A stretch of 64,000 nt of DNA from Gammaproteobacteria bacterium. Lineage in GTDB: Bacteria > Pseudomonadota > Gammaproteobacteria > Acidiferrobacterales > Sulfurifustaceae. The notes beneath the pieces are model-generated. The model worked only from the letters and a program-made list of their open reading frames with translations, did no database searches and had not been told where the DNA came from. The number at the start of each line of letters is the position of its first letter. Position 1 is the stretch's first letter. The stretch is taken from assembly GCA_016199745.1 (NCBI GenBank), contig JACQFZ010000035.1, positions 1 through 64,000 on the forward strand. Reading direction: 5' to 3'. Below, piece by piece: positions 1 to 64,000 of the stretch. The translations under genes were made by a program, and so were the position numbers.

Positions 1-67
1 CTTGGCCCGGCAGTAAATCCTTGATTCGTTCCCACTGGTCGTCTCGCAATCCGTATCGTCTGGCCAT
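1..67 (-). CDS. IS5-family transposase, N-terminal fragment (continues off window)
   Basis: The minus strand from 67 reads MARRYGLRDDQWERIKDLLP, followed by GQ to the window edge. This is the characteristic N-terminus (helix-turn-helix 'insertion element 402-like' region, DUF4096) of IS5-group DDE transposases. Only the first 22 codons are inside the window, so the catalytic DDE residues cannot be judged. The ATG is taken as the start because the family begins at this motif. Confidence 0.7.
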   Translation of the reverse strand, partial: MARRYGLRDDQWERIKDLLPGQ

Positions 68-137
68 CTTCCGCTGTGCTTGCTCGCAGTTGGAGAGAAC
101 AGAAGTATGACAAAGGGGATTAATTGATGACAGGCCC
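1..137 (-). mobile_element. 5' end of an IS5-family insertion sequence (cut by window edge)
   Basis: The left edge carries the beginning of an IS5-type element on the minus strand. Its transposase starts at 67. Reading outward, the element seems to end near 137, where the minus strand begins GGGCCTGTCATCAATTAATC, which looks like a terminal inverted repeat. TAG (138-140) could be a short target duplication. The other end lies outside the window, so the repeat and duplication cannot be confirmed, and the boundary is an inference. Confidence 0.6.
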
Positions 138-202
138 TAGCCAGCACACCGTAGTAACTTTCGTCCGACATCATTTGTCGGGAATCGATCGCACCGATTC
201 GA

Positions 203-1122
203 TTAGGTCGGAACTTCGGCAATACAAATGCGATCACGCCCCTCTCGCTTGGCGCGATAAAGCGCGGCGTCAGTAAGTGCCAGCAGCGTCTTGGCATCGT
301 CTCCGTGCTGCGGCAACACTGCAATCCCCATCGAGGCCGTGAGTAGACCGAGCTTGCTGCCGTCGTGCTCGATACGCAATTGTTTAAGTCCGTCCGCCAG
401 ACGGTGCGTCAGTATGTCGGTTGCATCGAGCGCGGCGTCAGGCAATATCAGCGTGAATTCCTTGCCGCCATAACGGCAGGCGACATCTTCCTTGCGTATG
501 CGGCGTTGCAAAAAACGGCCGAAGACGGAGAGCATGTCATCATCGACACCATGGCCGTAGGTGTCGTGAAGTGTTTGAAGTGATCGAGATCCAGCATCAC
601 AATACTGAGCGCGTGCTTATGCCGCCGACTGCGGCTCAGCTCCCGTTCGAGTGTCTCTTCCAGATAACGGCGATTGAACAACCCGGTGAGTGGATCGCGT
701 ATCGATTGATTGTGCAGCCGCGCACGAAGCCGAAAGTTCGATAACGCCAGCGTCAAGTGTTGCGCCACACGGTTTGCGAGGTGCACGTCGAGCTCTGCGA
801 ACGGTGAACTCAGTGGCGCGCTCCGCAGGTGCAGCACACCCTGGACATCGCCAAGGGCGCTCAACGGGATACAAAGATACTCCATCCAATTCGAGTCGAC
901 GACGTGTTGACACACGAGCCCACGATTATTTGCCAGCGCATAATGCGGGTGGCCACTGCGCAACGCCAAGTAATCCGCCGGGGCAAACTCCCGTATTGCA
1001 GGTGGGTGCTCGCCCCACGGTACCGAGGTGTTTAGAACACAGCACTCGAGCCGAGCCGGCTCTGCCGTACTGATGAGATGCGAACTCCGATTGAGTGTCA
1101 GAGTTCCGAGTTGGTGTTTCAA
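203..1122 (-). pseudogene. GAF-GGDEF diguanylate cyclase, frameshifted
   Basis: Two overlapping minus-strand frames together encode one protein that would make cyclic di-GMP. Frame 1 (1122 to about 570) carries a GAF-like sensor (EYLCIPL, GVLHLR) and the GGDEF start (RDPLTGLFNRRYLEE, MLDLDHFKHF). Frame 2 (about 570 to 203) resumes with DMLSVFGRFL and holds an RKED inhibitory I-site five residues before GGKEF. The join lies near 565-572: family members read F-N-D-T-Y-G-H there, and one missing A after TTC explains the shift. The signature is GGKEF rather than GG(D/E)EF, so activity would be doubtful even if the shift is a sequencing error. The N-terminus may also be short, because GAF domains usually have more residues before this point. 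Confidence 0.75.
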
Positions 1123-1338
1123 AAAACTTAATTATTTTAAGAAATGGGTCTAACTGGACACATGAAAAATCTTCGTCTTCACAAGCTGAAATAGCAACTA
1201 TTTTTATATATCAGCATAAATTACTTAAACGCCACGGAGACCCCATGAAGCGATCGTGATGAGGACGAGCTTTCGAGAGTATGCCGCGGCGTATATCCAG
1301 ATTGATATTCTTGAACACCTTGAACCCAGAGACGTAGG

Positions 1339-2487
1339 TTAATGAATACCGACGCGCACCTCGGCCGGCTTTTTTGGGTCGTTACGGATCATTTCTTCCG
1401 TGCGGACGATTCCGGCGACGGTGCGTTCCGCCGGCGCCTTCTGGAAATGTTTGTCGACGGCGTCACGACCGGCCTCGTAGCGCTTTCTAACGCCATACGG
1501 CGAGAAATCCATTCCCCCGGTCATGCCACCGGGCTCGGCCTGAATGACTTGAATGTTCTTGATGGCGCGAAGCCGTTGCAGCCAGTAAAAAGCCCGGTTC
1601 TTGCGCACCGGACTATCGCCCGGTAGCTCCGCATCTAATTGCGCGAGCATCTCGATGAAGCCCTTGAGACGAGACGTACCGCCGTATTGCGCCCAGAAGC
1701 GATTCTGATAACTGAGCTCGGTGATGCGCTCGTTTACCTCCAGCAGATTTTTCGGCACCGGCCGCTTGCTGGCGAACAAATTGACAACGAATATCGGCAG
1801 CGATTCGACGTCATCCGCACTCAGGAGATCGAGCAACGCTTCAATCGGCGTATTGCTAAACAGGCCACCATCCCAATACTGCTTGCCGAACATTTCAGTG
1901 GCAGGAAATCCCGGCGGCAGGCTACCGCTCGCCGTGACGTGTTCCGGCGTTATTTTGATTCGATACGACTTGACGTTTTCACGCTCGATTTTGTTCGGGC
2001 TATCAGCGGCGGTCCTGGCTGTCTCCGGAAAATAATTCGAGAACGTTTCCTGTCGTCCCGTCTGCACGTTGGTAGCGGTCACGGCGAAGCGCATGTGGTT
2101 CGGATCGCTGATCTTTTCAAAATCGCAAATCTTTCTCAGCGTCCCCAGCATCGGCCATATCACGCAAAGATTCGTCCACGTGGGCAACGCGTAGTAATCA
2201 AAACGCGGACGAAAGAAATTCCAATTCCCAAACAGCGATAACAGCGCCTGCCGGTTCGCCGGCAACCATGGAATCTGCGGCAGCGTAATCGCGCCCCACA
2301 ATCGGTGCAGACTCTCGATGATATCGCCGTCACGAGCACCGGCGATCGCCGCCGCATTGATTGCGCCGATAGAAACACCCGTTACCGCTTTCGGCCGCCA
2401 GCCCAGCTCAACCAACCGCGTCACCGCGCCGTATTCGTAGGCACCGAGGGCGCCTCCGCCTTGCAAAACCAATCCCATCTGATTCAT
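1339..2487 (-). CDS. Patatin-like phospholipase
   Basis: Predicted lipid acyl hydrolase of the bacterial patatin family. It begins MNQMGLVLQGGGALGAYEYG, where GGGALG is the oxyanion-hole loop. GVSIG (about residue 40) holds the nucleophilic Ser, and WDGGLFSNTP supplies the catalytic Asp (DGG) of the Ser-Asp dyad. The C-terminal half resembles the DUF3734 extension common in this family. Total length is about 382 residues. The start at 2487 is preferred because GGAAAGGA lies six bases upstream; an in-frame ATG at 2493 abuts that site and a longer frame reaches 2568. No signal peptide is visible, so it is probably cytoplasmic. It stands alone between a broken GGDEF gene and a repeat-bearing intergenic region, so its biological role cannot be inferred from context. 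Confidence 0.85.
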   Translation of the reverse strand: MNQMGLVLQGGGALGAYEYGAVTRLVELGWRPKAVTGVSIGAINAAAIAGARDGDIIESLHRLWGAITLPQIPWLPANRQALLSLFGNWNFFRPRFDYYALPTWTNLCVIWPMLGTLRKICDFEKISDPNHMRFAVTATNVQTGRQETFSNYFPETARTAADSPNKIERENVKSYRIKITPEHVTASGSLPPGFPATEMFGKQYWDGGLFSNTPIEALLDLLSADDVESLPIFVVNLFASKRPVPKNLLEVNERITELSYQNRFWAQYGGTSRLKGFIEMLAQLDAELPGDSPVRKNRAFYWLQRLRAIKNIQVIQAEPGGMTGGMDFSPYGVRKRYEAGRDAVDKHFQKAPAERTVAGIVRTEEMIRNDPKKPAEVRVGIH

Positions 2488-2999
2488 GTTCATTCCTTTC
2501 CAACGCGTTTCAGCGGTAGCGTGAGTTAGCGCCTGCAAAAGCACGCCTATTGAGGAAACGAAGCACAACGCGAGAGTGATGCACTACAGCGCATTTCCTG
2601 ATGCGATCTGCGAGGCAACCGAAGTTACACCTACTTCAAATTTTTCCCAAATGACGTTTGTGCGGGGAAAAAACAAGCTATCTAATGGCCGAATTGAAAA
2701 CGTTACTCTACGCACGAAAAGGACGGGAACCCGCTATTGCGTGTCAACCAAAAATAACCCGCCACAAAGGTTCGTGCGCGAACCCTTTCATGGGAAAATT
2801 TATAGAAGATCTACTACTGAACTCGTGAGAGGGAAAATGACCGATTCAAAACTAAGATATCGCGATGACTGGTGACACTTCGGTAGTGGCACACAAACGC
2901 CAGCGATGTCGCATGTAAGTACTCAAACTATTCTAGCAGAATCTTAGCAGGAACCTCAGGTAACAACTTGTCCAGAAGAACCTTCGGACCCATCGGCAC
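2488..2999. other. Intergenic stretch with one copy of a dispersed repeat
   Basis: No convincing gene is present between the patatin and MerR genes. A plus-strand open frame at 2576-2875 has no family resemblance and its 3' part lies in the repeat at 2786-2912, so I treat it as chance. The stretch is AT-richer than its surroundings, as expected for a boundary of acquired DNA. Confidence 0.5.
2786..2912 (+). repeat. Dispersed repeat copy A (about 125 bp)
   Basis: Starts TTTCATGGGAAAATTTATAG and runs to about 2912. A second copy, judged by eye to be about 80% identical, lies in the same orientation at 6828-6955. Both copies share TTTATAGAAGATCTAC, ACTGAACTCGTGAGAGG, and a GGCG/GACTGG-rich tail. 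The two copies enclose the MerR-DsbD-redoxin island. I see no terminal inverted repeats or reading frame, so the nature of the repeat is unknown. Confidence 0.75.
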
Positions 3000-3446
3000 C
3001 TAACAGCACTTGGCGATACCAGCATTGTCGGTCGATACCGCATACGAAGCCGTCAACGCTTCGAAGATCGTGCAATCGGGCGCTTTCGCATCGGGGCAGC
3101 AGACACGACAGTCACCGGCCATACGCATGAGCGCACTTTTGATCTGCTGTAGCTGAGTCAGTTTTGTCTCGATCAGATCTAGATGTCGCACGGTCAACGC
3201 CAGCGCATCCTGGCAGGAGCGTTGTTTGTCTTGCGAGAGCTCGATGAGCTCACGGACGTGCTCGAGCGTAAAACCTAACGTGCGCGCACGCCGTATGAAG
3301 AGTAGGCGGCTTACCTGAGCGGCTGTGTAAAGTCGATGTCCGCCGTCGCTGCGAGATGGCTTAGGAAGCAGCCCGATTTTTTCGTAGTAACGAATCGTTT
3401 CTATCTTGCAGTCGGTCGTCCGCGAAAGCCGGCCTATATTCCACAT
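3000..3446 (-). CDS. MerR-family heavy-metal-responsive transcriptional regulator
   Basis: About 148 residues. The N-terminal winged helix begins MWNIGRLSRTTDCKIETIRY, typical of MerR proteins, followed by YEKIGLLPKP and GGHRLY. A dimerisation coiled coil spans about residues 75-120. The C-terminus is cysteine-rich: a Cys near residue 78, then CRVCC, a further Cys, and a terminal CC, consistent with thiolate metal binding as in MerR/PbrR/CadR relatives; the exact metal cannot be told. The start at 3446 is chosen because GAGGG lies just upstream; an in-frame ATG at 3473 is possible. It is divergent from the Cys-rich membrane protein and DsbD-like genes, with a dyad between them, so it probably controls that operon and itself. 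Confidence 0.88.
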   Translation of the reverse strand: MWNIGRLSRTTDCKIETIRYYEKIGLLPKPSRSDGGHRLYTAAQVSRLLFIRRARTLGFTLEHVRELIELSQDKQRSCQDALALTVRHLDLIETKLTQLQQIKSALMRMAGDCRVCCPDAKAPDCTIFEALTASYAVSTDNAGIAKCC

Positions 3447-3478
3447 GTCGTTTGCCCTCGAAACCGCTTGCATCTGAA

Positions 3479-3492
3479 GTAACTCTAGGTTC
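3479..3492 (+). promoter_or_regulatory. Candidate MerR operator dyad
   Basis: AACTCTAGGTT (3481-3491) is an imperfect dyad (its reverse complement is AACCTAGAGTT) in the gap between the regulator gene and the divergent operon. MerR-type regulators bind such CTAG-centred dyads in promoters with an overlong spacer. I could not place convincing -35 and -10 boxes around it, so the call is tentative. Confidence 0.35.
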
Positions 3493-3589
3493 TATGCTGC
3501 CGCCGTCCTGAAAAACAACGTTAACAGATGTTCGGGTTGAGAAGACAGGACAGCGATCGATTAGTTTCCAGAGGACTAGAAAAAACGTC

Positions 3590-3871
3590 ATGAAAACAAC
3601 CCAAAAAATCGGTTTGTTCGTCGGGCTCGCCTGCCTAGCGTGTTGCGCGGGTGTTGTTATTGCCGCCATCGGCACCCTAGGAGCGGCCGGCGCGTTCGTG
3701 CCGTCGCCATATATAAGCGAATTCCTGGAATGTGTTCTGCCGGTGGGACTGCTCGCGCTCGGCTATCTCGGCTACCGCGTTTATCAACATAAGCGCCGGT
3801 GTTGCGTCAAACGCGGTAGCGGATGCAATACGAATTCCTGTGGCACAACCCCTCCCCCTCCCAAGAGCTGA
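3590..3871 (+). CDS. Small Cys-rich two-helix membrane protein
   Basis: 93 residues. The first helix (about 7-35) contains the cysteine run ACLACCAG followed by Gly/Ala-rich residues; the second helix lies about 44-65 (ECVLPVGLLALGYLGYRV). A basic cytoplasmic tail carries further cysteines (RRCCV, GCN, SCG) and a PPPP end. The pattern of Cys pairs in a first helix recalls mercuric transport proteins of the MerT/MerC kind, but I cannot assign it to one. It is the first gene of the divergent operon controlled by the MerR-like regulator, and the DsbD-like gene follows within a few bases. I infer a role in handling thiol-reactive metal ions at the inner membrane; this is not proven by sequence. 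Confidence 0.7.
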   Translation: MKTTQKIGLFVGLACLACCAGVVIAAIGTLGAAGAFVPSPYISEFLECVLPVGLLALGYLGYRVYQHKRRCCVKRGSGCNTNSCGTTPPPPKS

Positions 3872-3876
3872 TACGA

Positions 3877-6051
3877 ATGGAATATCGCTTTAAAAAAATG
3901 AATAGCAATGAGAAGGCGTCACGCCTGGTATCGCTGTATGGCGTGTACCGGTTCGTCGTCTTAATTGCGGTCGCATGGGTCACTCCTGCTATTGCCTACG
4001 CCGAGGTTTCCGCCAATGTCGTTAAGACCAACCATGTCACCGCGCAACTCATCGCGGAACACATCGCACTCGTACCCGGCAAGCCGACCGGCGTTGCGCT
4101 CAAGATCGCACACATTCCTTACTGGCACACCTATTGGCGCAACTCGGGTGATTCAGGATTGCCGACCACGCTGCGCTGGACGTTGCCACCAGGCGCGCAG
4201 GCAAGTGACGTCCACTGGCCCGCACCGCAAGCACTCCCGTTCGGCCCGTTAATGAACTTTGGTTATGAAGGTGAGGTGTGGCTTATCTCCGAGATTCGAC
4301 TGCCCACCCATTACACGGCATCGTCTGCCACGTTATCGGCGCATGCCGAATGGTTGGTATGCAACCATATCTGCATTCCTGAGCGCGGCGAATTCAGCGT
4401 GACGTTGCCAGTGATGGCGGCGGGTTCGCAAGCGCCGTTGAATCCAGCGGCAGCGACGGGACTCGCGCGCACGCGGGCGCTTCTTCCACTGCCGGCTAAC
4501 GGCTGGCAACTCGAAGCAACTCGCGCCGCCGAGGGTGCCGTGCTGCAGGTAAAACCGCCGGCGGAGCTTGGCCAGCTGCGCGCTGCGCATTATTTTCCTT
4601 ACGACCCAGGCTTGGTCGAACCCAGCAAGCCGCAACTATTGCGACCCACCGATACCGGCTACGCGCTCGACATCTCACGCGCGCTCCAACCGATTGCGCC
4701 GTTAACCCGCGCGCGCGGAATATTGGTAACCGAAACGTCGAAGGGTAACCAACCGCGCGTGATCGAGCTCGATGTGCCGATCACCGGCACCGAGAATAAC
4801 GCGAGCACCCCGACAACTCCCGCCGCAACACCGCTCACACTAATGGCCGCGATCAGCCTCGCCATCATCGGCGGCCTAATCCTGAACGTGATGCCGTGTG
4901 TATTTCCGGTGCTGTCAATCAAGGTGCTCGCTTTCGCACAAGAAACTGATTCACGGCGCGTGCGCCGTCATGGCCTGTTTTATGCGCTCGGCGTCATCGT
5001 CTCCTTCTGGCTGCTCGCGGCCTTATTGATTGGCTTGCGCGCTGCCGGGCAACAACTCGGTTGGGGCTTTCAATTGCAGTCGCCGATAGTCGTCGCGGGA
5101 TTGGCACTGCTGTTCTTTGTGCTCGCGTTGAACTTAATCGGTGCCATCGATTTTGGTCGCGTGTTGCCGGATGCAATGACGTCGACCCACGCGCGCCAAC
5201 CCGATCTTGAGGCAATGCTATCAGGCGTACTCGCGGTTGCAGTGGCGTCGCCGTGCACCGGACCCTTTATGGGTGCCGCATTGGGAATCGCCATCACGCA
5301 GTCGAGCGCGACATCGTTCGCTGTGTTCACGGCACTCGGGGTCGGGATGGCATTGCCGTACGTGCTGCTCACCGCATTCCCCGGCGCTAGACGCCTATTA
5401 CCAAAGCCAGGCGCTTGGATGGAACGGCTGCGCCAGTTCCTCGCGTTTCCGTTGTTTGCAACCGTCATCTGGCTCGCTTGGGTACTCGGTATGCAGCTCG
5501 GTACCGATGCCGTGATCTATTTATTGGGCGCTATGCTCTTGCTGGGATTTAGCGTGTGGCTCGCGCGTCAATCGAGAGAATCAAAACGCAAACTAGCGAT
5601 GCGCGTCAGTTCGCTCGCCGCCGCGGTGAGCGCCGTCGCCGTCGTCGTGTGGCTCTCGCAGGGGCCAAGCGCGTCGACACCACCGACCAGCGCCTCGACC
5701 GACGCCAGCAGATGGGCCGCGTACTCGCCGCAGAAATTTGACGCCCTTAAGGCCGAAGGTAAAACCCTATTCGTCGATTTCACCGCCGCTTGGTGCATCA
5801 CCTGCCAGGTCAACAAACGGTTCATCCTGGAAACCGACGACGTTCAACGCGCGTTCGCGGCACGACATTTCACCCTGCTGCGCGCCGACTGGACGCGACG
5901 CGATCCCGACATCACGCGCGCGCTGGAACAACTCGGACGCAACGGCGTGCCGGTGTATCTCATTCAACGGCCAGGTCAGCCGCCACGATTGCTACCGGAA
6001 GTACTCAGCAAAGGAGTCGTATTGCAGGCGATTAACGAGTCCTTTTATTAA
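3877..6051 (+). CDS. DsbD/ScsB-like transmembrane thiol:disulfide reductase
   Basis: About 724 residues. After a signal peptide (VVLIAVAWVTPAIAYA) comes a large periplasmic domain of the DsbD/ScsB type with a Cys pair in WLVCNHICIPE. A multi-span DsbD core follows (about residues 325-590; Cys in NVMPCVFPVLS and VASPCTGPFMG). A C-terminal thioredoxin domain has the active site WCITC. Together these would pass electrons from cytosolic thioredoxin to periplasmic partners. The large N-terminal domain is closer to ScsB (suppressor of copper sensitivity) than to classical DsbD. ATG 3877 is chosen because AAGAG precedes it by about nine bases; 3898 is an alternative, and a frame from 3823 would overlap the upstream gene. 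Its likely client is the redoxin encoded next. Confidence 0.88.
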   Translation: MEYRFKKMNSNEKASRLVSLYGVYRFVVLIAVAWVTPAIAYAEVSANVVKTNHVTAQLIAEHIALVPGKPTGVALKIAHIPYWHTYWRNSGDSGLPTTLRWTLPPGAQASDVHWPAPQALPFGPLMNFGYEGEVWLISEIRLPTHYTASSATLSAHAEWLVCNHICIPERGEFSVTLPVMAAGSQAPLNPAAATGLARTRALLPLPANGWQLEATRAAEGAVLQVKPPAELGQLRAAHYFPYDPGLVEPSKPQLLRPTDTGYALDISRALQPIAPLTRARGILVTETSKGNQPRVIELDVPITGTENNASTPTTPAATPLTLMAAISLAIIGGLILNVMPCVFPVLSIKVLAFAQETDSRRVRRHGLFYALGVIVSFWLLAALLIGLRAAGQQLGWGFQLQSPIVVAGLALLFFVLALNLIGAIDFGRVLPDAMTSTHARQPDLEAMLSGVLAVAVASPCTGPFMGAALGIAITQSSATSFAVFTALGVGMALPYVLLTAFPGARRLLPKPGAWMERLRQFLAFPLFATVIWLAWVLGMQLGTDAVIYLLGAMLLLGFSVWLARQSRESKRKLAMRVSSLAAAVSAVAVVVWLSQGPSASTPPTSASTDASRWAAYSPQKFDALKAEGKTLFVDFTAAWCITCQVNKRFILETDDVQRAFAARHFTLLRADWTRRDPDITRALEQLGRNGVPVYLIQRPGQPPRLLPEVLSKGVVLQAINESFY

Positions 6052-6122
6052 TCGTAGACAAACACCGTAACGCCGGGTCGTTCCTTGCGTATCTAAACAT
6101 CATCATTTCAATGGAGACTACA

Positions 6123-6719
6123 ATGAAACACGCCCTCTTAACGTCAATAACATTTGTCGCTGCCCTGTCCGTATCTGCTGTCGCGAGCGCCACCGCCTCC
6201 GTCGGACAAGCCGCACCGGACTTTAGCGTCGCCGACAGCGGCGGCAAGCAAGTCACCTTGTCGAGTTTTAAAGGGAAATACGTCGTGCTGGAATGGATGA
6301 ACCCAGACTGCCCGTTCACGCAAAAGCACTACAAGGGCGGCAACATGCAGTCGCTGCAAAAGACCTACGGCAATAACAACGTCGTCTGGCTGACTGTGAG
6401 CACGGGTAGTCATGATTCGCCGAAGGCACTCGACGGCTGGCTCAAGGAAAAGAAGGCGGCACCAAAAGCACTCCTGATCGATGATGGCGCGAAGGTCGCC
6501 AGCCTTTATGGCGCGAAGACGACGCCGCATATGTTCGTGATTAGCCCGGAAGGTAAATTGATTTATGCCGGCGCGATCGACGACAACAGCAGCGCCAACG
6601 TCGAAGACATCAAAGTCGCGAAGAACTACGTTCGAGCCGCACTCGATGAATCCCTGGCGGGCAAAGCAGTGACAACGTCTGCGACCCAGCCTTATGGCTG
6701 TACCGTTGAATACAATTAA
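6123..6719 (+). CDS. Exported thioredoxin-fold redoxin (AhpC/TSA-like)
   Basis: 198 residues. A signal peptide (MKHALLTSITFVAALSVSAV, then ASA) precedes a redoxin domain: GQAAPDFSVADSGGKQVTL, YVVLEWMNPDCPFTQKHY, and a cis-Pro loop KTTPHMFV. The active-site Cys is in NPDCPF; there is no CxxC, and one further Cys is near the C-terminus (YGCTVEYN), so it resembles a peroxiredoxin or resolving-Cys redoxin. The start at 6123 is supported by GGAGA about seven bases upstream; an ATG at 6111 overlaps that site. It follows the DsbD-like gene by about 70 bases and is probably reduced by it in the periplasm. A strong hairpin lies just downstream, so this is likely the last gene of the operon. Confidence 0.85.
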   Translation: MKHALLTSITFVAALSVSAVASATASVGQAAPDFSVADSGGKQVTLSSFKGKYVVLEWMNPDCPFTQKHYKGGNMQSLQKTYGNNNVVWLTVSTGSHDSPKALDGWLKEKKAAPKALLIDDGAKVASLYGAKTTPHMFVISPEGKLIYAGAIDDNSSANVEDIKVAKNYVRAALDESLAGKAVTTSATQPYGCTVEYN

Positions 6720-6733
6720 GCGCGTGTACCCAA

Positions 6734-6759
6734 GGGAGCCCCTTCTCGAAGGGGCTCCC
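6734..6759 (+). terminator. Hairpin after the redoxin gene
   Basis: Perfect 11-bp stem: GGGAGCCCCTT (6734-6744), loop CTCG, AAGGGGCTCCC (6749-6759), 14 bases after the redoxin stop codon. There is no T run afterwards, so it may be a weak intrinsic terminator or an mRNA-stabilising hairpin closing the redox operon. Confidence 0.6.
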
Positions 6760-6827
6760 GACCGGACGGCATAATCTGGGCATGCCTAGCGACGTGCCAC
6801 AGCATACGCCCAGGCGCTGAGTCCGAC

Positions 6828-6955
6828 TTTCATGGGAGAATTTATAGAAGATCTACCACTGAACTCGTGAGAGGAAAAATAATTGACTCAGAACTAAGAC
6901 ATTGCGACGGCTGGCGACAATTCGGCGGTGGCGCACGAACACCGATGTAGCATCG
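6828..6955 (+). repeat. Dispersed repeat copy B (about 125 bp)
   Basis: Starts TTTCATGGGAGAATTTATAG, matching copy A at 2786-2912 along its length in the same orientation. It lies about 70 bp after the terminator-like hairpin, so the two copies exactly bracket the MerR-DsbD-redoxin island. There is no coding potential. Confidence 0.75.
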
Positions 6956-7014
6956 GCGTTCCACAAAAACTCAAGGATGGGAAAAAAATAACCGGGGTTT
7001 AAAACCCCGGAGCG

Positions 7015-7330
7015 GAATGGCACTTACTTAACTCGACTATGTTACTAAACTGACCTGCCCCGACCTTATTAGCAGGTTCCTTCCCCCTCAGGGGGAAGGA
7101 CAGGATGGGGGTGAATTATGGTCGCTACTGCAAAAAACCCACCCCCACCCCGACCCTCCCCCTGAGGGGGAGGGAGCTAGAGCGTGCCGCGGCTTAAGTA
7201 AGTGCCATTCGGGTCTGACGCGACTGGCACGTACTTAATAGATTCACCGCCATAACAGCAGTGTTCCCTCTCCCCTTGTGGGAGAGGGAGTGTCGACGGA
7301 TAGGCTTCGGCTTTTGTTTAAGTGCCATTC
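7015..7330. mobile_element. MITE-like element, composite, with terminal inverted repeats and 11-bp target duplication
   Basis: Left end GAATGGCACTTACTTAA (7015-7031) is the exact reverse complement of 7194-7210, giving a 196-bp unit. A second, degraded unit follows: TGGCACGTACTTAA at 7225 and TTTAAGTGCCATTC ending at 7330. The whole block is flanked by the direct repeat ACCCCGGAGCG (7004-7014 and 7331-7341), a likely target-site duplication. There is no transposase gene inside; the interior holds REP-like palindromes. A related element sits at 12779-12923. A duplication of 10-12 bp would fit mobilisation by an IS4-type transposase, but no matching transposase is in the window. A CCGGGGTTT/AAACCCCGG hairpin (6992-7010) abuts the left side. 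Confidence 0.7.
7079..7174. repeat. Paired REP/BIME-like palindromes inside the MITE
   Basis: Two G/C-rich palindromes, CCTTCCCCCTCAGGGGGAAGG (first arm 7079-7088, second 7090-7099) and CCCTCCCCCT-G-AGGGGGAGGG (7154-7174), lie in inverted arrangement with GGATGGGGGTG and CACCCCCACCCC arms between them. The same layout occurs inside the NRPS gene at 44716-44815. A single related hairpin, CCCTCTCC...GGAGAGGG, recurs at 7265-7288 and at 22844-22869. Confidence 0.7.
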
Positions 7331-7362
7331 ACCCCGGAGCGGTAAGTTATTGACTTAGAAAA

Positions 7363-7395
7363 TGGCGTTCCCACGGGGATTCGAAACTCGGGTTA
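7363..7395 (-). other. Remnant resembling the 3' end of a tRNA gene
   Basis: On the minus strand the sequence reads GAGTTTCGAATCCCCGTGGG then AACGCCA. This matches the T-loop (TTCGAAT), the T-stem 3' side and the ACGCCA end of a tRNA, most like tRNA-Glu, but the 5' part is absent and the T-stem no longer pairs well. It could be an old attachment-site remnant of an integrating element or a chance match. Confidence 0.35.
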
Positions 7396-7716
7396 GTAGT
7401 ATGGACTTGCCCTTCCAGGCTGCTAAAAAAAGTCGGTCGAAACCAGCGGGCCATTGAGTATTTGCAAGGTGCCGATCCTGTTAATAAGAGATAATGTGGA
7501 CGTCGCGCAAACACTCCTAGAATCCAGTTATGGGTATTTTCGTGCAAGTTCTCTCCATTCCCTACTATATAAAGAATAGCCCTGCCCGAGATCAACTTCT
7601 GACCGCCATTAAGAAATCGCTTATCCAGCGGCGATCTTGGTCTGCGAATTTGTGAAACGTCGGCTCGGTTTGTCGATAGCCACCTCAACCGCGCCGCGCG
7701 CTAACTGATAATTTCG
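7396..7716. other. Leader region of the MgtA-type ATPase gene; no gene seen
   Basis: A minus-strand open frame at 7347-7688 has no recognisable family and its end overlaps the tRNA-like remnant, so it is not called. CTACTATATAAAG near 7563 could contain a -10-like box. I cannot identify an Mg2+-sensing riboswitch by eye. Confidence 0.35.
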
Positions 7717-10254
7717 GTGCAGAATCAACAATCCTCGTTCTGGAATCTTCCGCTTACTTCCAATCAGTCGCAATTGAACGCGGGCCCAACCGGACTCACC
7801 GGTGAAGACGCTCGCCGACGCATTACCGCTATCGGTCCCAACACCTTACAGACACATCCTCGGCGCGCGTTGCTGCTGCAGTTTGCCGCTCGCTTCGGCA
7901 ACCCGCTGGTCATCGTGCTGCTGGTGGCGAGCGGCGTCGCCGCGCTTACCGGGGATGTGGTGAGTTTCGTCATCATCGGTGTCATCGTACTTATCAGCGT
8001 GACACTCGATTTTGTACAGGAGTATCAAGCCGGCCGCGCTGCGGAACGATTACGCCTGTCTGTGACAACACGGGTAACGGTAGTGCGCGACGGTCGCAAG
8101 ATTGACGTGAACATGGCCGACATAGTGCCGGGCGACACGGTGTTGTTATCGGCCGGCAATCTGGTGCCGGCCGACGGGCGCGTGTTGGAGGCCAAGGACT
8201 TTTTCGTGAACCAGTCGCTGCTCACCGGCGAATCCTATCCGGTTGAAAAGCACAGCGGCGATTTACCGGCGCCGACCGACGACATCAGCAAAGTCATCAA
8301 CGCGGTGTTCATGGGCAGCTCGGTGATCAGCGGCGCCGCAACCGTCATGATCTGCCGCACGGGTTCGGCCACGGCGTTGGGTTCGATCGCCGAATCGCTG
8401 GCCACGAAAGCGCCGGCCAACGCGTTCGAGATCGGCACACACCAGTTCGGCATGCTCATCATGCGCCTGACCATCCTGTTGGTGTTGTTCGTGCTGCTGA
8501 TCAACACCCTGCTCCACCGTCCGCTGCTTGAATCGTTTCTATTCGCCGTTGCCTTGGCCGTCGGTTTGACACCGGAGCTGTTGCCGATGGTGGTGTCGGT
8601 GACGTTGGCACGCGGCGCGTTGCGCATGGCCAAGAAAGACGTCGTCGTCAAACGGCTCGCGGCGATTCATAACCTCGGCGGCATGGACGTGTTGTGCACC
8701 GACAAGACCGGCACGTTGACACAAGCGTGTATCCATCTAGAGCGTCACATCGATGCCGACGGCCAAGACAGCACGCAGGTGTTAACGCTTGCCTACCTCA
8801 ACAGTTATTTCGAAACCGGTCTCAAGAGTCCGCTGGATGATGCGATCCTCGAACACAAAGAGATTGACGTATCGAGCTGGCACAAGCTCGATGAGGTACC
8901 GTTCGATTTCGAACGCCGGCGCGTGTCAGTACTGGTAGATAACAGTCGCGAGCGCTTGCTGGTCGTAAAAGGTGCGCCGGAAGACATCCTACGTCTGTGC
9001 ACGCATCACGCCGTCGGGCGCGAACAAAATCCGGCAAGCATCGATGTTCAAACGCTCGCGCGACTCCAGGCGCTGCGCACAAGCCTGGAGACGGAAGGCT
9101 TCCGAGTGCTGGGCGTCGCCTGGCGCAATGTCGCGCCAGATCATCCGCACGCCGTTGTGAGCGATGAAGCGGGGCTCGTCTTTGCCGGCTTCGCCGCTTT
9201 TCTGGACCCGCCAAAAGCGAGCGCCGCCGCGGCCCTTAAGTCACTCGCTGCCAGCGGCGTTACCATCAAGATCGTCACCGGCGATAGCGAACTAGTGACG
9301 CAACATGTTTGTGGCCTACTGGGATTACCGATTCACGGCATGCTAACCGGCGAGGCCATCCAGCACCTGGACGACCAGGCGCTACAAGTGCAAGCAGAGA
9401 ACAACAATTTGTTTTGCCGCGTCACGCCGACGCAGAAAAATCGCATCATCCTCGCCCTCAAGGCGCGCGGTCATACGGTCGGCTATCTGGGCGACGGCAT
9501 CAATGACGCACCGTCGCTGCACTCGGCGGACGTTGGCATTTCCGTCGACAGCGCCGTCGACATCGCCAAGGAGGCCGCGGAAATAATCCTGCTCAAACAG
9601 GACTTGAACGTCCTGTACGACGGCGTGCTCGAAGGTCGGCGCACCTTCGGCAACATCATGAAGTACATCATGATGGGCACGAGCTCGAACTTCGGCAACA
9701 TGTTCAGCATGGCCGGCGCGTCGCTGTTTCTGCCGTTCTTGCCGATGCTGCCGGTGCAGATCCTGCTCAACAATTTGCTTTACGACATTTCTGAAATTGC
9801 CATCCCACTGGACCACGTGGATCAGGAATATCTCGAAAAGCCGCGACACTGGGACATGCGCTTCATTCGTAACTTCATGTGGGTCGTTGGACCGGTCAGC
9901 TCGGTCTTCGACATTCTCACGTTCTTCATCATGCTGCGGTTTTTCCAGGCGGGGCCAGCACTGTTCCGCACCGGCTGGTTCATCGAATCGATAGCGACTC
10001 AGGTATTGGTGATATTCATCATCCGCACGCGCCGCAGACCGTGGCGCAGCGTTCCCAATGTTTGGCTGTCGACAACGTCATTGGTAATCGTCATCGCTGC
10101 CATGGCGCTGCCGTTTACACCGATCGGTTCGTATTTCGATTTCGTCGCTCCGCCGCCGCTGTTTTTCCTGATCCTGCTGGGACTGCTGCTGTGCTATCTA
10201 TTTGCGGCGGAGGCCGTTAAACAGTACTTCTATCGTCGTTATGCCTCGCGCTGA
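7717..10254 (+). CDS. mgtA: Mg2+-translocating P-type ATPase (MgtA-like, P3B)
   Basis: 845 residues from a GTG start; the usual length for MgtA/MgtB (about 900) is nearly met. Visible motifs in order: cation-ATPase N-terminal domain (about 20-75), actuator loop [12 protein letters not shown] (about 168), PELLPMVV in the ion-binding helix (about 287), the phosphorylation site CTDKTGTLT (about 328), nucleotide-binding KGAPED, hinge GDGINDAPS (about 594), and C-terminal membrane helices. It would sit in the inner membrane and import Mg2+ at the cost of ATP. It is preceded by repeats and a tRNA-like remnant, and its 3' end overlaps that of the convergent phosphoketolase gene by 16 bases. The symbol rests on family resemblance; other P3 ATPases of different specificity cannot be excluded. 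Confidence 0.85.
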
Positions 10255-12680
10255 GGACTGTGATATTCGATACCGGCATCACTGGCGTTTCCGCGCGACC
10301 ATCTCCAGTTGCGTATCTCGGGCATGTCCTCGCCATGCTCGACGATGTATCGTTTGTGCTCACGGCGTTTATCCTGCATCCGTTGTTTGAGGTCCGCGGC
10401 TTCGTCGGCAAGAAAAGGAACGCGGTCCGCCACGTCCATCACTAGGCGAAATCGATCGAGATCGTTGAGCACAACCATGTCGAAAGGCGTCGTCGTCGTG
10501 CCCTCCTCCTTATAGCCGCGTACGTGCAGATTGCCGTGATTGGTGCGCCGATAGGTCAGACGGTGGATCAGCCACGGATAACCGTGATAGGCAAAAATAA
10601 CGGGCCTGTCTGTCGTGAACAGCGCGTCGAAATCGCGATCTGAAAGTCCGTGCGGGTGCTCTTCGCTCGGCTGCAGCGTCATCAGATCGACGACATTGAC
10701 GACGCGCACCTTGAGCGACGGCACGAGTTGGCGCAGCAAGTCTACCGCCGCGAGCGTTTCAATCGTCGGCACATCGCCGGCGCACGCCATCACGACGTCG
10801 GCGGCCGCGCCTTGGTCGTTACTCGCCCACTGCCAGGCACCGATGCCCGCGGCGCAGTGCTTGATGGCGGCATCCATGTCGAGCCACTGCGGCTGATCGT
10901 TCTTGCCGGCGATGACGACGTTCACGAGGTTGCGCGAGCGCAGACAATGATCGGTCACGCAAAGCAGCGTGTTGGCGTCGGGCGGCAGGTAGACACGAAT
11001 GATGTCAGCCTTCTTGTTCATCACGTGGTCGATGAAGCCCGGGTCCTGGTGCGAAAAGCCGTTATGGTCCTGACGCCAAACATGCGAGGTCAGAAAAATA
11101 TTGAGCGAGGCGATCGGCCGCCGCCAGGGGATCTTTTTGGCGACCTTGATCCACTTGGCGTGCTGGTTGAACATCGAGTCGACGATATGAATAAACGCCT
11201 CGTAACATGAGAACACCCCGTGCCGGCCGGTGAGCAGGTAACCTTCGAGCCAACCCTGGCAGGTGTGCTCGCTCAAGATTTCCATCACCCGGCCATCCGG
11301 TGCGAGATGGTCATCGTCGGCAATGCGCTCGGCCATCCACGCGCGCTCGGTGACTTCGAACAAGGCGCCAAGCCGGTTCGAGGCGGTTTCATCCGGACCG
11401 ACGACGCGAAAGTTGCGCGATGCCAGATTGAGCGTCATGACATCGCGCAGATAATTGCCCGTCACACGCATCGCCTCGGCCGATACCGAGCCCGGTGTTG
11501 GAATGTTCACGGCATAGTGACGATACTCGGGCAGATTCAAATCCTTGAGCAGCGCACCGCCGTTGGCGTGCGGATTCGCGCCCATGCGCCGTGCGCCGTC
11601 GGGCGCCAACGCCTGCAGCTCGGGACGCGGTGTGCCGTCGGCATCGAACAACTCTTCGGGCCGGTAACTCTTCATCCATTGCTCGAGGAGTTTCAGGTGC
11701 TCCGGCTTTTCCGCCAGCTCGCCGAACGGAACCTGATGCGAGCGCCAACTGCCCTCGGTTTTCTTTCCATCAACCTCTTTCGGTCCGGTCCAACCTTTCG
11801 GCGTCTTCAAGACAATCATCGGCCAATGTGGGCGTTCGTGTTGGCCACCTGAGCGCGCTTGTTTCTGAATTGACTTGATATCGGCGATGACAGCATCGAC
11901 GGTCACCGCCATCTTCCGATGCATCGCCTCGGGCTCGCTGCCTTCAACAAAGTACGGCCGGTAGCCGAATCCGACGAGCACGCTTTCCAATTCCGCGCGC
12001 GGAATGCGCGCTAGTACGGTCGGGTTGGCGATCTTGTAGCCGTTCAAATGCAGAATCGGCAACACCGCACCATCGGTCGACGGATTGAGAAACTTGTTCG
12101 AGTGCCAAGCGGCCGCCAGCGGCCCGGTCTCGGCCTCGCCGTCGCCGACCACGCAGGCGACGATCAAATCGGGATTGTCGAACGCCGCGCCGTACGCGTG
12201 CGACAGCGAGTACCCCAGTTCGCCGCCCTCGTGGATCGACCCCGGTGTCTCCGGCGTCGCATGACTGCCGATGCCGCCCGGAAACGAGAATTGCCGGAAC
12301 AACTTCTTCATTCCCTCCGCATCCTGCGACACGTTCGGGTAGAGCTCGCTGTAGGTGCCTTCGAGCCAGGTACTGGCCACCAGCGCCGGGCCGCCGTGAC
12401 CGGGGCCGGCGACGATCATCACATTGAGGTCATACTTACTAATAGCGCGATTCAGATGGACGTAAATGAAATTGAGCCCGGGCGTCGTGCCCCAGTGACC
12501 GAGTAATCGCGGCTTCACGTGATTGATCGTGAGCGGCTCCTTGAGAAGCGGATTGTCGAGCAGATAGATCTGCCCGACCGATAGATAGTTCGCGGCGCGC
12601 CAGTACGCGTCGATTTTGCGTACGTCCTCGGCCGATAACGGGCCTACCGCGGGTTGGGTCGCCGTCGCTGCTTCATTCAT
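10239..12680 (-). CDS. xfp: Xylulose-5-phosphate/fructose-6-phosphate phosphoketolase
   Basis: 813 residues, full family length. A thiamine-diphosphate enzyme splitting xylulose-5-P or fructose-6-P with phosphate into acetyl phosphate plus a triose or tetrose phosphate. Motifs: [14 protein letters not shown] and GPGHGGPA near the N-terminus, [13 protein letters not shown], the diphosphate-binding GDGEAETG (about residue 182), [17 protein letters not shown], and [23 protein letters not shown] lies eight bases before the ATG. Acetyl phosphate would normally be cashed in for ATP by acetate kinase, but the ackA-like gene directly upstream (12988-13222) is only a 3' remnant, so another kinase or phosphotransacetylase elsewhere must serve. 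The 3' end overlaps the convergent MgtA-type gene. Confidence 0.93.
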
Positions 12681-12778
12681 GACTGAGTCTCCTTTGCTTT
12701 CATGCTCATCCTTGTAAGCGCTTGGCGCCGCTCTGCTGCGAGGGGTCGCGTAAGCAAGATGGAAATGGAATCAGAACC

Positions 12779-12923
12779 GAATGGTACTTACTTAAGCTCA
12801 GACAGACTTTGACTAGTTTTATACATTTTATAAATGGATCAGGGTTGCCTTAAGCAACAACGGGAGCGTGTCAGCCGATGTTCCCTTTTCCGCGGCGGTG
12901 AAATTGTTAAGTAAGTGCCATTC
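12779..12923. mobile_element. Second MITE-like element with the same terminal repeats
   Basis: Left end GAATGGTACTTACTTAA (12779-12795) and right end TTAAGTAAGTGCCATTC (12907-12923) are inverted repeats with one mismatch and match the ends of the element at 7015. Flanks AATCAGAACC (12769-12778) and AATCGGAACC (12925-12934) look like a 10-bp target duplication with one change. The interior (111 bp) has no gene and differs from the first copy. It lies in the upstream region of the phosphoketolase gene. Confidence 0.7.
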
Positions 12924-12987
12924 AAATCGGAACCTTTTCTATGGATGTCGATTGTCGCGCCATGGCCGGTGCAGGACTCGTTTGAAT

Positions 12988-13222
12988 CTAATTTATTATC
13001 GCCACGGCAGCGCGTGCGAGCATTTCGGCTTCATCCACTGGAATTACCCACACCTCGACCTTACTGTCGCCGTCACTGATACGCGCTTGCCTTCCGATGG
13101 CGGCATGGTTGGTGTCGGTGTCGAGTGATATCCCGAGCCTTTCCAACCCTGACAAAATTTTCGAACGCACCCTCGGCGCGCGCTCGCCAACGCCGCCGCC
13201 GAATAGGATTGCCTCGGCGTAC
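12988..13222 (-). pseudogene. ackA: Acetate kinase, C-terminal remnant
   Basis: Minus-strand codons read AEAILFGGGVGERAPRVRSK, then ILSGLERLGISLD, ending in KVEVWVIPVDEAEMLARAA. This is the C-terminal fifth of acetate kinase (phosphate-loop region GGGVGE; WVIP(T/V)xEExMIAR end). Everything upstream is missing; the sequence switches near 13222 to a P-type ATPase fragment. It lies upstream of, and on the same strand as, the phosphoketolase gene, where an ackA gene is metabolically expected. Confidence 0.75.
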
Positions 13223-13954
13223 TACCACCGCTGGTGGACGGAAGTTCAGCACGCGCCACGCCAAGCACTCGCAAGCCGCGCTCGGCCATTGTTGCCACTT
13301 TCCCCAACAGGGTTGCGCGCGCGGACGCTGTTAAGCCGCAGAGCGTGGCGATCGCTTCCGGTGCGCCCTTGGCGGCAACGACGTAGTGATCGTGATCGGC
13401 CGATTGCCAAACGTGCGTGAGCGCTGGAAATTCGGACGCGAACGGATACTTGTGTACCAGCTGCCAGCCTTGATGCGGTTGCTCGGTGAAAATATCGCGC
13501 CCCAGCGTGAAGAACGCCTTTTCCATGGTATCGAATGGTTCAATTTCGCTCGCGAGCGATGCCGAACTCCACAACATCATGAAAGCGCTCGGGCAGTGGC
13601 GTGACGTTCGTCGTGTCTATGTCGATGGTTTCGTTTTCGATCCATAGCCCACGCACCGTCATGCGGTTTTCAGTCAGCGTGCCGGTTTTATCCACGCACA
13701 GGACGGTTGCCGCACCGAGCGTCTCAATCGCCAGGGCGCGTCGCGTTAACACATCCTGTCGCGAGATGCGCCAGGCACCGAGCGCCAAAAATACGGTCAA
13801 CACCAACGGAAATTCTTCCGGTAGATTGGCCATCGCGAGCGTGATGCGGGCGAGCACGCCGTTCAGCCCACCGCGCGTCAGTCCGTACGCGCACCCATCG
13901 CGCGGCTGCTTCGTGGGTCGATAGCGCTTGGTCCCATCCGTGCCGCGGTTTCAT
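13223..13954 (-). pseudogene. Cation-transporting P-type ATPase, multiply broken
   Basis: Pieces in order: an N-terminal start (MKPRHGWDQALSTHEAAAR), then after a shift AYGLTRGGLNGVLARITLAM, the helix NLPEEFPLVLTVFLALGAWR, the phosphorylation site VLCVDKTGTLTENRMTV, FHDVVEFGI, a frame change near 13560-13580, then EIEPFDTMEKAFFTLG and AAKGAPEAIATLCGL up to RVLGVARAELP. The actuator domain and first membrane helices are missing, and the 3' half (hinge domain and last helices) is replaced by the ackA remnant. It resembles bacterial calcium/PMCA-type ATPases. It cannot make a working pump. Confidence 0.75.
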
Positions 13955-14046
13955 CGCATTGCGGTCCTCGATGAATCGTCGTTACGGGAAAGTTTGATCG
14001 TGACCCGGTTCATGTCGTCAAGCTCTGTCGTGTCTCCGTTACGACT

Positions 14047-15435
14047 TCATGACATCGATATTTTCTCGACAAGCTCCGCGGTGAGCATCACTTGTTCCTG
14101 ATCGTTTGGCACCCGCACATTCCACTTGAACCGTTCTTCGATGTGCTTGCATAGCGCATCGGCCGCCGCCGGCTCGCCGTGGGTGATAAATGTCTGGCGT
14201 GGCGCTGACCCGAAATTTCCGAGCCAATCGAGAATCTCGACGTAATCGGCGTGCGCCGAGAGGTTGGAGATGTTCGCCACTTCAGCGCGCACCGGCACCA
14301 GTTCGCCGTGTATCTTCACCGCCTCAACACCGTTCAGCATCGCCGCGCCGCGCGTGCCGCCGGCCTGAAAACCGGCGAACAGAATCGTGTTACGCGCGTC
14401 GGGCGCGAATGTCTTCAGGTGATGCAACACGCGACCGCCCGTGGCCATGCCGCTGGCCGAGACGATGATCATCGGCCCTTTGCGTGCGTTGAGTGCCTTC
14501 GATTCGTCGACGCTGTTGACGTACGTCGCCACGGCGCACATGGCGTCGCATTGCTCGGGCGTCAAGCGATGTTCGCCGCGATGTTGGTGAAAGATTTGCG
14601 TTACATTCACCGCCATTGGGCTATTCAAAAACACCGGTACGTCCGGGATCGCCTTGGCCGACTTTAGGAGATGAACGTAGTACAGGAGCGTTTGCGCACG
14701 ACCGACCGCGAACGCCGGCACGATGACCGCACCGCCACGTTCGAACGTGCGATTCAGAATCTCGGCCAGCCGTTCGCGCGGATCGCGTGCATCGTGTCGG
14801 CGACTACCGTACGTGGACTCGACCACGACATAGTCCGCGCGCGGTACGGGCGTGGGCGGCAGCATTAAAAGATCGTTGGCGCGCCCGAGATCGCCGGTAA
14901 ACAGGATCGAGGTTCCGGCGTGATGCAGCTTCACCATCGCCGCGCCGAGAATATGTCCCGCGGGCAGGAAGCTGAAATTCACGCCCGCGCCGAGATCCAC
15001 ATCGCGCTCGAAGGCGATCGGTTTCAGCCGCAGCAATGCGCGCCTGGCGTCGTCTTCGGTATACAGCGGCAATGCCGGTTGATGTTTCGAGAAACCGCCG
15101 CGGTTTGCATACGCCGCGTCTTCTTCCTGCAAATGACCGCTGTCCGGCAGCAGGAGCGCGCACAACTCACTCGTTGCTTGCGTGCAATAGACCGGCCCGG
15201 TGAAACCGTTCTTCACCAGCAGCGGAAGGTAACCGGTGTGATCAAGATGTGCGTGCGTGAGTATCACGGCGTCGAGCGCACGCGCATCGAACGGTAGCGC
15301 CGCCCAGTTACGCAGCCGCAGTTGCTTGAAGCCCTGGAACAGTCCACAGTCCACCAGGATCTGTTTGCCGCCAACCGTCATCAAGTACTTCGAACCGGTT
15401 ACGGTACCCGTTGCGCCGAGAAACGCGAGTTGCAT
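14047..15435 (-). CDS. Beta-CASP metallo-beta-lactamase-fold RNase/exonuclease-like protein
   Basis: 462 residues. N-terminal MBL motifs: FLGATGTVTGS, DCGLFQG, and the metal site THAHLDHTGYLP (about residue 60). Further metal ligands are in AGHILGA and FTGDLG. The beta-CASP insert includes VESTYG, VPAFAVGRAQTLLYY, and motif SASGMATGG. The C-terminus has the RMMBL-like stretch NISNLSAHAD and ITHGEP. This is the CPSF73-like/YSH1-type family (predicted RNA or DNA nuclease). AAGGTGG lies upstream of the ATG. In other bacteria such genes often accompany phosphoketolase and cation-ATPase genes in stress islands, which fits the neighbours here; its substrate is not known. Confidence 0.88.
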   Translation of the reverse strand: MQLAFLGATGTVTGSKYLMTVGGKQILVDCGLFQGFKQLRLRNWAALPFDARALDAVILTHAHLDHTGYLPLLVKNGFTGPVYCTQATSELCALLLPDSGHLQEEDAAYANRGGFSKHQPALPLYTEDDARRALLRLKPIAFERDVDLGAGVNFSFLPAGHILGAAMVKLHHAGTSILFTGDLGRANDLLMLPPTPVPRADYVVVESTYGSRRHDARDPRERLAEILNRTFERGGAVIVPAFAVGRAQTLLYYVHLLKSAKAIPDVPVFLNSPMAVNVTQIFHQHRGEHRLTPEQCDAMCAVATYVNSVDESKALNARKGPMIIVSASGMATGGRVLHHLKTFAPDARNTILFAGFQAGGTRGAAMLNGVEAVKIHGELVPVRAEVANISNLSAHADYVEILDWLGNFGSAPRQTFITHGEPAAADALCKHIEERFKWNVRVPNDQEQVMLTAELVEKISMS

Positions 15436-15551
15436 TAATCCACCTTATTTATGATTGAGTCACACGACTAGTCTCTGCCAGCGGTAATCCAGAAGCACCG
15501 TCTGTCGAGATCATGCGGGTGCATGCTCGAATTGCGTCGTCGCGTGTTCCA

Positions 15552-15770
15552 TCATCGGCCTTCCAGCCGTGTGCGTTTGCCGGCGACGTAGTTCACTTCG
15601 GCATGGTGCACACCGGGCAGGCGTGCGATTTGAGCCAACATGTCATGCATCACGCCCGACATATGTGCCGACCCCGGTCCAGCGGCTGTTGCCGCATACG
15701 CCGAACCACCGGACATCAACGCCGCCATACATAGCGCGGCCAGGTATCCACGCCTCACTGTGTTTTGCAT
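15552..15770 (-). CDS. Small exported hypothetical protein
   Basis: 72 residues. A signal peptide (MQNTVRRGYLAALCMAALMS, cleavage after AYA) is followed by a short mature chain of about 45 residues rich in His and Met (HMSGVMHDMLAQIARLPGVH). The start is set at 15770 because AAGGAG is placed seven bases before it. No family is recognised. It is the last gene in a minus-strand series of small membrane proteins, and its His/Met content would be compatible with metal binding, which is a guess. Confidence 0.6.
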   Translation of the reverse strand: MQNTVRRGYLAALCMAALMSGGSAYAATAAGPGSAHMSGVMHDMLAQIARLPGVHHAEVNYVAGKRTRLEGR

Positions 15771-15807
15771 AACAATCTCCTTGGGTGATGAAATAAATTG
15801 CCTTGGA

Positions 15808-16086
15808 CTAACGACGACCGACACGCTCGTAGATCCATCCGAAGAGCGCGCCAAAAATAAAGCTCACGACCACCACGGATATAAAACCGCCAACCGCTTC
15901 ACCGACGCCGATCGGCTTCGTCGGCGGGCGCTTGATGAGCGAGAGATCGAGCCCGTGGAACCAGCTATTGAAAAATCCCAGGGTGCCGTCGGGGAAAAGC
16001 AGTACCGCCATCAAACATACCAACGACAGCGCGCCGAAGGTCACGGCGGATGCCACGCCTACTGTTACTGCCTTGCTGGTTGCCAT
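15808..16086 (-). CDS. DUF5676-like small membrane protein
   Basis: 92 residues with two predicted membrane helices (about 10-32 and 64-86) joined by a loop FHGLDLSLIKRPP, which is typical of DUF5676 proteins (FHGxDLxxI). Function is unknown. Members often lie with heavy-metal-related membrane genes, as here next to ICMT-like and DUF2933 genes on the same strand. Confidence 0.7.
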   Translation of the reverse strand: MATSKAVTVGVASAVTFGALSLVCLMAVLLFPDGTLGFFNSWFHGLDLSLIKRPPTKPIGVGEAVGGFISVVVVSFIFGALFGWIYERVGRR

Positions 16087-16108
16087 AAGTCACCTCGTCA
16101 TAAACCGA

Positions 16109-16765
16109 TCAATGCTGAGCTTGCGGATCGGCGCGACCGCCGAGCCGTGGAATAAACGCCGGGGTATGGGCGGCATAACGGCGATAGGCATCGCCGAATT
16201 CGGCGACGCCGTCGCGCTCCTCGCGCCGTGCCAAACGAACATACATGTAGACCAGCGCCGGAAACATCACGAGCGTTAAGAGCGTCGGCCACTGCAATAA
16301 AAAGCCGAACATGATGAGGACGAAGGCAACATATTGAGGATGACGAATACGCGCGTACGGGCCGGTGATCGCCAATGTGTGATGTTTCTGCGCTGCGTGC
16401 AGCACGCGCCATGCATTCGAGAGCATGATGAAACCGCCGCCGATGAAGACGAAGCTCAATAGATGAAACGGCCCAAAGTGAGGGTTTCCTTTCCAACCGA
16501 AGAGCATTTCAGGCAGGTGGCCCGAATCGTGCGCGAACCAATCCACGCCGGGATAGCGGCTCTGTAGCCAGCCGGAGAAAAAATAGATCGTGAGCGGAAA
16601 GCCATACATCTCAGTGAACAGCGCCACGATGAAGCCCGAAAATGCGCCGAACGAGCGCCAGTCGCGTTTGCTCTGCGGCTTGGCGAAGCTGAAGGCGAAA
16701 AAAATAAATACCGCCGAGTTGATGATGGCCAGCGACCATAAGCCATAGGCAGGAGCGTCGCTCAT
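16109..16765 (-). CDS. Isoprenylcysteine carboxyl methyltransferase-family membrane protein
   Basis: About 218 residues with several membrane helices and the C-terminal motif GPYARIRHPQYVAF...RREERDGVAEFGDAYRRY, typical of the ICMT/PEMT family (SAM-dependent methylation of small or prenylated substrates). Start 16765 is chosen because GGGAGCC lies upstream and its ATGA overlaps the stop of the DUF2933 gene, showing translational coupling. The actual substrate in bacteria is unknown; such genes recur in metal-resistance islands with DUF2933. Confidence 0.8.
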   Translation of the reverse strand: MSDAPAYGLWSLAIINSAVFIFFAFSFAKPQSKRDWRSFGAFSGFIVALFTEMYGFPLTIYFFSGWLQSRYPGVDWFAHDSGHLPEMLFGWKGNPHFGPFHLLSFVFIGGGFIMLSNAWRVLHAAQKHHTLAITGPYARIRHPQYVAFVLIMFGFLLQWPTLLTLVMFPALVYMYVRLARREERDGVAEFGDAYRRYAAHTPAFIPRLGGRADPQAQH

Positions 16766-16980
16766 TGTTTGGCTCCCTTGTCGCCATGATCGTGGCCGCC
16801 GTGGCCGAATAAATGCATCAGCGGACATAGCGCGAGCAGTATGAATGGCAGCCAGCCGAATAGATGGGCACGATGTTCGGTGGCCAGAAAAAATCCCGCG
16901 ATGGCGATGAAGCCCATGAGTACCAGGCCAGTACGCGAACGCCAGAACGATGGTGGTTTATCGATATGATCGTGTTTCAT
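16762..16980 (-). CDS. DUF2933 family small membrane protein
   Basis: 72 residues. Contains SFWRSRTGLVLMGFIAIAGF, then FLATEHRAHLFGWLP, and a second helix, ending in the His-rich tail FGHGGHDHGDKG. This is the DUF2933 pattern. The His tail suggests metal contact. Its stop overlaps the start of the ICMT-like gene by four bases (ATGA). It leads the minus-strand operon DUF2933-ICMT, with DUF5676 and a small exported protein behind. Confidence 0.8.
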   Translation of the reverse strand: MKHDHIDKPPSFWRSRTGLVLMGFIAIAGFFLATEHRAHLFGWLPFILLALCPLMHLFGHGGHDHGDKGAKQ

Positions 16981-17111
16981 GCGGCCCTCGTAGTTCCGGT
17001 GTAATTAATCTTTCCGGCGTTATCGGAAGTGGTCCTTGTGCTAGTGCTGTTACTCAGTGCCCATCATCAACCGAATGTCACTTAAACTCCTTGATCCACA
17101 TCAACCCAATA

Positions 17112-17370
17112 TCATGCGAACGCCTTGATCAGCGCCTCAAACTGCGCTCGAAGCGACTTGTCGTGTGGCGTTATGGGCGGAATCTTGCGCTCGATACCAA
17201 ACAACTCATAAACAGCCATCTGCGCCGCGCGCACTGAATACTCCACCGTGAAGACGACGTCATCCGCAATCTCGACGAACTGGCTGATGAAGGCGAGGTT
17301 CTTCGAGCCGCGCGGCAGCGGTCGATCGCTACGCAAGCGAGGCATGAACATGCTGATGTTCCTTTCCATA
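17112..17370 (-). pseudogene. Oleate hydratase (MCRA family), C-terminal fragment
   Basis: The minus strand reads ISMFMPRLRSDRPLPRGSKN, then LAFISQFVEIADDVVFTVEY, SVRAAQMAVYELFGIERKIP. This is the conserved C-terminal part of the FAD-dependent oleate hydratase/67-kDa myosin-cross-reactive antigen family (full length about 550 residues). The reading frame stays open to 17483 but residues upstream of about 17370 do not match the family. Only some 85 residues remain, so it is a truncated remnant. Confidence 0.7.
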
Positions 17371-17643
17371 GGATTGCAACGCGCCTCGACGCGCGGCGCG
17401 TGCCGAAAAAACCGCTCTATTCGCGGACAGGTTCCGAGCGTCAAAGGTACTGCGACTGACATTTTCAGTCTGTGCGGTGTCATACACAGCGCCCAGGGGA
17501 TTGAGCGCGTTCTCTGCGTGAATACCTTTGTGGCGGTAATTGTCGCGTGCGCCTCCGCTCGCGTTGTTACTGGGCATTACGCCATTCGGTGGTTTCGCAT
17601 AGAAGCAAATGGGCGCACGGCCCGATAAGACATTTGTTCGAGA

Positions 17644-18834
17644 CTAGCTTTCGCTCAGCGTTTTTAGAAACTGTTCGAGGTAGGTGAACGGCAGGCGCTC
17701 TTGCTCCAAACGCAGCCGCTCTTTCCAGGTGTTATCCGTGAGTTTCTTATACACCGCCTGCTCATCTGCTGTGAGATAAGCAAGGTTGGCAACATCGGGC
17801 TTTGGCTCGCTGCCCCAAAATGTACGACAACCCAGCACTGTGGTTTCATCCATCAACATCGAGCGTACGCTCGGAAAACGCGCGCGCAAGCGGCTCAACA
17901 TGGCAAAACCGTGCGTATCGACGTCACCCCAATAGTAAAGTTCGCATCGTTCGAGCCACGCGGTATTGAACAACATCGACACACCATAACCCAATCCGAA
18001 CACAACGATCGCGTCGGGATGCTCGGGAAATGCGAGGCCATTGATCTTGTTTTCAGTAATGAAAACACGCCTGAGCGGCAGCGTCAGGCGCATGAATTGT
18101 TCTAACGGTACCGACAGATCCGACAGCCCTTGTGGACACAGCACCGGATCGAGAATTCGGAAACGGATTGAAAGCGGCTCCTCCATGAGCCCGTAACGCA
18201 CCTCGAATCCTTTTACGCCGGTGACGTGCGCGTTAATGGCGGTGGCGGGCAGCACCGCATCGAGGAGATCGATGAGCAACGACTTACGGGTCTCGATAAA
18301 CTTGGTATCTACCTCCGCAATACTAAGCTGACGGAGGTAACGCCCAGGGCACGGATGGGCGCAAAAATAATCGAGCACCGCAAGGATCTGGTTCCAATCG
18401 TGAGCGTGCGCGAGCAAGGTCAGCGGCCAGCGTGATAACCACTCGCGTAGCTCAGGGTATCGCGCCAAGGTTAATTCGACGAGCCGCGTAAAACGTTCGG
18501 CATCACCGAGCTTACCGATCAAGCACAGCGCATCGGTTTCGGTAGCGACCGCGACGGCGTCAGGCACACGATTGCATCCATGGACCCGATGGCGCACTTC
18601 GCGCCAGTTGATGACATAGCCGCCCTCTCGATCGCTGCGACTTTCGTCGATCAGCGTCTGGGTCCATCGGCGCACCTCGTCGAAGCGCTCGGTGATGTCG
18701 GTGGAAGTCGGCTTAGCGAGCTTCAGTCGCAGCGGAAAAAGCGCGGCGCCGGTTACGCGCGCCGAAAGAATTTCGCCGCGTTCCCAGCGTCGCCGCACTT
18801 GCTCCTTGAGTTGCGCCGGTGTCGTCCAACTCAT
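17644..18834 (-). CDS. jetD: Wadjet system protein JetD (topoisomerase VI-like nuclease)
   Basis: 396 residues. The N-terminal part matches DUF3322 (TTPAQLKEQVRRRWERGEIL), the C-terminal part DUF2220, with a Toprim-like acidic motif in ELYYWGDVDTHGFAML (about residue 290). JetD is the nuclease that cleaves circular plasmid DNA once the JetABC SMC complex has extruded it. The ATG overlaps the jetC stop by four bases (ATGA), so the two are co-translated. It is the last gene of the four-gene operon. Confidence 0.92.
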   Translation of the reverse strand: MSWTTPAQLKEQVRRRWERGEILSARVTGAALFPLRLKLAKPTSTDITERFDEVRRWTQTLIDESRSDREGGYVINWREVRHRVHGCNRVPDAVAVATETDALCLIGKLGDAERFTRLVELTLARYPELREWLSRWPLTLLAHAHDWNQILAVLDYFCAHPCPGRYLRQLSIAEVDTKFIETRKSLLIDLLDAVLPATAINAHVTGVKGFEVRYGLMEEPLSIRFRILDPVLCPQGLSDLSVPLEQFMRLTLPLRRVFITENKINGLAFPEHPDAIVVFGLGYGVSMLFNTAWLERCELYYWGDVDTHGFAMLSRLRARFPSVRSMLMDETTVLGCRTFWGSEPKPDVANLAYLTADEQAVYKKLTDNTWKERLRLEQERLPFTYLEQFLKTLSES

Positions 18835-21800
18835 CGAACGGCGACCGTCCGCGCCGCCTTCTCCGCTCGATACTCTTCGATGGTCAAGTGGCGCAACAAC
18901 GACTGGCGGCCATCGGCGTTGTGCACGAAACCGACGCTCGCTACGAACGGTTCGATAATATGAATCTTCTGCAACGGCGTGACGATCAACAATTGCAAAT
19001 TAAGCCGCTTGAAAAGTTCGAGTCCGTAACGCGCCGATTCATCCGAGCCGCGCCCGAACGCCTCGTCGATGACCACGAAGCGGAACGAGCGCGAGCGCTG
19101 CTCGCCCCACTCGAGCCCAAACTGATAAGCGAGACTCGCCGCCAGCACCGTGTAGGCCAACTTCTCTTTTTGACCGCCGGACTTGCCGCCGGCATCGGAG
19201 TAATGCTCATGCTCGGCATCGTCGTCGCGCCAGCGTTCGGACGCCGAGAACACGAAGCCGTTGCGGACGTCGGTTACCTTGCGCGTCCAGCGCCGATCAA
19301 GCTCGGCGGTGCCGTCGCGGCCGCGGAAGCGTTCGACGATGGCTTTGACTTCCAGAAACTTCGCCTCGGTGTATTGCTCGTCGTCGGAACCCGTAAGTGC
19401 ACCTTCGGTGCAAGCGCGCAGCTGCTGTTGAAAGTCGCGCACGTCAGCGTCCGGCGATGGTTCGGCCAACAACACAATATAGCGGCCGGGGTTGTAATCG
19501 ATGGCGCGCAGCGAGTTGTTGATCGTCTCGATGCGTTCGCGAATTTCTTGGCGCTCACGATTGAGTTGCGCTTGAAAATTGGCAACCTCGCGGATGGTGT
19601 TCTCGTTGAGCAGCTGCTTGAAACGCACCTCGAACCGCGGCAGATCATCGGTATTGAGCTGTAGCAACATTTGCCGATAGGTACCCATCGCGTCGACGCT
19701 CACGTCCACTTCTTGAGTTTCGATCTGATGGGAATTTTTATAGGAACGCATCGCGTCGATAATCTTGTCGCGCAAGCGATCGATTTTCTTTTGCTCGGCA
19801 TCGAGCTTGGCTTGCAGCCATTCGCGCATGTCGGTCTGGCGGTTGTCGCAGGACTCGACCGTCAGCCGCTGGTCGCCGATCGCCTCAAGGCGCATTGCGT
19901 CGAGTAGCGGGAAATGGCGTGCAGCGACCTCGGCTGGCAACACCTGCCAGATTGCGCACGCTTCATCGAATAGCCGTATCGCCTCTTGCCGCTTGCTCTG
20001 GGCAACGGCTTGCTCGCGTTCCGCTTCCTTGAGCTCAGAATCGACGTCGGCACATACCTTATCCAGCGCATCGAGTTGCTGCTGCAGCGTGCGCAATACA
20101 TCGGACGCTCGTTCGAGTTGCTGTTTCTCGCGTTCCAGCTGCTCGATATCGAGCGTGGGCAGACGCCAGTCGAGCTCGCGAAAATCGGTGTATACCTCCA
20201 TCTGACTCGCCTGACGCAGGCGTTTCTCGCATTCGCTGCGGGTCTTTTGCAACGCGCCGATGCGATCGGCAATCGTCTGCACGCGAACCGCGAAGCCCGC
20301 GGCTTTCTTCTCGAGCGCCGCGATCTTGGCGGCGTTACTCCAGCCAAGAATATAACGCGTGCGGTCATCGAGCCGGTGACGATCGTCTTTCTCGTGGCGC
20401 TCGGCCCGGCCCTTGATCTGACCAGCGCGCGTAATCGCTTGTGTCTCGCGCCGAAACTGCTCGAGATTGTCGCAACAAGCGTAGTCGAAACGCCGCGCAA
20501 CCTCGGCGTCGAGCCACCGATAAAACGGCGAGTCGGGCTTCACCGCGAGCTTGCGCACGAGCGATTGCGGAGGCAACGCCGGAAGACTCACACCGTCGCG
20601 GTCGCGCACGCGAAAATACACGAGCCGGCCGCGCAGATGCGTGCGATCCACCCAGGCGGCGACATCGGCATAATGCTGATCGGGCACCAGTAGAGAAAGG
20701 CCGAAGCCACGCAACAACCGTTCGGCGGCACCTTCCCAATCTTTCTCTTCCGACCTGACCTGCAGCAATTCACCGGCGAACGGCAGATCGTCGGCGGCGA
20801 CGGACAATGCGTCGCAAAGACTCTGGCGAATGGCGATCGCGTCCGACGGAAGATTGGAACGGCGTTCGCGTAACGAGGCGATTTCTTGCGCGATATCGTC
20901 ATGCTCGCGCCGCCACTGACGGAACTCGACCTCGGCCTCGGTGTGCGCGTTTTGCGCTTGCAGCTGCTGATCCTGCATCGCCTCGTGCTCGAATTGCAAT
21001 TGGCGCACATTAGCCATGAAGCTTTCGGCGTCCAATGCCGCCGGCAACCCCAATGCCGCCGCCAACGCATTGTATTTCTCAGCCCGCTCCAAACGTCTGA
21101 CCTTCTCCTCCTGCAGACGCAGAATATCGGTCTTGATCCGCTCGATACGATCGCCGCCGTTTTCGGCCATGGCTTGTTTAACGTCATCGCGCTGTGCGTG
21201 CTGGTCACGGCGGCGTTCGCTGAGTACCGCGATACGCCCCGTGAGCCGTTCGATGTCGGCGTCCAAATTTTCCAGGCGCTTTTGTAGCAGCTCGCTCTTG
21301 AGCTTGGCGAACCACGGTTTGAGCGCGTCGCGACAGTCACGCAAGCTTTCCATCTGCGCCAATAACTCGGTGTAACGTTCGCCGTCGGCCACCAGTGGCT
21401 CGAGCGCGGCGACTTGGCGCTTGGCCTTGAGCACCGATTCGTGCGCACGGTTGAGATCGTTGAAGTGACTGACCAACGCCTCGATGCGCCCCTCCACCGG
21501 AAACGGTTCGAGCATGTGGTTGCGCACGAACTCGGTCAGATTGCCGATCGATTTCATCGACACGGTTTGATTGAACAGATCCAACGCCTGCTCGTTGCCG
21601 ATGCCGAAGCGCCGGCGGAACGCCGCGCCGTAGGCGGCGAAGCTGTCGTGAATCTCGACGCACGCCGTCCGCCGCAGCCGCTTCTTCAAGTCGCCGATAT
21701 CGGTGCCGAAGCCGGCGAAATGCTCGGCGATCGTAAGCCAGACATCGGCCGTCACGTAGAACCGCTCTGGCTGACCTTCACCGTCGCGAATCCAGAACAC

Positions 21801-22217
21801 CTGCGCCAAAGTGACGTGCTGCTCGAAACCTTCGTTGCGGAAGTGGCCCAAGATAACCGAGTAGCTATTTTGATCGCGCAATGCCACGGGGCGGGCCGCC
21901 AGACTGTTGTCGGCACGCTCCGACTTGTAGTAGCCGAGCACGTAGGATTTGAGCGTGCGCTCTTTGCTGTCAGCGCCAGCGGCCTTGTTGTAGATGATCT
22001 TGTTCGCCGGCACCAGCAGCGACGTGATGGCGTCAACCAGCGTCGACTTGCCCGAGCCGATGTCGCCGGTGAGTAGCGCGTTATCGCCCTGCGGTGACAG
22101 GCTCCAAACCTTGCCGTGAAACGTCCCCCAGTTGTAGACCTCGACACGATGCAGCCGGAAGCCGGCACGTTCATGAGCGACAGCAACGTTGTGCGCCTCG
22201 GGTGATATCACTTCCAT
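18831..22217 (-). CDS. jetC: Wadjet system protein JetC (SMC/MukB-like ATPase)
   Basis: About 1128 residues. Walker A GDIGSGKST (about residue 51) is at the N-terminus, long coiled coils lie at about 260-460 and 650-900 around a hinge, and the C-terminal head has the ABC signature GGKSGGQKEKLA and Walker B RFVVIDEAFGRGSDE. It is the motor subunit that extrudes DNA loops with JetA (kleisin) and JetB (KITE). The start at 22217 overlaps the jetB stop (TAATG); a frame from 22286 exists but would run into jetB. Length and motif order fit type I Wadjet JetC. Confidence 0.93.
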   Translation of the reverse strand: MEVISPEAHNVAVAHERAGFRLHRVEVYNWGTFHGKVWSLSPQGDNALLTGDIGSGKSTLVDAITSLLVPANKIIYNKAAGADSKERTLKSYVLGYYKSERADNSLAARPVALRDQNSYSVILGHFRNEGFEQHVTLAQVFWIRDGEGQPERFYVTADVWLTIAEHFAGFGTDIGDLKKRLRRTACVEIHDSFAAYGAAFRRRFGIGNEQALDLFNQTVSMKSIGNLTEFVRNHMLEPFPVEGRIEALVSHFNDLNRAHESVLKAKRQVAALEPLVADGERYTELLAQMESLRDCRDALKPWFAKLKSELLQKRLENLDADIERLTGRIAVLSERRRDQHAQRDDVKQAMAENGGDRIERIKTDILRLQEEKVRRLERAEKYNALAAALGLPAALDAESFMANVRQLQFEHEAMQDQQLQAQNAHTEAEVEFRQWRREHDDIAQEIASLRERRSNLPSDAIAIRQSLCDALSVAADDLPFAGELLQVRSEEKDWEGAAERLLRGFGLSLLVPDQHYADVAAWVDRTHLRGRLVYFRVRDRDGVSLPALPPQSLVRKLAVKPDSPFYRWLDAEVARRFDYACCDNLEQFRRETQAITRAGQIKGRAERHEKDDRHRLDDRTRYILGWSNAAKIAALEKKAAGFAVRVQTIADRIGALQKTRSECEKRLRQASQMEVYTDFRELDWRLPTLDIEQLEREKQQLERASDVLRTLQQQLDALDKVCADVDSELKEAEREQAVAQSKRQEAIRLFDEACAIWQVLPAEVAARHFPLLDAMRLEAIGDQRLTVESCDNRQTDMREWLQAKLDAEQKKIDRLRDKIIDAMRSYKNSHQIETQEVDVSVDAMGTYRQMLLQLNTDDLPRFEVRFKQLLNENTIREVANFQAQLNRERQEIRERIETINNSLRAIDYNPGRYIVLLAEPSPDADVRDFQQQLRACTEGALTGSDDEQYTEAKFLEVKAIVERFRGRDGTAELDRRWTRKVTDVRNGFVFSASERWRDDDAEHEHYSDAGGKSGGQKEKLAYTVLAASLAYQFGLEWGEQRSRSFRFVVIDEAFGRGSDESARYGLELFKRLNLQLLIVTPLQKIHIIEPFVASVGFVHNADGRQSLLRHLTIEEYRAEKAARTVAVR

Positions 22218-22813
22218 TATTTTTCGTTCGCCTCCGCAGCATGACGGCGGTAGCCGGCAAGCCGCTCGTTGTACTCGGTGAGCCACTGGGCATCGACAAA
22301 TGTTTTGAGAATGCGCATCACCTCGAACTGATTTTCCTGGCCGCGCAACCGGCGTAGAAAACCAAGTTCGATCAGCTTATTGATGTGGCTGTCGATGCGA
22401 TCGAGCAACCTTGCTTCGTTGGATGTATCGGGCAGGAACACCCGCACGATATCGACGATCTGGCCACGTTCGAGAATAAGGCGTGTATCGCCGGCGACGG
22501 CGTCGAACTCAACGAGCTTCTTGCGCAACAGCGCCAGCAACAAACTCACCGGATAGCTCAAGGGTCGGCGCTGCACAAGACGCGGCAACGTCTCCTCTTC
22601 TTCCGTCTGTGGTCGCTGGCGCAAATAGGCGTAGCCCTCGGCTTCATCGAGCACGAGCTCGAGCCCCAGCACGGCAACGTAGTCGCGCACCCGCGCTTGC
22701 AACGCCATCAGGCCTTGCCACAACGTGGCGCTCGCGTCCTGGTAGAGCACGCCTTTGAACAGCATGATGAGTACTGGCGAAAGATTTTGTGTAATGGAAT
22801 CGGTGTCGGTCAT
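22217..22813 (-). CDS. jetB: Wadjet system protein JetB (DUF4194, KITE subunit)
   Basis: 198 residues of the DUF4194 family, corresponding to MukE-like KITE proteins. Visible: LMALQARVRDYVAVLGLELV, EGYAYLRQ, RRPLSYPVSLLLALLRKKLVEFD and winged-helix segments such as LIELGFLRRL. It bridges JetA and JetC in the SMC complex. It overlaps jetC by one base. The gap to jetA (79 bp) contains a REP-like palindrome. Confidence 0.9.
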   Translation of the reverse strand: MTDTDSITQNLSPVLIMLFKGVLYQDASATLWQGLMALQARVRDYVAVLGLELVLDEAEGYAYLRQRPQTEEEETLPRLVQRRPLSYPVSLLLALLRKKLVEFDAVAGDTRLILERGQIVDIVRVFLPDTSNEARLLDRIDSHINKLIELGFLRRLRGQENQFEVMRILKTFVDAQWLTEYNERLAGYRRHAAEANEK

Positions 22814-22837
22814 GTGCTGCCTTCGTTTATGCCCCTC

Positions 22838-22872
22838 CCTTTGCCCTCTCCTCCTTTCGGGGGAGAGGGGAA
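22838..22872. repeat. REP-like palindrome between jetA and jetB
   Basis: CCCTCTCC (22844-22851), a loop of ten bases, and GGAGAGGG (22862-22869) form a hairpin within CCCTCTCCTCCTTTCGGGGG. It is the same palindrome type as at 7265 and in the NRPS gene. In the operon mRNA it could act as a stability or attenuation element. Confidence 0.65.
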
Positions 22873-22892
22873 GGTGGTGAGAATCTTCATTT

Positions 22893-24329
22893 TTACCGAC
22901 TAAAAATTACCGTCGGCATGTGTGCCTCAAGCGTGCGCCCGCGATCGTCGGTCCACGTCACTGTCTGCATCCGTGTGTCGTCGATCATCGCCTTGCTGTC
23001 GTCCGCCGCAAGCGCTAAATAGCAAACGAGCTCCGCAAGTCCGCGCTCCAACGGAAACTCGTCGAGCAAATGCGCGAGCGCCACCTGCTGGCGGGTCTGC
23101 AACATCCGGTGAATACGGCGGCTAAGTTCGGCCTTGTCGACATAGATCTGATCAAAGAGCGCATCAGCCTTGACCGGGTCACGGCCCTCCTCGACCACCT
23201 GCTGGAGAATGCAAGGTTTTCGCGGCGGCGCGAACAGCGGGCGATCCATGACCAACGTGACCACCGGCTGCGTATCGGCAAGCTCGGTGAAGTCGCCCTC
23301 CGGCATCGCCGCTTTCAGAGCCAATGCGTGATGCTCGATGTCGCGCAGGATCGTCATGATGCGCCGGTTTTCCAACCATGCTTGATCGTCGAGGTATTTG
23401 CGCAACTGCTCCGACAAGCGCGCGACCGTACGCTGTGCGGCGTCGCCCGCCTCCATCCAGTCATAATGGATACGCCGCAGGCGTTGATCAGGCGACAACT
23501 CCGCGACCGGCGCGAGCGACAAGATGCGCGCAAACAAATGGGACAGCTCTTCTTGCCGCACCGGCGACATCAGAAAATCCCAGAACGCGCGGAAGCTTCG
23601 GCCCTGGTCGGAATCGGCGATCACATCGTGGCTACCGAAAATGCTTTCGAGCAGTTCACCTTTACTGCCGTCCCACAAGGCGATGCGCTCACGGACAACG
23701 CGATCGAGATCGCGGAAGTTCTGCTCCACCTGGCGAAAATCCACCAACAGTGCTCGCGCCGTTTGCTCTACTTGATAGAAACGTTCTTTGATTTGGGTGG
23801 TATCCATCAAGTCGATCTGGCCGGCATGTAAGCGGGCAATTTCGGCGTCGATCTCAGCCTTGCGCTGTATCAACTCACTGATCCGGACCGCCGGATCGGT
23901 TTCGATTCCACGCGCCATCTGCTGCAACAAATCAAAGACCGTCTTGAGGCGTGATTCGGTACCGATAAAGCGCTTGCGTTCCAGCCCTTGCAACCAGTCG
24001 ATCGCCTTCTCCGCGGCGGGCGTAAGATCGAAGTGCGGCTCGTCGCCGTCCGCCGGATAAAACTTGCGCAACCAGCCTTGGCCATCGTTGGACCAATCAC
24101 TCAGGTAGGCACTTGCCTGCTTCGGAAACGACCCCTCCTCAAGTCCGGACCGGATACTATATATATGATCATCAAGCCGCCGGCGAAGCTCCGACTCCGC
24201 CAACGTTCGCCGGTTGGGTTTGGTAAACGCGTCGTACAGGAAAGCGATAATAAAGGGCGCGTGATCCGCGGCCAACAAGCGCCAGGCGGGATGATGTTGT
24301 CGAAGGGCGCGAAATTCGGAGTAATCCAT
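22893..24329 (-). CDS. jetA: Wadjet system protein JetA (DUF3375, kleisin-like)
   Basis: 478 residues of DUF3375. N-terminal winged-helix region (FRALRQHHPAWRLLAADHAP, IIAFLYDAF), a central helical part (about 150-250), and a conserved C-terminal winged helix (LLDEFPLERGLAELVCYLAL). JetA is the kleisin that joins the JetC heads. It is the first gene of the operon jetABCD, read on the minus strand. No strong ribosome-binding site is visible before the ATG. With jetB, jetC and jetD complete and intact, the system appears functional. Confidence 0.92.
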   Translation of the reverse strand: MDYSEFRALRQHHPAWRLLAADHAPFIIAFLYDAFTKPNRRTLAESELRRRLDDHIYSIRSGLEEGSFPKQASAYLSDWSNDGQGWLRKFYPADGDEPHFDLTPAAEKAIDWLQGLERKRFIGTESRLKTVFDLLQQMARGIETDPAVRISELIQRKAEIDAEIARLHAGQIDLMDTTQIKERFYQVEQTARALLVDFRQVEQNFRDLDRVVRERIALWDGSKGELLESIFGSHDVIADSDQGRSFRAFWDFLMSPVRQEELSHLFARILSLAPVAELSPDQRLRRIHYDWMEAGDAAQRTVARLSEQLRKYLDDQAWLENRRIMTILRDIEHHALALKAAMPEGDFTELADTQPVVTLVMDRPLFAPPRKPCILQQVVEEGRDPVKADALFDQIYVDKAELSRRIHRMLQTRQQVALAHLLDEFPLERGLAELVCYLALAADDSKAMIDDTRMQTVTWTDDRGRTLEAHMPTVIFSR

Positions 24330-24446
24330 GATTCATCGCTTAAGACGCAACAGCGTCGGGTAAAAACAAAAGTCCGTTGTATCGGGGAACCTTGAGCCTC
24401 TAATCCGGCGTGCCACCTTATCTTGGGATGCAGACACCCGGCAACG

Positions 24447-26087
24447 CTACTCCAGCAAGCCCAGCTTCACCAGCCGAGAGCGAATTGAGCCTGGCTGGCG
24501 TCCGAGGGCATGGGCAGTCGCTTCCGTTTTTTCGCCGGCCTTGAAGCGGCGCGTTACGGCGACGTCGTCGTCTTCGCTCCAAGGGCGGTACGCGTTTGGA
24601 TACTGTTGGCGGATGGCATCAACAGAATAGACTTTTATAGAAGAATCGACTGGCGCCCCGGCATCGCCGATAACCTTCGCTTTCGCCACGCCGTTTTCTT
24701 GCGGCTCCTTGCCGCCGCACGCGATGATAAATTTTGCCTGCATCTTCTCAAACAACGCACGATCGCTGAGCGAAGCGCGCGCCACATCGGACTGGCGACG
24801 AAATTTCGCATCGCACTCGGCCATGTCGGGATGAACAGCAAGCGCTCGCTCATTAAGGCCGGCAAGCGTGAGACCACTCAAGGTGCGCACCCGCGACAAC
24901 GCTACATATCCCTGGCCGTACTCGAACGCGCCGGCGAGGTCGATGTGCGCCGCATCGAGCGACATGCCCTGGCTCTTATGGACGGTTATCGCCCACGCCA
25001 ATCGCAGCGGAATCTGCACGAGACGCCCGAGCACGGCACCGTTTCCCTCGATCGCCCACTCCATCGGCTCGGCGATAATTCGGCGACCGTCGCGCACTTC
25101 CACGATCGGCCAGCGTTCGCCATCGTCGGCAAAGCCGACGACCGTACCGGTCGTGCCGTTCACGAATCCTGCCGTGAAGTTATTCTTGGTGAACATCACG
25201 CGCGCGCCTTCTTTCAACGTCAGCGTTTCCGGCGACAGGCATCCGCGAACGAGTTGTGTCGTGAGCGCGTCGGGCCCGATCCGCTGCATCACGAACTCGC
25301 GCGTTTGCCCCGGGAGTTTTTGCAACGCCACCGCGTTCACGCGATCGACGTCGATGTTGTGCGAGTAAAGTTGTGTGACGTTCTTAGCGCCGGCATTCGC
25401 TTCATCTTGCGCCGGCGCCATCGAGCAACGACGCGACCACAGCAATGCACGATGATCTGCACTCACCGACCCGCGCCGTATCGCCGAAAGAATATCCAGA
25501 AACGCCGCGTCTTCCTGCCGATGCTGTTCGCTGAGGTAGCAGACTGTCGGCTTCAGTGCATACCAAGAGGAAGAGAGATAAGCGAATCGCCCGCGCTCAT
25601 CGTCTTGCGGCAGGAGCGAAAGCATTGACGTATCCGGCGCCTCCCGCCGCACGACCGGAGGCAACTGAAAGAAGTCGCCCACAAGAACCACTTGCATGCC
25701 ACCGAACGGTTGTTGACGTTCGCGCAACGCCCGACAGGTCACATCCACTGCGGCCAACGTTGCCGCGGATAGCATGGAGATCTCGTCGATGATCAGAACG
25801 CGGGCGGCACGCACGCATCGCGCGGCACGCCGGTTCTGACGCAGCCGGTCAAAATCGTCTTTCGTAAGCTCGGTTTTAATGCCGATACCGCTCCACGAGT
25901 GGATCGTGTAGCCACCGATATGCGTCGCCGCGATGCCGGTCGACGCCGTGATAGCGGGATCGATGCCGCGTTCGCGGAGCCAATGGACGTAGCGGTTCAC
26001 CGTATGCGTCTTACCACTTCCCGGCTCACCGGTGAGAAACACGTTGCTGCCCGTTTTCAGAATGTCGAGCGCTTCGTCCTGAGTCAT
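24447..26087 (-). CDS. PIF1/RecD2-like superfamily 1 helicase
   Basis: 546 residues. Walker A TGEPGSGKTHTV (about residue 19), ASTGIAATHIGG, Walker B LIIDEISML (about 97), VLVGDFFQLPPV, LSEQHRQ, and the C-terminal helicase motifs TLKEGARVMFTKN, AITVHKSQGMSLD and GYVALSRVR. This is the PIF1-type 5'-3' DNA helicase core. The last 60 residues (PWSEDDDVAVTRRFKAGE, HALGRQPGSIRSRLVKLGLL) resemble a Myb/HTH-like DNA-binding tail. It lies 117 bp upstream of jetA on the same strand and could be co-expressed with it, but it is not a standard Wadjet component. Confidence 0.88.
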   Translation of the reverse strand: MTQDEALDILKTGSNVFLTGEPGSGKTHTVNRYVHWLRERGIDPAITASTGIAATHIGGYTIHSWSGIGIKTELTKDDFDRLRQNRRAARCVRAARVLIIDEISMLSAATLAAVDVTCRALRERQQPFGGMQVVLVGDFFQLPPVVRREAPDTSMLSLLPQDDERGRFAYLSSSWYALKPTVCYLSEQHRQEDAAFLDILSAIRRGSVSADHRALLWSRRCSMAPAQDEANAGAKNVTQLYSHNIDVDRVNAVALQKLPGQTREFVMQRIGPDALTTQLVRGCLSPETLTLKEGARVMFTKNNFTAGFVNGTTGTVVGFADDGERWPIVEVRDGRRIIAEPMEWAIEGNGAVLGRLVQIPLRLAWAITVHKSQGMSLDAAHIDLAGAFEYGQGYVALSRVRTLSGLTLAGLNERALAVHPDMAECDAKFRRQSDVARASLSDRALFEKMQAKFIIACGGKEPQENGVAKAKVIGDAGAPVDSSIKVYSVDAIRQQYPNAYRPWSEDDDVAVTRRFKAGEKTEATAHALGRQPGSIRSRLVKLGLLE

Positions 26088-26159
26088 CAGAATTCTCTCT
26101 CGTTATTTTGACTGAGCATCGGCGGGTGGGCACCTTGGGAGGCGCGCCGGCTCCCTCGT

Positions 26160-27407
26160 CTATCGACGCCGCTTCCGCTGCCGGCGGCTCATCGGTGGCG
26201 GCCATTGCATCGGCCCCTCGTCGAGCAACGCGCTCAGCGCCAACAAGTCGTCGAACCCGTTACTGTCGTCCAGATCCGGTAGCGCATCGAGCAGGGTCCG
26301 CCGCCGGCGCGGATCGTCGAGCGCCTCAAGATCGATCTCAATTTGTTGGCGCAACGCCTGCGTCTCGGCGATTCTTGCGCTCAAGGCGTCGTCCATATGG
26401 CGCGTGGTCACACCGCGCATCGGCAGATCGAGCTCGAACCGAAAGGGGGCGATACGTTCCTCTACCTGCGCTTCCAGTGTTCGCAGTTGCTGGCGCAGCA
26501 CGTCGTTGTAGTGCCGCAGACGCTCTTCCGGTGCGTTCGCCAGATGGTCGGCATCGATTTGTTCGATTTCGATCTGCAAGGCGAGCAGTTCCAGCAGGTC
26601 GCTGCGTTCGTACGCCTGGTTAACGCGCTGCATCAATCGCGTCTTGCGACTACGCTCGGCGTCGTCGGTCTCGCGATCGGGATGCAGGGCGCTGGCGAGC
26701 TTGCGAAAGATTTCGCGCACCGACCGGCCTGCCTCACGCTCGGCCTGCGCCTTGCATTCGGCGGCGCGCTCCGCCTGCGTCGGGCGTCCGCGGCGCCGGG
26801 CAGCGCGTTTGGCCGCGCGCGCTTCGCGTTGGCGCGCTTGCGTCTCCGCCTGCTCGGCCAATTTCGCGTCGGCGTGCCGTAACAGCTCATCGAGATCGCG
26901 CGCCTGATGTCCTTCGACGACCTCGCCAAGCAAGCTCTCGGCCAGCTCCATCTCGTCGCGGCGCAACGCCTCGCGGGAAACCTCGCTGTACTTGTCGTGT
27001 AGCGCCTCGAGCTCGGAATCGGGACCGTCCCCCAGGAGATTATCGATGATACTCAAGACATGCGAACGTAACCGGGAGCGGTGCCGGCGGCTCAAGCGCT
27101 CGCCTTTGCTCTGCCGAGCGAGCAATGCATCCAGTCGCCGCACGAGCCGCCGTTGCGCGTCGCGCACCTCGCGCTCGGCCGGCACCAGCTCGAGCGCCAC
27201 GCGCTGCTGCAACCGTACCGTGTACGCTTCCCAAACCGCGAGCGCGTCGCGTTGGCGACGGATTTTGTCGGTCAATTGATTGAAGGTTCGCTGCGCCGCG
27301 CTGTGCGGCGCCGGACCCTTCGCAACGGTCACGAGCGCGGCGCTGGTGACGGGATCCGAATCGCCGAATAATGACGCCTGGCGGGGTGGTTTCGTGCGGT
27401 TGTTCAT
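26160..27407 (-). CDS. J-domain-like protein with long coiled coils
   Basis: About 415 residues from ATG 27407; an upstream extension to 27740 lacks family features. Residues 30-110 and 160-230 are charged and helical (probable coiled coils, with an Arg/Ala-rich stretch AAKRAARRRGRPTQAE). A J-domain-like segment follows (VREIFRKLASALHPDRETDD, HPD intact), then RSRKTRLMQRVNQAY. A helical C-terminal region ends in SRRQRKRRR. The HPD motif suggests stimulation of an Hsp70. It precedes the PIF1 gene by 72 bp on the same strand, so helicase and Wadjet genes may form one transcription unit. The function is otherwise unknown. Confidence 0.7.
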   Translation of the reverse strand: MNNRTKPPRQASLFGDSDPVTSAALVTVAKGPAPHSAAQRTFNQLTDKIRRQRDALAVWEAYTVRLQQRVALELVPAEREVRDAQRRLVRRLDALLARQSKGERLSRRHRSRLRSHVLSIIDNLLGDGPDSELEALHDKYSEVSREALRRDEMELAESLLGEVVEGHQARDLDELLRHADAKLAEQAETQARQREARAAKRAARRRGRPTQAERAAECKAQAEREAGRSVREIFRKLASALHPDRETDDAERSRKTRLMQRVNQAYERSDLLELLALQIEIEQIDADHLANAPEERLRHYNDVLRQQLRTLEAQVEERIAPFRFELDLPMRGVTTRHMDDALSARIAETQALRQQIEIDLEALDDPRRRRTLLDALPDLDDSNGFDDLLALSALLDEGPMQWPPPMSRRQRKRRR

Positions 27408-27679
27408 GTCAGTGAATGATACAGGACGAGAGCAACGTGGGCGTACTCGCGCTCGATTTCCCAGCCGTTTGTACCGGTAATTACTACATTGAGCCGCTAC
27501 AATAGGACAATCAGCTTGCACAATGAGTGGTAATTGAATATCGCCGGATAGTACTGGGTAAAGCGGCACAACACTATTTCCGTCGCGGCTAGCTCGGCGG
27601 CCAGCGCAAGCGACGAGCAGAAAAAATACCCTTGCAGAGGCTCGTCGTAGTCGGTCGGCGTACCGCGCAAGGCATGCCG

Positions 27680-28768
27680 CGTCGCGCATCGTTAGCAGCC
27701 GCGCTGACGTCAGTTTTGTGGCCGGATTGCTTGTCGACAAGTTTGCCTATCACCTGCCGCTATATCGCCAGCATCAACGCTTGACCGATAGCGGCGTCAC
27801 GGTCAGTCGGCCGTGGCTGACGCAGATCGCGCAACAGGGTATCGGCTTACTGGAACCGATTTACGAGGCGCAGTTCGCCTCGATCCGCGACAGTCGCGTC
27901 AAAGCGATGGATGAGACACCGATCAAGGCCGGTCGCGTTGGCAACGGCAAGATGAAGACCGGCTATTTCTGGCCCGTGTACGGTGAGCAGGATGAAGTGT
28001 GCTTTCCTTACTTTCCCTCGCGCGCGGCACACCATGTGCGCGACGCCTTGGGCCTGACGCCCACCGAACAGGCCGTGCTGCTCACCGACGGCTATGCCGC
28101 CTACGCGAACTACGCGAAGAAAACCGGCGTGACGCACGCGCAATGTTGGGCACACACCCGGCGCGGCTTCTTTGACGCCCAAGCGGTCGATCCGGAGGGC
28201 GCCGGCGACGCACTCACGCACATTCAAGCGCTGTATGCGATCGAGGAAGAGATTCGCGAACGCAAACTCGTGAAAGAAAACAAACGATGGCATCGCCTCA
28301 CGCATGCCAAACCCCGCGTCGAGCGCTTCTTCGACTGGGTGGATCGACAATTTGAGCGACAGGGGTTATTGCCGAGTAACCCCTTCGTGCAGGCGCTCGC
28401 CTATGCGCGCGAACGCCGCGCTGGGCTTGCAGTGTTCCTCACCGATCCCGACGTGCCCATCGACACCAATCACCTGGAGCGGGCGCTACGTGCTATTCCG
28501 ATGGGTCGAAAAAACTGGAACTTCTGCTGGACCGAACTCGGCGCGCAGCAGGTGGGCATCGTGCAAAGTCTCATCATTACCTGCCGACTGCACCGCATCG
28601 ATCCGTATACCTACTTCGTCGATGTGCTCCAACGCGTTGGCCAACATCCCGCCGCCCGTGTCGCCGAGCTCACGCCGCGCCGGTGGAAACAACACGTCGC
28701 TGCCCATCCGCTGCGCTCGGATCTGTATCGAACTTCGTAGGCAAGAACGTCGGGTAGTTACCGCTTAC
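27680..28768 (+). mobile_element. IS66-family element, left end lost
   Basis: The right end is clear: minus-strand reading from 28768 gives GTAAGCGGTAACTACCCGAC, the GTAAGCG terminal inverted repeat of IS66 elements. It lies 28 bp after the transposase stop. The left part of the element, with the tnpA and tnpB genes and the first third of tnpC, is missing. The exact left junction near 27680 cannot be set by eye. Confidence 0.75.
27718..28740 (+). pseudogene. IS66-family transposase TnpC, N-terminally truncated
   Basis: 340 residues remain of about 500. The frame enters at AGLLVDKFAYHLPLYRQHQR and holds the DDE core (MDETPIKAG with its Asp near residue 61, LTDGYAAY with the second Asp, and IDTNHLERALR with the Glu), then GRKNWNF and the conserved C-terminal TCRLHRIDPYTYFVDVLQR. 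The zinc-ribbon/HTH N-terminus is absent. The first residues come from a GTG within the frame, not a natural start. Probably inactive. Confidence 0.8.
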
Positions 28769-28985
28769 GGCCGGACGGCAACAACAACACGACAGGCTGA
28801 CCGCCAAGACCATCGGCCTGCAACCGCGCCGCCAATGCCAGCGCGCGTTGATCGAGCTCTTTGTAGGTAAGTCGAACGGTCTCCGTTTCACCGTCGGCAA
28901 GGAATATCAATGCAGGACGTTCGGCGTGGCCGATCGTTTGAGAGCGAATAACATGCACCAGAGAACTGCACTCGCTCTTGCTCAT
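28769..28985 (-). pseudogene. Fatty-acyl-AMP ligase (FAAL), N-terminal stub cut by IS66
   Basis: About 72 residues from ATG 28985: MSKSECSSLVHVIRSQTIGH, then PALIFLADGETETVRLTYKE, LDQRALALAARLQADG, and QPVVLLLPSG. FLADGE...LTYxELDxRA and LLLPxG are typical of the start of fatty-acyl-AMP ligases. After Gly the frame runs into the IS66 terminal repeat at 28768 and stops. FAALs activate the fatty acyl starter of PKS/NRPS lipopeptides, so this stub probably belonged to the cluster on its right. It is divergent to that operon. Confidence 0.72.
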
Positions 28986-29216
28986 TAGTTAGCCCGCTAT
29001 CGCAAGTTTCTGAGGCGACAGATCGTCCGTGCTGTCTTACATTCCCATCCCGCGATGCATTCGCGTCGGCAACACATCATCGGCGCACACTACCAAACCG
29101 TAGTAACCGGATTTTGCCGCTACAAATTTTTTATCACTTGAAATACGACTAACCATCGACGCGAGGTCAGAGTAGCGTCCTTAGGAGAGATAAGTTCAAT
29201 ATAATTTTGATATGTC

Positions 29217-30513
29217 TCTATCTCACTGCTGTCCGGACGTTGAACGTCCCAAACACGATAATCGATTGATCTGAAATAGAGAACTCATGATTTTTCTTGG
29301 TCTCGATTTGAAACGCGTGGCATCGATTTGCGACCCTGCGAGGCATTCATTCGCCGGAGGCATCGATGAACGTAGGCAAGCTGGTATTCGCACAGGTCAC
29401 GGCGCATTTGCCGCTGACCACATTCCGTCGTTGTGTGGCGCGCTATCGAGGCGAGCACAAGGTCAAAACCTTCTCTTGTCTCGAGCAATATCTCTGCATG
29501 GCGTTTGCCCAGCTGACCTATCGGGAGAGTTTGCGCGATATCGAAGCGTGTCTGCGTGCGCAAGCGAGAAAGTTGTACCACATGGGCATCAAGAGCCGCG
29601 TCTCGCGCAGCACGCTTGCCGATGCCAACGAGGCGCGCGACTGGCGCCTGTACGCGGACTTTGCGCAATCGCTGATCGGCGTCGACTTGAAAGAGACGGT
29701 CTACGCGCTCGATGCGAGCACGATCGATCTGTGCCTGTCGGTGTTTCCGTGGGCCCCGTTTCGCTCGACCAAGGCGACCATCAAACTGTATACGCTCTTG
29801 GATTTGCGGGGCAATATCCCGTCGTTTCTGCACATTTCGGATGGCAAACTGCACGACGTCAACGTCCTCGACGGGTTGCTGCCGGAGCCGGGCGCTTTCT
29901 ATGTCATGGATCGCGCGTATGTCGACTTCGCGCGGCTGCACCGTCTGCACGCGGCAGGTAGCTTCTTTGTGACGCGTGCCAAATCCAATCTCAAGGCCGA
30001 GCGCCGTTATTCGCATCCGGTCGATCGAAGTACCGGATTGATCTGCGATCAGACCATCTTGCTCACGGGGTTCTATTCGCGCCAAGACTTCGACACACCG
30101 CTGCGCCGCATCAAGTTCCGGGACCCCGAGACCGGCAAGCGGCTCGTCTTTCTGACCAACCACTTCCGGCTTCCGGCAATCACCATCACCGAGCTGTACC
30201 GGTGCCGGTGGCAGGTGGAGTTGTTCTTCAAATGGATCAAGCAGCATCTTCGTATCAAGGTTTTCTTTGGTACGTCCGAGAATGCGGTCAAGACACAAAT
30301 CTGGATCGCGATTTCGGTCTACGTGCTCGTTGCCATCGTCAAGAAACGGCTCAACCTTTCGGCGAGCCTGTATGAAATGCTACAGATCTTGAGCCTGACC
30401 CTGTTCGAGCGAATTCCCTTGGATCAACTACTTAACAACATTGTCACCGACGACTTTCAGGCCCTTTCAGCTAATCAGCTGAATTTGTTTGATTAACGTC
30501 CGGACGCTAGTGA
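29217..30513 (+). mobile_element. IS4-family insertion sequence
   Basis: The element encloses the transposase gene at 29366-30496. GTCCGGACGTTGA (from 29231) and its partner TTAACGTCCGGAC (ending 30505) are inverted repeats. The similarity extends outward (CTATCTCACTGCT on the left, GCTAGTGATAG on the right), so the true ends are probably near 29217 and 30513. I could not find a clear target duplication. The element lies between the FAAL stub and the PKS operon. Confidence 0.75.
29366..30496 (+). CDS. IS4-family transposase
   Basis: 376 residues with a DUF4372-like N-terminus (VFAQVTAHLPLTTFRRCVAR) and the DDE core: ALDASTIDLCLSVFPWA (first Asp), FYVMDRAYVDFARL (second Asp), and the Y-(2)-R-(3)-E-(6)-K signature in YRCRWQVELFFKWIKQHLRI that defines IS4 transposases. 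The frame is intact from ATG to TAA, so it may be active. Confidence 0.93.
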   Translation: MNVGKLVFAQVTAHLPLTTFRRCVARYRGEHKVKTFSCLEQYLCMAFAQLTYRESLRDIEACLRAQARKLYHMGIKSRVSRSTLADANEARDWRLYADFAQSLIGVDLKETVYALDASTIDLCLSVFPWAPFRSTKATIKLYTLLDLRGNIPSFLHISDGKLHDVNVLDGLLPEPGAFYVMDRAYVDFARLHRLHAAGSFFVTRAKSNLKAERRYSHPVDRSTGLICDQTILLTGFYSRQDFDTPLRRIKFRDPETGKRLVFLTNHFRLPAITITELYRCRWQVELFFKWIKQHLRIKVFFGTSENAVKTQIWIAISVYVLVAIVKKRLNLSASLYEMLQILSLTLFERIPLDQLLNNIVTDDFQALSANQLNLFD

Positions 30514-30924
30514 TAGGAAGTTTTAGATAAACTGACCTAACTTCGCTATAAACTGGTTTCCATTGCCTCCAACGCAGCCCTCAAACACGCCTTCGTACGC
30601 AGGAATGTTCTCGGGAAGTTAGTTCTTAAGCGCCGATACTCACGACTTGTTCAGTTTTTCCACCATCTTGCAACCGATCATGATTTTTTTAGATGGACCA
30701 TTCTAATTTTTAAATAGCCTCAAATTCTTAATGTGTCAGAATGATGACGTAATCATCTCAATTAAAAAACGCGCGCGGCATATTTCTGTAACGCTTCAAT
30801 TGAAGCGACTTAGAGACGGTAGTCCACGAAGGGAATCTCAGTTGTCCGAGAACCGAGGTTCGCCTCTGTTCTTTTTCAGCCAATAAAAACGTAAAGCCTT
30901 TGTATAGGTCGCTGAGGACAGAAT
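30514..30924 (+). promoter_or_regulatory. Upstream region of the PKS-NRPS operon
   Basis: 410 bp without a gene between the IS4 element and the PKS start. It is AT-rich and should hold the operon promoter. The most striking feature is a perfect 16-bp palindrome at 30792-30807. GAGGA (30914-30918) precedes the GTG start by six bases. I cannot define the -35/-10 boxes with confidence. Confidence 0.5.
30792..30807. promoter_or_regulatory. Perfect palindrome, candidate operator
   Basis: CGCTTCAATTGAAGCG is a perfect 16-bp palindrome about 118 bp before the PKS start. Its size and symmetry suit a dimeric repressor such as a TetR- or MarR-type protein, but no such regulator gene is next to the operon. 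Confidence 0.4.
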
Positions 30925-33900
30925 GTGGATAGATCTTATTCGGCAGATGCCCCCGTAGCGATCATAGGTATCGGTTGCCGATTTCCCGGGAAAGTAGATA
31001 GTCCTTCAAGCTTTTGGGATCTGTTAGCACGAGGTGGCGATACCATCATCGACGTGCCGCCGGATCGATGGAATAGCGCTCGCTTCTACGATCCCGATCC
31101 TAAAAAATCAGGGAAGTTGTATTTCCGGGCGGGTGGATTCTTACAACATCGAATCGACCAATTGGATGCCGCGTTTTTCGGAATCTCTCCACGAGAAGCG
31201 GAAGATCTTGACCCACAGCAACGCTTGTTGCTCGAGGTTGCTTGGGAAGCTATCGAGGATGCGGGCTTAGTTCCGGCACATCTCGCGGGTTCCGAGACGG
31301 GCGTCTATATCGGCGCCTTCGCGCTTGATTATCTGCTGACGCAGCTCAATCCGCTCAATCGACACGCGATCGATCAGCATACCGCGGTCGGCATTACGGC
31401 GACCATTTTATCCAACCGCCTCTCCTACCTGTTTGATCTGCGCGGTCCAAGCATGACCATGGACACCGCTTGTTCCTCGTCGCTGGTGGCGCTGCATCAT
31501 GCCTTTCGGGCGGTGGCGTCAGGTGAGTGTGTGCTCGCACTCGCGGGCGGCGTTAACGTCATGCTGCGTCCGGAATTTCCCATCGCCATGTGCAAAGGCG
31601 GTTTCTTGTCGCCGGATGGCCGCTGCAAGAGCTTCGATGCGCGCGCCGATGGCTATGGACGCGGCGAAGGCGCCGGCATCGTCGTTTTGAAACGACTTAG
31701 CGATGCACTGAACGACAACGACGCGATTTACGCGTTGGTGCGCGCCACCGGCGTCAATCAAGATGGTCGCACCGATGGCATCACCGTTCCCAATCGCGTC
31801 GCACAGGAAACATTAATCCGCCGAGTGTGTGCGCAGGCGAAATTGTCTCCGCGCGCCATTCGTTATGTCGAGGCACACGGTACCGGCACCGCGGTCGGCG
31901 ATCCGATCGAAGCGGCGGCGCTCGGTGCCGTCATCGGTAAAGACCGGGCACCGCACGAAGCGTGTCCCGTGGGATCGGTTAAGGCCAACATCGGCCATCT
32001 CGAAGCCGCGGCCGGCATCGCCGGCGTCATTAAGTCGGCGTTGTGCCTGCAACATCGGCAAATTCCGCCGCTCGCGAATTTCAACGCGCCTAATCCGGCG
32101 ATTCCATTCGAGCAGCTTGGACTGCGCTTACCGCTGCAGACAGAGCCCATGCCTGACGGTGAAGGTCCTGCGTGTATTGCCATCAATTCCTTCGGCTATG
32201 GCGGCACCAACGCGCACGCCGTCCTGCAGGAAGCGCCAGCAGTGTCGGCGGTGCGCGCCGCTGAAGAAACACGAGAAACGTTTTATCTGTTACCGCTGTC
32301 GGCACGCGACAAGCCGGCACTCACCGATCTGGCGCGGGCGTATCACGCGCGATTACAGCAACCGGATGCGCCGCGACTTCGCGACCTTTGCTACTCCGCC
32401 GCGCTGCGTCGCGGCCATCATGAGCGTCGGGTCGCGCTGGTGGCGGAGTCTGCGGAAGCCATGTGTCAGCAATTGCAATCGTTCGTCGCGGGAACACCGG
32501 CAGAAGGTATTGCCAGCGGAACGTCTTCCTTCACGGGTCAGAAGCCGGTCTTTGTGTTCACCGGCATGGGTCCGCAATGGTGGGCAATGGGTCGCGAGTT
32601 GTTGCAACACGCGCCCGAATTTCGGCGCGTGGCCGAAGCGTGCGACGAATTGTTTCAACGACTAGCAGGTTGGTCGATTCTCGCTGAATTGACCGTGGAC
32701 GAGAACCGTTCGCGCATGACGCAAACGCAAGTCGCCCAGCCGGCCAACTTCGTCCTTCAGGTTGCGCTGGCGGCGTTGTGGCGTTCATGGGGCGTTGAAC
32801 CTGCCGCTATCATCGGCCACAGCGTGGGTGAAGTGGCGGCAGCGCATGTCGCCGGTATTCTCGATTTAGAAAAAGCCATCCGAGTCGTTTATCACCGCAG
32901 CCGCTTGCAACAACAAGCGGCTGGTTTAGGCACCATGCTGGCGGCAGGTATTTCGCAAGCGCAGGCGGCGCCGCTGTTGCAGCAACATCGGAACGTCTGT
33001 CTCGCCGCCGTCAACGGACCGGAGTCCGTCACCTTGGCCGGCGACCCCGGCGAGTTGCAGCAGATCGCAACGATGTTGAATGGCCAAGGAACCTTCAACC
33101 GCTTGCTGCAAGTCGAAGTGGCCTATCACAGCGCTTACATGGATCCGCTGGTACCGGCGTTGTTCGAATCACTGGGGGATTTGAATCCCAGCTCCCCCAC
33201 CGTTCCGTTCTATTCCACCGTAACCGGCGCGCGCGCGGTATCAGGCGTGGGCGACGCCGCCTATTGGGGCCAAAACATGCGCGAGCCCGTGTACTTCGCG
33301 CGCGCAATGGATAGCCTGATCCACGAGGGTCATCGTGTATTCCTTGAGGTAGGCCCACACCCGGTATTGTCGAATTCTATAAAAGAGTGCCTGGCACAAC
33401 ATGCCACCGATGGCGTGGTATTGGCGTCGCTACGGCGAGAGCAGTCGGAGCGACATACCTTATATATGGCGTTGGCCCAACTTTATACTGCGGGCGGCAT
33501 GGTGGACTGGAGCCGGTTCTACTTGAGCGGCGGCAAGTATGTTCGTCTGCCGACCTACCCCTGGCAGCGCGAAACCTACTGGCGCGAAACGGAAGAGGCT
33601 CGTTTCGATCGCCTCGGCTCCATGGAGCACCCGCTACTAGGATGGCGCTCGGCCGGCCCGGTCCCGTATTGGACCAACCGACTAAATAAAAACCTCCTGC
33701 CCTACCTCGAAGATCATCGCGTCGATGGCTTGGTGATTCTGCCAGGCGCCGCCTATGTCGAAATCGGGCTTGCCGTTCATCGCGTCGCTAGCGGGCACAT
33801 GCAAGCAGCGCTCGAAGATCTTGAGTTTCACAAAGCGCTTATCCTTGAACCACATCAAGAACCCAATCTTTTTGTTACCTACGAAGAATCGACGCAGAAT

Positions 33901-36423
33901 TTTTCGATTTATAGTCAGGCAGAAGGAGCCAACTGGGCGCTACATGCACGCGGCCGGTTGGCGTCGATAAAAGAGGCAGACACCGAAACGATTTCACTGG
34001 CTGAACTGCAAACCCGGCTCACGTTACCGATCGACCCCGGAGATCACTATGCCGATATGCGCCGACGCGGTCTTGAATACGGTCCGTATTTTCAAGCGAT
34101 ACGCGGCCTGTGGCACGACGACGAACACAACGACGTCCTCGCTCACATTGAAGGACACGCGTCGCTGGCCCTCCAGGAATATCAACACCACTTACACCCC
34201 ACCTTGCTCGACGCCGGCTTCCAAACCTTGCTGGCAACGCTCCATCTCGAAGACGACGACAATCTCTATGTGCCGGTGCGCATACAACGGGTGCGCTTCC
34301 TTCATGCGCCGAGCAACAACTTTTGGTGCTACGGCAGGCGAACGAAAAAAATCGATGACGCGATTGAAGGTGACCTGACAGTCTTCGATGAAACCGGCGC
34401 TATCGTTGCGCAGTTGACCGGCATTCGCGCGCAGGCCCTGACGAGGCGCGATCACGACGCGCTGATCGAAAGCGGCAACTGGTTATATGAGTTCGCGTGG
34501 CAGCGGGCGGCTACTGTTGATGCGCCGATCAACGCCGGACGCTGGCTGGTATTCGAAGATAACACTGGTGTCGCAGAAGAACTGATCCCCAAACTCGAGA
34601 CCCATGGCGATCAAACCGTCATTCGCGTGCGCTCAGGGACAACATTCCACCGCGATAGCGCCGCTCGTTATTCGATGCGTCCCAATGACAAAGACGACAT
34701 CGAGAGGCTTTTGCAAGAAACCGCGCCTCTCGGCCTGGAAGGCATTGTTTATTGCTGTGGAATCGACGCTGATGCGACCGATCCAAACGTCGCGCCCTCG
34801 CCCTACACGATCGCTGCCATCAACTTAATTCAAAACCTTGTCAAAGGCCGTGATGCTTCACCTCGACGCTTCATCGTTGTTACGCGTTTAGCACAACCGG
34901 TCCGCCCGCAAGAATCCGAGCTGTCGGTGGCGCAAGCGTCGCTGGTGGGTCTCGTGCGTGTCGCCATCAACGAGTACGGCGAACGGCGTTTTCGCGCGAT
35001 CGATATCGACGACAGCGCCGATGCGGCAACGACGCTGGCGCAGGAGATAGTAGCGAACAGCGACGAAGAAGAAGTCGCTTGGCGCGACGGTGAACGTTAC
35101 GTTCCCCGTCTCGTGCGCAAACGCCGCCAAGATTTGGACACGACGACCGTTGCCCCTGCTGACGTCCCCCTATTCCGCGCTGATGCGACTTATCTTATTA
35201 CCGGTGGTTTCGGCGGTTTCGGATTGAAAATTTCTCGTTGGCTGATCCGCCACGGCGCACGCCATCTCGCGCTCGTCGGACGACGCGGCGCCGGCACGCC
35301 GGAAGCCGTCAATGCCGTAAACGCATTGCGACGCGCGGGCGCTAATGTGTGGACCGCCGCGGTCGATGTCGCCGATGAAACGCACGTGCAACAACTTATC
35401 GCGCAGCTCACCGCCGACATGCCGCCGTTGCGCGGCATCTTTCATACCGCTGCGGTTTTGGACGATGGCCCGATAAGTCAACTCGATCGCCAGCACGTGA
35501 AAGACGTGATGCAACCGAAAGCGGCCGGCGCATGGCACCTGCATTGCTGCACTCTCGATCTTCCGCTCGATTACTTCGTCCTGTTCTCATCGATTGCGTC
35601 GTTGCTCGGCAGTCCTGGACAGGCGAGCTATGTCATGGCCAACACGTTTCTCGACACCTTGGCGCACTATCGGCGCGCGCGCAATTTGCCGGCAATCTCC
35701 ATCAACTGGGGAGCGCTGAATCAGGTTGGCATGGCGTCACGTCATAAGGGGGTGCAACAGTACTTCCAGCGCGCCGGTGTTGGTTCGTTTACGCCACCGC
35801 GGGCGCTGAAAATTTTAGAAAAGATTCTCCGCTGGAATCGCGCTCAGCTCGGCGCCTGCACCATCGATTGGCGTTTATGGGGGGAGCTCTATCCGACGTG
35901 GGCCACCTCGCCACGCTATCGGCATCTGCTGGCGGATCAGGAACGGGACAATGCTCTCTCACAGAACCGAACGCTGTTTGGTCATTTGACCGAACTTGCA
36001 CCGGCGGAACGCGATGAGGCGGTGCTAGCGATAGTAATGGATCTTGCGTCGCAAACAATGAAGCTCGCACCGGAGCGAATCAATCGCTCGCATTCACTGC
36101 TGAGTTTGGGATTGGACTCGCTGCTGTCGATGGAACTGCAAATGGCGATCGAGAAAAAAATCGGCGTCAAAGTCTCCATCATCGAATTGATGAAAGGCAG
36201 CAGCCTCCAACAATTGGCAAGACATTTGGTATCCCGGATACCTCTAACCGGCACGAAAACGTCGGCGTTGCCACCCGTACCCAGCACGGCGATGAAAGCG
36301 ACCCCGCAATCCGATCAGTTCGGCACTGAAAACACGCAAGCAATATTTACACAGACCAAGATCGACAGGTTGACCGACGAAGAAGTTTATCGTCTGTTGG
36401 AAAAACTGCGCACAGAAGCTTAA
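30925..36423 (+). CDS. Type I polyketide synthase module (KS-AT-DH-KR-ACP)
   Basis: 1832 residues, GTG start. KS (about 10-435): Cys in DTACSSS (about 182), His in VEAHGTGT (about 318) and KANIGHLEAAAG. AT (about 540-850): GHSVGE (about 631), with VAYHS at the HAFH/YASH position, so malonyl-CoA is more likely than methylmalonyl-CoA. DH (about 905-1190): HRVDGLVILP (HxxxGxxxxP) and Asp in LLDAGFQ. Psi-KR then KR (about 1425-1610): TGGFGGFG, LDD (B-type), FSS and SY catalytic residues. ACP: LGLDSLLS (Ser about 1730). No ER or methyltransferase. A short tail (LTDEEVYRLLEKL) looks like a C-terminal docking helix. It would extend an acyl starter by two carbons to a 2,3-unsaturated acyl chain and pass it to the first NRPS. 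sbnA follows after 17 bases. Confidence 0.93.
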   Translation: MDRSYSADAPVAIIGIGCRFPGKVDSPSSFWDLLARGGDTIIDVPPDRWNSARFYDPDPKKSGKLYFRAGGFLQHRIDQLDAAFFGISPREAEDLDPQQRLLLEVAWEAIEDAGLVPAHLAGSETGVYIGAFALDYLLTQLNPLNRHAIDQHTAVGITATILSNRLSYLFDLRGPSMTMDTACSSSLVALHHAFRAVASGECVLALAGGVNVMLRPEFPIAMCKGGFLSPDGRCKSFDARADGYGRGEGAGIVVLKRLSDALNDNDAIYALVRATGVNQDGRTDGITVPNRVAQETLIRRVCAQAKLSPRAIRYVEAHGTGTAVGDPIEAAALGAVIGKDRAPHEACPVGSVKANIGHLEAAAGIAGVIKSALCLQHRQIPPLANFNAPNPAIPFEQLGLRLPLQTEPMPDGEGPACIAINSFGYGGTNAHAVLQEAPAVSAVRAAEETRETFYLLPLSARDKPALTDLARAYHARLQQPDAPRLRDLCYSAALRRGHHERRVALVAESAEAMCQQLQSFVAGTPAEGIASGTSSFTGQKPVFVFTGMGPQWWAMGRELLQHAPEFRRVAEACDELFQRLAGWSILAELTVDENRSRMTQTQVAQPANFVLQVALAALWRSWGVEPAAIIGHSVGEVAAAHVAGILDLEKAIRVVYHRSRLQQQAAGLGTMLAAGISQAQAAPLLQQHRNVCLAAVNGPESVTLAGDPGELQQIATMLNGQGTFNRLLQVEVAYHSAYMDPLVPALFESLGDLNPSSPTVPFYSTVTGARAVSGVGDAAYWGQNMREPVYFARAMDSLIHEGHRVFLEVGPHPVLSNSIKECLAQHATDGVVLASLRREQSERHTLYMALAQLYTAGGMVDWSRFYLSGGKYVRLPTYPWQRETYWRETEEARFDRLGSMEHPLLGWRSAGPVPYWTNRLNKNLLPYLEDHRVDGLVILPGAAYVEIGLAVHRVASGHMQAALEDLEFHKALILEPHQEPNLFVTYEESTQNFSIYSQAEGANWALHARGRLASIKEADTETISLAELQTRLTLPIDPGDHYADMRRRGLEYGPYFQAIRGLWHDDEHNDVLAHIEGHASLALQEYQHHLHPTLLDAGFQTLLATLHLEDDDNLYVPVRIQRVRFLHAPSNNFWCYGRRTKKIDDAIEGDLTVFDETGAIVAQLTGIRAQALTRRDHDALIESGNWLYEFAWQRAATVDAPINAGRWLVFEDNTGVAEELIPKLETHGDQTVIRVRSGTTFHRDSAARYSMRPNDKDDIERLLQETAPLGLEGIVYCCGIDADATDPNVAPSPYTIAAINLIQNLVKGRDASPRRFIVVTRLAQPVRPQESELSVAQASLVGLVRVAINEYGERRFRAIDIDDSADAATTLAQEIVANSDEEEVAWRDGERYVPRLVRKRRQDLDTTTVAPADVPLFRADATYLITGGFGGFGLKISRWLIRHGARHLALVGRRGAGTPEAVNAVNALRRAGANVWTAAVDVADETHVQQLIAQLTADMPPLRGIFHTAAVLDDGPISQLDRQHVKDVMQPKAAGAWHLHCCTLDLPLDYFVLFSSIASLLGSPGQASYVMANTFLDTLAHYRRARNLPAISINWGALNQVGMASRHKGVQQYFQRAGVGSFTPPRALKILEKILRWNRAQLGACTIDWRLWGELYPTWATSPRYRHLLADQERDNALSQNRTLFGHLTELAPAERDEAVLAIVMDLASQTMKLAPERINRSHSLLSLGLDSLLSMELQMAIEKKIGVKVSIIELMKGSSLQQLARHLVSRIPLTGTKTSALPPVPSTAMKATPQSDQFGTENTQAIFTQTKIDRLTDEEVYRLLEKLRTEA

Positions 36424-36440
36424 GAGGGTTATACATTTCG

Positions 36441-37400
36441 ATGCTGTATAAAAACCCCTGCGAAGTCATTCTCGACGACGTCTTCGTCTCGCTCGAAAAG
36501 CTGGAACAAGATCTTCAGATCTATCTCAAGCTCGAGTGTTTCAATCTAGCGGGGTCGATTAAGCTGAAACCGGCGCTCGCCTTCGTTCAAGATTTGGAAC
36601 GGCGAGGAATACTGACGCCGAACAGTCGCATCATTGAATCGTCGTCCGGCAATCTCGGCGTGGCGTTAGCCATCGTCAGTAAAGTTAACGGCTATCCATT
36701 CACCTGCGTAACGGATCCGAATGCGTCTCCCCACAATTTACGTTTGATCGCCGCTTATAGTGGCGAGGTAATCGTCGTAAAAGAGAGAGATGAAAATGGC
36801 GGGTATCTGAGAACAAGAATACGTCTTATCGAGTCGCTGCTCAGCAAAGATCCTTCCTTGGTTTGGACAAATCAGTATGCCAATCCGGTCAATAAAGACG
36901 CGCACCGAATTTATACCGCGGCCGCGATTCACCGGCAGTTCCAAAATTTAGATTATTTATTCGTTGGGACTGGAAGTTCCGGCACGCTCATGGGCTGTGC
37001 CGAGTACATGAAGCAGCACAGCCCGCATACGCGCGTCATCGGTGTCGATAGCGTCGGATCGGTGACCTTTGGTTTTGCTCCCGCGAAACGACACATCCCC
37101 GGTATCGGTGCCAGTCGTCGTCCCGAGATTTTCGATCCGGCGTTGGTCGATGACGTAGTGATGATCCCGGAAGCAGAGACGGTGGCGATGTGTCGCCGAT
37201 TGCGGGACACCTGTGGAATATTAGCGGGAGGCTCAACCGGGACCGTGGTGGCGGGAGTTATGCGCTACAAATCTCGTTTGCCGCGCGATGCGACCGTCGT
37301 AGCGATATCGTCGGATCTGGGCGAACACTATATCGACACTATTTACGATGATGTGTGGGTTCAAGAAAAGTTTCCGCACGTAGTGGATTTATGCAATTGA
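36441..37400 (+). CDS. sbnA: SbnA-like 2,3-diaminopropionate biosynthesis enzyme
   Basis: 319 residues of the PLP-dependent cysteine synthase fold. PLP lysine in NLAGSIKLKPA (about residue 41), phosphate loop SSSGNLGVA (about 74), GTGSSGT and GGSTGT. SbnA joins O-phospho-L-serine and L-glutamate into N-(1-amino-1-carboxyl-2-ethyl)-glutamate. The assignment to SbnA rather than cysteine synthase rests on the adjacent, overlapping sbnB gene and the siting inside an NRPS operon. The stop TGA overlaps the next ATG (TGATG). Confidence 0.85.
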   Translation: MLYKNPCEVILDDVFVSLEKLEQDLQIYLKLECFNLAGSIKLKPALAFVQDLERRGILTPNSRIIESSSGNLGVALAIVSKVNGYPFTCVTDPNASPHNLRLIAAYSGEVIVVKERDENGGYLRTRIRLIESLLSKDPSLVWTNQYANPVNKDAHRIYTAAAIHRQFQNLDYLFVGTGSSGTLMGCAEYMKQHSPHTRVIGVDSVGSVTFGFAPAKRHIPGIGASRRPEIFDPALVDDVVMIPEAETVAMCRRLRDTCGILAGGSTGTVVAGVMRYKSRLPRDATVVAISSDLGEHYIDTIYDDVWVQEKFPHVVDLCN

Positions 37401-38458
37401 TGCGCGAGCAACGAACAAACCGTGGAGGAACCGATGTTCATGACGAACCTTCCGACATCGGCTTTCACGTCGTCGGCGGTAAAGTGGCTCAAAAAATAAT
37501 TCGCAGCAACAGACGCGAGATCATTTCACTAGTGCGAGACGCGTACATCGCCCACGGCAATGGCGATTCCGTCGATCCACCGAGCAGTTTTCTCCATTTC
37601 CCGGAAAAACCCAATTGCCGGATCATCGCCAAGCCCGCCTACTTAAAGGGCGCCACCAACGTGGCGGGCGTCAAGTGGATATCCAGCTTTCCCGGCAATA
37701 TCGAGCGCGGAATACCGCGCGCCTCCGCCGCGCTGCTGCTGAACGATATCGACACGGGTTATCCATTCGCCTGTCTCGAAGGCTCGATTATCAGCGCGGC
37801 GCGTACCGCGGCATCGGCGGTGCTCGCTGCCCGGCTATTGGGCGGCGGCAAAAAAGTTTCCTGTGCCGGGTTTATCGGTAACGGAATAATCGCTCGTGAA
37901 ATTTTCGATTTTTTTATTGACGATGGCTGGCATTTCGATCGTCTGTGCCTCTATGACTCAGTAGGAAAATATAGCGAGGCGTTCAAGAACTACATCGAGA
38001 AACGCAATGACGGCGTCGTTTCTATTTGCGTCGATCATGACGAACTAATCCAAAACTGCGAATTGATAACGTTTGCCACGACGGCGTTAGAGCCTTATGT
38101 AAAGAATTTGGATTTATTTTCGCATCATCCCCTCGTGCTCAACGTCTCGCTACGCGATTTGAGTCCAGACGTGATCATCGTTTCCAACAATATCCTAGAC
38201 GACGTGGAACATTGTTTAACCGCCAATACGTCTCCTCATCTCGCGGAACAATTGCTGGGTAATCGGTCGTTCGTGACCGGCACCCTCTACGACGTGATGC
38301 GTGACACCTGCAAGTCGGCGAAATCCAAACCGACGATATTTTCGCCGTTTGGGCTCGGCATTCTCGACGTGGCGTTGGGGAAATATGTCTTCGACCGCGC
38401 CGGAAAAAGCGGGTGGATACCGATACCCGATTTCTATCCAGATCTGACACGTTGGTGA
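37400..38458 (+). CDS. sbnB: SbnB-like 2,3-diaminopropionate synthase (ornithine cyclodeaminase family)
   Basis: About 352 residues. Ornithine cyclodeaminase/mu-crystallin family: PAYLKGATNVAGVKWISSFP in the substrate region, then the Rossmann nucleotide loop GFIGNGIIAREIF (about residue 160), and the C-terminal NILDDVEHC and FSPFGLGILDVALGK. SbnB oxidatively splits the SbnA product to L-2,3-diaminopropionate and 2-oxoglutarate using NAD. ATG 37400 is chosen for its TGATG coupling with sbnA; an ATG at 37391 is also in frame. NRPS1 begins 13 bases after its stop, so diaminopropionate is almost certainly a building block of the encoded peptide. Confidence 0.88.
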   Translation: MREQRTNRGGTDVHDEPSDIGFHVVGGKVAQKIIRSNRREIISLVRDAYIAHGNGDSVDPPSSFLHFPEKPNCRIIAKPAYLKGATNVAGVKWISSFPGNIERGIPRASAALLLNDIDTGYPFACLEGSIISAARTAASAVLAARLLGGGKKVSCAGFIGNGIIAREIFDFFIDDGWHFDRLCLYDSVGKYSEAFKNYIEKRNDGVVSICVDHDELIQNCELITFATTALEPYVKNLDLFSHHPLVLNVSLRDLSPDVIIVSNNILDDVEHCLTANTSPHLAEQLLGNRSFVTGTLYDVMRDTCKSAKSKPTIFSPFGLGILDVALGKYVFDRAGKSGWIPIPDFYPDLTRW

Positions 38459-38471
38459 GGGATTAAGAGTC

Positions 38472-41400
38472 ATGCCAACGAACACCATTCCGCCGTCTCT
38501 CGACGCTCTAACCCCTCAGCAACGGCGTGAATTGCTCGCCCGACTTCTGCGCAATAATGCCAATCAGGACCGAGTATGGCCGGTGTCCAGCGCGCAAGAG
38601 GGAATGTGGTTCCAGCGCTATGCCGATCCCGCGAGCTCCGCTTTCCACGTGGCGCTTGCCTTGCATTTGCATTCCGAGTTCGACGTCGCGGCATTGCGCC
38701 GCGCGTGCCAGCAATTCATCGATCGTCATCCGCTGTTGCGCGCCGTTTTCCGGATGGAGGCTGGTCGGTTGGTTCAGAGGATCGCCGCACAGCAGACCAT
38801 CGACTTCACCGTCGTCAACGTTTCAGGCATGGACGACGCGGCACTGCGTCAGCGAGTGGATCATGCCTACCGTCAGCCGTTCGACCTGGAGCGCGGTCCG
38901 CTCGCTCGGATCGCACTATTTCGCCGCGCCGGCGACGATCACGTGCTGCTGTTGACCGTGCATCACATCGTCTACGACGGCTGGTCGATGTGGATCACAT
39001 TGGATGAGCTCGGGCGACTCTATACCGCGGAGGCAACGGCTGTTCCTGCGACGCTGCCATCGTTACCCGGTTCATACGAAGCCTATGTGCAACGCCAGGA
39101 AGCGATGCTTGCGAGCGAGCGTGGCGAGCAGCTGTGGTCGTTCTGGCGCGATGAGTTGACTGACGTGCCAGCGCTGCTGGACTTGCCGCATGATCGGCCG
39201 CCATCCTCGGAAAAATCACGGCGCGGTGCATCGTACAAATTCACGCTGACACCCCAGTTAACGACGCGCATCAAACAACAGGCGCGATCCTGCCAGACGT
39301 CGCTCTTCGTCTGGTTACTCGCGGTTTATCAGATCTTGCTATATCGCTATACCGGGCAAGAGAAATTCTCGGTCAGTTCGGTCACCGCCGGACGAGGCAC
39401 GGCGGAAGATCTCGATATCGTCGGTTACTTCGTCAACCCTATCGTGCTCAAAGCGGATTTGGCCGCCAATCCCCGCTTTGTCGATTTCATCGAGCGCGTA
39501 CGCCAGACCGTGTTGCGCGCCCTCGACCACCCGGATTATCCGTTTGCGTTACTGGTAAACCGTCTACATCCCCGACGAGATCCGAGCTATTTGCCGTTTG
39601 GTCAGGCGTTCTTCCTGCTGCAGCAGGCGCAGCGTACCGGCGCGAGCGCCAGTTTGACGAGCGAGCGCTTTCATTGGGGGAGCCTGGAACTCGAGCACTA
39701 CGATCTGGCACAGCAGGAAAACCAAAGCGAACTGGACTTGGAGATGATCGAGTTTCAGGGCGGACTGCTTGGCACCCTCAAGTACAACGCCGATCGGTTC
39801 GATCGTTCGACCATCACGCGAATGGTGGGGCACTTTGTTAATCTGTGCGAAGCAATCCTACAGAATCCCCAAGCTTGCGTTGCCGATCTACCGTTGCTCA
39901 GCGCGACCGAACGCGCGCAACTTCTGGTTGAATGGAATCGCAGCGATCACGACTTTCCGCTGGATCAGACCTACGCCACTCTGTTTGCCCGCCGAGTCGC
40001 GCAACACCCTGATCGCGCGGCAGCGGTCTGCAATGGGGAATCGTTCACGTACCGCGAGCTCGATCAACGCGCCCATCGAATTGCGCAAGGACTGCGCGAC
40101 GCCGGCGTCGACTCTAATCATTTAGTCGCCCTACTGGGTAAACGCGACTTTGCCTTGATGGGCATGATGATCGGCGTATTCAAAGCCGGTGCGGCGTTTC
40201 TGCCGCTCGACGTCAATCATCCGCCCCAGCGTTTGCGCGAGATACTGCAATCGAGCGGAACCACCACATTGCTGGTATCCGAGTCGGCGAGCGGTTGGCT
40301 TAAGGAAGTCCTGCGCGATCTCAAGACGCCGCCAACCATCCTGATCGCTGAAACATTGTTGATGCAAGCAGCAATCGTCGATTTACCGGTATCAGCAACG
40401 CCGCAGGATCTTGCCTACGTGATCTTCACCTCTGGCTCTACCGGTAAACCCAAGGGGGCCATGATTGAACAGCGCGGCATGGTGAATCACATGCTCGGTA
40501 AAATTCTTACGCTGGAAATTACCGAAGCCGATCGCCTAGCGCAAACGGCCTTTCCCTCGTTCGATATTTTTATCTGGCAGATGCTCACGGCGCCGTTGGC
40601 CGGTGGTGTAACCCATATCCTATCCGATACCGCGGTGCTCGATCCGTTGCGTCTGATCGAAGTGATCGAGCAAGAAAAAATCACGCTACTAGAAACGGTG
40701 CCAAGCCAGCTACGTCACCTCCTCGATCTATGTCCGCAAAATGCATCGCTCTCGTCATTGCGTTGGATGATACCGACCGGTGAGGCATTGCCGCTGACGT
40801 TGACCCAAGACTGGTTCGAGCGCTTCCCCGGTATTCCCCTGATGAATGTCTATGGGCCGGCGGAATGTTCGGACGATGTCGCGTTCCATCCGATAACTAC
40901 TCGACCCGACGATAACAGCACGATTCCCATCGGACGTCCTACGCCGAATAACCAACTTTTTATCCTCGATAAATATCTTCAACCGGTCCCGATCGGCGTA
41001 GCCGGAGAAATTTATGTCGGCGGTGTCGGCGTCGGTTGCGGTTACTTAAATGATCCCGAGAAGACCCGCGAATCATTCGTGCCGAATCCGTTCGCGCCCG
41101 GGAAGCGCTGCTATCGCACCGGCGATCTGGGGCGTTACCGTGCCAATGGCGTGATCGATTTCTTGGGGCGGCGAGATCATCAAGTAAAAATACGCGGCGC
41201 GCGTATCGAGCTCGGCGAAATCGAGGCCGCCCTCGGCGCGCTGCCGGATGTGCACGAGGCTGTTGTCGTTGCGCGGGAAGATCGCCCGGGCGATAAGCAA
41301 TTGGTGGCATACGTGGTAACGAAACTCGATCCTCATGAATTGCGCAATGCCCTCGCCAGTCGGCTGCCTGAGTACATGCTTCCCACCGCTTATGTGGCGC

Positions 41401-44400
41401 TCGACGCGCTACCCGTCACGCCCAACGGTAAGCTGGATCGCCAGGCGTTAGCGGCGCCCGATGCATCGGCACGCGTGACCCGCCCTTACGAATTACCGCA
41501 AGGTCATCTCGAGCGTGCCGTTGCCGCGGTTTGGCAGGAGCTGCTCAATATCGAGACCATCGGCCGCCACGATAACTTCTTCGAACTCGGCGGCCATTCG
41601 TTGTTGGCCGTGCAACTGATTGCACGACTACGTCAATTGCCGGCGTCGGAACAACAAGGGCTGACGATTGACGCGGGCGCCGTGTTTTCTGCGCCCACGG
41701 TGGCTGGGCTGGCGGCGGTCATCGCCGGCGACGCTACCAAGCCGACTTTTCAAGTGCCGCCCAATCGGATTCCCGTCGACTGTACCGCCCTCACTCCCGA
41801 TTTATTACCGCTGGTATCGCTGACACAAGCAGAGATCGACCGGATTGTTTCAGATGTCCCCGAAGGCGTCGCCGACATTCAGGACATCTACCCGCTGTCG
41901 CCGCTGCAGGCAGGATTTCTTTTCCATTACTTGATGGAAACCGAGAGAGACATCTACATGCTGCGCTCGGTGCTGACCTTCGACAACCGGAACCGATTAG
42001 AAAGTTTTCTGGCGGCGTGGCAAACCGTGCTTGATCGTCATGACATCCTGCGCAGCTCGATTCACTGGCGCGGCCTGTCTCGACCGGTGCAAGTGGTGCA
42101 TCGCCAAGCGCAGCTGTCGGTGAAAGAGCTAACGGCAACCGCATCGGACGATGCACTGACGCTGTTACAGCACCACACCGATCACCACAAGCGTCTCGAC
42201 TTACAACGCGCGCCGCTGCTGCAGGCGTATACGGTGACAGATCCGAAGAACGGGCAGTGCTACGTAGCGTTGCTCTATTCGCACTTGGTATGCGACCAAG
42301 TGACGTTGGGCGTCGTTATTGACGAGACGCAGATGCTGCTTGCCGGAAAGTCCGATCGGCTGCCGACACCGCTACCCTATCGAAATTTTGTTGCCCAAAC
42401 TCTCGCGCTTCCGACAACCGAACAGGAAGCGTATTTCCGGCAACAACTCGGTGATATCGATGCACCAACTGCCCCCTTTGGTCTACTCAACGTACCGGGA
42501 GATAGTGCTCATATAAAAGAAACTACGGTTGCGTTGCCGGAAACGCTGTCACAGCGCTTGCGCGATAGCGCCCGACGACACCGTGTCACGCCGGCGGTGT
42601 TATTTCATTTGGCCTGGGCTCAGGTCGTTGCCGCTTGCAGTGGCCAGGATGACGTCGTCTTCGGCACCGTGCTACTAGGACGTTCCCACGGTATGGAAGG
42701 TAACGATCGGATACTCGGCGTAGTGCTTAATACGCTGCCAATTCGATTCTCGCTGGCGGCCAAATACAGCGTCAGTGAAGCGGTTCAGCAAATGCGCCAA
42801 CGTCTAGGCGAGCTACTGGCGCACGAGCATGCGCCGCTAGCGCTTGCGCAACGCTGCAGTCGAGTGGCACCGCCGCTGCCGCTGTTTACCACGCTGTTGA
42901 ACTATCGGCATAGCGACCCTTCCGCGGCCGCTATGTCGGCTTGGGAAGGCGTGCGCTTGCTCGCCAGCGAGGAACGTACGCACTATCCATTTACCATCGC
43001 CGTCGATGATTTCGCCGCCGGATTCTCGTTGACGGTTCAATGCCAAGCGATTGCACCAGCGCGCATCGCCGGTTATTTGCACACCGCTATCGAAGGACTG
43101 GTGGACGCATTGGAGCATGCGCCGCAGCAACTCCTCGATACTCTCAGCATCTTGCCGTTGAGCGAGCGTGAGCAACTGCTGATCCGATTTAACGAGACCG
43201 CGGTAAATTACCCGCAGGGTCAATTGATCCATCAGTTATTCGAGGCCCAAGTCGAGCGGACACCATTAGCCACCGCTGTGGTGTTCGAGGGGGAGCGCCT
43301 TAGTTATGGCGAGCTCAATCGTTGCGCCAATCAAGTGGCGCATGCACTCTTGTCCTTCGGTATTCGTTCTGACGACCGCGTCGCACTCTATGTCGAACGC
43401 GGTTTCGACATGATGATCGGTCTGCTCGGTATCCTCAAAGCCGGCGCCGCCTATGTGCCGCTCGATCCGAGTTACCCCGAGGCGCGATTGGCATTCATGC
43501 TGGCGGATAGCGCACCGACGATAGTGCTGACGCAATCCGCGTTGTGTAACCGCTTGCCGAAAGTCACTGTGCCGGTGGTAGCGTTGGATGCAGCCGATAG
43601 ATTCCTGCAGCAGCCGGACACCAATCCGGATGTGAAGTCCGGTCTTACCGCATCACCTCTCGCCTATGTCATCTACACCTCGGGTTCCACGGGACAACCC
43701 AAGGGAGTGATGGTCGACCACGCATCCGTCGTAAACGTTCTACGTCACTTCTCGGAGACCCTCGATATAACGCAACAGGACGTGTTGTTGGCAGTGACGA
43801 CCTTGTCGTTCGATATCGCCGGTCTCGAGTGGTACCTGCCGCTAATCAATGGCGGGCAAGTCGTCCTTGTTGACCGACGTCATACCGCTGATGCGGAGTT
43901 CTTGATACAGGCGATTGAGCAGTTCGCTATCACCATCATGCAAGCGACCCCGGCGACGTGGCGACTGTTGCTGGCGGAGCGTTCCCCTTTCCTCTCTTCC
44001 TCGCTAAGAAGCCCCCTCTCCCTTGTTTCCTCCCCCGGTTGCTCCAGCGCATCCTGCGCTCGCGACATTCGCGCGTCCATGCGCAGCACAAGGGGGGAGG
44101 GAGACCCTGCGGTTGTTGCTGAGGTGATGACGAATGGTTGGCAAGCGTTACAACTCACGGCGCTTTGTGGCGGAGAAGCGTTACCGACGGAACTAGCCAG
44201 ACGACTGCGCCCACGGGTGAAGGCGCTGTGGAATTTGTATGGGCCGACGGAGACGACGATTTGGTCGACGGGGCTACAGATACTCGCTAGCGGTGTCGCT
44301 ACACCCATCGAGCCGATTGGTCGCCCTATCGCCAACACGCGCATCTATATATTAGATGCACATAAACCGGTGCCGATGGGAGCAACCGGTGAAATCTATA

Positions 44401-46652
44401 TCGGCGGGACCGGTGTTTCGCGCGGTTACCTGAACCGACCCGACCTCACCACTGAACGTTTTCTCCCGGATCCGTTCACCGCCACGCCCGACGCCCGAAT
44501 GTACCGAACCGGCGATCGCGCGCGCTATTTGCCGGACGGCACGATCGAATTCCTCGGCCGCACTGACTCGCTGGTAAAGATCCGCGGATTTCGGATTGAG
44601 CTTGGCGAAATCGAGGCGCAACTGAAGAAATTCCCTGGTGTACGTGAGGCGGTGGTGACGGTACGCAACGACCTCGGTGACTTGCGTCTCGTCGCCTACT
44701 TATTGCGTGCTTATTACCCCTCTCCCTTCGGGAGAGGAGATGGGGTGAGGGAAATGCCGCTATCTTCGACAACAAACTTCCCTCACCCCGACCCTCTCCC
44801 GGAGGGAGAGGGAGAACAGCCGTCGACAGATGATGCGATATCGATCGCCGATCTGCGAACCCATCTTGCAGCGGCATTGCCAGAGTACATGCTGCCGGCG
44901 GCTTATGTGGTGCTCGATGCGCTCCCGCTCACGCCCAACGGTAAGCTCGATCGTACTGCCCTGCCGGCACCGAACGATGCGACTTACCTCCAGCAACGGT
45001 ACGAAGCACCGATCGGCGCTGTCGAGATCGCTATTGCCAACCTTTGGCAGACATTGCTCGGCGTCGATCGCGTCGGTCGTCAGGATCATTTTTTCGAGCT
45101 CGGCGGCCATTCGCTGCTGGCCGTGCAATGCATCAACCGATTGCGCGAGACGTTGGCGGTCGACATTGAGCTGCGCGAGCTCTTCGCCGAACCGAGGCTG
45201 CAAGGTTTCGCGCAACGCGTGGCGGCGGCGACACGGGTTGTACTGCCACCGATTCTGTCGATAGATCGCGCGCAACCGTTGCCGCTCTCGTTCGCGCAAC
45301 AACGCTTGTGGTTCCTCGATCAATTAGATCCAGCCGCAAGCGCCGCGTATCAACAACCGGTGGCACTGCGGCTGCAGGGCAAGCTCAATGTGCCGGCGCT
45401 ACAGGCGGCGTTCAATCGACTCGTCGCACGACACGAAACGTTACGCACAACCTTCATTAAAGCCGGCGGCGAACCGCGGCAAGTGATCGCACCGGCCGAG
45501 TGCGGATTTACCTTGACGCAGCAGGATCTGCGCGATGCGACGCCACAGGAACAGCAAGCCGCGGTAAATCATCTGGTCAGCAACGACCTACGTCAGCCGT
45601 TCGATATCGCCAACGGGCCGCTCATTCATGGATGCCTGCTGGTGCTCGGTGACGACGAACACATTCTCTACCTCAATCACCATCACATCATCTCGGACGG
45701 CTGGTCGATCGGAATTCTGGTTAAGGAGGTGTCCGTGCTCTACGCGGCGTTCGTGCACGGTGAACCGGATCCGTTGCCGTCGCTGCCAATTCAATACGTC
45801 GACTACGCGGTTTGGCAACGGCAAGCGCTCTCGACCGACATCGTCCGCACGCCGCTCGATTTCTGGCGTCGACAATTAGCGGACGCGCCGGCGTTGTTGC
45901 AACTGCCGTTCGATTATCCGCGCCCGGCAAGACAGAGTTATGCCGGCGCTGCCGTCCGCTTCACGCTCTCCGTCGAACTGACCCGCGCGCTCAAGACCCT
46001 GGGCCAGCGCCACGGCACCACGCTGTTCATGACGTTGCTCGCCGGCTGGTCGATTTTACTGGCGCGCCTCAGCGGGCAATCCGATCTCGTCATCGGCACC
46101 GTGGTCGCCAATCGTCAACGGCCCGAAGTGGAATCGCTGATCGGGTTCTTCGTCAACATGCTGGCGTTGCGGATAACGCTCGATGACGAGGCGACGGTTG
46201 CGCAGGTGCTGAGCCAAGCGAAAGCGTTGACGCTGTCGGCGTTTGCCCACCAACACGTTCCGTTTGAGCACGTGGTGGAAACCTTGCAGCCGGAACGCTC
46301 TCTCAGCCACAGCCCACTGTTTCAGGTAGCGCTGGTGTTGAACAACACGCCGATGGACAGGAAAGCGACCTTGCCCGATTTACAACTTGCACCGATGGAA
46401 CTGGCGCGCACTACGACTTCATTCGATTTGCTGTTATCGCTGAACGAGACCGGCGATCACATCGCCGGTGAACTGCAGTACGCGGGCGCACTGTTCGAAC
46501 AAGAGACTATCGAACGCTTCGTGGGGCATTTGCAGACGCTGCTGATGGCAATGATCACCGATGACACACAACCGATATACGAGTTGCCGTTACTTTCCGC
46601 CGTAGAGCGTCAGCAACAGCTGGTGGAGTGGAATGGCCATGAAACGACTTGA
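38472..46652 (+). CDS. Nonribosomal peptide synthetase 1 (C-A-T-C-A-T-C)
   Basis: 2726 residues. C1 has HHIVYDG (about 164). A1 has FTSGSTGKPKG (about 650) and the unusual YGPAECSDD; T1 LGGHSLL (about 1039). C2 is of the dual epimerisation/condensation lineage but with degenerate motifs (HYLMETERD and SHLVCDQ). A2 has YTSGSTGQPKG (about 1734); T2 LGGHSLL (about 2211). C3 is a normal LCL type with HHIISDG (about 2404). Pocket residues read by GrsA alignment: A1 D-I-W-E-I-T-V-D-D-K (acidic, suits a basic residue, probably diaminopropionate); A2 D-I-L-Q-L-G-L-I-W-K, a known glycine code. Two palindrome-derived segments are inserted in frame in A2. The protein stops right after C3, within the C-A linker (VEWNGHETT); its partner A3 is in the next gene in another frame. 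Confidence 0.93.
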   Translation: MPTNTIPPSLDALTPQQRRELLARLLRNNANQDRVWPVSSAQEGMWFQRYADPASSAFHVALALHLHSEFDVAALRRACQQFIDRHPLLRAVFRMEAGRLVQRIAAQQTIDFTVVNVSGMDDAALRQRVDHAYRQPFDLERGPLARIALFRRAGDDHVLLLTVHHIVYDGWSMWITLDELGRLYTAEATAVPATLPSLPGSYEAYVQRQEAMLASERGEQLWSFWRDELTDVPALLDLPHDRPPSSEKSRRGASYKFTLTPQLTTRIKQQARSCQTSLFVWLLAVYQILLYRYTGQEKFSVSSVTAGRGTAEDLDIVGYFVNPIVLKADLAANPRFVDFIERVRQTVLRALDHPDYPFALLVNRLHPRRDPSYLPFGQAFFLLQQAQRTGASASLTSERFHWGSLELEHYDLAQQENQSELDLEMIEFQGGLLGTLKYNADRFDRSTITRMVGHFVNLCEAILQNPQACVADLPLLSATERAQLLVEWNRSDHDFPLDQTYATLFARRVAQHPDRAAAVCNGESFTYRELDQRAHRIAQGLRDAGVDSNHLVALLGKRDFALMGMMIGVFKAGAAFLPLDVNHPPQRLREILQSSGTTTLLVSESASGWLKEVLRDLKTPPTILIAETLLMQAAIVDLPVSATPQDLAYVIFTSGSTGKPKGAMIEQRGMVNHMLGKILTLEITEADRLAQTAFPSFDIFIWQMLTAPLAGGVTHILSDTAVLDPLRLIEVIEQEKITLLETVPSQLRHLLDLCPQNASLSSLRWMIPTGEALPLTLTQDWFERFPGIPLMNVYGPAECSDDVAFHPITTRPDDNSTIPIGRPTPNNQLFILDKYLQPVPIGVAGEIYVGGVGVGCGYLNDPEKTRESFVPNPFAPGKRCYRTGDLGRYRANGVIDFLGRRDHQVKIRGARIELGEIEAALGALPDVHEAVVVAREDRPGDKQLVAYVVTKLDPHELRNALASRLPEYMLPTAYVALDALPVTPNGKLDRQALAAPDASARVTRPYELPQGHLERAVAAVWQELLNIETIGRHDNFFELGGHSLLAVQLIARLRQLPASEQQGLTIDAGAVFSAPTVAGLAAVIAGDATKPTFQVPPNRIPVDCTALTPDLLPLVSLTQAEIDRIVSDVPEGVADIQDIYPLSPLQAGFLFHYLMETERDIYMLRSVLTFDNRNRLESFLAAWQTVLDRHDILRSSIHWRGLSRPVQVVHRQAQLSVKELTATASDDALTLLQHHTDHHKRLDLQRAPLLQAYTVTDPKNGQCYVALLYSHLVCDQVTLGVVIDETQMLLAGKSDRLPTPLPYRNFVAQTLALPTTEQEAYFRQQLGDIDAPTAPFGLLNVPGDSAHIKETTVALPETLSQRLRDSARRHRVTPAVLFHLAWAQVVAACSGQDDVVFGTVLLGRSHGMEGNDRILGVVLNTLPIRFSLAAKYSVSEAVQQMRQRLGELLAHEHAPLALAQRCSRVAPPLPLFTTLLNYRHSDPSAAAMSAWEGVRLLASEERTHYPFTIAVDDFAAGFSLTVQCQAIAPARIAGYLHTAIEGLVDALEHAPQQLLDTLSILPLSEREQLLIRFNETAVNYPQGQLIHQLFEAQVERTPLATAVVFEGERLSYGELNRCANQVAHALLSFGIRSDDRVALYVERGFDMMIGLLGILKAGAAYVPLDPSYPEARLAFMLADSAPTIVLTQSALCNRLPKVTVPVVALDAADRFLQQPDTNPDVKSGLTASPLAYVIYTSGSTGQPKGVMVDHASVVNVLRHFSETLDITQQDVLLAVTTLSFDIAGLEWYLPLINGGQVVLVDRRHTADAEFLIQAIEQFAITIMQATPATWRLLLAERSPFLSSSLRSPLSLVSSPGCSSASCARDIRASMRSTRGEGDPAVVAEVMTNGWQALQLTALCGGEALPTELARRLRPRVKALWNLYGPTETTIWSTGLQILASGVATPIEPIGRPIANTRIYILDAHKPVPMGATGEIYIGGTGVSRGYLNRPDLTTERFLPDPFTATPDARMYRTGDRARYLPDGTIEFLGRTDSLVKIRGFRIELGEIEAQLKKFPGVREAVVTVRNDLGDLRLVAYLLRAYYPSPFGRGDGVREMPLSSTTNFPHPDPLPEGEGEQPSTDDAISIADLRTHLAAALPEYMLPAAYVVLDALPLTPNGKLDRTALPAPNDATYLQQRYEAPIGAVEIAIANLWQTLLGVDRVGRQDHFFELGGHSLLAVQCINRLRETLAVDIELRELFAEPRLQGFAQRVAAATRVVLPPILSIDRAQPLPLSFAQQRLWFLDQLDPAASAAYQQPVALRLQGKLNVPALQAAFNRLVARHETLRTTFIKAGGEPRQVIAPAECGFTLTQQDLRDATPQEQQAAVNHLVSNDLRQPFDIANGPLIHGCLLVLGDDEHILYLNHHHIISDGWSIGILVKEVSVLYAAFVHGEPDPLPSLPIQYVDYAVWQRQALSTDIVRTPLDFWRRQLADAPALLQLPFDYPRPARQSYAGAAVRFTLSVELTRALKTLGQRHGTTLFMTLLAGWSILLARLSGQSDLVIGTVVANRQRPEVESLIGFFVNMLALRITLDDEATVAQVLSQAKALTLSAFAHQHVPFEHVVETLQPERSLSHSPLFQVALVLNNTPMDRKATLPDLQLAPMELARTTTSFDLLLSLNETGDHIAGELQYAGALFEQETIERFVGHLQTLLMAMITDDTQPIYELPLLSAVERQQQLVEWNGHETT
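43985..44105. repeat. In-frame repeat-like insertion in NRPS1 A2 (about 40 codons)
   Basis: Between LLLAE and NGWQALQLTALCGGE the A2 domain has about 40 extra residues (Ser/Arg-rich, SLVSSPGCSSASCARD) not found in the other four A domains of the cluster. The DNA holds inverted arms, CCCTCTCCCTTGT on the left and ACAAGGGGGGAGGG on the right, suggesting a palindromic mobile sequence. The reading frame is kept. Confidence 0.6.
44716..44815. repeat. In-frame REP/BIME insertion in NRPS1 A2 C-terminal subdomain
   Basis: Two hairpins, CCTCTCCC/GGGAGAGG (44719-44737) and CCCTCTCCC/GGGAGAGGG (44792-44812), are in inverted orientation with arms GGGGTGAGGG (44742-44751) and CCCTCACCCC (44780-44789), making an inverted repeat of about 100 bp. 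Translated it gives PSPFGRGDGVRE and FPHPDPLPEGEGE, about 35 residues absent from the other A domains. It sits between LVAYLL and the SIADLRTHLAAALPEYM segment and keeps the frame. Confidence 0.8.
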
Positions 46653-49600
46653 CCTTCCCGAACAACTCATCCACCAGTTGTTCGAAGCGCAAGCGGCAAC
46701 GCGACCCGACGCGACGGCGCTGACATTCGAAGATCGAACGCTTTCTTACAATGAACTCAATCGCCGCGCCAATCGCGTGGCCCACGCACTCTTGGCGCTT
46801 GGTGTTCGCCCGGATGACCGAATCGCCATTTGCGTCGAGCGTGGCTTCGATATGATCATCGGATTGCTCGGCGTCCTGAAAGCCGGCGCCGCGTATGTGC
46901 CACTCGATCCCGCGTATCCTCGCGAGCGTCTGGCATATTTGTTGGCCGACAGTCAGCCGTGCGCGCTGCTGACGCAAACGGCGTTGCGCCAACAACTGCC
47001 GGCGGAGCAGGTCCCCGTGGTGGTATTGGATGATCGCGATAGCGCGACCGCGTTGGCATCCCTGCCGACGCATAATCCCGATCCGGCCAGTCTCGGCGTA
47101 ACGCCTCGACACCTGGCGTATGTGATCTATACCTCGGGCTCGACCGGCATGCCGAAGGGGGTGATGAATCACCACGGCGGGCTAGTCAATCTAGCGCAAG
47201 CGCAGGTCTCGTTGTTCAACGTGACTCCCGAGAGTCGAGTGTTGCAGTTCGCGTCTTTTAGCTTTGACGCCAGCGTTTGGGAAATCGTCATGGCCTTGAG
47301 CAACGGCGCTTGCTTGTCTCTTGCATCACGGGACGCGTTGCAGCCGGGCGAGCCGTTATTGACCCTGCTAAAGCGCGCGCACATTACTCACCTGACCTTG
47401 CCGCCGTCCGTGTTGACTACCCTCGCCGAAGATACGGATCTCGCACCGATGACGCTGATTGTCGCCGGTGAATCCTGCGCGCCCGAATTGGCGCGGCGTT
47501 GGGCAAATCGACATCGCTTGTTCAATGCCTACGGTCCGACCGAAACCACGGTATGCGCCACAATCCACCCTTGTCGCGCCGATCATGTTGGCGACCGGGT
47601 ACCGATTGGACGCCCCATCGCCAACCTGTCGGCCTATGTGTTGGACCCCCGTCGGCAACCAGTCCCCATAGGTGTCGCTGGTGAAATCTATATCGGTGGC
47701 ATCGGTGTTGCGCGTGGCTATCTCAACCGTCCCGAACTAGCGGCCGTGCGCTTTGTGCCCGATCCGTTTAGCACGCAAGCGGGCGCCAAACTGTATCGCA
47801 CCGGTGACCTCGGTCGGTATCGAAAAGACGGCACGATCGAGTTTCTCGGACGCAATGATTTTCAGATCAAGTTACGTGGCTTTCGCATCGAGCCCGGCGA
47901 AATTGAGGCGCAGTTACTCAAAGCGACCGGCGTGCGCGAAGCGGTGGTGGTGGCGCATGAGGACAAGCGCCTGGTTGCATATGTGGCGGCGCAGGATGGC
48001 GCCGAGTTGTCGACAGCGGCGCTGCGCGCGCACTTGCTCCCGCGATTGCCGGAGCACATGGTCCCAAACGCCTTCGTAATTCTTGAACGCCTACCGTTGA
48101 CACCCAACGGTAAGATCGACCGCAAGGCATTACCGGCGCCGGATGCATCGGCGTTAGTTACGCGCCTCTATGAAGCGCCGCAAGGGAAAATCGAACGCGC
48201 GATCGCCGAGATCTGGCAAGATCTGCTAGACGTATCCTCCGTCGGCCGTCAGGATCATTTCTTCGAGCTAGGTGGCCATTCATTGTTAGCCGTTACGCTA
48301 ATCGAACGGTTGCGGGAACAGGGCTGGTGCATCGATGTTCGTACCGTTTTTGATGCGCCGACCTTGGCCGGCTTAGCAGCGGCCATGACAAGTGCGCCGG
48401 CCATCCCTCGTGTGTTAGCGCCGCCGAATCCTATCTCCGCTGACTGCACCCACATCACCCCTGCTCTGCTACCGCTGGTATCACTGACGCAGACGGAGAT
48501 TGACGCCATCGTCGCCAACGTATCCGGCGGCGTCAGCAACATCCAAGATATTTATCCGCTGACGCCACTGCAGGAAGGTTTGTTGTTCCATCATCTGCTG
48601 GAGACCGACGCGGATGACGTCTATCTGTCGCGTGCGGTGCTGGCGTTTGCCAATCGCTCCCGGCTGGACGATTTTCTAGCGGCGCTACAGATCATCATCG
48701 ATCGTCACGATATTCTGCGCAGCTCCGTTCACTGGGACGGACTGTATCGACCCGTACAAGTCGTGCATCGTCGCGCCCGACTGCTCATCGAGGCATTGCC
48801 ACCGGTGGATTCCGGTCAAGTTTTGGCGCAATTGCTTGCGCTTACCAATCCGCGTGGTCGCGATTTCAACCTACAGCGCGCTCCTCTACTAAGTGCATAT
48901 CTTGCAGCTGACCCGCTTTCCGAATCGTGCTATTTGGCGCTTCTGTTTCATCATCTGGTCGTCGATCACATTACCCTGGAGATCATGATCGGTGAGACTC
49001 AGAAGTTGCTCGCCGGGCAAGCCGATTCGCTGGCAACACCGTTCCCCTACCGCCATTTCGTGGCGCAGGCGTTGGCTGTGTCTGTCTCAGGGCATGAGAC
49101 ATTCTTTCGCAAACAGCTGAGTGATGTGGATGCGCCAACCGCGCCTTTCGGCATCTTGGTGAAATCAAGTGACGCTGGGTTCGAGATCGATCCTGTCACC
49201 GTTCCCTTGAGTGAAACCCTGGCACAACGCGTCCGACGCGTTGCCCGTCAGTCGGGCGTATCGCCGGCGGTGCTGTTCCATGCGGCTTGGGCTCAAGTCG
49301 TCGCGCGTTGCAGCGGTCGCGACGACGTCGTGTTCGGCACCGTGCTGTCGGGACGGCTGCAGGGCGCTCAGGGCGCGGACCCGCTGGTAGGAATCCTGCT
49401 GAACACCTTGCCTATCAGACTGTTGTTGGCAGGGAGAAGTGTTCAGCAGATAGTGCAAGAAACGCATCGTCGTTTAAGCGAGTTACTAGAACACGAGCTG
49501 GCGCCGTTGCCGCTGGCGCAACGTTGCAGCGGTGTCGCGCCGCCGTTGCCGCTGTTCACCACCTTGCTTAATTACCGACATAGCTCCGCCACCGGCACTG

Positions 49601-52600
49601 CCACCGCGTGGGACGGCATACAGCCCATTCGCATCGACGAACGCACCCACTACCCGTTCACTATTTCCGTGGATGACTTCGGGCAAGGGTTTGCGTTGAC
49701 GGTGCAATGCGAAGTGATCGATCCATCGCGCATTGCCGGTTACTTGCAGACTGCGATGGAAGGACTGATCGAAGCGCTGGAACATACGCCGCAACGACCG
49801 ATCGGCACTATTAACATCTTGTCGCCGAGCGAGCGCGAGCAATTGCTGGTCGGTTTCAACAATACGGCCGTTGACTATCCAAGGGATCGATTGATCCAGC
49901 AATTGTTCGAGGTGCAAGTGGAGCGGTCGCCGACCGCGATGGCGGCGATTTGTGATGGACACGAACTCACCTACCACGAGCTGAATCGACGCGCCAATCA
50001 ACTGGCACACCATTTCATCGCACAAGGCATCCGTCCTGATGATCGCGTCGCGATCTGTGTCGAGCGTGGGCTCGACATGGTGGTGGGGCTCCTCGGTATT
50101 CTTAAAGCGGGGGCTGCGTATGTGCCGCTAGATCCGAGTTATCCGATAGAGCGATTGCAGTTCATGCTGGAGGATAGCGCACCGGTTGGGTTGTTGACGC
50201 AGGCATCGCTAAAAGATCGTTTGCCTCGGCACACGCTCCCAGTGGTGGCAATAGATACGGATACCACTCTCGCCCAACAATCTCACGACAACCCGGACCC
50301 GACGGTGTTGGGGTTGACGGATCAACACTTAGCTTACGTAATCTATACCTCGGGCTCGACGGGCGCTCCGAAAGGCGTTGCCATCGAGCACCGAAACACC
50401 GTCAATTTGATCCGTTGGGCACGGTCGGCGTTTACCGAGAAAGAACTCGCCCACACGGTATTTTCAACATCGCTCAACTTCGATCTGGCGGTGTACGAAT
50501 GCTTCGTACCGCTCTCGATCGGCGCTGTCATCGATATCCGACACGACCTGCTGGCGTTGGCCAGCGCACCTTCTCGTGTCATTACGCTGATCAATACCGT
50601 GCCATCGGCAATCCAGGCCTTGCTCGACCACCAAGGTATCCCCGACACAATCCATACGATCAATCTCGCTGGCGAACCGCTCAAACAAACGCTGGTTGAC
50701 CGACTCTTCGGCGAGACCCGCGTCAAAACTGTGTGCAACCTCTATGGCCCCTCCGAGACCACGACCTATTCGACGTGGGTCGCCATGGATCAGGAGCAGG
50801 GATTTGCCGCGCACATCGGTCGGCCGATCGCCAATACGCGCATCTATATATTAGATGCGCATCGGCAACCGGTTCCGATGGGAGTGGTCGGCGAGCTTTA
50901 TATCGGTGGCGCAGGCGTCGCACGAGGTTATTTGAACCGTCCCGATCTCACCGCCGAACGCTTCCTACCGGACCCATTCGTTGCCGACCCGGAGGCGAGA
51001 ATCTACAAAACGGGGGACCTCGCGCGTCATCGGCCGAATGGCGATATCGAGTTCCTCGGGCGCAATGACTTTCAGGTCAAAATCCGCGGATTTCGTATCG
51101 AGTTAGGCGAAATCGAAACACAGCTACTCGCCTACCCTGGTATACGCGACGCTATCGTCATCGCCCGTGAAGACAGTCCCGGCGATCGGCGCCTGGTCGC
51201 TTACCTGACCACGCATGATCATCCAGCGGTATCGATTGCGGCGTTGCGTGAGCACCTAGCCAGTCGATTGCCCATATACATGGTTCCCAACGCCTTTGTC
51301 GTGCTTCCGCGTTTGCCGCTCACTCCCAACGGCAAAATCGATCGCCCGGCGTTGCCGGCCCCGGATGTCTCCGCTGGCATGAGACGCGCCTACGAGCCCC
51401 CGCAAGGTGATTTTGAACTAGCGATTGCCACGGTCTGGCAAGACCTGCTCGGCGTGTCGAGCGTTGGCCGCCACGACAATTTTTTCGAGCTCGGTGGGCA
51501 TTCGCTGTTAGCCATGCAACTGATCGTTCGACTGCGCCAGTTGCCGCTGCTGCAGCAATCGCGATTGCGCGTCGATTTAAAAAGCGTCTTCGCTTCACCC
51601 ACGGTAGTCGAATTAGCCGCTACCATCGCCGGCACGGGAGCGACGCCGACGCTTCAAATTCCTGCCAATCGAATTCCGGGTGACTGCACCTGCATCACTC
51701 CCGATCTGTTGCCACTCGTAACGCTGACTCAAACCGAGATCGACCGGCTCATTGCGATCATTCCGGAAGGACTCGCCAACATCCAAGATATCTACCCCCT
51801 ATCGCCAATGCAGGAGGGGCTGCTGTTCCATCATCTGCTGGAAAGCGAAGGCGATCCCTATCTGCTGCGCTCGGTGGTGGCATTCGCCAGCCAGACCAAG
51901 CTCGATGCGTTTCTGGCCGCTTTACAAGCCGTCATCGATCGTCACGACATCTTGCGTAGCTCGATCCATTGGCGCGATTTGTCTCGGCCGGTGCAGGTCG
52001 TACATCGTCGAAGCCAGCTGTCGCGGAATCAATTAGCCGTTGCAACGACGAATGATGAATTGGCGCAGTTACTTCAGCACACCAATCCGCGTCATCGACG
52101 CCTCGACTTACAACGCGCTCCACTCTTAGAAGCGTATACCGCGGCCGACCCGCAGAGTGGCGAGTACTACTTGGCCTTACTCTATTCTCACTTGGTCATC
52201 GACCACGTGACCCTGGAAGCCATCATCGCCGAAATACACACGCTGCTCGCCGGCCGATCCGACGTGTTGCCCGCGCCCCTGCCCTATCGCCATTTTGTTG
52301 CCCAAGCGCTGGCGGTTCCGGCCAGTGAGCACGCCGCCTACTTCCGGCAACAACTCGGCGACGTGGACGAACCCACGGCTCCCTTCGGGATTCTCAACGT
52401 GCGGCGAAATGGCACCCAGATAAAGGAAGCGACGGTTGCACTGAGTGAATCGTTGTCGCGACGATTGCGCGACAGCGCCCGTCAAGAAGGCGTTACGCCC
52501 GGCGTATTGTTTCATGTCGCCTGGGCCCAAGTTCTCGCCGCTTGTAGCGGCCGTCAGGATGTCGTGTTCGGCACTCTGTTGTTAGGCCGCTCACGGGACA

Positions 52601-55600
52601 TCGAAGGCGTCGATCGAACGTTAGGCGTATTCATCAATACGCTGCCGATCCGCCTGTCGCTGTCGGGACTGACGGTTCGTAAAGCGATTGCAGTGGCCTA
52701 TCAACGCATCAGTGAACTGCTGGCACACGAACATGCGTCGCTGGCGCTGGTCCAGCGCTACAGCCAAGTGATGCCGCCGCTGCCGCTGTTTACCACGCTG
52801 CTGAATTATCGACATAGTCACCCACAGCCGGCGGCGACCATGGACGGTATGCGGATTATCGCCGGCGAAGAACGTACGAATTATCCCTTCACCATCTCGG
52901 TGGATGAATTCCCAACAGGATTTTCTGTAACGGTCCAATGCGAAGGCGTAGAGCCGGCGCGCATCGTCGGCTACTTGCACACCGTCATCGACGGTCTGGT
53001 GGAAGCGCTGGAAAACACATCGCAACGACCTCTCGACACCCTAAGCATTTTGCCGGCGACAGAGCGCGCGCAGTTGCTGACAGCCTTCAACGACACGGTG
53101 AAGGGTTATCCACGGCATTCATTGATCCATCAGTTAGTCGAGACACAGGTTCAGAAGACACCGACAGCTACGGCCGTTGTCTGCAACAAGCAATCGCTTA
53201 CCTATCGCGAGCTGAATCAGCGCGCCAATCAACTGGCGCATCATCTGATCGAGCACGGCATTCGTCCTGACGATCGCGTGGCGGTATGTATCGAGCGCGG
53301 TGTCGAAATGGTCATCGGACTCCTCGGTATTCTCAAAGCCGGCGCCGCGTATGTGCCGATCGATCCCTGTTATCCGATAGAGCGATTGGCGTTCATGTTG
53401 GCAGACAGCGCTCCGTCGATGTTGTTAACCCAAGCTACGCGGCGTCAGCGTCTGCCCGTCGGAAAATGGCCTACGTTGATGTTGGACGATCCGGTGTTTG
53501 CATTGCAACCCACGTACGACCCCGATCCCGTTGCGCTCGGTCTAACCGCCAGTCACCTGGCTTACGTCATCTATACCTCCGGCTCTACCGGGAAACCGAA
53601 GGGAGTCGCTATGGAACATCAGGCATTGATGAACCTGCTGCACTGGCAGCACCGATCCAATGCGTACTCATGTCCGCGAACCGCGCAATTCGCCGCGTTG
53701 GGATTTGATGTGGCATTCCAGGAAATATTTTCGACGATCGGTTTCGGCGGTGAGTTGGTGCTCATTCCTGATGACGATATCCGCCGCGACTCCTCCGCGT
53801 TAGCCGCATTCCTCGGGGCACAACAGATTGAACGGCTGTTTATTCCATTTTCCGCACTGAAGCCGTTAGCGCACGCTATCGTTGAACAACAGCTGGCGCT
53901 GCCCACCCTGCAAGCGGTGATTACGGCCGGCGAGCAGTTGCGTATCGAACCGATGATCCAACAATGCTTCCGGCAGCTGCGTAGCTGCCGTCTGTATAAC
54001 CACTACGGTCCGACCGAGACGCATGTCGCGACATCGTTCTTGCTGGTGGAGCAAGTCAATGAATGGACGGCGCTGCCGCCGATCGGCAGACCGATCGACA
54101 ATACCCAGCTGTACGTATTGGACCGTGAACGGCAACCGGTACCGATCGGTGTTGCCGGCGAAATTTATATCGGCGGTGCCGGCGTTGCTCGCGGTTATTT
54201 GAATCGGCCGGCACTGACGGCCGAACGTTTCGTGTCTGATCCATATAATCGGCACGCCGATGCGCGACTGTATCGTACGGGCGATTTGGGCCGTTGGCGC
54301 GCCGATGGCACGCTGGAATATCTTGGACGCAACGACTTTCAGGTCAAGATACGTGGCTTTCGTATCGAGCCGGGTGAGATCGAAGCGCAGTTGCTCGCCT
54401 GTGCCGACGTACGCGAGGCGGTGGTCGTTGCGCGTGCAGAGGGTGCAGACCATCGGCGGCTGATCGCGTATGTCATCGCCCAACCGGGTAAGGAAATACC
54501 CGCCGCCACGTTGCGCGAACAACTGAACGAGCACTTACCCAACTACATGGTGCCAAGCGCTTTCGTCGTGCTCGAACATTGGCCACTCACCCCCAACGGC
54601 AAGCTCGATCGCGCCGCCCTACCGGCACCGGACACGTCAGCGCTCGCGAGCCAGCCTTACGAACCACCACAAGGCGACATCGAGTGTGCTATCGCATCGG
54701 TTTGGCAAACATTGCTGCAGGTGCCTCAGGTCGGCCGCTACGATGATTTCTTTGCGCTCGGTGGACATTCGCTGTTGGCCGTGCAGTTGGTCGCACGGTT
54801 GCGCCCATTGCTCGATCGTGAGATTCCACTGCGCGATGTGTTCGCACACCCGACGCTGATCGCACTGGCGCGCGCGATCGGCAACACCGGCGCTGCCAAG
54901 TTGCCCCCGCTGCCGCACGCGGATCGGACGCGATCGTTGCCGTTGTCATTTGCGCAGCAACGGTTGTGGGAATTAATACGGCAGCAACCGAAGGCCAGCA
55001 CCGCCTATCATCGGGTCGTCTTGTTGCGATTGCACGGTCCGGTCAATGTGTCGGCGTTGCAGATGACGTTGGATTGCTTGGCAGCGCGACATGAATCGTT
55101 GCGTACCCGATTCGTGGAGGTCGATGGTCAGCTGGTGCAGTGTATCGACGACGTAAACAACGGTTTGCGACTGCAGGTCGAAGACTGGCACGAGGTACCC
55201 GCCAGCAAACGTACAGACGTTATCGCAGACGTGGGGCACCAAGCGCTGCGCGAGCCGTTCGATTTCGCTAAGGGTCCGCTGATGCGTGCCCGCTTGTTGC
55301 GGCTCGCAGATCAGGAGCACGTTCTGCTGCTGGCATATCACTTCATTATCTGCGACGGCTGGTCGAGCAAAGTTCTACTGCGCGAAAGCGCTCCGTTGTA
55401 TGCGGCGTTCGTACAAGGACAGTCAAATCCGCTGCCACCGCCGCCATGGCAATTCGCCGATTTTGCATCGTGGCAACGGCACTGGGCGGCGAGCACCGAC
55501 GCGCAACCGCATTTGGATTTCTGGATCCGCCATCTGACGGGAGCGCCGGCGCGGCTGGCCTTGCCGACCGATCGGCCGTGGCCCACCGTCCCCTCATTCG

Positions 55601-56268
55601 CGGGAGCGAGCTTACCGTTCGCACTATCACCGAAATTGACCGAACAGTTGCGGCACCTGGCGCAGGATCAAGGAGCCACCTTATATATGATTTTGATCGC
55701 CGGCTGGGCCGCATTGATGGGGCATTTAAGCGACCAAACCGATGTCGTGATCGGTTCTGCCACCGCCAATCGACCGCGGCAGGAATGGGAAGAGTTGGTG
55801 GGGTTGTGCGTCAATACACTGGCGTTGCGGGTGCAGCTCGACGACGGTCTCACCGGCATCGATCTGTTGGCACAAGTGAAGGCGGCGGTGTTGGCGGCGT
55901 ACGTCCATCAGCATCTACCGTTCGAGCGTATCGTTCAGGCACTGGCGCGGCCGGTCGGCTCCACCCTACAACCGCTGTTCCAAACGATGCTGACGCTCAA
56001 TAACGCACCCGTGGATGGTGTTCAAGCGTTTTCTGGGCTTACTGTCGACGCCATCGTACCAGCGCAATTCACGTCTCGCTGTGAACTCAATTTAGGACTC
56101 AACGATGATGGCGCGATGGTTTCAGGTTCGTTGAGTTACTCCACCGAACTATTCGAGGCGGCCACGATGGAAAATATCGCGGATCAGTTTCAGCGGCTGC
56201 TGGAGAGCCTAGCCACCGCCCCTTACCAACGCATCGTCGATTGGGTAACCGGCTCGATCAACGAATGA
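46633..56268 (+). CDS. Nonribosomal peptide synthetase 2 (A-T-C-A-T-C-A-T-C, no thioesterase)
   Basis: 3211 residues. It starts directly with A3, without its C domain: A3 YTSGSTGMPKG (about 167), T3 (about 548). C4 is dual type: HHLLETDAD (about 653) and HHLVVDH (about 773). A4 (about 1239), T4 (about 1620). C5 is dual type: HHLLESEGD, the full HH(I/L)xxxxGD signature (about 1733), and SHLVIDH (about 1853). A5 (about 2315), T5 (about 2709). C6 is terminal, LCL-like, with HFIICDG (about 2902) where HHxxxDG is expected. Pocket residues: A3 D-A-W-T-I-A-A-V-C-K (Phe); A4 D-L-Y-N-N-A-L-T-Y-K (Ala); A5 D-V-Q-F-I-A-H-V-A-K (Pro-like). No thioesterase or reductase follows. The ATG overlaps the end of NRPS1 by 20 bases. 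Confidence 0.93.
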   Translation: MAMKRLDLPEQLIHQLFEAQAATRPDATALTFEDRTLSYNELNRRANRVAHALLALGVRPDDRIAICVERGFDMIIGLLGVLKAGAAYVPLDPAYPRERLAYLLADSQPCALLTQTALRQQLPAEQVPVVVLDDRDSATALASLPTHNPDPASLGVTPRHLAYVIYTSGSTGMPKGVMNHHGGLVNLAQAQVSLFNVTPESRVLQFASFSFDASVWEIVMALSNGACLSLASRDALQPGEPLLTLLKRAHITHLTLPPSVLTTLAEDTDLAPMTLIVAGESCAPELARRWANRHRLFNAYGPTETTVCATIHPCRADHVGDRVPIGRPIANLSAYVLDPRRQPVPIGVAGEIYIGGIGVARGYLNRPELAAVRFVPDPFSTQAGAKLYRTGDLGRYRKDGTIEFLGRNDFQIKLRGFRIEPGEIEAQLLKATGVREAVVVAHEDKRLVAYVAAQDGAELSTAALRAHLLPRLPEHMVPNAFVILERLPLTPNGKIDRKALPAPDASALVTRLYEAPQGKIERAIAEIWQDLLDVSSVGRQDHFFELGGHSLLAVTLIERLREQGWCIDVRTVFDAPTLAGLAAAMTSAPAIPRVLAPPNPISADCTHITPALLPLVSLTQTEIDAIVANVSGGVSNIQDIYPLTPLQEGLLFHHLLETDADDVYLSRAVLAFANRSRLDDFLAALQIIIDRHDILRSSVHWDGLYRPVQVVHRRARLLIEALPPVDSGQVLAQLLALTNPRGRDFNLQRAPLLSAYLAADPLSESCYLALLFHHLVVDHITLEIMIGETQKLLAGQADSLATPFPYRHFVAQALAVSVSGHETFFRKQLSDVDAPTAPFGILVKSSDAGFEIDPVTVPLSETLAQRVRRVARQSGVSPAVLFHAAWAQVVARCSGRDDVVFGTVLSGRLQGAQGADPLVGILLNTLPIRLLLAGRSVQQIVQETHRRLSELLEHELAPLPLAQRCSGVAPPLPLFTTLLNYRHSSATGTATAWDGIQPIRIDERTHYPFTISVDDFGQGFALTVQCEVIDPSRIAGYLQTAMEGLIEALEHTPQRPIGTINILSPSEREQLLVGFNNTAVDYPRDRLIQQLFEVQVERSPTAMAAICDGHELTYHELNRRANQLAHHFIAQGIRPDDRVAICVERGLDMVVGLLGILKAGAAYVPLDPSYPIERLQFMLEDSAPVGLLTQASLKDRLPRHTLPVVAIDTDTTLAQQSHDNPDPTVLGLTDQHLAYVIYTSGSTGAPKGVAIEHRNTVNLIRWARSAFTEKELAHTVFSTSLNFDLAVYECFVPLSIGAVIDIRHDLLALASAPSRVITLINTVPSAIQALLDHQGIPDTIHTINLAGEPLKQTLVDRLFGETRVKTVCNLYGPSETTTYSTWVAMDQEQGFAAHIGRPIANTRIYILDAHRQPVPMGVVGELYIGGAGVARGYLNRPDLTAERFLPDPFVADPEARIYKTGDLARHRPNGDIEFLGRNDFQVKIRGFRIELGEIETQLLAYPGIRDAIVIAREDSPGDRRLVAYLTTHDHPAVSIAALREHLASRLPIYMVPNAFVVLPRLPLTPNGKIDRPALPAPDVSAGMRRAYEPPQGDFELAIATVWQDLLGVSSVGRHDNFFELGGHSLLAMQLIVRLRQLPLLQQSRLRVDLKSVFASPTVVELAATIAGTGATPTLQIPANRIPGDCTCITPDLLPLVTLTQTEIDRLIAIIPEGLANIQDIYPLSPMQEGLLFHHLLESEGDPYLLRSVVAFASQTKLDAFLAALQAVIDRHDILRSSIHWRDLSRPVQVVHRRSQLSRNQLAVATTNDELAQLLQHTNPRHRRLDLQRAPLLEAYTAADPQSGEYYLALLYSHLVIDHVTLEAIIAEIHTLLAGRSDVLPAPLPYRHFVAQALAVPASEHAAYFRQQLGDVDEPTAPFGILNVRRNGTQIKEATVALSESLSRRLRDSARQEGVTPGVLFHVAWAQVLAACSGRQDVVFGTLLLGRSRDIEGVDRTLGVFINTLPIRLSLSGLTVRKAIAVAYQRISELLAHEHASLALVQRYSQVMPPLPLFTTLLNYRHSHPQPAATMDGMRIIAGEERTNYPFTISVDEFPTGFSVTVQCEGVEPARIVGYLHTVIDGLVEALENTSQRPLDTLSILPATERAQLLTAFNDTVKGYPRHSLIHQLVETQVQKTPTATAVVCNKQSLTYRELNQRANQLAHHLIEHGIRPDDRVAVCIERGVEMVIGLLGILKAGAAYVPIDPCYPIERLAFMLADSAPSMLLTQATRRQRLPVGKWPTLMLDDPVFALQPTYDPDPVALGLTASHLAYVIYTSGSTGKPKGVAMEHQALMNLLHWQHRSNAYSCPRTAQFAALGFDVAFQEIFSTIGFGGELVLIPDDDIRRDSSALAAFLGAQQIERLFIPFSALKPLAHAIVEQQLALPTLQAVITAGEQLRIEPMIQQCFRQLRSCRLYNHYGPTETHVATSFLLVEQVNEWTALPPIGRPIDNTQLYVLDRERQPVPIGVAGEIYIGGAGVARGYLNRPALTAERFVSDPYNRHADARLYRTGDLGRWRADGTLEYLGRNDFQVKIRGFRIEPGEIEAQLLACADVREAVVVARAEGADHRRLIAYVIAQPGKEIPAATLREQLNEHLPNYMVPSAFVVLEHWPLTPNGKLDRAALPAPDTSALASQPYEPPQGDIECAIASVWQTLLQVPQVGRYDDFFALGGHSLLAVQLVARLRPLLDREIPLRDVFAHPTLIALARAIGNTGAAKLPPLPHADRTRSLPLSFAQQRLWELIRQQPKASTAYHRVVLLRLHGPVNVSALQMTLDCLAARHESLRTRFVEVDGQLVQCIDDVNNGLRLQVEDWHEVPASKRTDVIADVGHQALREPFDFAKGPLMRARLLRLADQEHVLLLAYHFIICDGWSSKVLLRESAPLYAAFVQGQSNPLPPPPWQFADFASWQRHWAASTDAQPHLDFWIRHLTGAPARLALPTDRPWPTVPSFAGASLPFALSPKLTEQLRHLAQDQGATLYMILIAGWAALMGHLSDQTDVVIGSATANRPRQEWEELVGLCVNTLALRVQLDDGLTGIDLLAQVKAAVLAAYVHQHLPFERIVQALARPVGSTLQPLFQTMLTLNNAPVDGVQAFSGLTVDAIVPAQFTSRCELNLGLNDDGAMVSGSLSYSTELFEAATMENIADQFQRLLESLATAPYQRIVDWVTGSINE

Positions 56269-56282
56269 CTACCTTTTCCGTG

Positions 56283-56693
56283 CTAGTCAAAATGTTTACT
56301 ATCCAAGATACCCGTTAATCGCTCCCGAAGCTCAAGAGAGAAAGCTTGCAAGACCATGCGTGGGCTGTGAAACAACTTTATGCTATTGATCTTGCCGATT
56401 TCATTCCGGGACAAGATTGTAACCCCCTTCACTACTTGCCCGTGAAACACGCCCTGCCACTCTAAGTAGATTTTGTTATTGGATCTAACTTCGTCGGTAA
56501 ACTCGAGACTTTCATACATTTTGCTCGTGGCGGAAAAAAAGAAGCCGATCTCTGATGGGCCGATTAGGGAGTAATTTAGCGTGGAGGCATTAAGCTCCAC
56601 ATCAGGGGCAAACACGGTTTGAAAATCAGGCGTGCCAATTTTTCTCACTACCGAAATCCATGTCTCGCCAGGTTGATTCAATTGCGGCCTCAT
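56283..56693 (-). CDS. Probable NTF2/SnoaL-like protein
   Basis: 136 residues, convergent with the NRPS2 gene (14-base gap). The pattern YLEWQGVFHGQVVKGVTILS...IKLFHSPRM is typical of the NTF2-like/SnoaL fold (beta-sheet strand with G at mid-position and a terminal H.PRM/RP motif). No catalytic role can be assigned. It is not obviously part of the peptide cluster because it is on the opposite strand. Confidence 0.55.
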   Translation of the reverse strand: MRPQLNQPGETWISVVRKIGTPDFQTVFAPDVELNASTLNYSLIGPSEIGFFFSATSKMYESLEFTDEVRSNNKIYLEWQGVFHGQVVKGVTILSRNEIGKINSIKLFHSPRMVLQAFSLELRERLTGILDSKHFD

Positions 56694-56704
56694 CTCGTTC
56701 TCTC

Positions 56705-56742
56705 ACAAAAAAGAAGCGCGAGGATGCCGTTGCGCATCCTCG
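56705..56742 (-). terminator. Rho-independent terminator after the MBL-fold gene
   Basis: On the minus strand the stem CGAGGATGC (56742-56734), a six-base loop and GCATCCTCG (56727-56719) are followed by CGCTTCTTTTTTG. Nine paired bases and a T run lie 13 bases after the stop of the MBL gene. Confidence 0.8.
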
Positions 56743-56754
56743 GCATTTCGTCGA

Positions 56755-57726
56755 TTACTTGAGGTTCATGAACGTAACTGGCAGCCAGGTGTAGCCCGTC
56801 TCTTCCTTTCGCAGACGACCCAGCGACGGGAACGGTATATGCGCCCCGCCGACCAACGTCTTCTCTTCCGCTAGCTCGGCAAACAGCGCGGCGCGCGATT
56901 TAATTGCCGTCGGACCGTCAACGTCGAAAACAATGCCGACTTCGGGATGCGGCATCTGCACGGCAGCCATATGCACCACGTCGCCCCAAATAAGTAGTTT
57001 CTGACCTTGCGATTCGACTTCATACCCGACATGTCCCGGGGTGTGACCGGCAATTTCTTTCGGACGAATCCCCGGCACGATCTCCGGCGTTCCCTCGAAC
57101 GGCTTCCATTTTCCCGCGGCAAGATAGGGCTTGGCGGCGTCACGGGCGACCGTGAAAAAGATTTGCGCTGCTTCCGGAGCCATGGCAGCCGCTTCCTTCG
57201 ACAACCAATAGTTGCTGTCCGCCCGCTTCATCATGATCTCGGCGTTTTTGAAAACGCGATTGCCCTTGCTGTCGTAGATGCCGCCAACATGGTCGGCATG
57301 CAGATGAGTCACGAGAACAAGATCCACTTGATCGGGACGGTAACCCGCCGCCTTCAGGTTGCTCACCAGTCTGCCCAACGCCGGCCCGCCCCAATGCCCG
57401 CCCGCGCCAGCGTCGATGAGGACCAGCTTGGAACCCGTGTTAACCAGAAAGCCCACCACCGATCCCGGAACCTCCTTGGAATTCATGATAAGGGCGCGCG
57501 CTAGCGTGGATTGAATTTCCGCCTGATTGCCCCGCATCAACGCCGAATCGATACCGATACCACCGTCGTGCAGCGCGGTGATCTCAAATGCGCCGAGCAT
57601 CATCCGGTAGTAACCGGGCACCTGCTTCGGATGCATTGGCGCCGCGGCCTGCGCTGTACTCACGGTTGCGCAAGCGACCAAACCGATTGTCGCAAGTAGA
57701 TGAACAATAGTTTTATTGAGCTTCAC
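56755..57726 (-). CDS. Exported MBL-fold hydrolase
   Basis: 323 residues. A signal peptide (MKLNKTIVHLLATIGLVACA...TAQA) precedes a metallo-beta-lactamase fold with the metal motif THLHADHVGG (about residue 140), IDAGAGG before it, AGHTPGHVGY and WGDVVH after it. The order resembles the periplasmic methyl-parathion-hydrolase/AHL-lactonase-like group. The substrate is unknown (lactone or ester are possible). A strong terminator follows. The alpha/beta-hydrolase gene lies 62 bp upstream on the same strand, so they may be one unit. Confidence 0.82.
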   Translation of the reverse strand: MKLNKTIVHLLATIGLVACATVSTAQAAAPMHPKQVPGYYRMMLGAFEITALHDGGIGIDSALMRGNQAEIQSTLARALIMNSKEVPGSVVGFLVNTGSKLVLIDAGAGGHWGGPALGRLVSNLKAAGYRPDQVDLVLVTHLHADHVGGIYDSKGNRVFKNAEIMMKRADSNYWLSKEAAAMAPEAAQIFFTVARDAAKPYLAAGKWKPFEGTPEIVPGIRPKEIAGHTPGHVGYEVESQGQKLLIWGDVVHMAAVQMPHPEVGIVFDVDGPTAIKSRAALFAELAEEKTLVGGAHIPFPSLGRLRKEETGYTWLPVTFMNLK

Positions 57727-57788
57727 GGTATCTCCTGTTGGATTATAAAAATAATTGAGAATGAAATTTCATTTGCCGGGGGCGCCGC

Positions 57789-58781
57789 TCAGGGAGCCCG
57801 ATAGCCGCCCCGGATCCAGTCCAGGACCGCCGCCGCATATTGCTCGGCTTGGTCTTCCCAGACGAAGTGACCGCTATCGAGCAGGACGGACCGGGTCCTC
57901 GGCAGCTTCCTGTCGAGTACGTCGGCGTTGGACGGGGGAACGATCGGATCGTGCGTTCCCCAGATGCTAAGAACCGGCGTGCGAACATTAGGAAGAAGCG
58001 CATGCAGTTCGGCGAGATCACGAGGATACGCCCGCACATAAGCCATCGCTTCGATGAAGCGCCGGCCCGCTGAACCGGCCTGATAGTCCTTGAGCATCTC
58101 TGGATCGGGCCTGCTCTTCATCATCCGGTTGATAGAACCTGCAGCGAAGTCCTCGCCACTGCCGCCTTCGAAGGCTTTGGTCGATGGAGCGTCGATAATG
58201 TTTCTGAGGCCACCCGTCGTCAGCGAAGCGTCGGTGGCGCCGCTGCCGACCACCAGACTCTCGAACAGATCCGGATGCCTGCTAGCGGCGAACAGAAGTG
58301 CTGATGTCCCCACGTCCGGTCCAACGGCGTGCACCGGGCCGACGCCGAGAGCAACCAGAATCTTCGGCAGGAAGGCGCCCATCGTTTTCGGAGACATGAG
58401 ATCCGGTCGCCCCTCCGAGTGTCCGAACCCTGGCAGATCCAACGCAATCAGCGACGCCTCAGCGCTCAGCGACGGCCAGATTCGCTGATACGCGAACAGA
58501 CTTTCGGGCCAGGGACTGGTGAGCAGCACCGGAATGCCCCCTTCACCGTCGCTGCGCAGGTAACGGAGTTTCAGGTCGTCGACATCGATGATGCGGACGG
58601 CGTTGAGATTCATTGTCCCCGGCATGTTCCTTGTCCTCTGGTTGGTCGCGTTTTCGGCAGGTTGAGCGATTGCGGTGCCGCTCACGACAGCGGCGCTTGC
58701 AAGCAGCGCTGCGTTACGCAGGCCGATGAGCAGTCTTCTGCGATCCGTCGGCAGTGTGGTTGGAGTTTTGAGTGCGGTCAT
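57789..58781 (-). CDS. Exported alpha/beta hydrolase with Asp nucleophile (epoxide hydrolase/haloalkane dehalogenase-like)
   Basis: About 330 residues. The start 58781 is chosen because GGAGAG lies just upstream and a signal sequence follows (RRRLLIGLRNAALLASAAVV, possibly Tat given the RRR). Domain features: LLTSPWPES (oxyanion region), DLPGFGHSEG, and the nucleophile elbow AVGPDVGTS with Asp in the place of Ser, as in epoxide hydrolases and haloalkane dehalogenases; then IWGTHDPIVPP (acid) and DSGHFVWED (His). The substrate is unknown. It lies between the MFS and MBL genes. Confidence 0.78.
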   Translation of the reverse strand: MTALKTPTTLPTDRRRLLIGLRNAALLASAAVVSGTAIAQPAENATNQRTRNMPGTMNLNAVRIIDVDDLKLRYLRSDGEGGIPVLLTSPWPESLFAYQRIWPSLSAEASLIALDLPGFGHSEGRPDLMSPKTMGAFLPKILVALGVGPVHAVGPDVGTSALLFAASRHPDLFESLVVGSGATDASLTTGGLRNIIDAPSTKAFEGGSGEDFAAGSINRMMKSRPDPEMLKDYQAGSAGRRFIEAMAYVRAYPRDLAELHALLPNVRTPVLSIWGTHDPIVPPSNADVLDRKLPRTRSVLLDSGHFVWEDQAEQYAAAVLDWIRGGYRAP

Positions 58782-58806
58782 CGGGTCTCTCCATCGAAAT
58801 CGAGTT

Positions 58807-60228
58807 TCAAGACCAGCGATCACGACTCGATCGCTCCGGCAAAACGATTGCGTCAGTGGCACCAGCATCCGTGACGGGTGTGCGACGGTCCTCACGCTCG
58901 CGCTGCTCACATGTTGAGATCGCTCGCGTGGTTACTTCGCTTCGGCTTCCGCCGCTTGCTCGTGATCTTTCACGACGCTTTGTAAAGAGATAGAACGCGA
59001 CTGACACCGCAACGGCAAGTGCCCCCGCAATCCCGAGATTGGCTACCTCACTGTGAACGAGCACAAAAGTTCCCAGCAGAGCGCCTAGCGCAAATCCCAG
59101 ATACATGAACGAGGCATTCAGGGATAAAACGACTGATGCGTGCTTTTCACCGGCGATATTGATAAGGCGAGCTTGCTGCGCGGGGAAGGCGCCCCAGTGC
59201 ATGAATGCCCACGTCACCATCGTCAAAAGGAACAGAGGGATTGCGATAAGTGCCGCATGGATATGCGAGATCAAAGTCAATGCCGCGAGAGATATACCCA
59301 AAGCCGGAATACCCCAATCGATCACTCGGTGAACACCGAGTCGATCGCTTAATGCACCTCCAATCAACAATCCTAGAAATGCAAAACCGCCCCAGAGGAA
59401 TAAGACATATCCAATTTCGGTTCCGGCCCAACCGGTAATCAAAGTGGTGACCGGCGCGATATAGGTATAAACGGTATACGCACCGACGGCCCAAAGTAGA
59501 GTGACCAGAAGCGAGGGAAAGACGTTGTACTGCTGAATGACCGCAAAGCGCTCGCGAAGCGTTGTTACTTTCGCATTCGCTCCAGCATCTTTGGGTAAAC
59601 CCAACATCAGGCCAACTACAGCGATGGCTGCGAGCAATGCGACAAATCCAAATGTCGCTCGCCAGCTCAAATGATTTCCTATAAATGCTCCGAGCGGAAC
59701 GCCAAGGACAATGGCAACCGTTAGTCCACCATTGATGATGGCAAGTGCTCGACCGCGTTTTTCCGGAGGCGCCATAATGCTTGCGACGGCATTCGAATTA
59801 GGAACGTAGAGGCCGGCGGCCATGGCAAGAAAAACTCTGGCAAAAATGAGAGAAATGAAGTTGGGCACCACGGCCGCAATGAGATTGCCCAGCGCGAAAA
59901 GACCCATTGCTCCTATCAGAAAGCTACGACGATTTAGACTTCCTGTGAGAGCCGTGAGCACGGGGGAGCTGATTGCGTAGGTCAACGCAAAGATCGTCAC
60001 CAACTGGCCCGCTGCGACTAGGGGCACCGACAGGTCATCCGCCACGCTTGGTAGGATCGGGGCGATCATAAAACCCTCGGTGCCCACCGCAAACGTGCCG
60101 ATCGCCATCAGGTAAAGAGGCAGAAAACTAAATGAGGGAGTTTGCTTTCTAATTGCTTGATCCGCGTTCGGATTTGTTAGTGCCACCCTGGCTTTCATTC
60201 CTGTCAGTGAGATGGTCATCGTTGACAT
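58807..60228 (-). CDS. MFS efflux transporter (DHA1 family)
   Basis: 473 residues; AAGGAG lies before the ATG. Twelve membrane helices, with the family motif GSLNRRSFLIG in loop 2-3, RVFLAMAAGLYVPNSNAVAS, and the motif C-like GGLTVAIVLGVPLGAF. It resembles AraJ/YdhP/chloramphenicol-efflux transporters. The last 55 residues (after FTKRRERSR) are hydrophilic and without family similarity; most relatives end near there. It could export a small toxic molecule; it is not within the peptide operon, so export of the peptide is only a guess. Confidence 0.85.
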   Translation of the reverse strand: MSTMTISLTGMKARVALTNPNADQAIRKQTPSFSFLPLYLMAIGTFAVGTEGFMIAPILPSVADDLSVPLVAAGQLVTIFALTYAISSPVLTALTGSLNRRSFLIGAMGLFALGNLIAAVVPNFISLIFARVFLAMAAGLYVPNSNAVASIMAPPEKRGRALAIINGGLTVAIVLGVPLGAFIGNHLSWRATFGFVALLAAIAVVGLMLGLPKDAGANAKVTTLRERFAVIQQYNVFPSLLVTLLWAVGAYTVYTYIAPVTTLITGWAGTEIGYVLFLWGGFAFLGLLIGGALSDRLGVHRVIDWGIPALGISLAALTLISHIHAALIAIPLFLLTMVTWAFMHWGAFPAQQARLINIAGEKHASVVLSLNASFMYLGFALGALLGTFVLVHSEVANLGIAGALAVAVSVAFYLFTKRRERSRASGGSRSEVTTRAISTCEQREREDRRTPVTDAGATDAIVLPERSSRDRWS

Positions 60229-60264
60229 AAATTTGTCTCCTTGCCTTCGCTACGCCGAAGAAAG

Positions 60265-61077
60265 TTAAATCGTGCGTTCCCAAGTTTTTTGTTGATGATC
60301 TCTCAAGAAATCCTCAATGAATTTGGGGGCCACATTTCTGTATTTGCCCTCATCTGAGGGCACAATCTTGATCATGGCAGCGATCATTTCTTTCGGATCA
60401 AGGCGCCCAGAATCATTGCCGATCAAGAGATTTAACTGAGCAGCGAGATCTGCGCGTTTGGTGAAATTTTTTGCGTCATCGAGCCAACGATAAGCAGTTT
60501 CACCAACACGTTCATTGAACCCAGTAAAATATCCGCCCGGGTTAATGGTTTGAACTTTGATGCCGTAAGGCGCGAGCTCATTGCTCAATGCCTCGGTCAC
60601 GCCTTCCAGAGCAAATTTGGTCGAACAATAAGGCGCAAGTCCGACAGGAGCGACAAGGCCTCCCATTGAAGAGGTAAAGACTATCTTCGCCTTTTTCTTC
60701 TCCTTGATAAATTTGGCGACAAATTTTTGGGTGAGAGCTAACGGTGCGAAGACGTTTGTTTCAAAGTTTTTCCGGAGCAACTCCACCGGGATTTCAAACA
60801 TCGGCCCCGATTCACCGTAGCCAGCATTGTTGAACAAAACATCCACATTCCATGTCAGAGCGTGATTGACGTCATACTCATCGAGGATGTCCAGTTTTTC
60901 GACCCGGAGTTTGCCGTCGAGCCCTAGTTCCGTTGCTTTCTTGCGCAAAGCCGTCACTTGGGGCGCGATTTGAACACCGGCAATGACCTGGTATCCTGCC
61001 TGCGCAAGTCCGATCGCCGTTCCTTCGCCAAAACCTGATCCGGCACCCGTAATTAGAATTGTTTTGTACGTCGACAT
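60265..61077 (-). CDS. Short-chain dehydrogenase/reductase
   Basis: About 270 residues. Rossmann motif ITGAGSGFGEG (TGxxxGxG) at the N-terminus, NNAGYGE, catalytic Ser in VFTSSMGG, and YCSTKFALEG with the YxxxK pair. This is the classical SDR family (NAD(P)H oxidoreductase of unknown substrate). The start near 61077 is chosen because the family begins with STYKTILITG and AGGGAA lies upstream; a GTG-started frame from 61164 would overlap the HbpS-like gene. Confidence 0.87.
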   Translation of the reverse strand: MSTYKTILITGAGSGFGEGTAIGLAQAGYQVIAGVQIAPQVTALRKKATELGLDGKLRVEKLDILDEYDVNHALTWNVDVLFNNAGYGESGPMFEIPVELLRKNFETNVFAPLALTQKFVAKFIKEKKKAKIVFTSSMGGLVAPVGLAPYCSTKFALEGVTEALSNELAPYGIKVQTINPGGYFTGFNERVGETAYRWLDDAKNFTKRADLAAQLNLLIGNDSGRLDPKEMIAAMIKIVPSDEGKYRNVAPKFIEDFLRDHQQKTWERTI

Positions 61078-61099
61078 AAAATTCCCTTTCAAAAATTGT

Positions 61100-61495
61100 T
61101 TAGTTAATATTGGAAGCAGAGGATGCGACGGCAAAATCCTTATCAATCGGGCCTCCGGATACACCGATGTATCCTACGATCTGGTCTCCCGCTTTGATTG
61201 GCATTCCTCCGGCGAAACCCATCAGTCCTCCACTTGAAGACTCCATTCCGTAGGCTCCAACTTCAGGGCGCAGGAATTCCCATACTTTTTCCGAGTTCAT
61301 CTGAAAAAGCATCGATGTTTTGGCTTTCTTAATGGCGATGTCGATAGAGCCAAGAAATGCGTTGTCCATTCTAAGAAACGCTTTTAAGTGGCCGGCCGTA
61401 TCAAGAACGGCGATGTTCATCGGAATACCGATTTCAAGCGCCTTAGCTTTTGCTCTGCTGAGCAACGATTCTGATTGCGATAATGTAAGGTCCAT
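61100..61495 (-). CDS. GlcG/HbpS-family (DUF336) protein
   Basis: About 131 residues. Conserved PMNIAVLDTAGHLKAFLRMD and GGMPIKAGDQIVGYIGVSGG. This is the haem-degrading/haem-binding HbpS-GlcG family; small cytosolic or exported proteins, here without a signal peptide. The start at 61495 is chosen for GGAGGA five to six bases upstream (an ATG at 61507 overlaps it). It lies between ADH and SDR genes on the same strand, suggesting a small operon; its biochemical role there is unknown. Confidence 0.82.
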   Translation of the reverse strand: MDLTLSQSESLLSRAKAKALEIGIPMNIAVLDTAGHLKAFLRMDNAFLGSIDIAIKKAKTSMLFQMNSEKVWEFLRPEVGAYGMESSSGGLMGFAGGMPIKAGDQIVGYIGVSGGPIDKDFAVASSASNIN

Positions 61496-61537
61496 AATTT
61501 CCTCCAATGCAATGTCGTTGCTGGTGTTTCTAGTTTC

Positions 61538-62569
61538 CTACTTGGCGATCTGCTGCAATGCCGTCATCAATCGAGCTTCGTTTTTCATCATCTTGGCGTA
61601 AGCCGATGGCGCTTCTTCCAACGTGACCACTTCATTCATCGAGTGGACATGCTGCCGATGACTGAAGACGAGCGTGTCTTCAATATCGATCGCGGTACCG
61701 ACGACTTCACCCTGAATGGTCTTTGAACCTAAGATGAGTTGAGGAATGGAAACTTCGATTGGATCAGGCGCAGCGCCGACGACAATTAGCTTTCCGCGCG
61801 CCTTGAGCCCAGGAAGCAAGGGGCCCATCGATTTTCCACTCGCCGCGGTGGCTAGGATGGCGTTGGCGCCGCCCAGTTTTTGAAGTGCCTTGGCCGCGTC
61901 CTCTGCAACACTATCGATGTAATGATGAGCGCCAAGCTTCCGTGCAAGCGCTTCCTTTTCCTTGCCTCGGGCAATGGCCACCGTCGTAAACCCCATTCGG
62001 TTCGCAAACTGAATACCTAAGTGGCCCAGGCCGCCGATTCCCTGCACTGCCACCAGATCGCCGGGCCGAAGCTTTGCGTTTCTGAGGGCGTTGTAGGTCG
62101 TCACGCCGGCGCATAAGAGCGGAGCCGCTTCTTCCGCGGTGATATCATCGGGAATACTTGCCAATGCTCTTGCTTCCACGATGGCTTGTTCGGCATAGCC
62201 GCCATCGATCGTAAAACCCGGAATAATTGGATTCTGACAATTGACAAAGTCGCCGCGCCGGCAGGGCTCACATTCCCGGCATTCGCCGCCATACCAACCA
62301 ACGCCGACTCGCTGACCCACTTTCCATTTTGCGACCCCTGCTCCGACGGCCTCAATTCGTCCCGCAATTTCTTGTCCGGGAACGCGTGGAAATTGCAGGC
62401 CTGGCCAATGTCCCTCGATGGCCATTGCGTCCGAGTGACATATTCCAGCCGCTTCTACTTTGAGACGCACTTGCTCCGGTCCTGGTTCACGGATTGGGCG
62501 AGTGACGAGCTGTAGCTTGCCAGGGGACGTAATTTCAATTGCTCGATAAGTATCGTTAGACGTTTTCAT
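61538..62569 (-). CDS. Zinc-dependent alcohol dehydrogenase (MDR family)
   Basis: 343 residues. Catalytic zinc ligands in AGICHSDAMAIEGHWPG (Cys) and PGQEIAGRIEAVG; structural zinc Cys cluster CRECEPCRRGDFVNC; NAD-binding loop GIGGLGHLGIQFA. It resembles bacterial class-I-like ADHs acting on primary alcohols or aldehydes. First gene of the minus-strand series ADH-HbpS-SDR-MFS, divergent from the GlxA-type regulator. Confidence 0.9.
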   Translation of the reverse strand: MKTSNDTYRAIEITSPGKLQLVTRPIREPGPEQVRLKVEAAGICHSDAMAIEGHWPGLQFPRVPGQEIAGRIEAVGAGVAKWKVGQRVGVGWYGGECRECEPCRRGDFVNCQNPIIPGFTIDGGYAEQAIVEARALASIPDDITAEEAAPLLCAGVTTYNALRNAKLRPGDLVAVQGIGGLGHLGIQFANRMGFTTVAIARGKEKEALARKLGAHHYIDSVAEDAAKALQKLGGANAILATAASGKSMGPLLPGLKARGKLIVVGAAPDPIEVSIPQLILGSKTIQGEVVGTAIDIEDTLVFSHRQHVHSMNEVVTLEEAPSAYAKMMKNEARLMTALQQIAK

Positions 62570-62619
62570 TCGCTATGAGCAGTGATCAACACGGGCGGAA
62601 GCTTAGGTGCTAGCCATAA

Positions 62620-62655
62620 CGGCTTAAATGACATATAAACGTCTTTTTAGGACAT
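62620..62655. promoter_or_regulatory. Direct repeats, candidate AraC/GlxA-type operator
   Basis: In the 113-bp gap between the divergent ADH and regulator genes, GACAT occurs at 62630-62634 and 62651-62655, spaced 21 bases (two helical turns). The repeats extend partly (CGGCTTAAATGACAT and CGTCTTTTTAGGACAT). Tandem sites with this spacing are typical for AraC-family activators, suggesting that the neighbouring GlxA-type protein binds here. Confidence 0.4.
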
Positions 62656-62682
62656 CCTGTATTCATTGACGAGGTTGCCGTT

Positions 62683-63612
62683 ATGCGTGTCGGATTTGTT
62701 GTTATTCCTGGTTATTCGGTGATGGGCTTTGCTGTCGCGACCGTTTTCGAAGTTGCTAACTTGGTGGCCGGTAAGCCGACCTATGACGTGCGCTTTGTTT
62801 CCGAGAAAGGCGGTGCGATTCGGACATCCGTTGGTGTGTCTGTCCACACGCAAGCGTTGGACAATACACACTTCGACACGCTCATGGTTGAGGGCGCGAG
62901 CGATGTGCGGCCGTCATCGGAAGGCATACGACATTTCTTGCGCAAAGCGGCGCGCCGCACTCGCCGCATAGCGTCGATCTGTGTCGGCGCCTTCGTGTTA
63001 GCGGAAGCGGGTTTGCTGGCGCGCAAGAAAGCCACCACCCATTGGCTCTACGCGTCCGAGCTGCAGACTCGCTTTCCCGACATCAAAGTCGATGCCGACC
63101 GTATCTTTACTAAAGATGGTGCTATCTGGACATCGGCCGGCATGACCGCCGGCCTCGATCTTGGGCTCGCGTTGGTCGAGGATGACTTAGGGGCCGACGT
63201 AGCACGTGCCACGGCGAAAAAACTCGTCATGTATCACCGGCGCGCCGGCGGACAGTCGCAGTTCTCAGTGCTGTTGGAATTGGCGCCCAAGTCCGATCGC
63301 ATTCAGCAAACGTTGACGTACGCGCAGCAACATCTCAACGCGCGCCTTTCGATCGAAGATCTCGCGCAGGCGGCAAGTCTGAGTCCACGGCAGTTCAGCC
63401 GCATCTTTCGCGCCGAGACCGGACAGTCGCCCGCGAAGGCGATCGAGAATCTTCGTGTCGAAGCCGCGCGACTGATGATGGAGCAAGGTCGTCACTCGAT
63501 CGATACCGTGGCACGACAAACCGGCTTCGCCGACCGTGACCGCATGCGCCGCGCGTTCTTACGCACCTTCGGACAACCGCCGCAAGTGTTGCGGCGCAAT
63601 GCACGAAGGTGA
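62683..63612 (+). CDS. GlxA-family transcriptional regulator (DJ-1/PfpI domain plus AraC HTH)
   Basis: 309 residues. The N-terminal class I glutamine-amidotransferase-like domain (about 1-180) has the nucleophile-elbow Cys in SICVGAFVLAEAGLL. The C-terminal AraC domain (about 215-305) has two helix-turn-helix units: LSIEDLAQAASLSPRQFSRI and SIDTVARQTGFADRDRMRRA. Divergent to the ADH operon and likely its regulator, perhaps sensing an aldehyde or related carbonyl. Confidence 0.9.
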   Translation: MRVGFVVIPGYSVMGFAVATVFEVANLVAGKPTYDVRFVSEKGGAIRTSVGVSVHTQALDNTHFDTLMVEGASDVRPSSEGIRHFLRKAARRTRRIASICVGAFVLAEAGLLARKKATTHWLYASELQTRFPDIKVDADRIFTKDGAIWTSAGMTAGLDLGLALVEDDLGADVARATAKKLVMYHRRAGGQSQFSVLLELAPKSDRIQQTLTYAQQHLNARLSIEDLAQAASLSPRQFSRIFRAETGQSPAKAIENLRVEAARLMMEQGRHSIDTVARQTGFADRDRMRRAFLRTFGQPPQVLRRNARR

Positions 63613-63725
63613 ATAAGGAACACCCTTTGACTGGAAGATTCGAGCGGGTGCCATCAGCGTGATTCACTTCAACCAGTGCTTCCACTCATACGGTGGACAT
63701 TCACGGTTGGCCGTGCAGTCAGACG

Positions 63726-64000
63726 TTAATCACACTGTTGAACGGAAGTGTTCGATTTGATCGTCAATAGTTGGGAATCGCCTTTGGCAACGCCCTCGCG
63801 ACGCGGATCGGCGCCGCCGGCGAGCCGCCCGACGCAACCGCTGTGATCGTTTTGCACGGTAATTCCGTGCAGGCCGCTATTCTGTTGGGTCACCGAAACC
63901 GTATGCCCGAGTGCTTGAAGCTCCGCTACTAGAGTTGCGACCGGGCTATCCTGTTCCAGCACGGTTGTCGCTGTCGTCTGCGCGCCGAAATTTCCGAGAT
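63726..64000 (-). CDS. ggt: Gamma-glutamyltransferase, C-terminal fragment (continues off window)
   Basis: The minus strand, entering from beyond 64000, reads NFGAQTTATTVLEQDSPVAT, then LVAELQALGHTVSV, GLHGITVQND, and RLAGGADPRREGVAKGD before the stop at 63726. The motif LAGGADPRREGxAxGD is the conserved C-terminus of the gamma-glutamyltransferase small subunit. The catalytic Thr and most of the protein lie outside the window. Confidence 0.8.
   Translation of the reverse strand, partial: LGNFGAQTTATTVLEQDSPVATLVAELQALGHTVSVTQQNSGLHGITVQNDHSGCVGRLAGGADPRREGVAKGDSQLLTIKSNTSVQQCD

Follow-up and report, generated by a model that had tools for sequence, protein, structure and literature searches.

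A compact operon that joins a polyketide synthase (PKS), genes for L-2,3-diaminopropionate (Dap) and two non-ribosomal peptide synthetases (NRPSs) raises the question of which product it encodes, how the chain is started and released, and whether the pathway still runs. We address this question for a locus within 64,000 nucleotides of DNA (the whole stretch is termed the window below) from a gammaproteobacterial genome of 72 contigs and 4.26 Mb that is rated 98% complete. Genome-wide presences and absences given here are the outcome of family searches. Small and easily read, this orphan assembly line permits a precise product prediction, and its enzyme classes are well known.

Organization of the operon

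Positions 30925-56268 are filled by five consecutive forward-strand open reading frames, all at the stated coordinates. They encode a type I PKS of one module (30925..36423, recognized by Pfam and motifs), two enzymes of L-2,3-diaminopropionate synthesis, namely the PLP enzyme SbnA (36441..37400, TIGR03945) and the dehydrogenase SbnB (37355..38458, TIGR03944), and two NRPSs assigned from Pfam, binding pockets and motifs. NRPS1 (38472..46652) has the predicted order C1-A1(Dap/Dab)-T1-C2(dual type)-A2(Gly)-T2-C3, and NRPS2 (46633..56268) the predicted order A3(Phe)-T3-C4(dual type)-A4(Ala)-T4-C5(dual type)-A5(Pro)-T5-C6(terminal). Pfam identifies five complete A-T pairs across the two proteins. 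One PKS module, then sbnA/sbnB, then two NRPSs with five colinear A domains is the order described in the earlier note, and it is recovered by the Pfam and TIGR models. The description of the operon as compact also holds, as every junction is an overlap or a gap of 13-17 nt (17 nt between PKS and sbnA, an overlap of sbnA and sbnB, 13 nt between sbnB and NRPS1, and an overlap of 20 nt between NRPS1 and NRPS2). The start of sbnB is probably the ATG at 37400, inside a TGATG overlap with the sbnA stop. Chance is no concern for these frames, because they are long, multidomain and far over the family cut-offs.

A single frameshifted gene was considered for NRPS1 and NRPS2 and rejected. The ends of both proteins are normal and lie at a C|A linker, and their genes overlap by those 20 nt, so that, judging from the sequence, a real gene split is likelier than an old frameshift. 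No exporter or PPTase was found on the operon strand, no MbtH was identified in the genome, and there are no Rfam matches or tRNAs within the window.

Other genes in the window include a complete Wadjet type I defence operon (JetA-JetB-JetC-JetD, 17644-24329, minus strand), after which a Pif1-like helicase was identified by Pfam (24447-26087). Downstream of NRPS2, on the minus strand (56755-62569), are genes for an AidB-like lactonase with a metallo-beta-lactamase fold (below cut-off), an alpha/beta hydrolase, an MFS transporter, an SDR and an alcohol dehydrogenase. Two adjacent ketosynthase genes of FabF-like length lie on the same contig just past the window (72123-74167).

The PKS module and the source of the starter

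All domains of the PKS lie on the plus strand and were identified by Pfam, and a pattern check found the catalytic motifs of each intact. They are a KS (30949-32232; TACSSS), an AT (32548-33495; GHSVGE), a DH (33628-34449; HRVDGLVILPG, of the HxxxGxxxxP form), a KR (35185-35721; LDD, or B-type, with the Tyr/Asn catalytic motif) and an ACP (36034-36228; LGLDSL). Under general PKS rules, a B-type KR acting with a DH leaves a trans-2-enoyl chain. Given the LDD and HxxxGxxxxP motifs, this product is expected here, and the proposal that KS-AT-DH-KR extends the acyl group to an enoyl chain stands as a prediction. The AT probably uses malonyl, as suggested by GHSVGE; its specificity motif, VAYHS, has no textbook form.

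How the starter reaches the KS is less clear. Neither a fatty acyl-AMP ligase (FAAL) nor another starter-loading domain was identified in the operon by Pfam or among the genome's AMP-binding matches. An in-cluster FAAL or CAL with an ACP is common for hybrid PKS-NRPS lipopeptide lines, and a starter supplied in trans is possible; this operon lacks the in-cluster arrangement. Loading of the acyl group by a FAAL, as earlier proposed, is therefore unsupported, since all that the window contains of a FAAL is a truncated 5' remnant of ~72 N-terminal codons on the minus strand (28768..28985). Reading from 28985, the remnant opens with MSKSECSSLVHVIRSQTIGHAERPALIFLADGETE. Over 48 aa it shares 73% identity with the FAAL of a FAAL-ACP-PKS that the same genome encodes on C43, and its best PDB matches are 7r7e (labelled polyketide synthase) and 3kxw, a Legionella FAAL. 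The remnant breaks at about 28768, where GTAAGCGGTAACTACCCGAC starts; this resembles an IS66 terminal repeat. An IS66-family transposase that is N-terminally short abuts the remnant (27718..28740, plus strand, Pfam), and a second transposase (DUF4372/DDE_Tnp_1; 29366..30496, plus strand, Pfam) lies between the remnant and the PKS. The rest of the FAAL gene is absent from the genome's AMP-binding matches. From its position, the FAAL may once have served the operon.

Two intact FAALs are encoded elsewhere in the genome, one fused (C43) and one of 610 aa (C22), so starter loading in trans is possible for the operon PKS. The clusters that carry them were also noted. That on C22 (L067 14236-20000 and L068 1-13020) includes an acyl ligase-ACP, a PKS with KS, AT and DH, another PKS whose last domain is a sulfotransferase, a C-A-T-TE NRPS and an ABC transporter. 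That on C43 (L069 202-18989) encodes a FAAL-ACP-KS-AT-DH-KR PKS, C-A-T-TE and C-A-T-reductase NRPSs with cysteine-like A codes, TubC docking domains and a GMC oxidoreductase.

Diaminopropionate supply and amino acid selection

SbnA and SbnB are adjacent, and both score above the curated equivalog cut-offs (404 bits against 350 for TIGR03945 and 379 against 327 for TIGR03944), which upholds the claim that the operon supplies its own Dap precursor.

We aligned the A domains to GrsA-PheA, whose own ten pocket positions came out as DAWTIAAICK, as expected. The pockets are DIWEITVDDK (A1; 39984..41456, plus strand), DILQLGLIWK (A2; 43239..44966, plus strand), DAWTIAAVCK (A3), DLYNNALTYK (A4) and DVQFIAHVAK (A5), codes that we take to indicate Dab/Dap, Gly, Phe, Ala and Pro, respectively. 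Val236 and Gln239 are typical of Pro A domains, and Asp-Leu-Tyr/Trp-Asn has been traced to Ala A domains (PMC12283262). All five pockets agree with the basic, Gly, Phe, Ala and Pro readings made earlier, and together with the module order they support the colinear Dap-Gly-Phe-Ala-Pro logic.

The first position merits closer attention. For the A1 pocket stretch, the closest alignment is to the final A domain of PvdL, which is Dab-specific. In solved PvdL chains, the pocket of that domain reads DIWELTADDK in the alignment and is identical to the A1 pocket at 8/10 positions (literature searches returned no match to this exact signature). One A domain of an SbnAB-bearing NRPS locus of Janthinobacterium lividum has the pocket DIWQVTVDDK, with Thr301 and Val322 in common with A1. 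Published Dap and Dab signatures share 80% identity (PMC12283262), and the A1 pocket by itself fits both. Dap is nevertheless the better reading of the predicted substrate, because SbnAB is encoded in the same operon.

A2 contains two in-frame inserts, detected by alignment and inverted repeats. One, at 44711..44812, is a REP/BIME-like double palindrome that is translated as ...PHPDPLPEGEGE... within the domain. The palindrome, CCCTCTCCC-N-GGGAGAGGG, occurs at 146 sites in the genome compared with 1 for a reversed control, and one pair lies inside A2. The other, at 43985..44115, is probably a second, degenerate REP-type insert; it forms an extra loop with a CCCTCTCCCT tract and is missing from A1 and A3-A5 in the A-domain alignment. 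Both fall in low-confidence stretches of an AlphaFold model of A2, which was built from five sequences and, with a pLDDT of 60, is too weak to judge. This raises the question of whether an adenylation domain tolerates a REP element within it.

Condensation domains, stereochemistry and chain release

Between the carrier motif and the first motif of the following C domain lie 98 aa for C2, 92 aa for C4 and 98 aa for C5, whereas C3 and C6 each have a spacer of 57 aa. Spacers of ~92-105 aa are found in dual C/E domains and of ~60-70 aa in LCL domains (PMC10212144). An extended first motif of the HHxxxxxGD type accompanies the long spacers, in textbook form in C5 (HHLLESEGDPY), as HHLLETDAD in C4 and in degenerate form in C2 (HYLMETERD). 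Thus, C2, C4 and C5 look like dual condensation/epimerization domains, in which case residues 1, 3 and 4 should be D, and D-Dap, D-Phe and D-Ala are predicted. The earlier note had missed the dual C/E domains, as well as the missing TE, the terminal C domain and the REP insert in the Gly A domain.

C6 (54934..56238, plus strand; motif YHFIICDG) is the last domain of NRPS2, which ends ~9 residues beyond it. No TE was identified in the operon by Pfam, and the two clear thioesterase matches in the genome are both parts of the NRPSs on C22 and C43. A stand-alone partner module for C6 (an A-first NRPS subunit) was not found among the AMP-binding matches of this 98%-complete genome. The best PDB matches of C6 are the elongation C domains of Txo1 and Txo2. 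We rejected a fungal CT-type cyclase, as the 57-aa spacer is too short compared with the ~86 aa of fungal cyclizing CT domains (PMC10212144). The terminal C domain of glidonin synthesis amidates directly with putrescine, and termini consisting of C only have been noted for other putrescine-capped peptides (PMC10587159). Given this precedent and the lack of both a TE and an A-first subunit, we favour release of the chain by C6 onto an amine; a macrolactam through the Dap side chain would be the second choice.

Proposed pathway and alternatives

We consider the chance somewhat better than even that the operon encodes a cis-AT PKS-NRPS lipopeptide line whose product is 2-enoyl-D-Dap-Gly-D-Phe-D-Ala-Pro, released by C6 with an amine or by cyclization. 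A fatty acyl starter would reach the KS in trans, and the PKS module would add one malonyl unit, with the B-type KR and the DH leaving a trans-2-enoyl chain. C1 would hand this chain to the Dap that SbnA/SbnB produce locally, and modules 1-5 would then build enoyl-D-Dap-Gly-D-Phe-D-Ala-L-Pro, with C2, C4 and C5 epimerizing the upstream residue. With no TE available, C6 may condense the chain with a free amine or with the Dap side-chain amine and so release it. The calculated [M+H]+ values for the linear acid, the dehydrated (cyclic) form and the putrescine amide would be 657.397, 639.387 and 727.487 with a C12 acyl group and 685.428, 667.418 and 755.518 with a C14 acyl group. Against this pathway are the destroyed FAAL, the lack of starter loading in the operon, the two A2 inserts, the C6 spacer, the missing exporter, PPTase and MbtH, and the Dap/Dab ambiguity of the pocket. 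It is possible, and we suggest it tentatively, that the operon encodes a new lipopentapeptide scaffold in which an elongation-type terminal C domain performs amine capping or forms a Dap lactam and the starter is rescued in trans by the FAAL of another cluster.

Loss of function competes seriously with this reading, though we think it rather unlikely that the cluster is decaying or silent and yields no mature product. IS elements would have removed the FAAL, as suggested by its reduction to ~72 codons at an IS66-like end with two transposases upstream, and perhaps also a terminal A-T-TE gene, consistent with the lack of a TE or C6 partner module among the genome's AMP-binding and thioesterase matches; the REP insert inside A2 also fits. 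However, 25 kb of frames remain open with every core motif checked intact, the REP inserts hold frame and sit at points where the aligned A domains differ in length, and FAALs exist in trans. The pathway may still run. C6 might also await a lost A-T-TE subunit, given its elongation-length spacer and the break between NRPS1 and NRPS2, which likewise falls directly after a C domain. A related but improbable alternative is that C6 elongates towards a sixth module, the gene for which lies elsewhere or is absent from the assembly, giving a hexapeptide or longer product. The resemblance of C6 to the Txo1/Txo2 domains, its LCL-length spacer and the division of NRPS1 from NRPS2 at this very C|A boundary would fit such a module, but the AMP-binding matches of this nearly complete genome include no A-first NRPS subunit, and the other NRPS A domains found carry their own C domains. 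Least probable, in our view, is that the substrate of A1 is Dab or some other basic residue while the Dap from SbnAB serves something else. The eight pocket positions shared with PvdL point that way, but SbnA/SbnB lie between the PKS and NRPS1, and Val322 is common to another SbnAB-associated NRPS. The Dap-containing lipopentapeptide remains our preferred reading.

Comparison with known systems

We searched for clusters of the same order around sbnB, using a pattern scan of GTDB r220, 96 relatives found by the family model, genomes of the order (57), class (369) and phylum (398), and PLSDB. Pattern scans miss divergent homologues; flanks of 10-20 kb were inspected, and two PLSDB matches were inspected in context. 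No same-order cluster was found in ~930 genomes or in the sbnB-based scans of GTDB r220 and PLSDB, and the SbnB of the operon occurs in only one of the 57 genomes of the order, the source genome itself. SbnB homologues from Pseudomonas, Corallococcus, Paraburkholderia acidicola, Glaciibacter and others were rejected as same-order relatives, as the available flanks show no PKS-NRPS context that matches. These sbnB-anchored searches do not contradict the novelty of the gene combination.

On the Janthinobacterium lividum plasmid NZ_CP049829.1, SbnA/SbnB likewise lie beside a lipopeptide-type NRPS, together with FAAL, ACP and two large NRPSs. Its Dap-like code is near-identical to that of A1, and its Ala code, DLYNNALTYK, is also that of A4. 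However, the locus has twelve A domains rather than five, an intact FAAL and ACP, a different peptide and, by domain models of its NRPS proteins, no PKS module. The cluster on C43 of the same genome shares the PKS domain order, but the PKS itself is 35% identical, and its cysteine-like A codes and release domains are unlike those of the operon. The pyoverdine synthetase PvdL resembles the operon in the pocket of its last A domain; it has a different product and a fused acyl ligase.

The operon is an orphan cluster of a known kind, as PKS-fed, Dap-containing lipopeptide NRPSs have a precedent in the lipodiscamide model ('Entotheonella'; PMC12858407). There, too, a CAL/PKS-fed NRPS makes a lipopeptide in which 2,3-diaminopropionate is predicted, whereas that pathway has E and TE domains and other modules. 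In glidonin/rhabdopeptide-type amine-capped peptides (PMC10587159), the NRPS ends in a C domain without a competent TE, as it does here. Glidonin synthesis keeps a C-A*-T-TE, whereas the operon ends in C6, for which amine acceptance is putative. The operon offers a test of chain release by an NRPS that ends in an elongation-type C domain.
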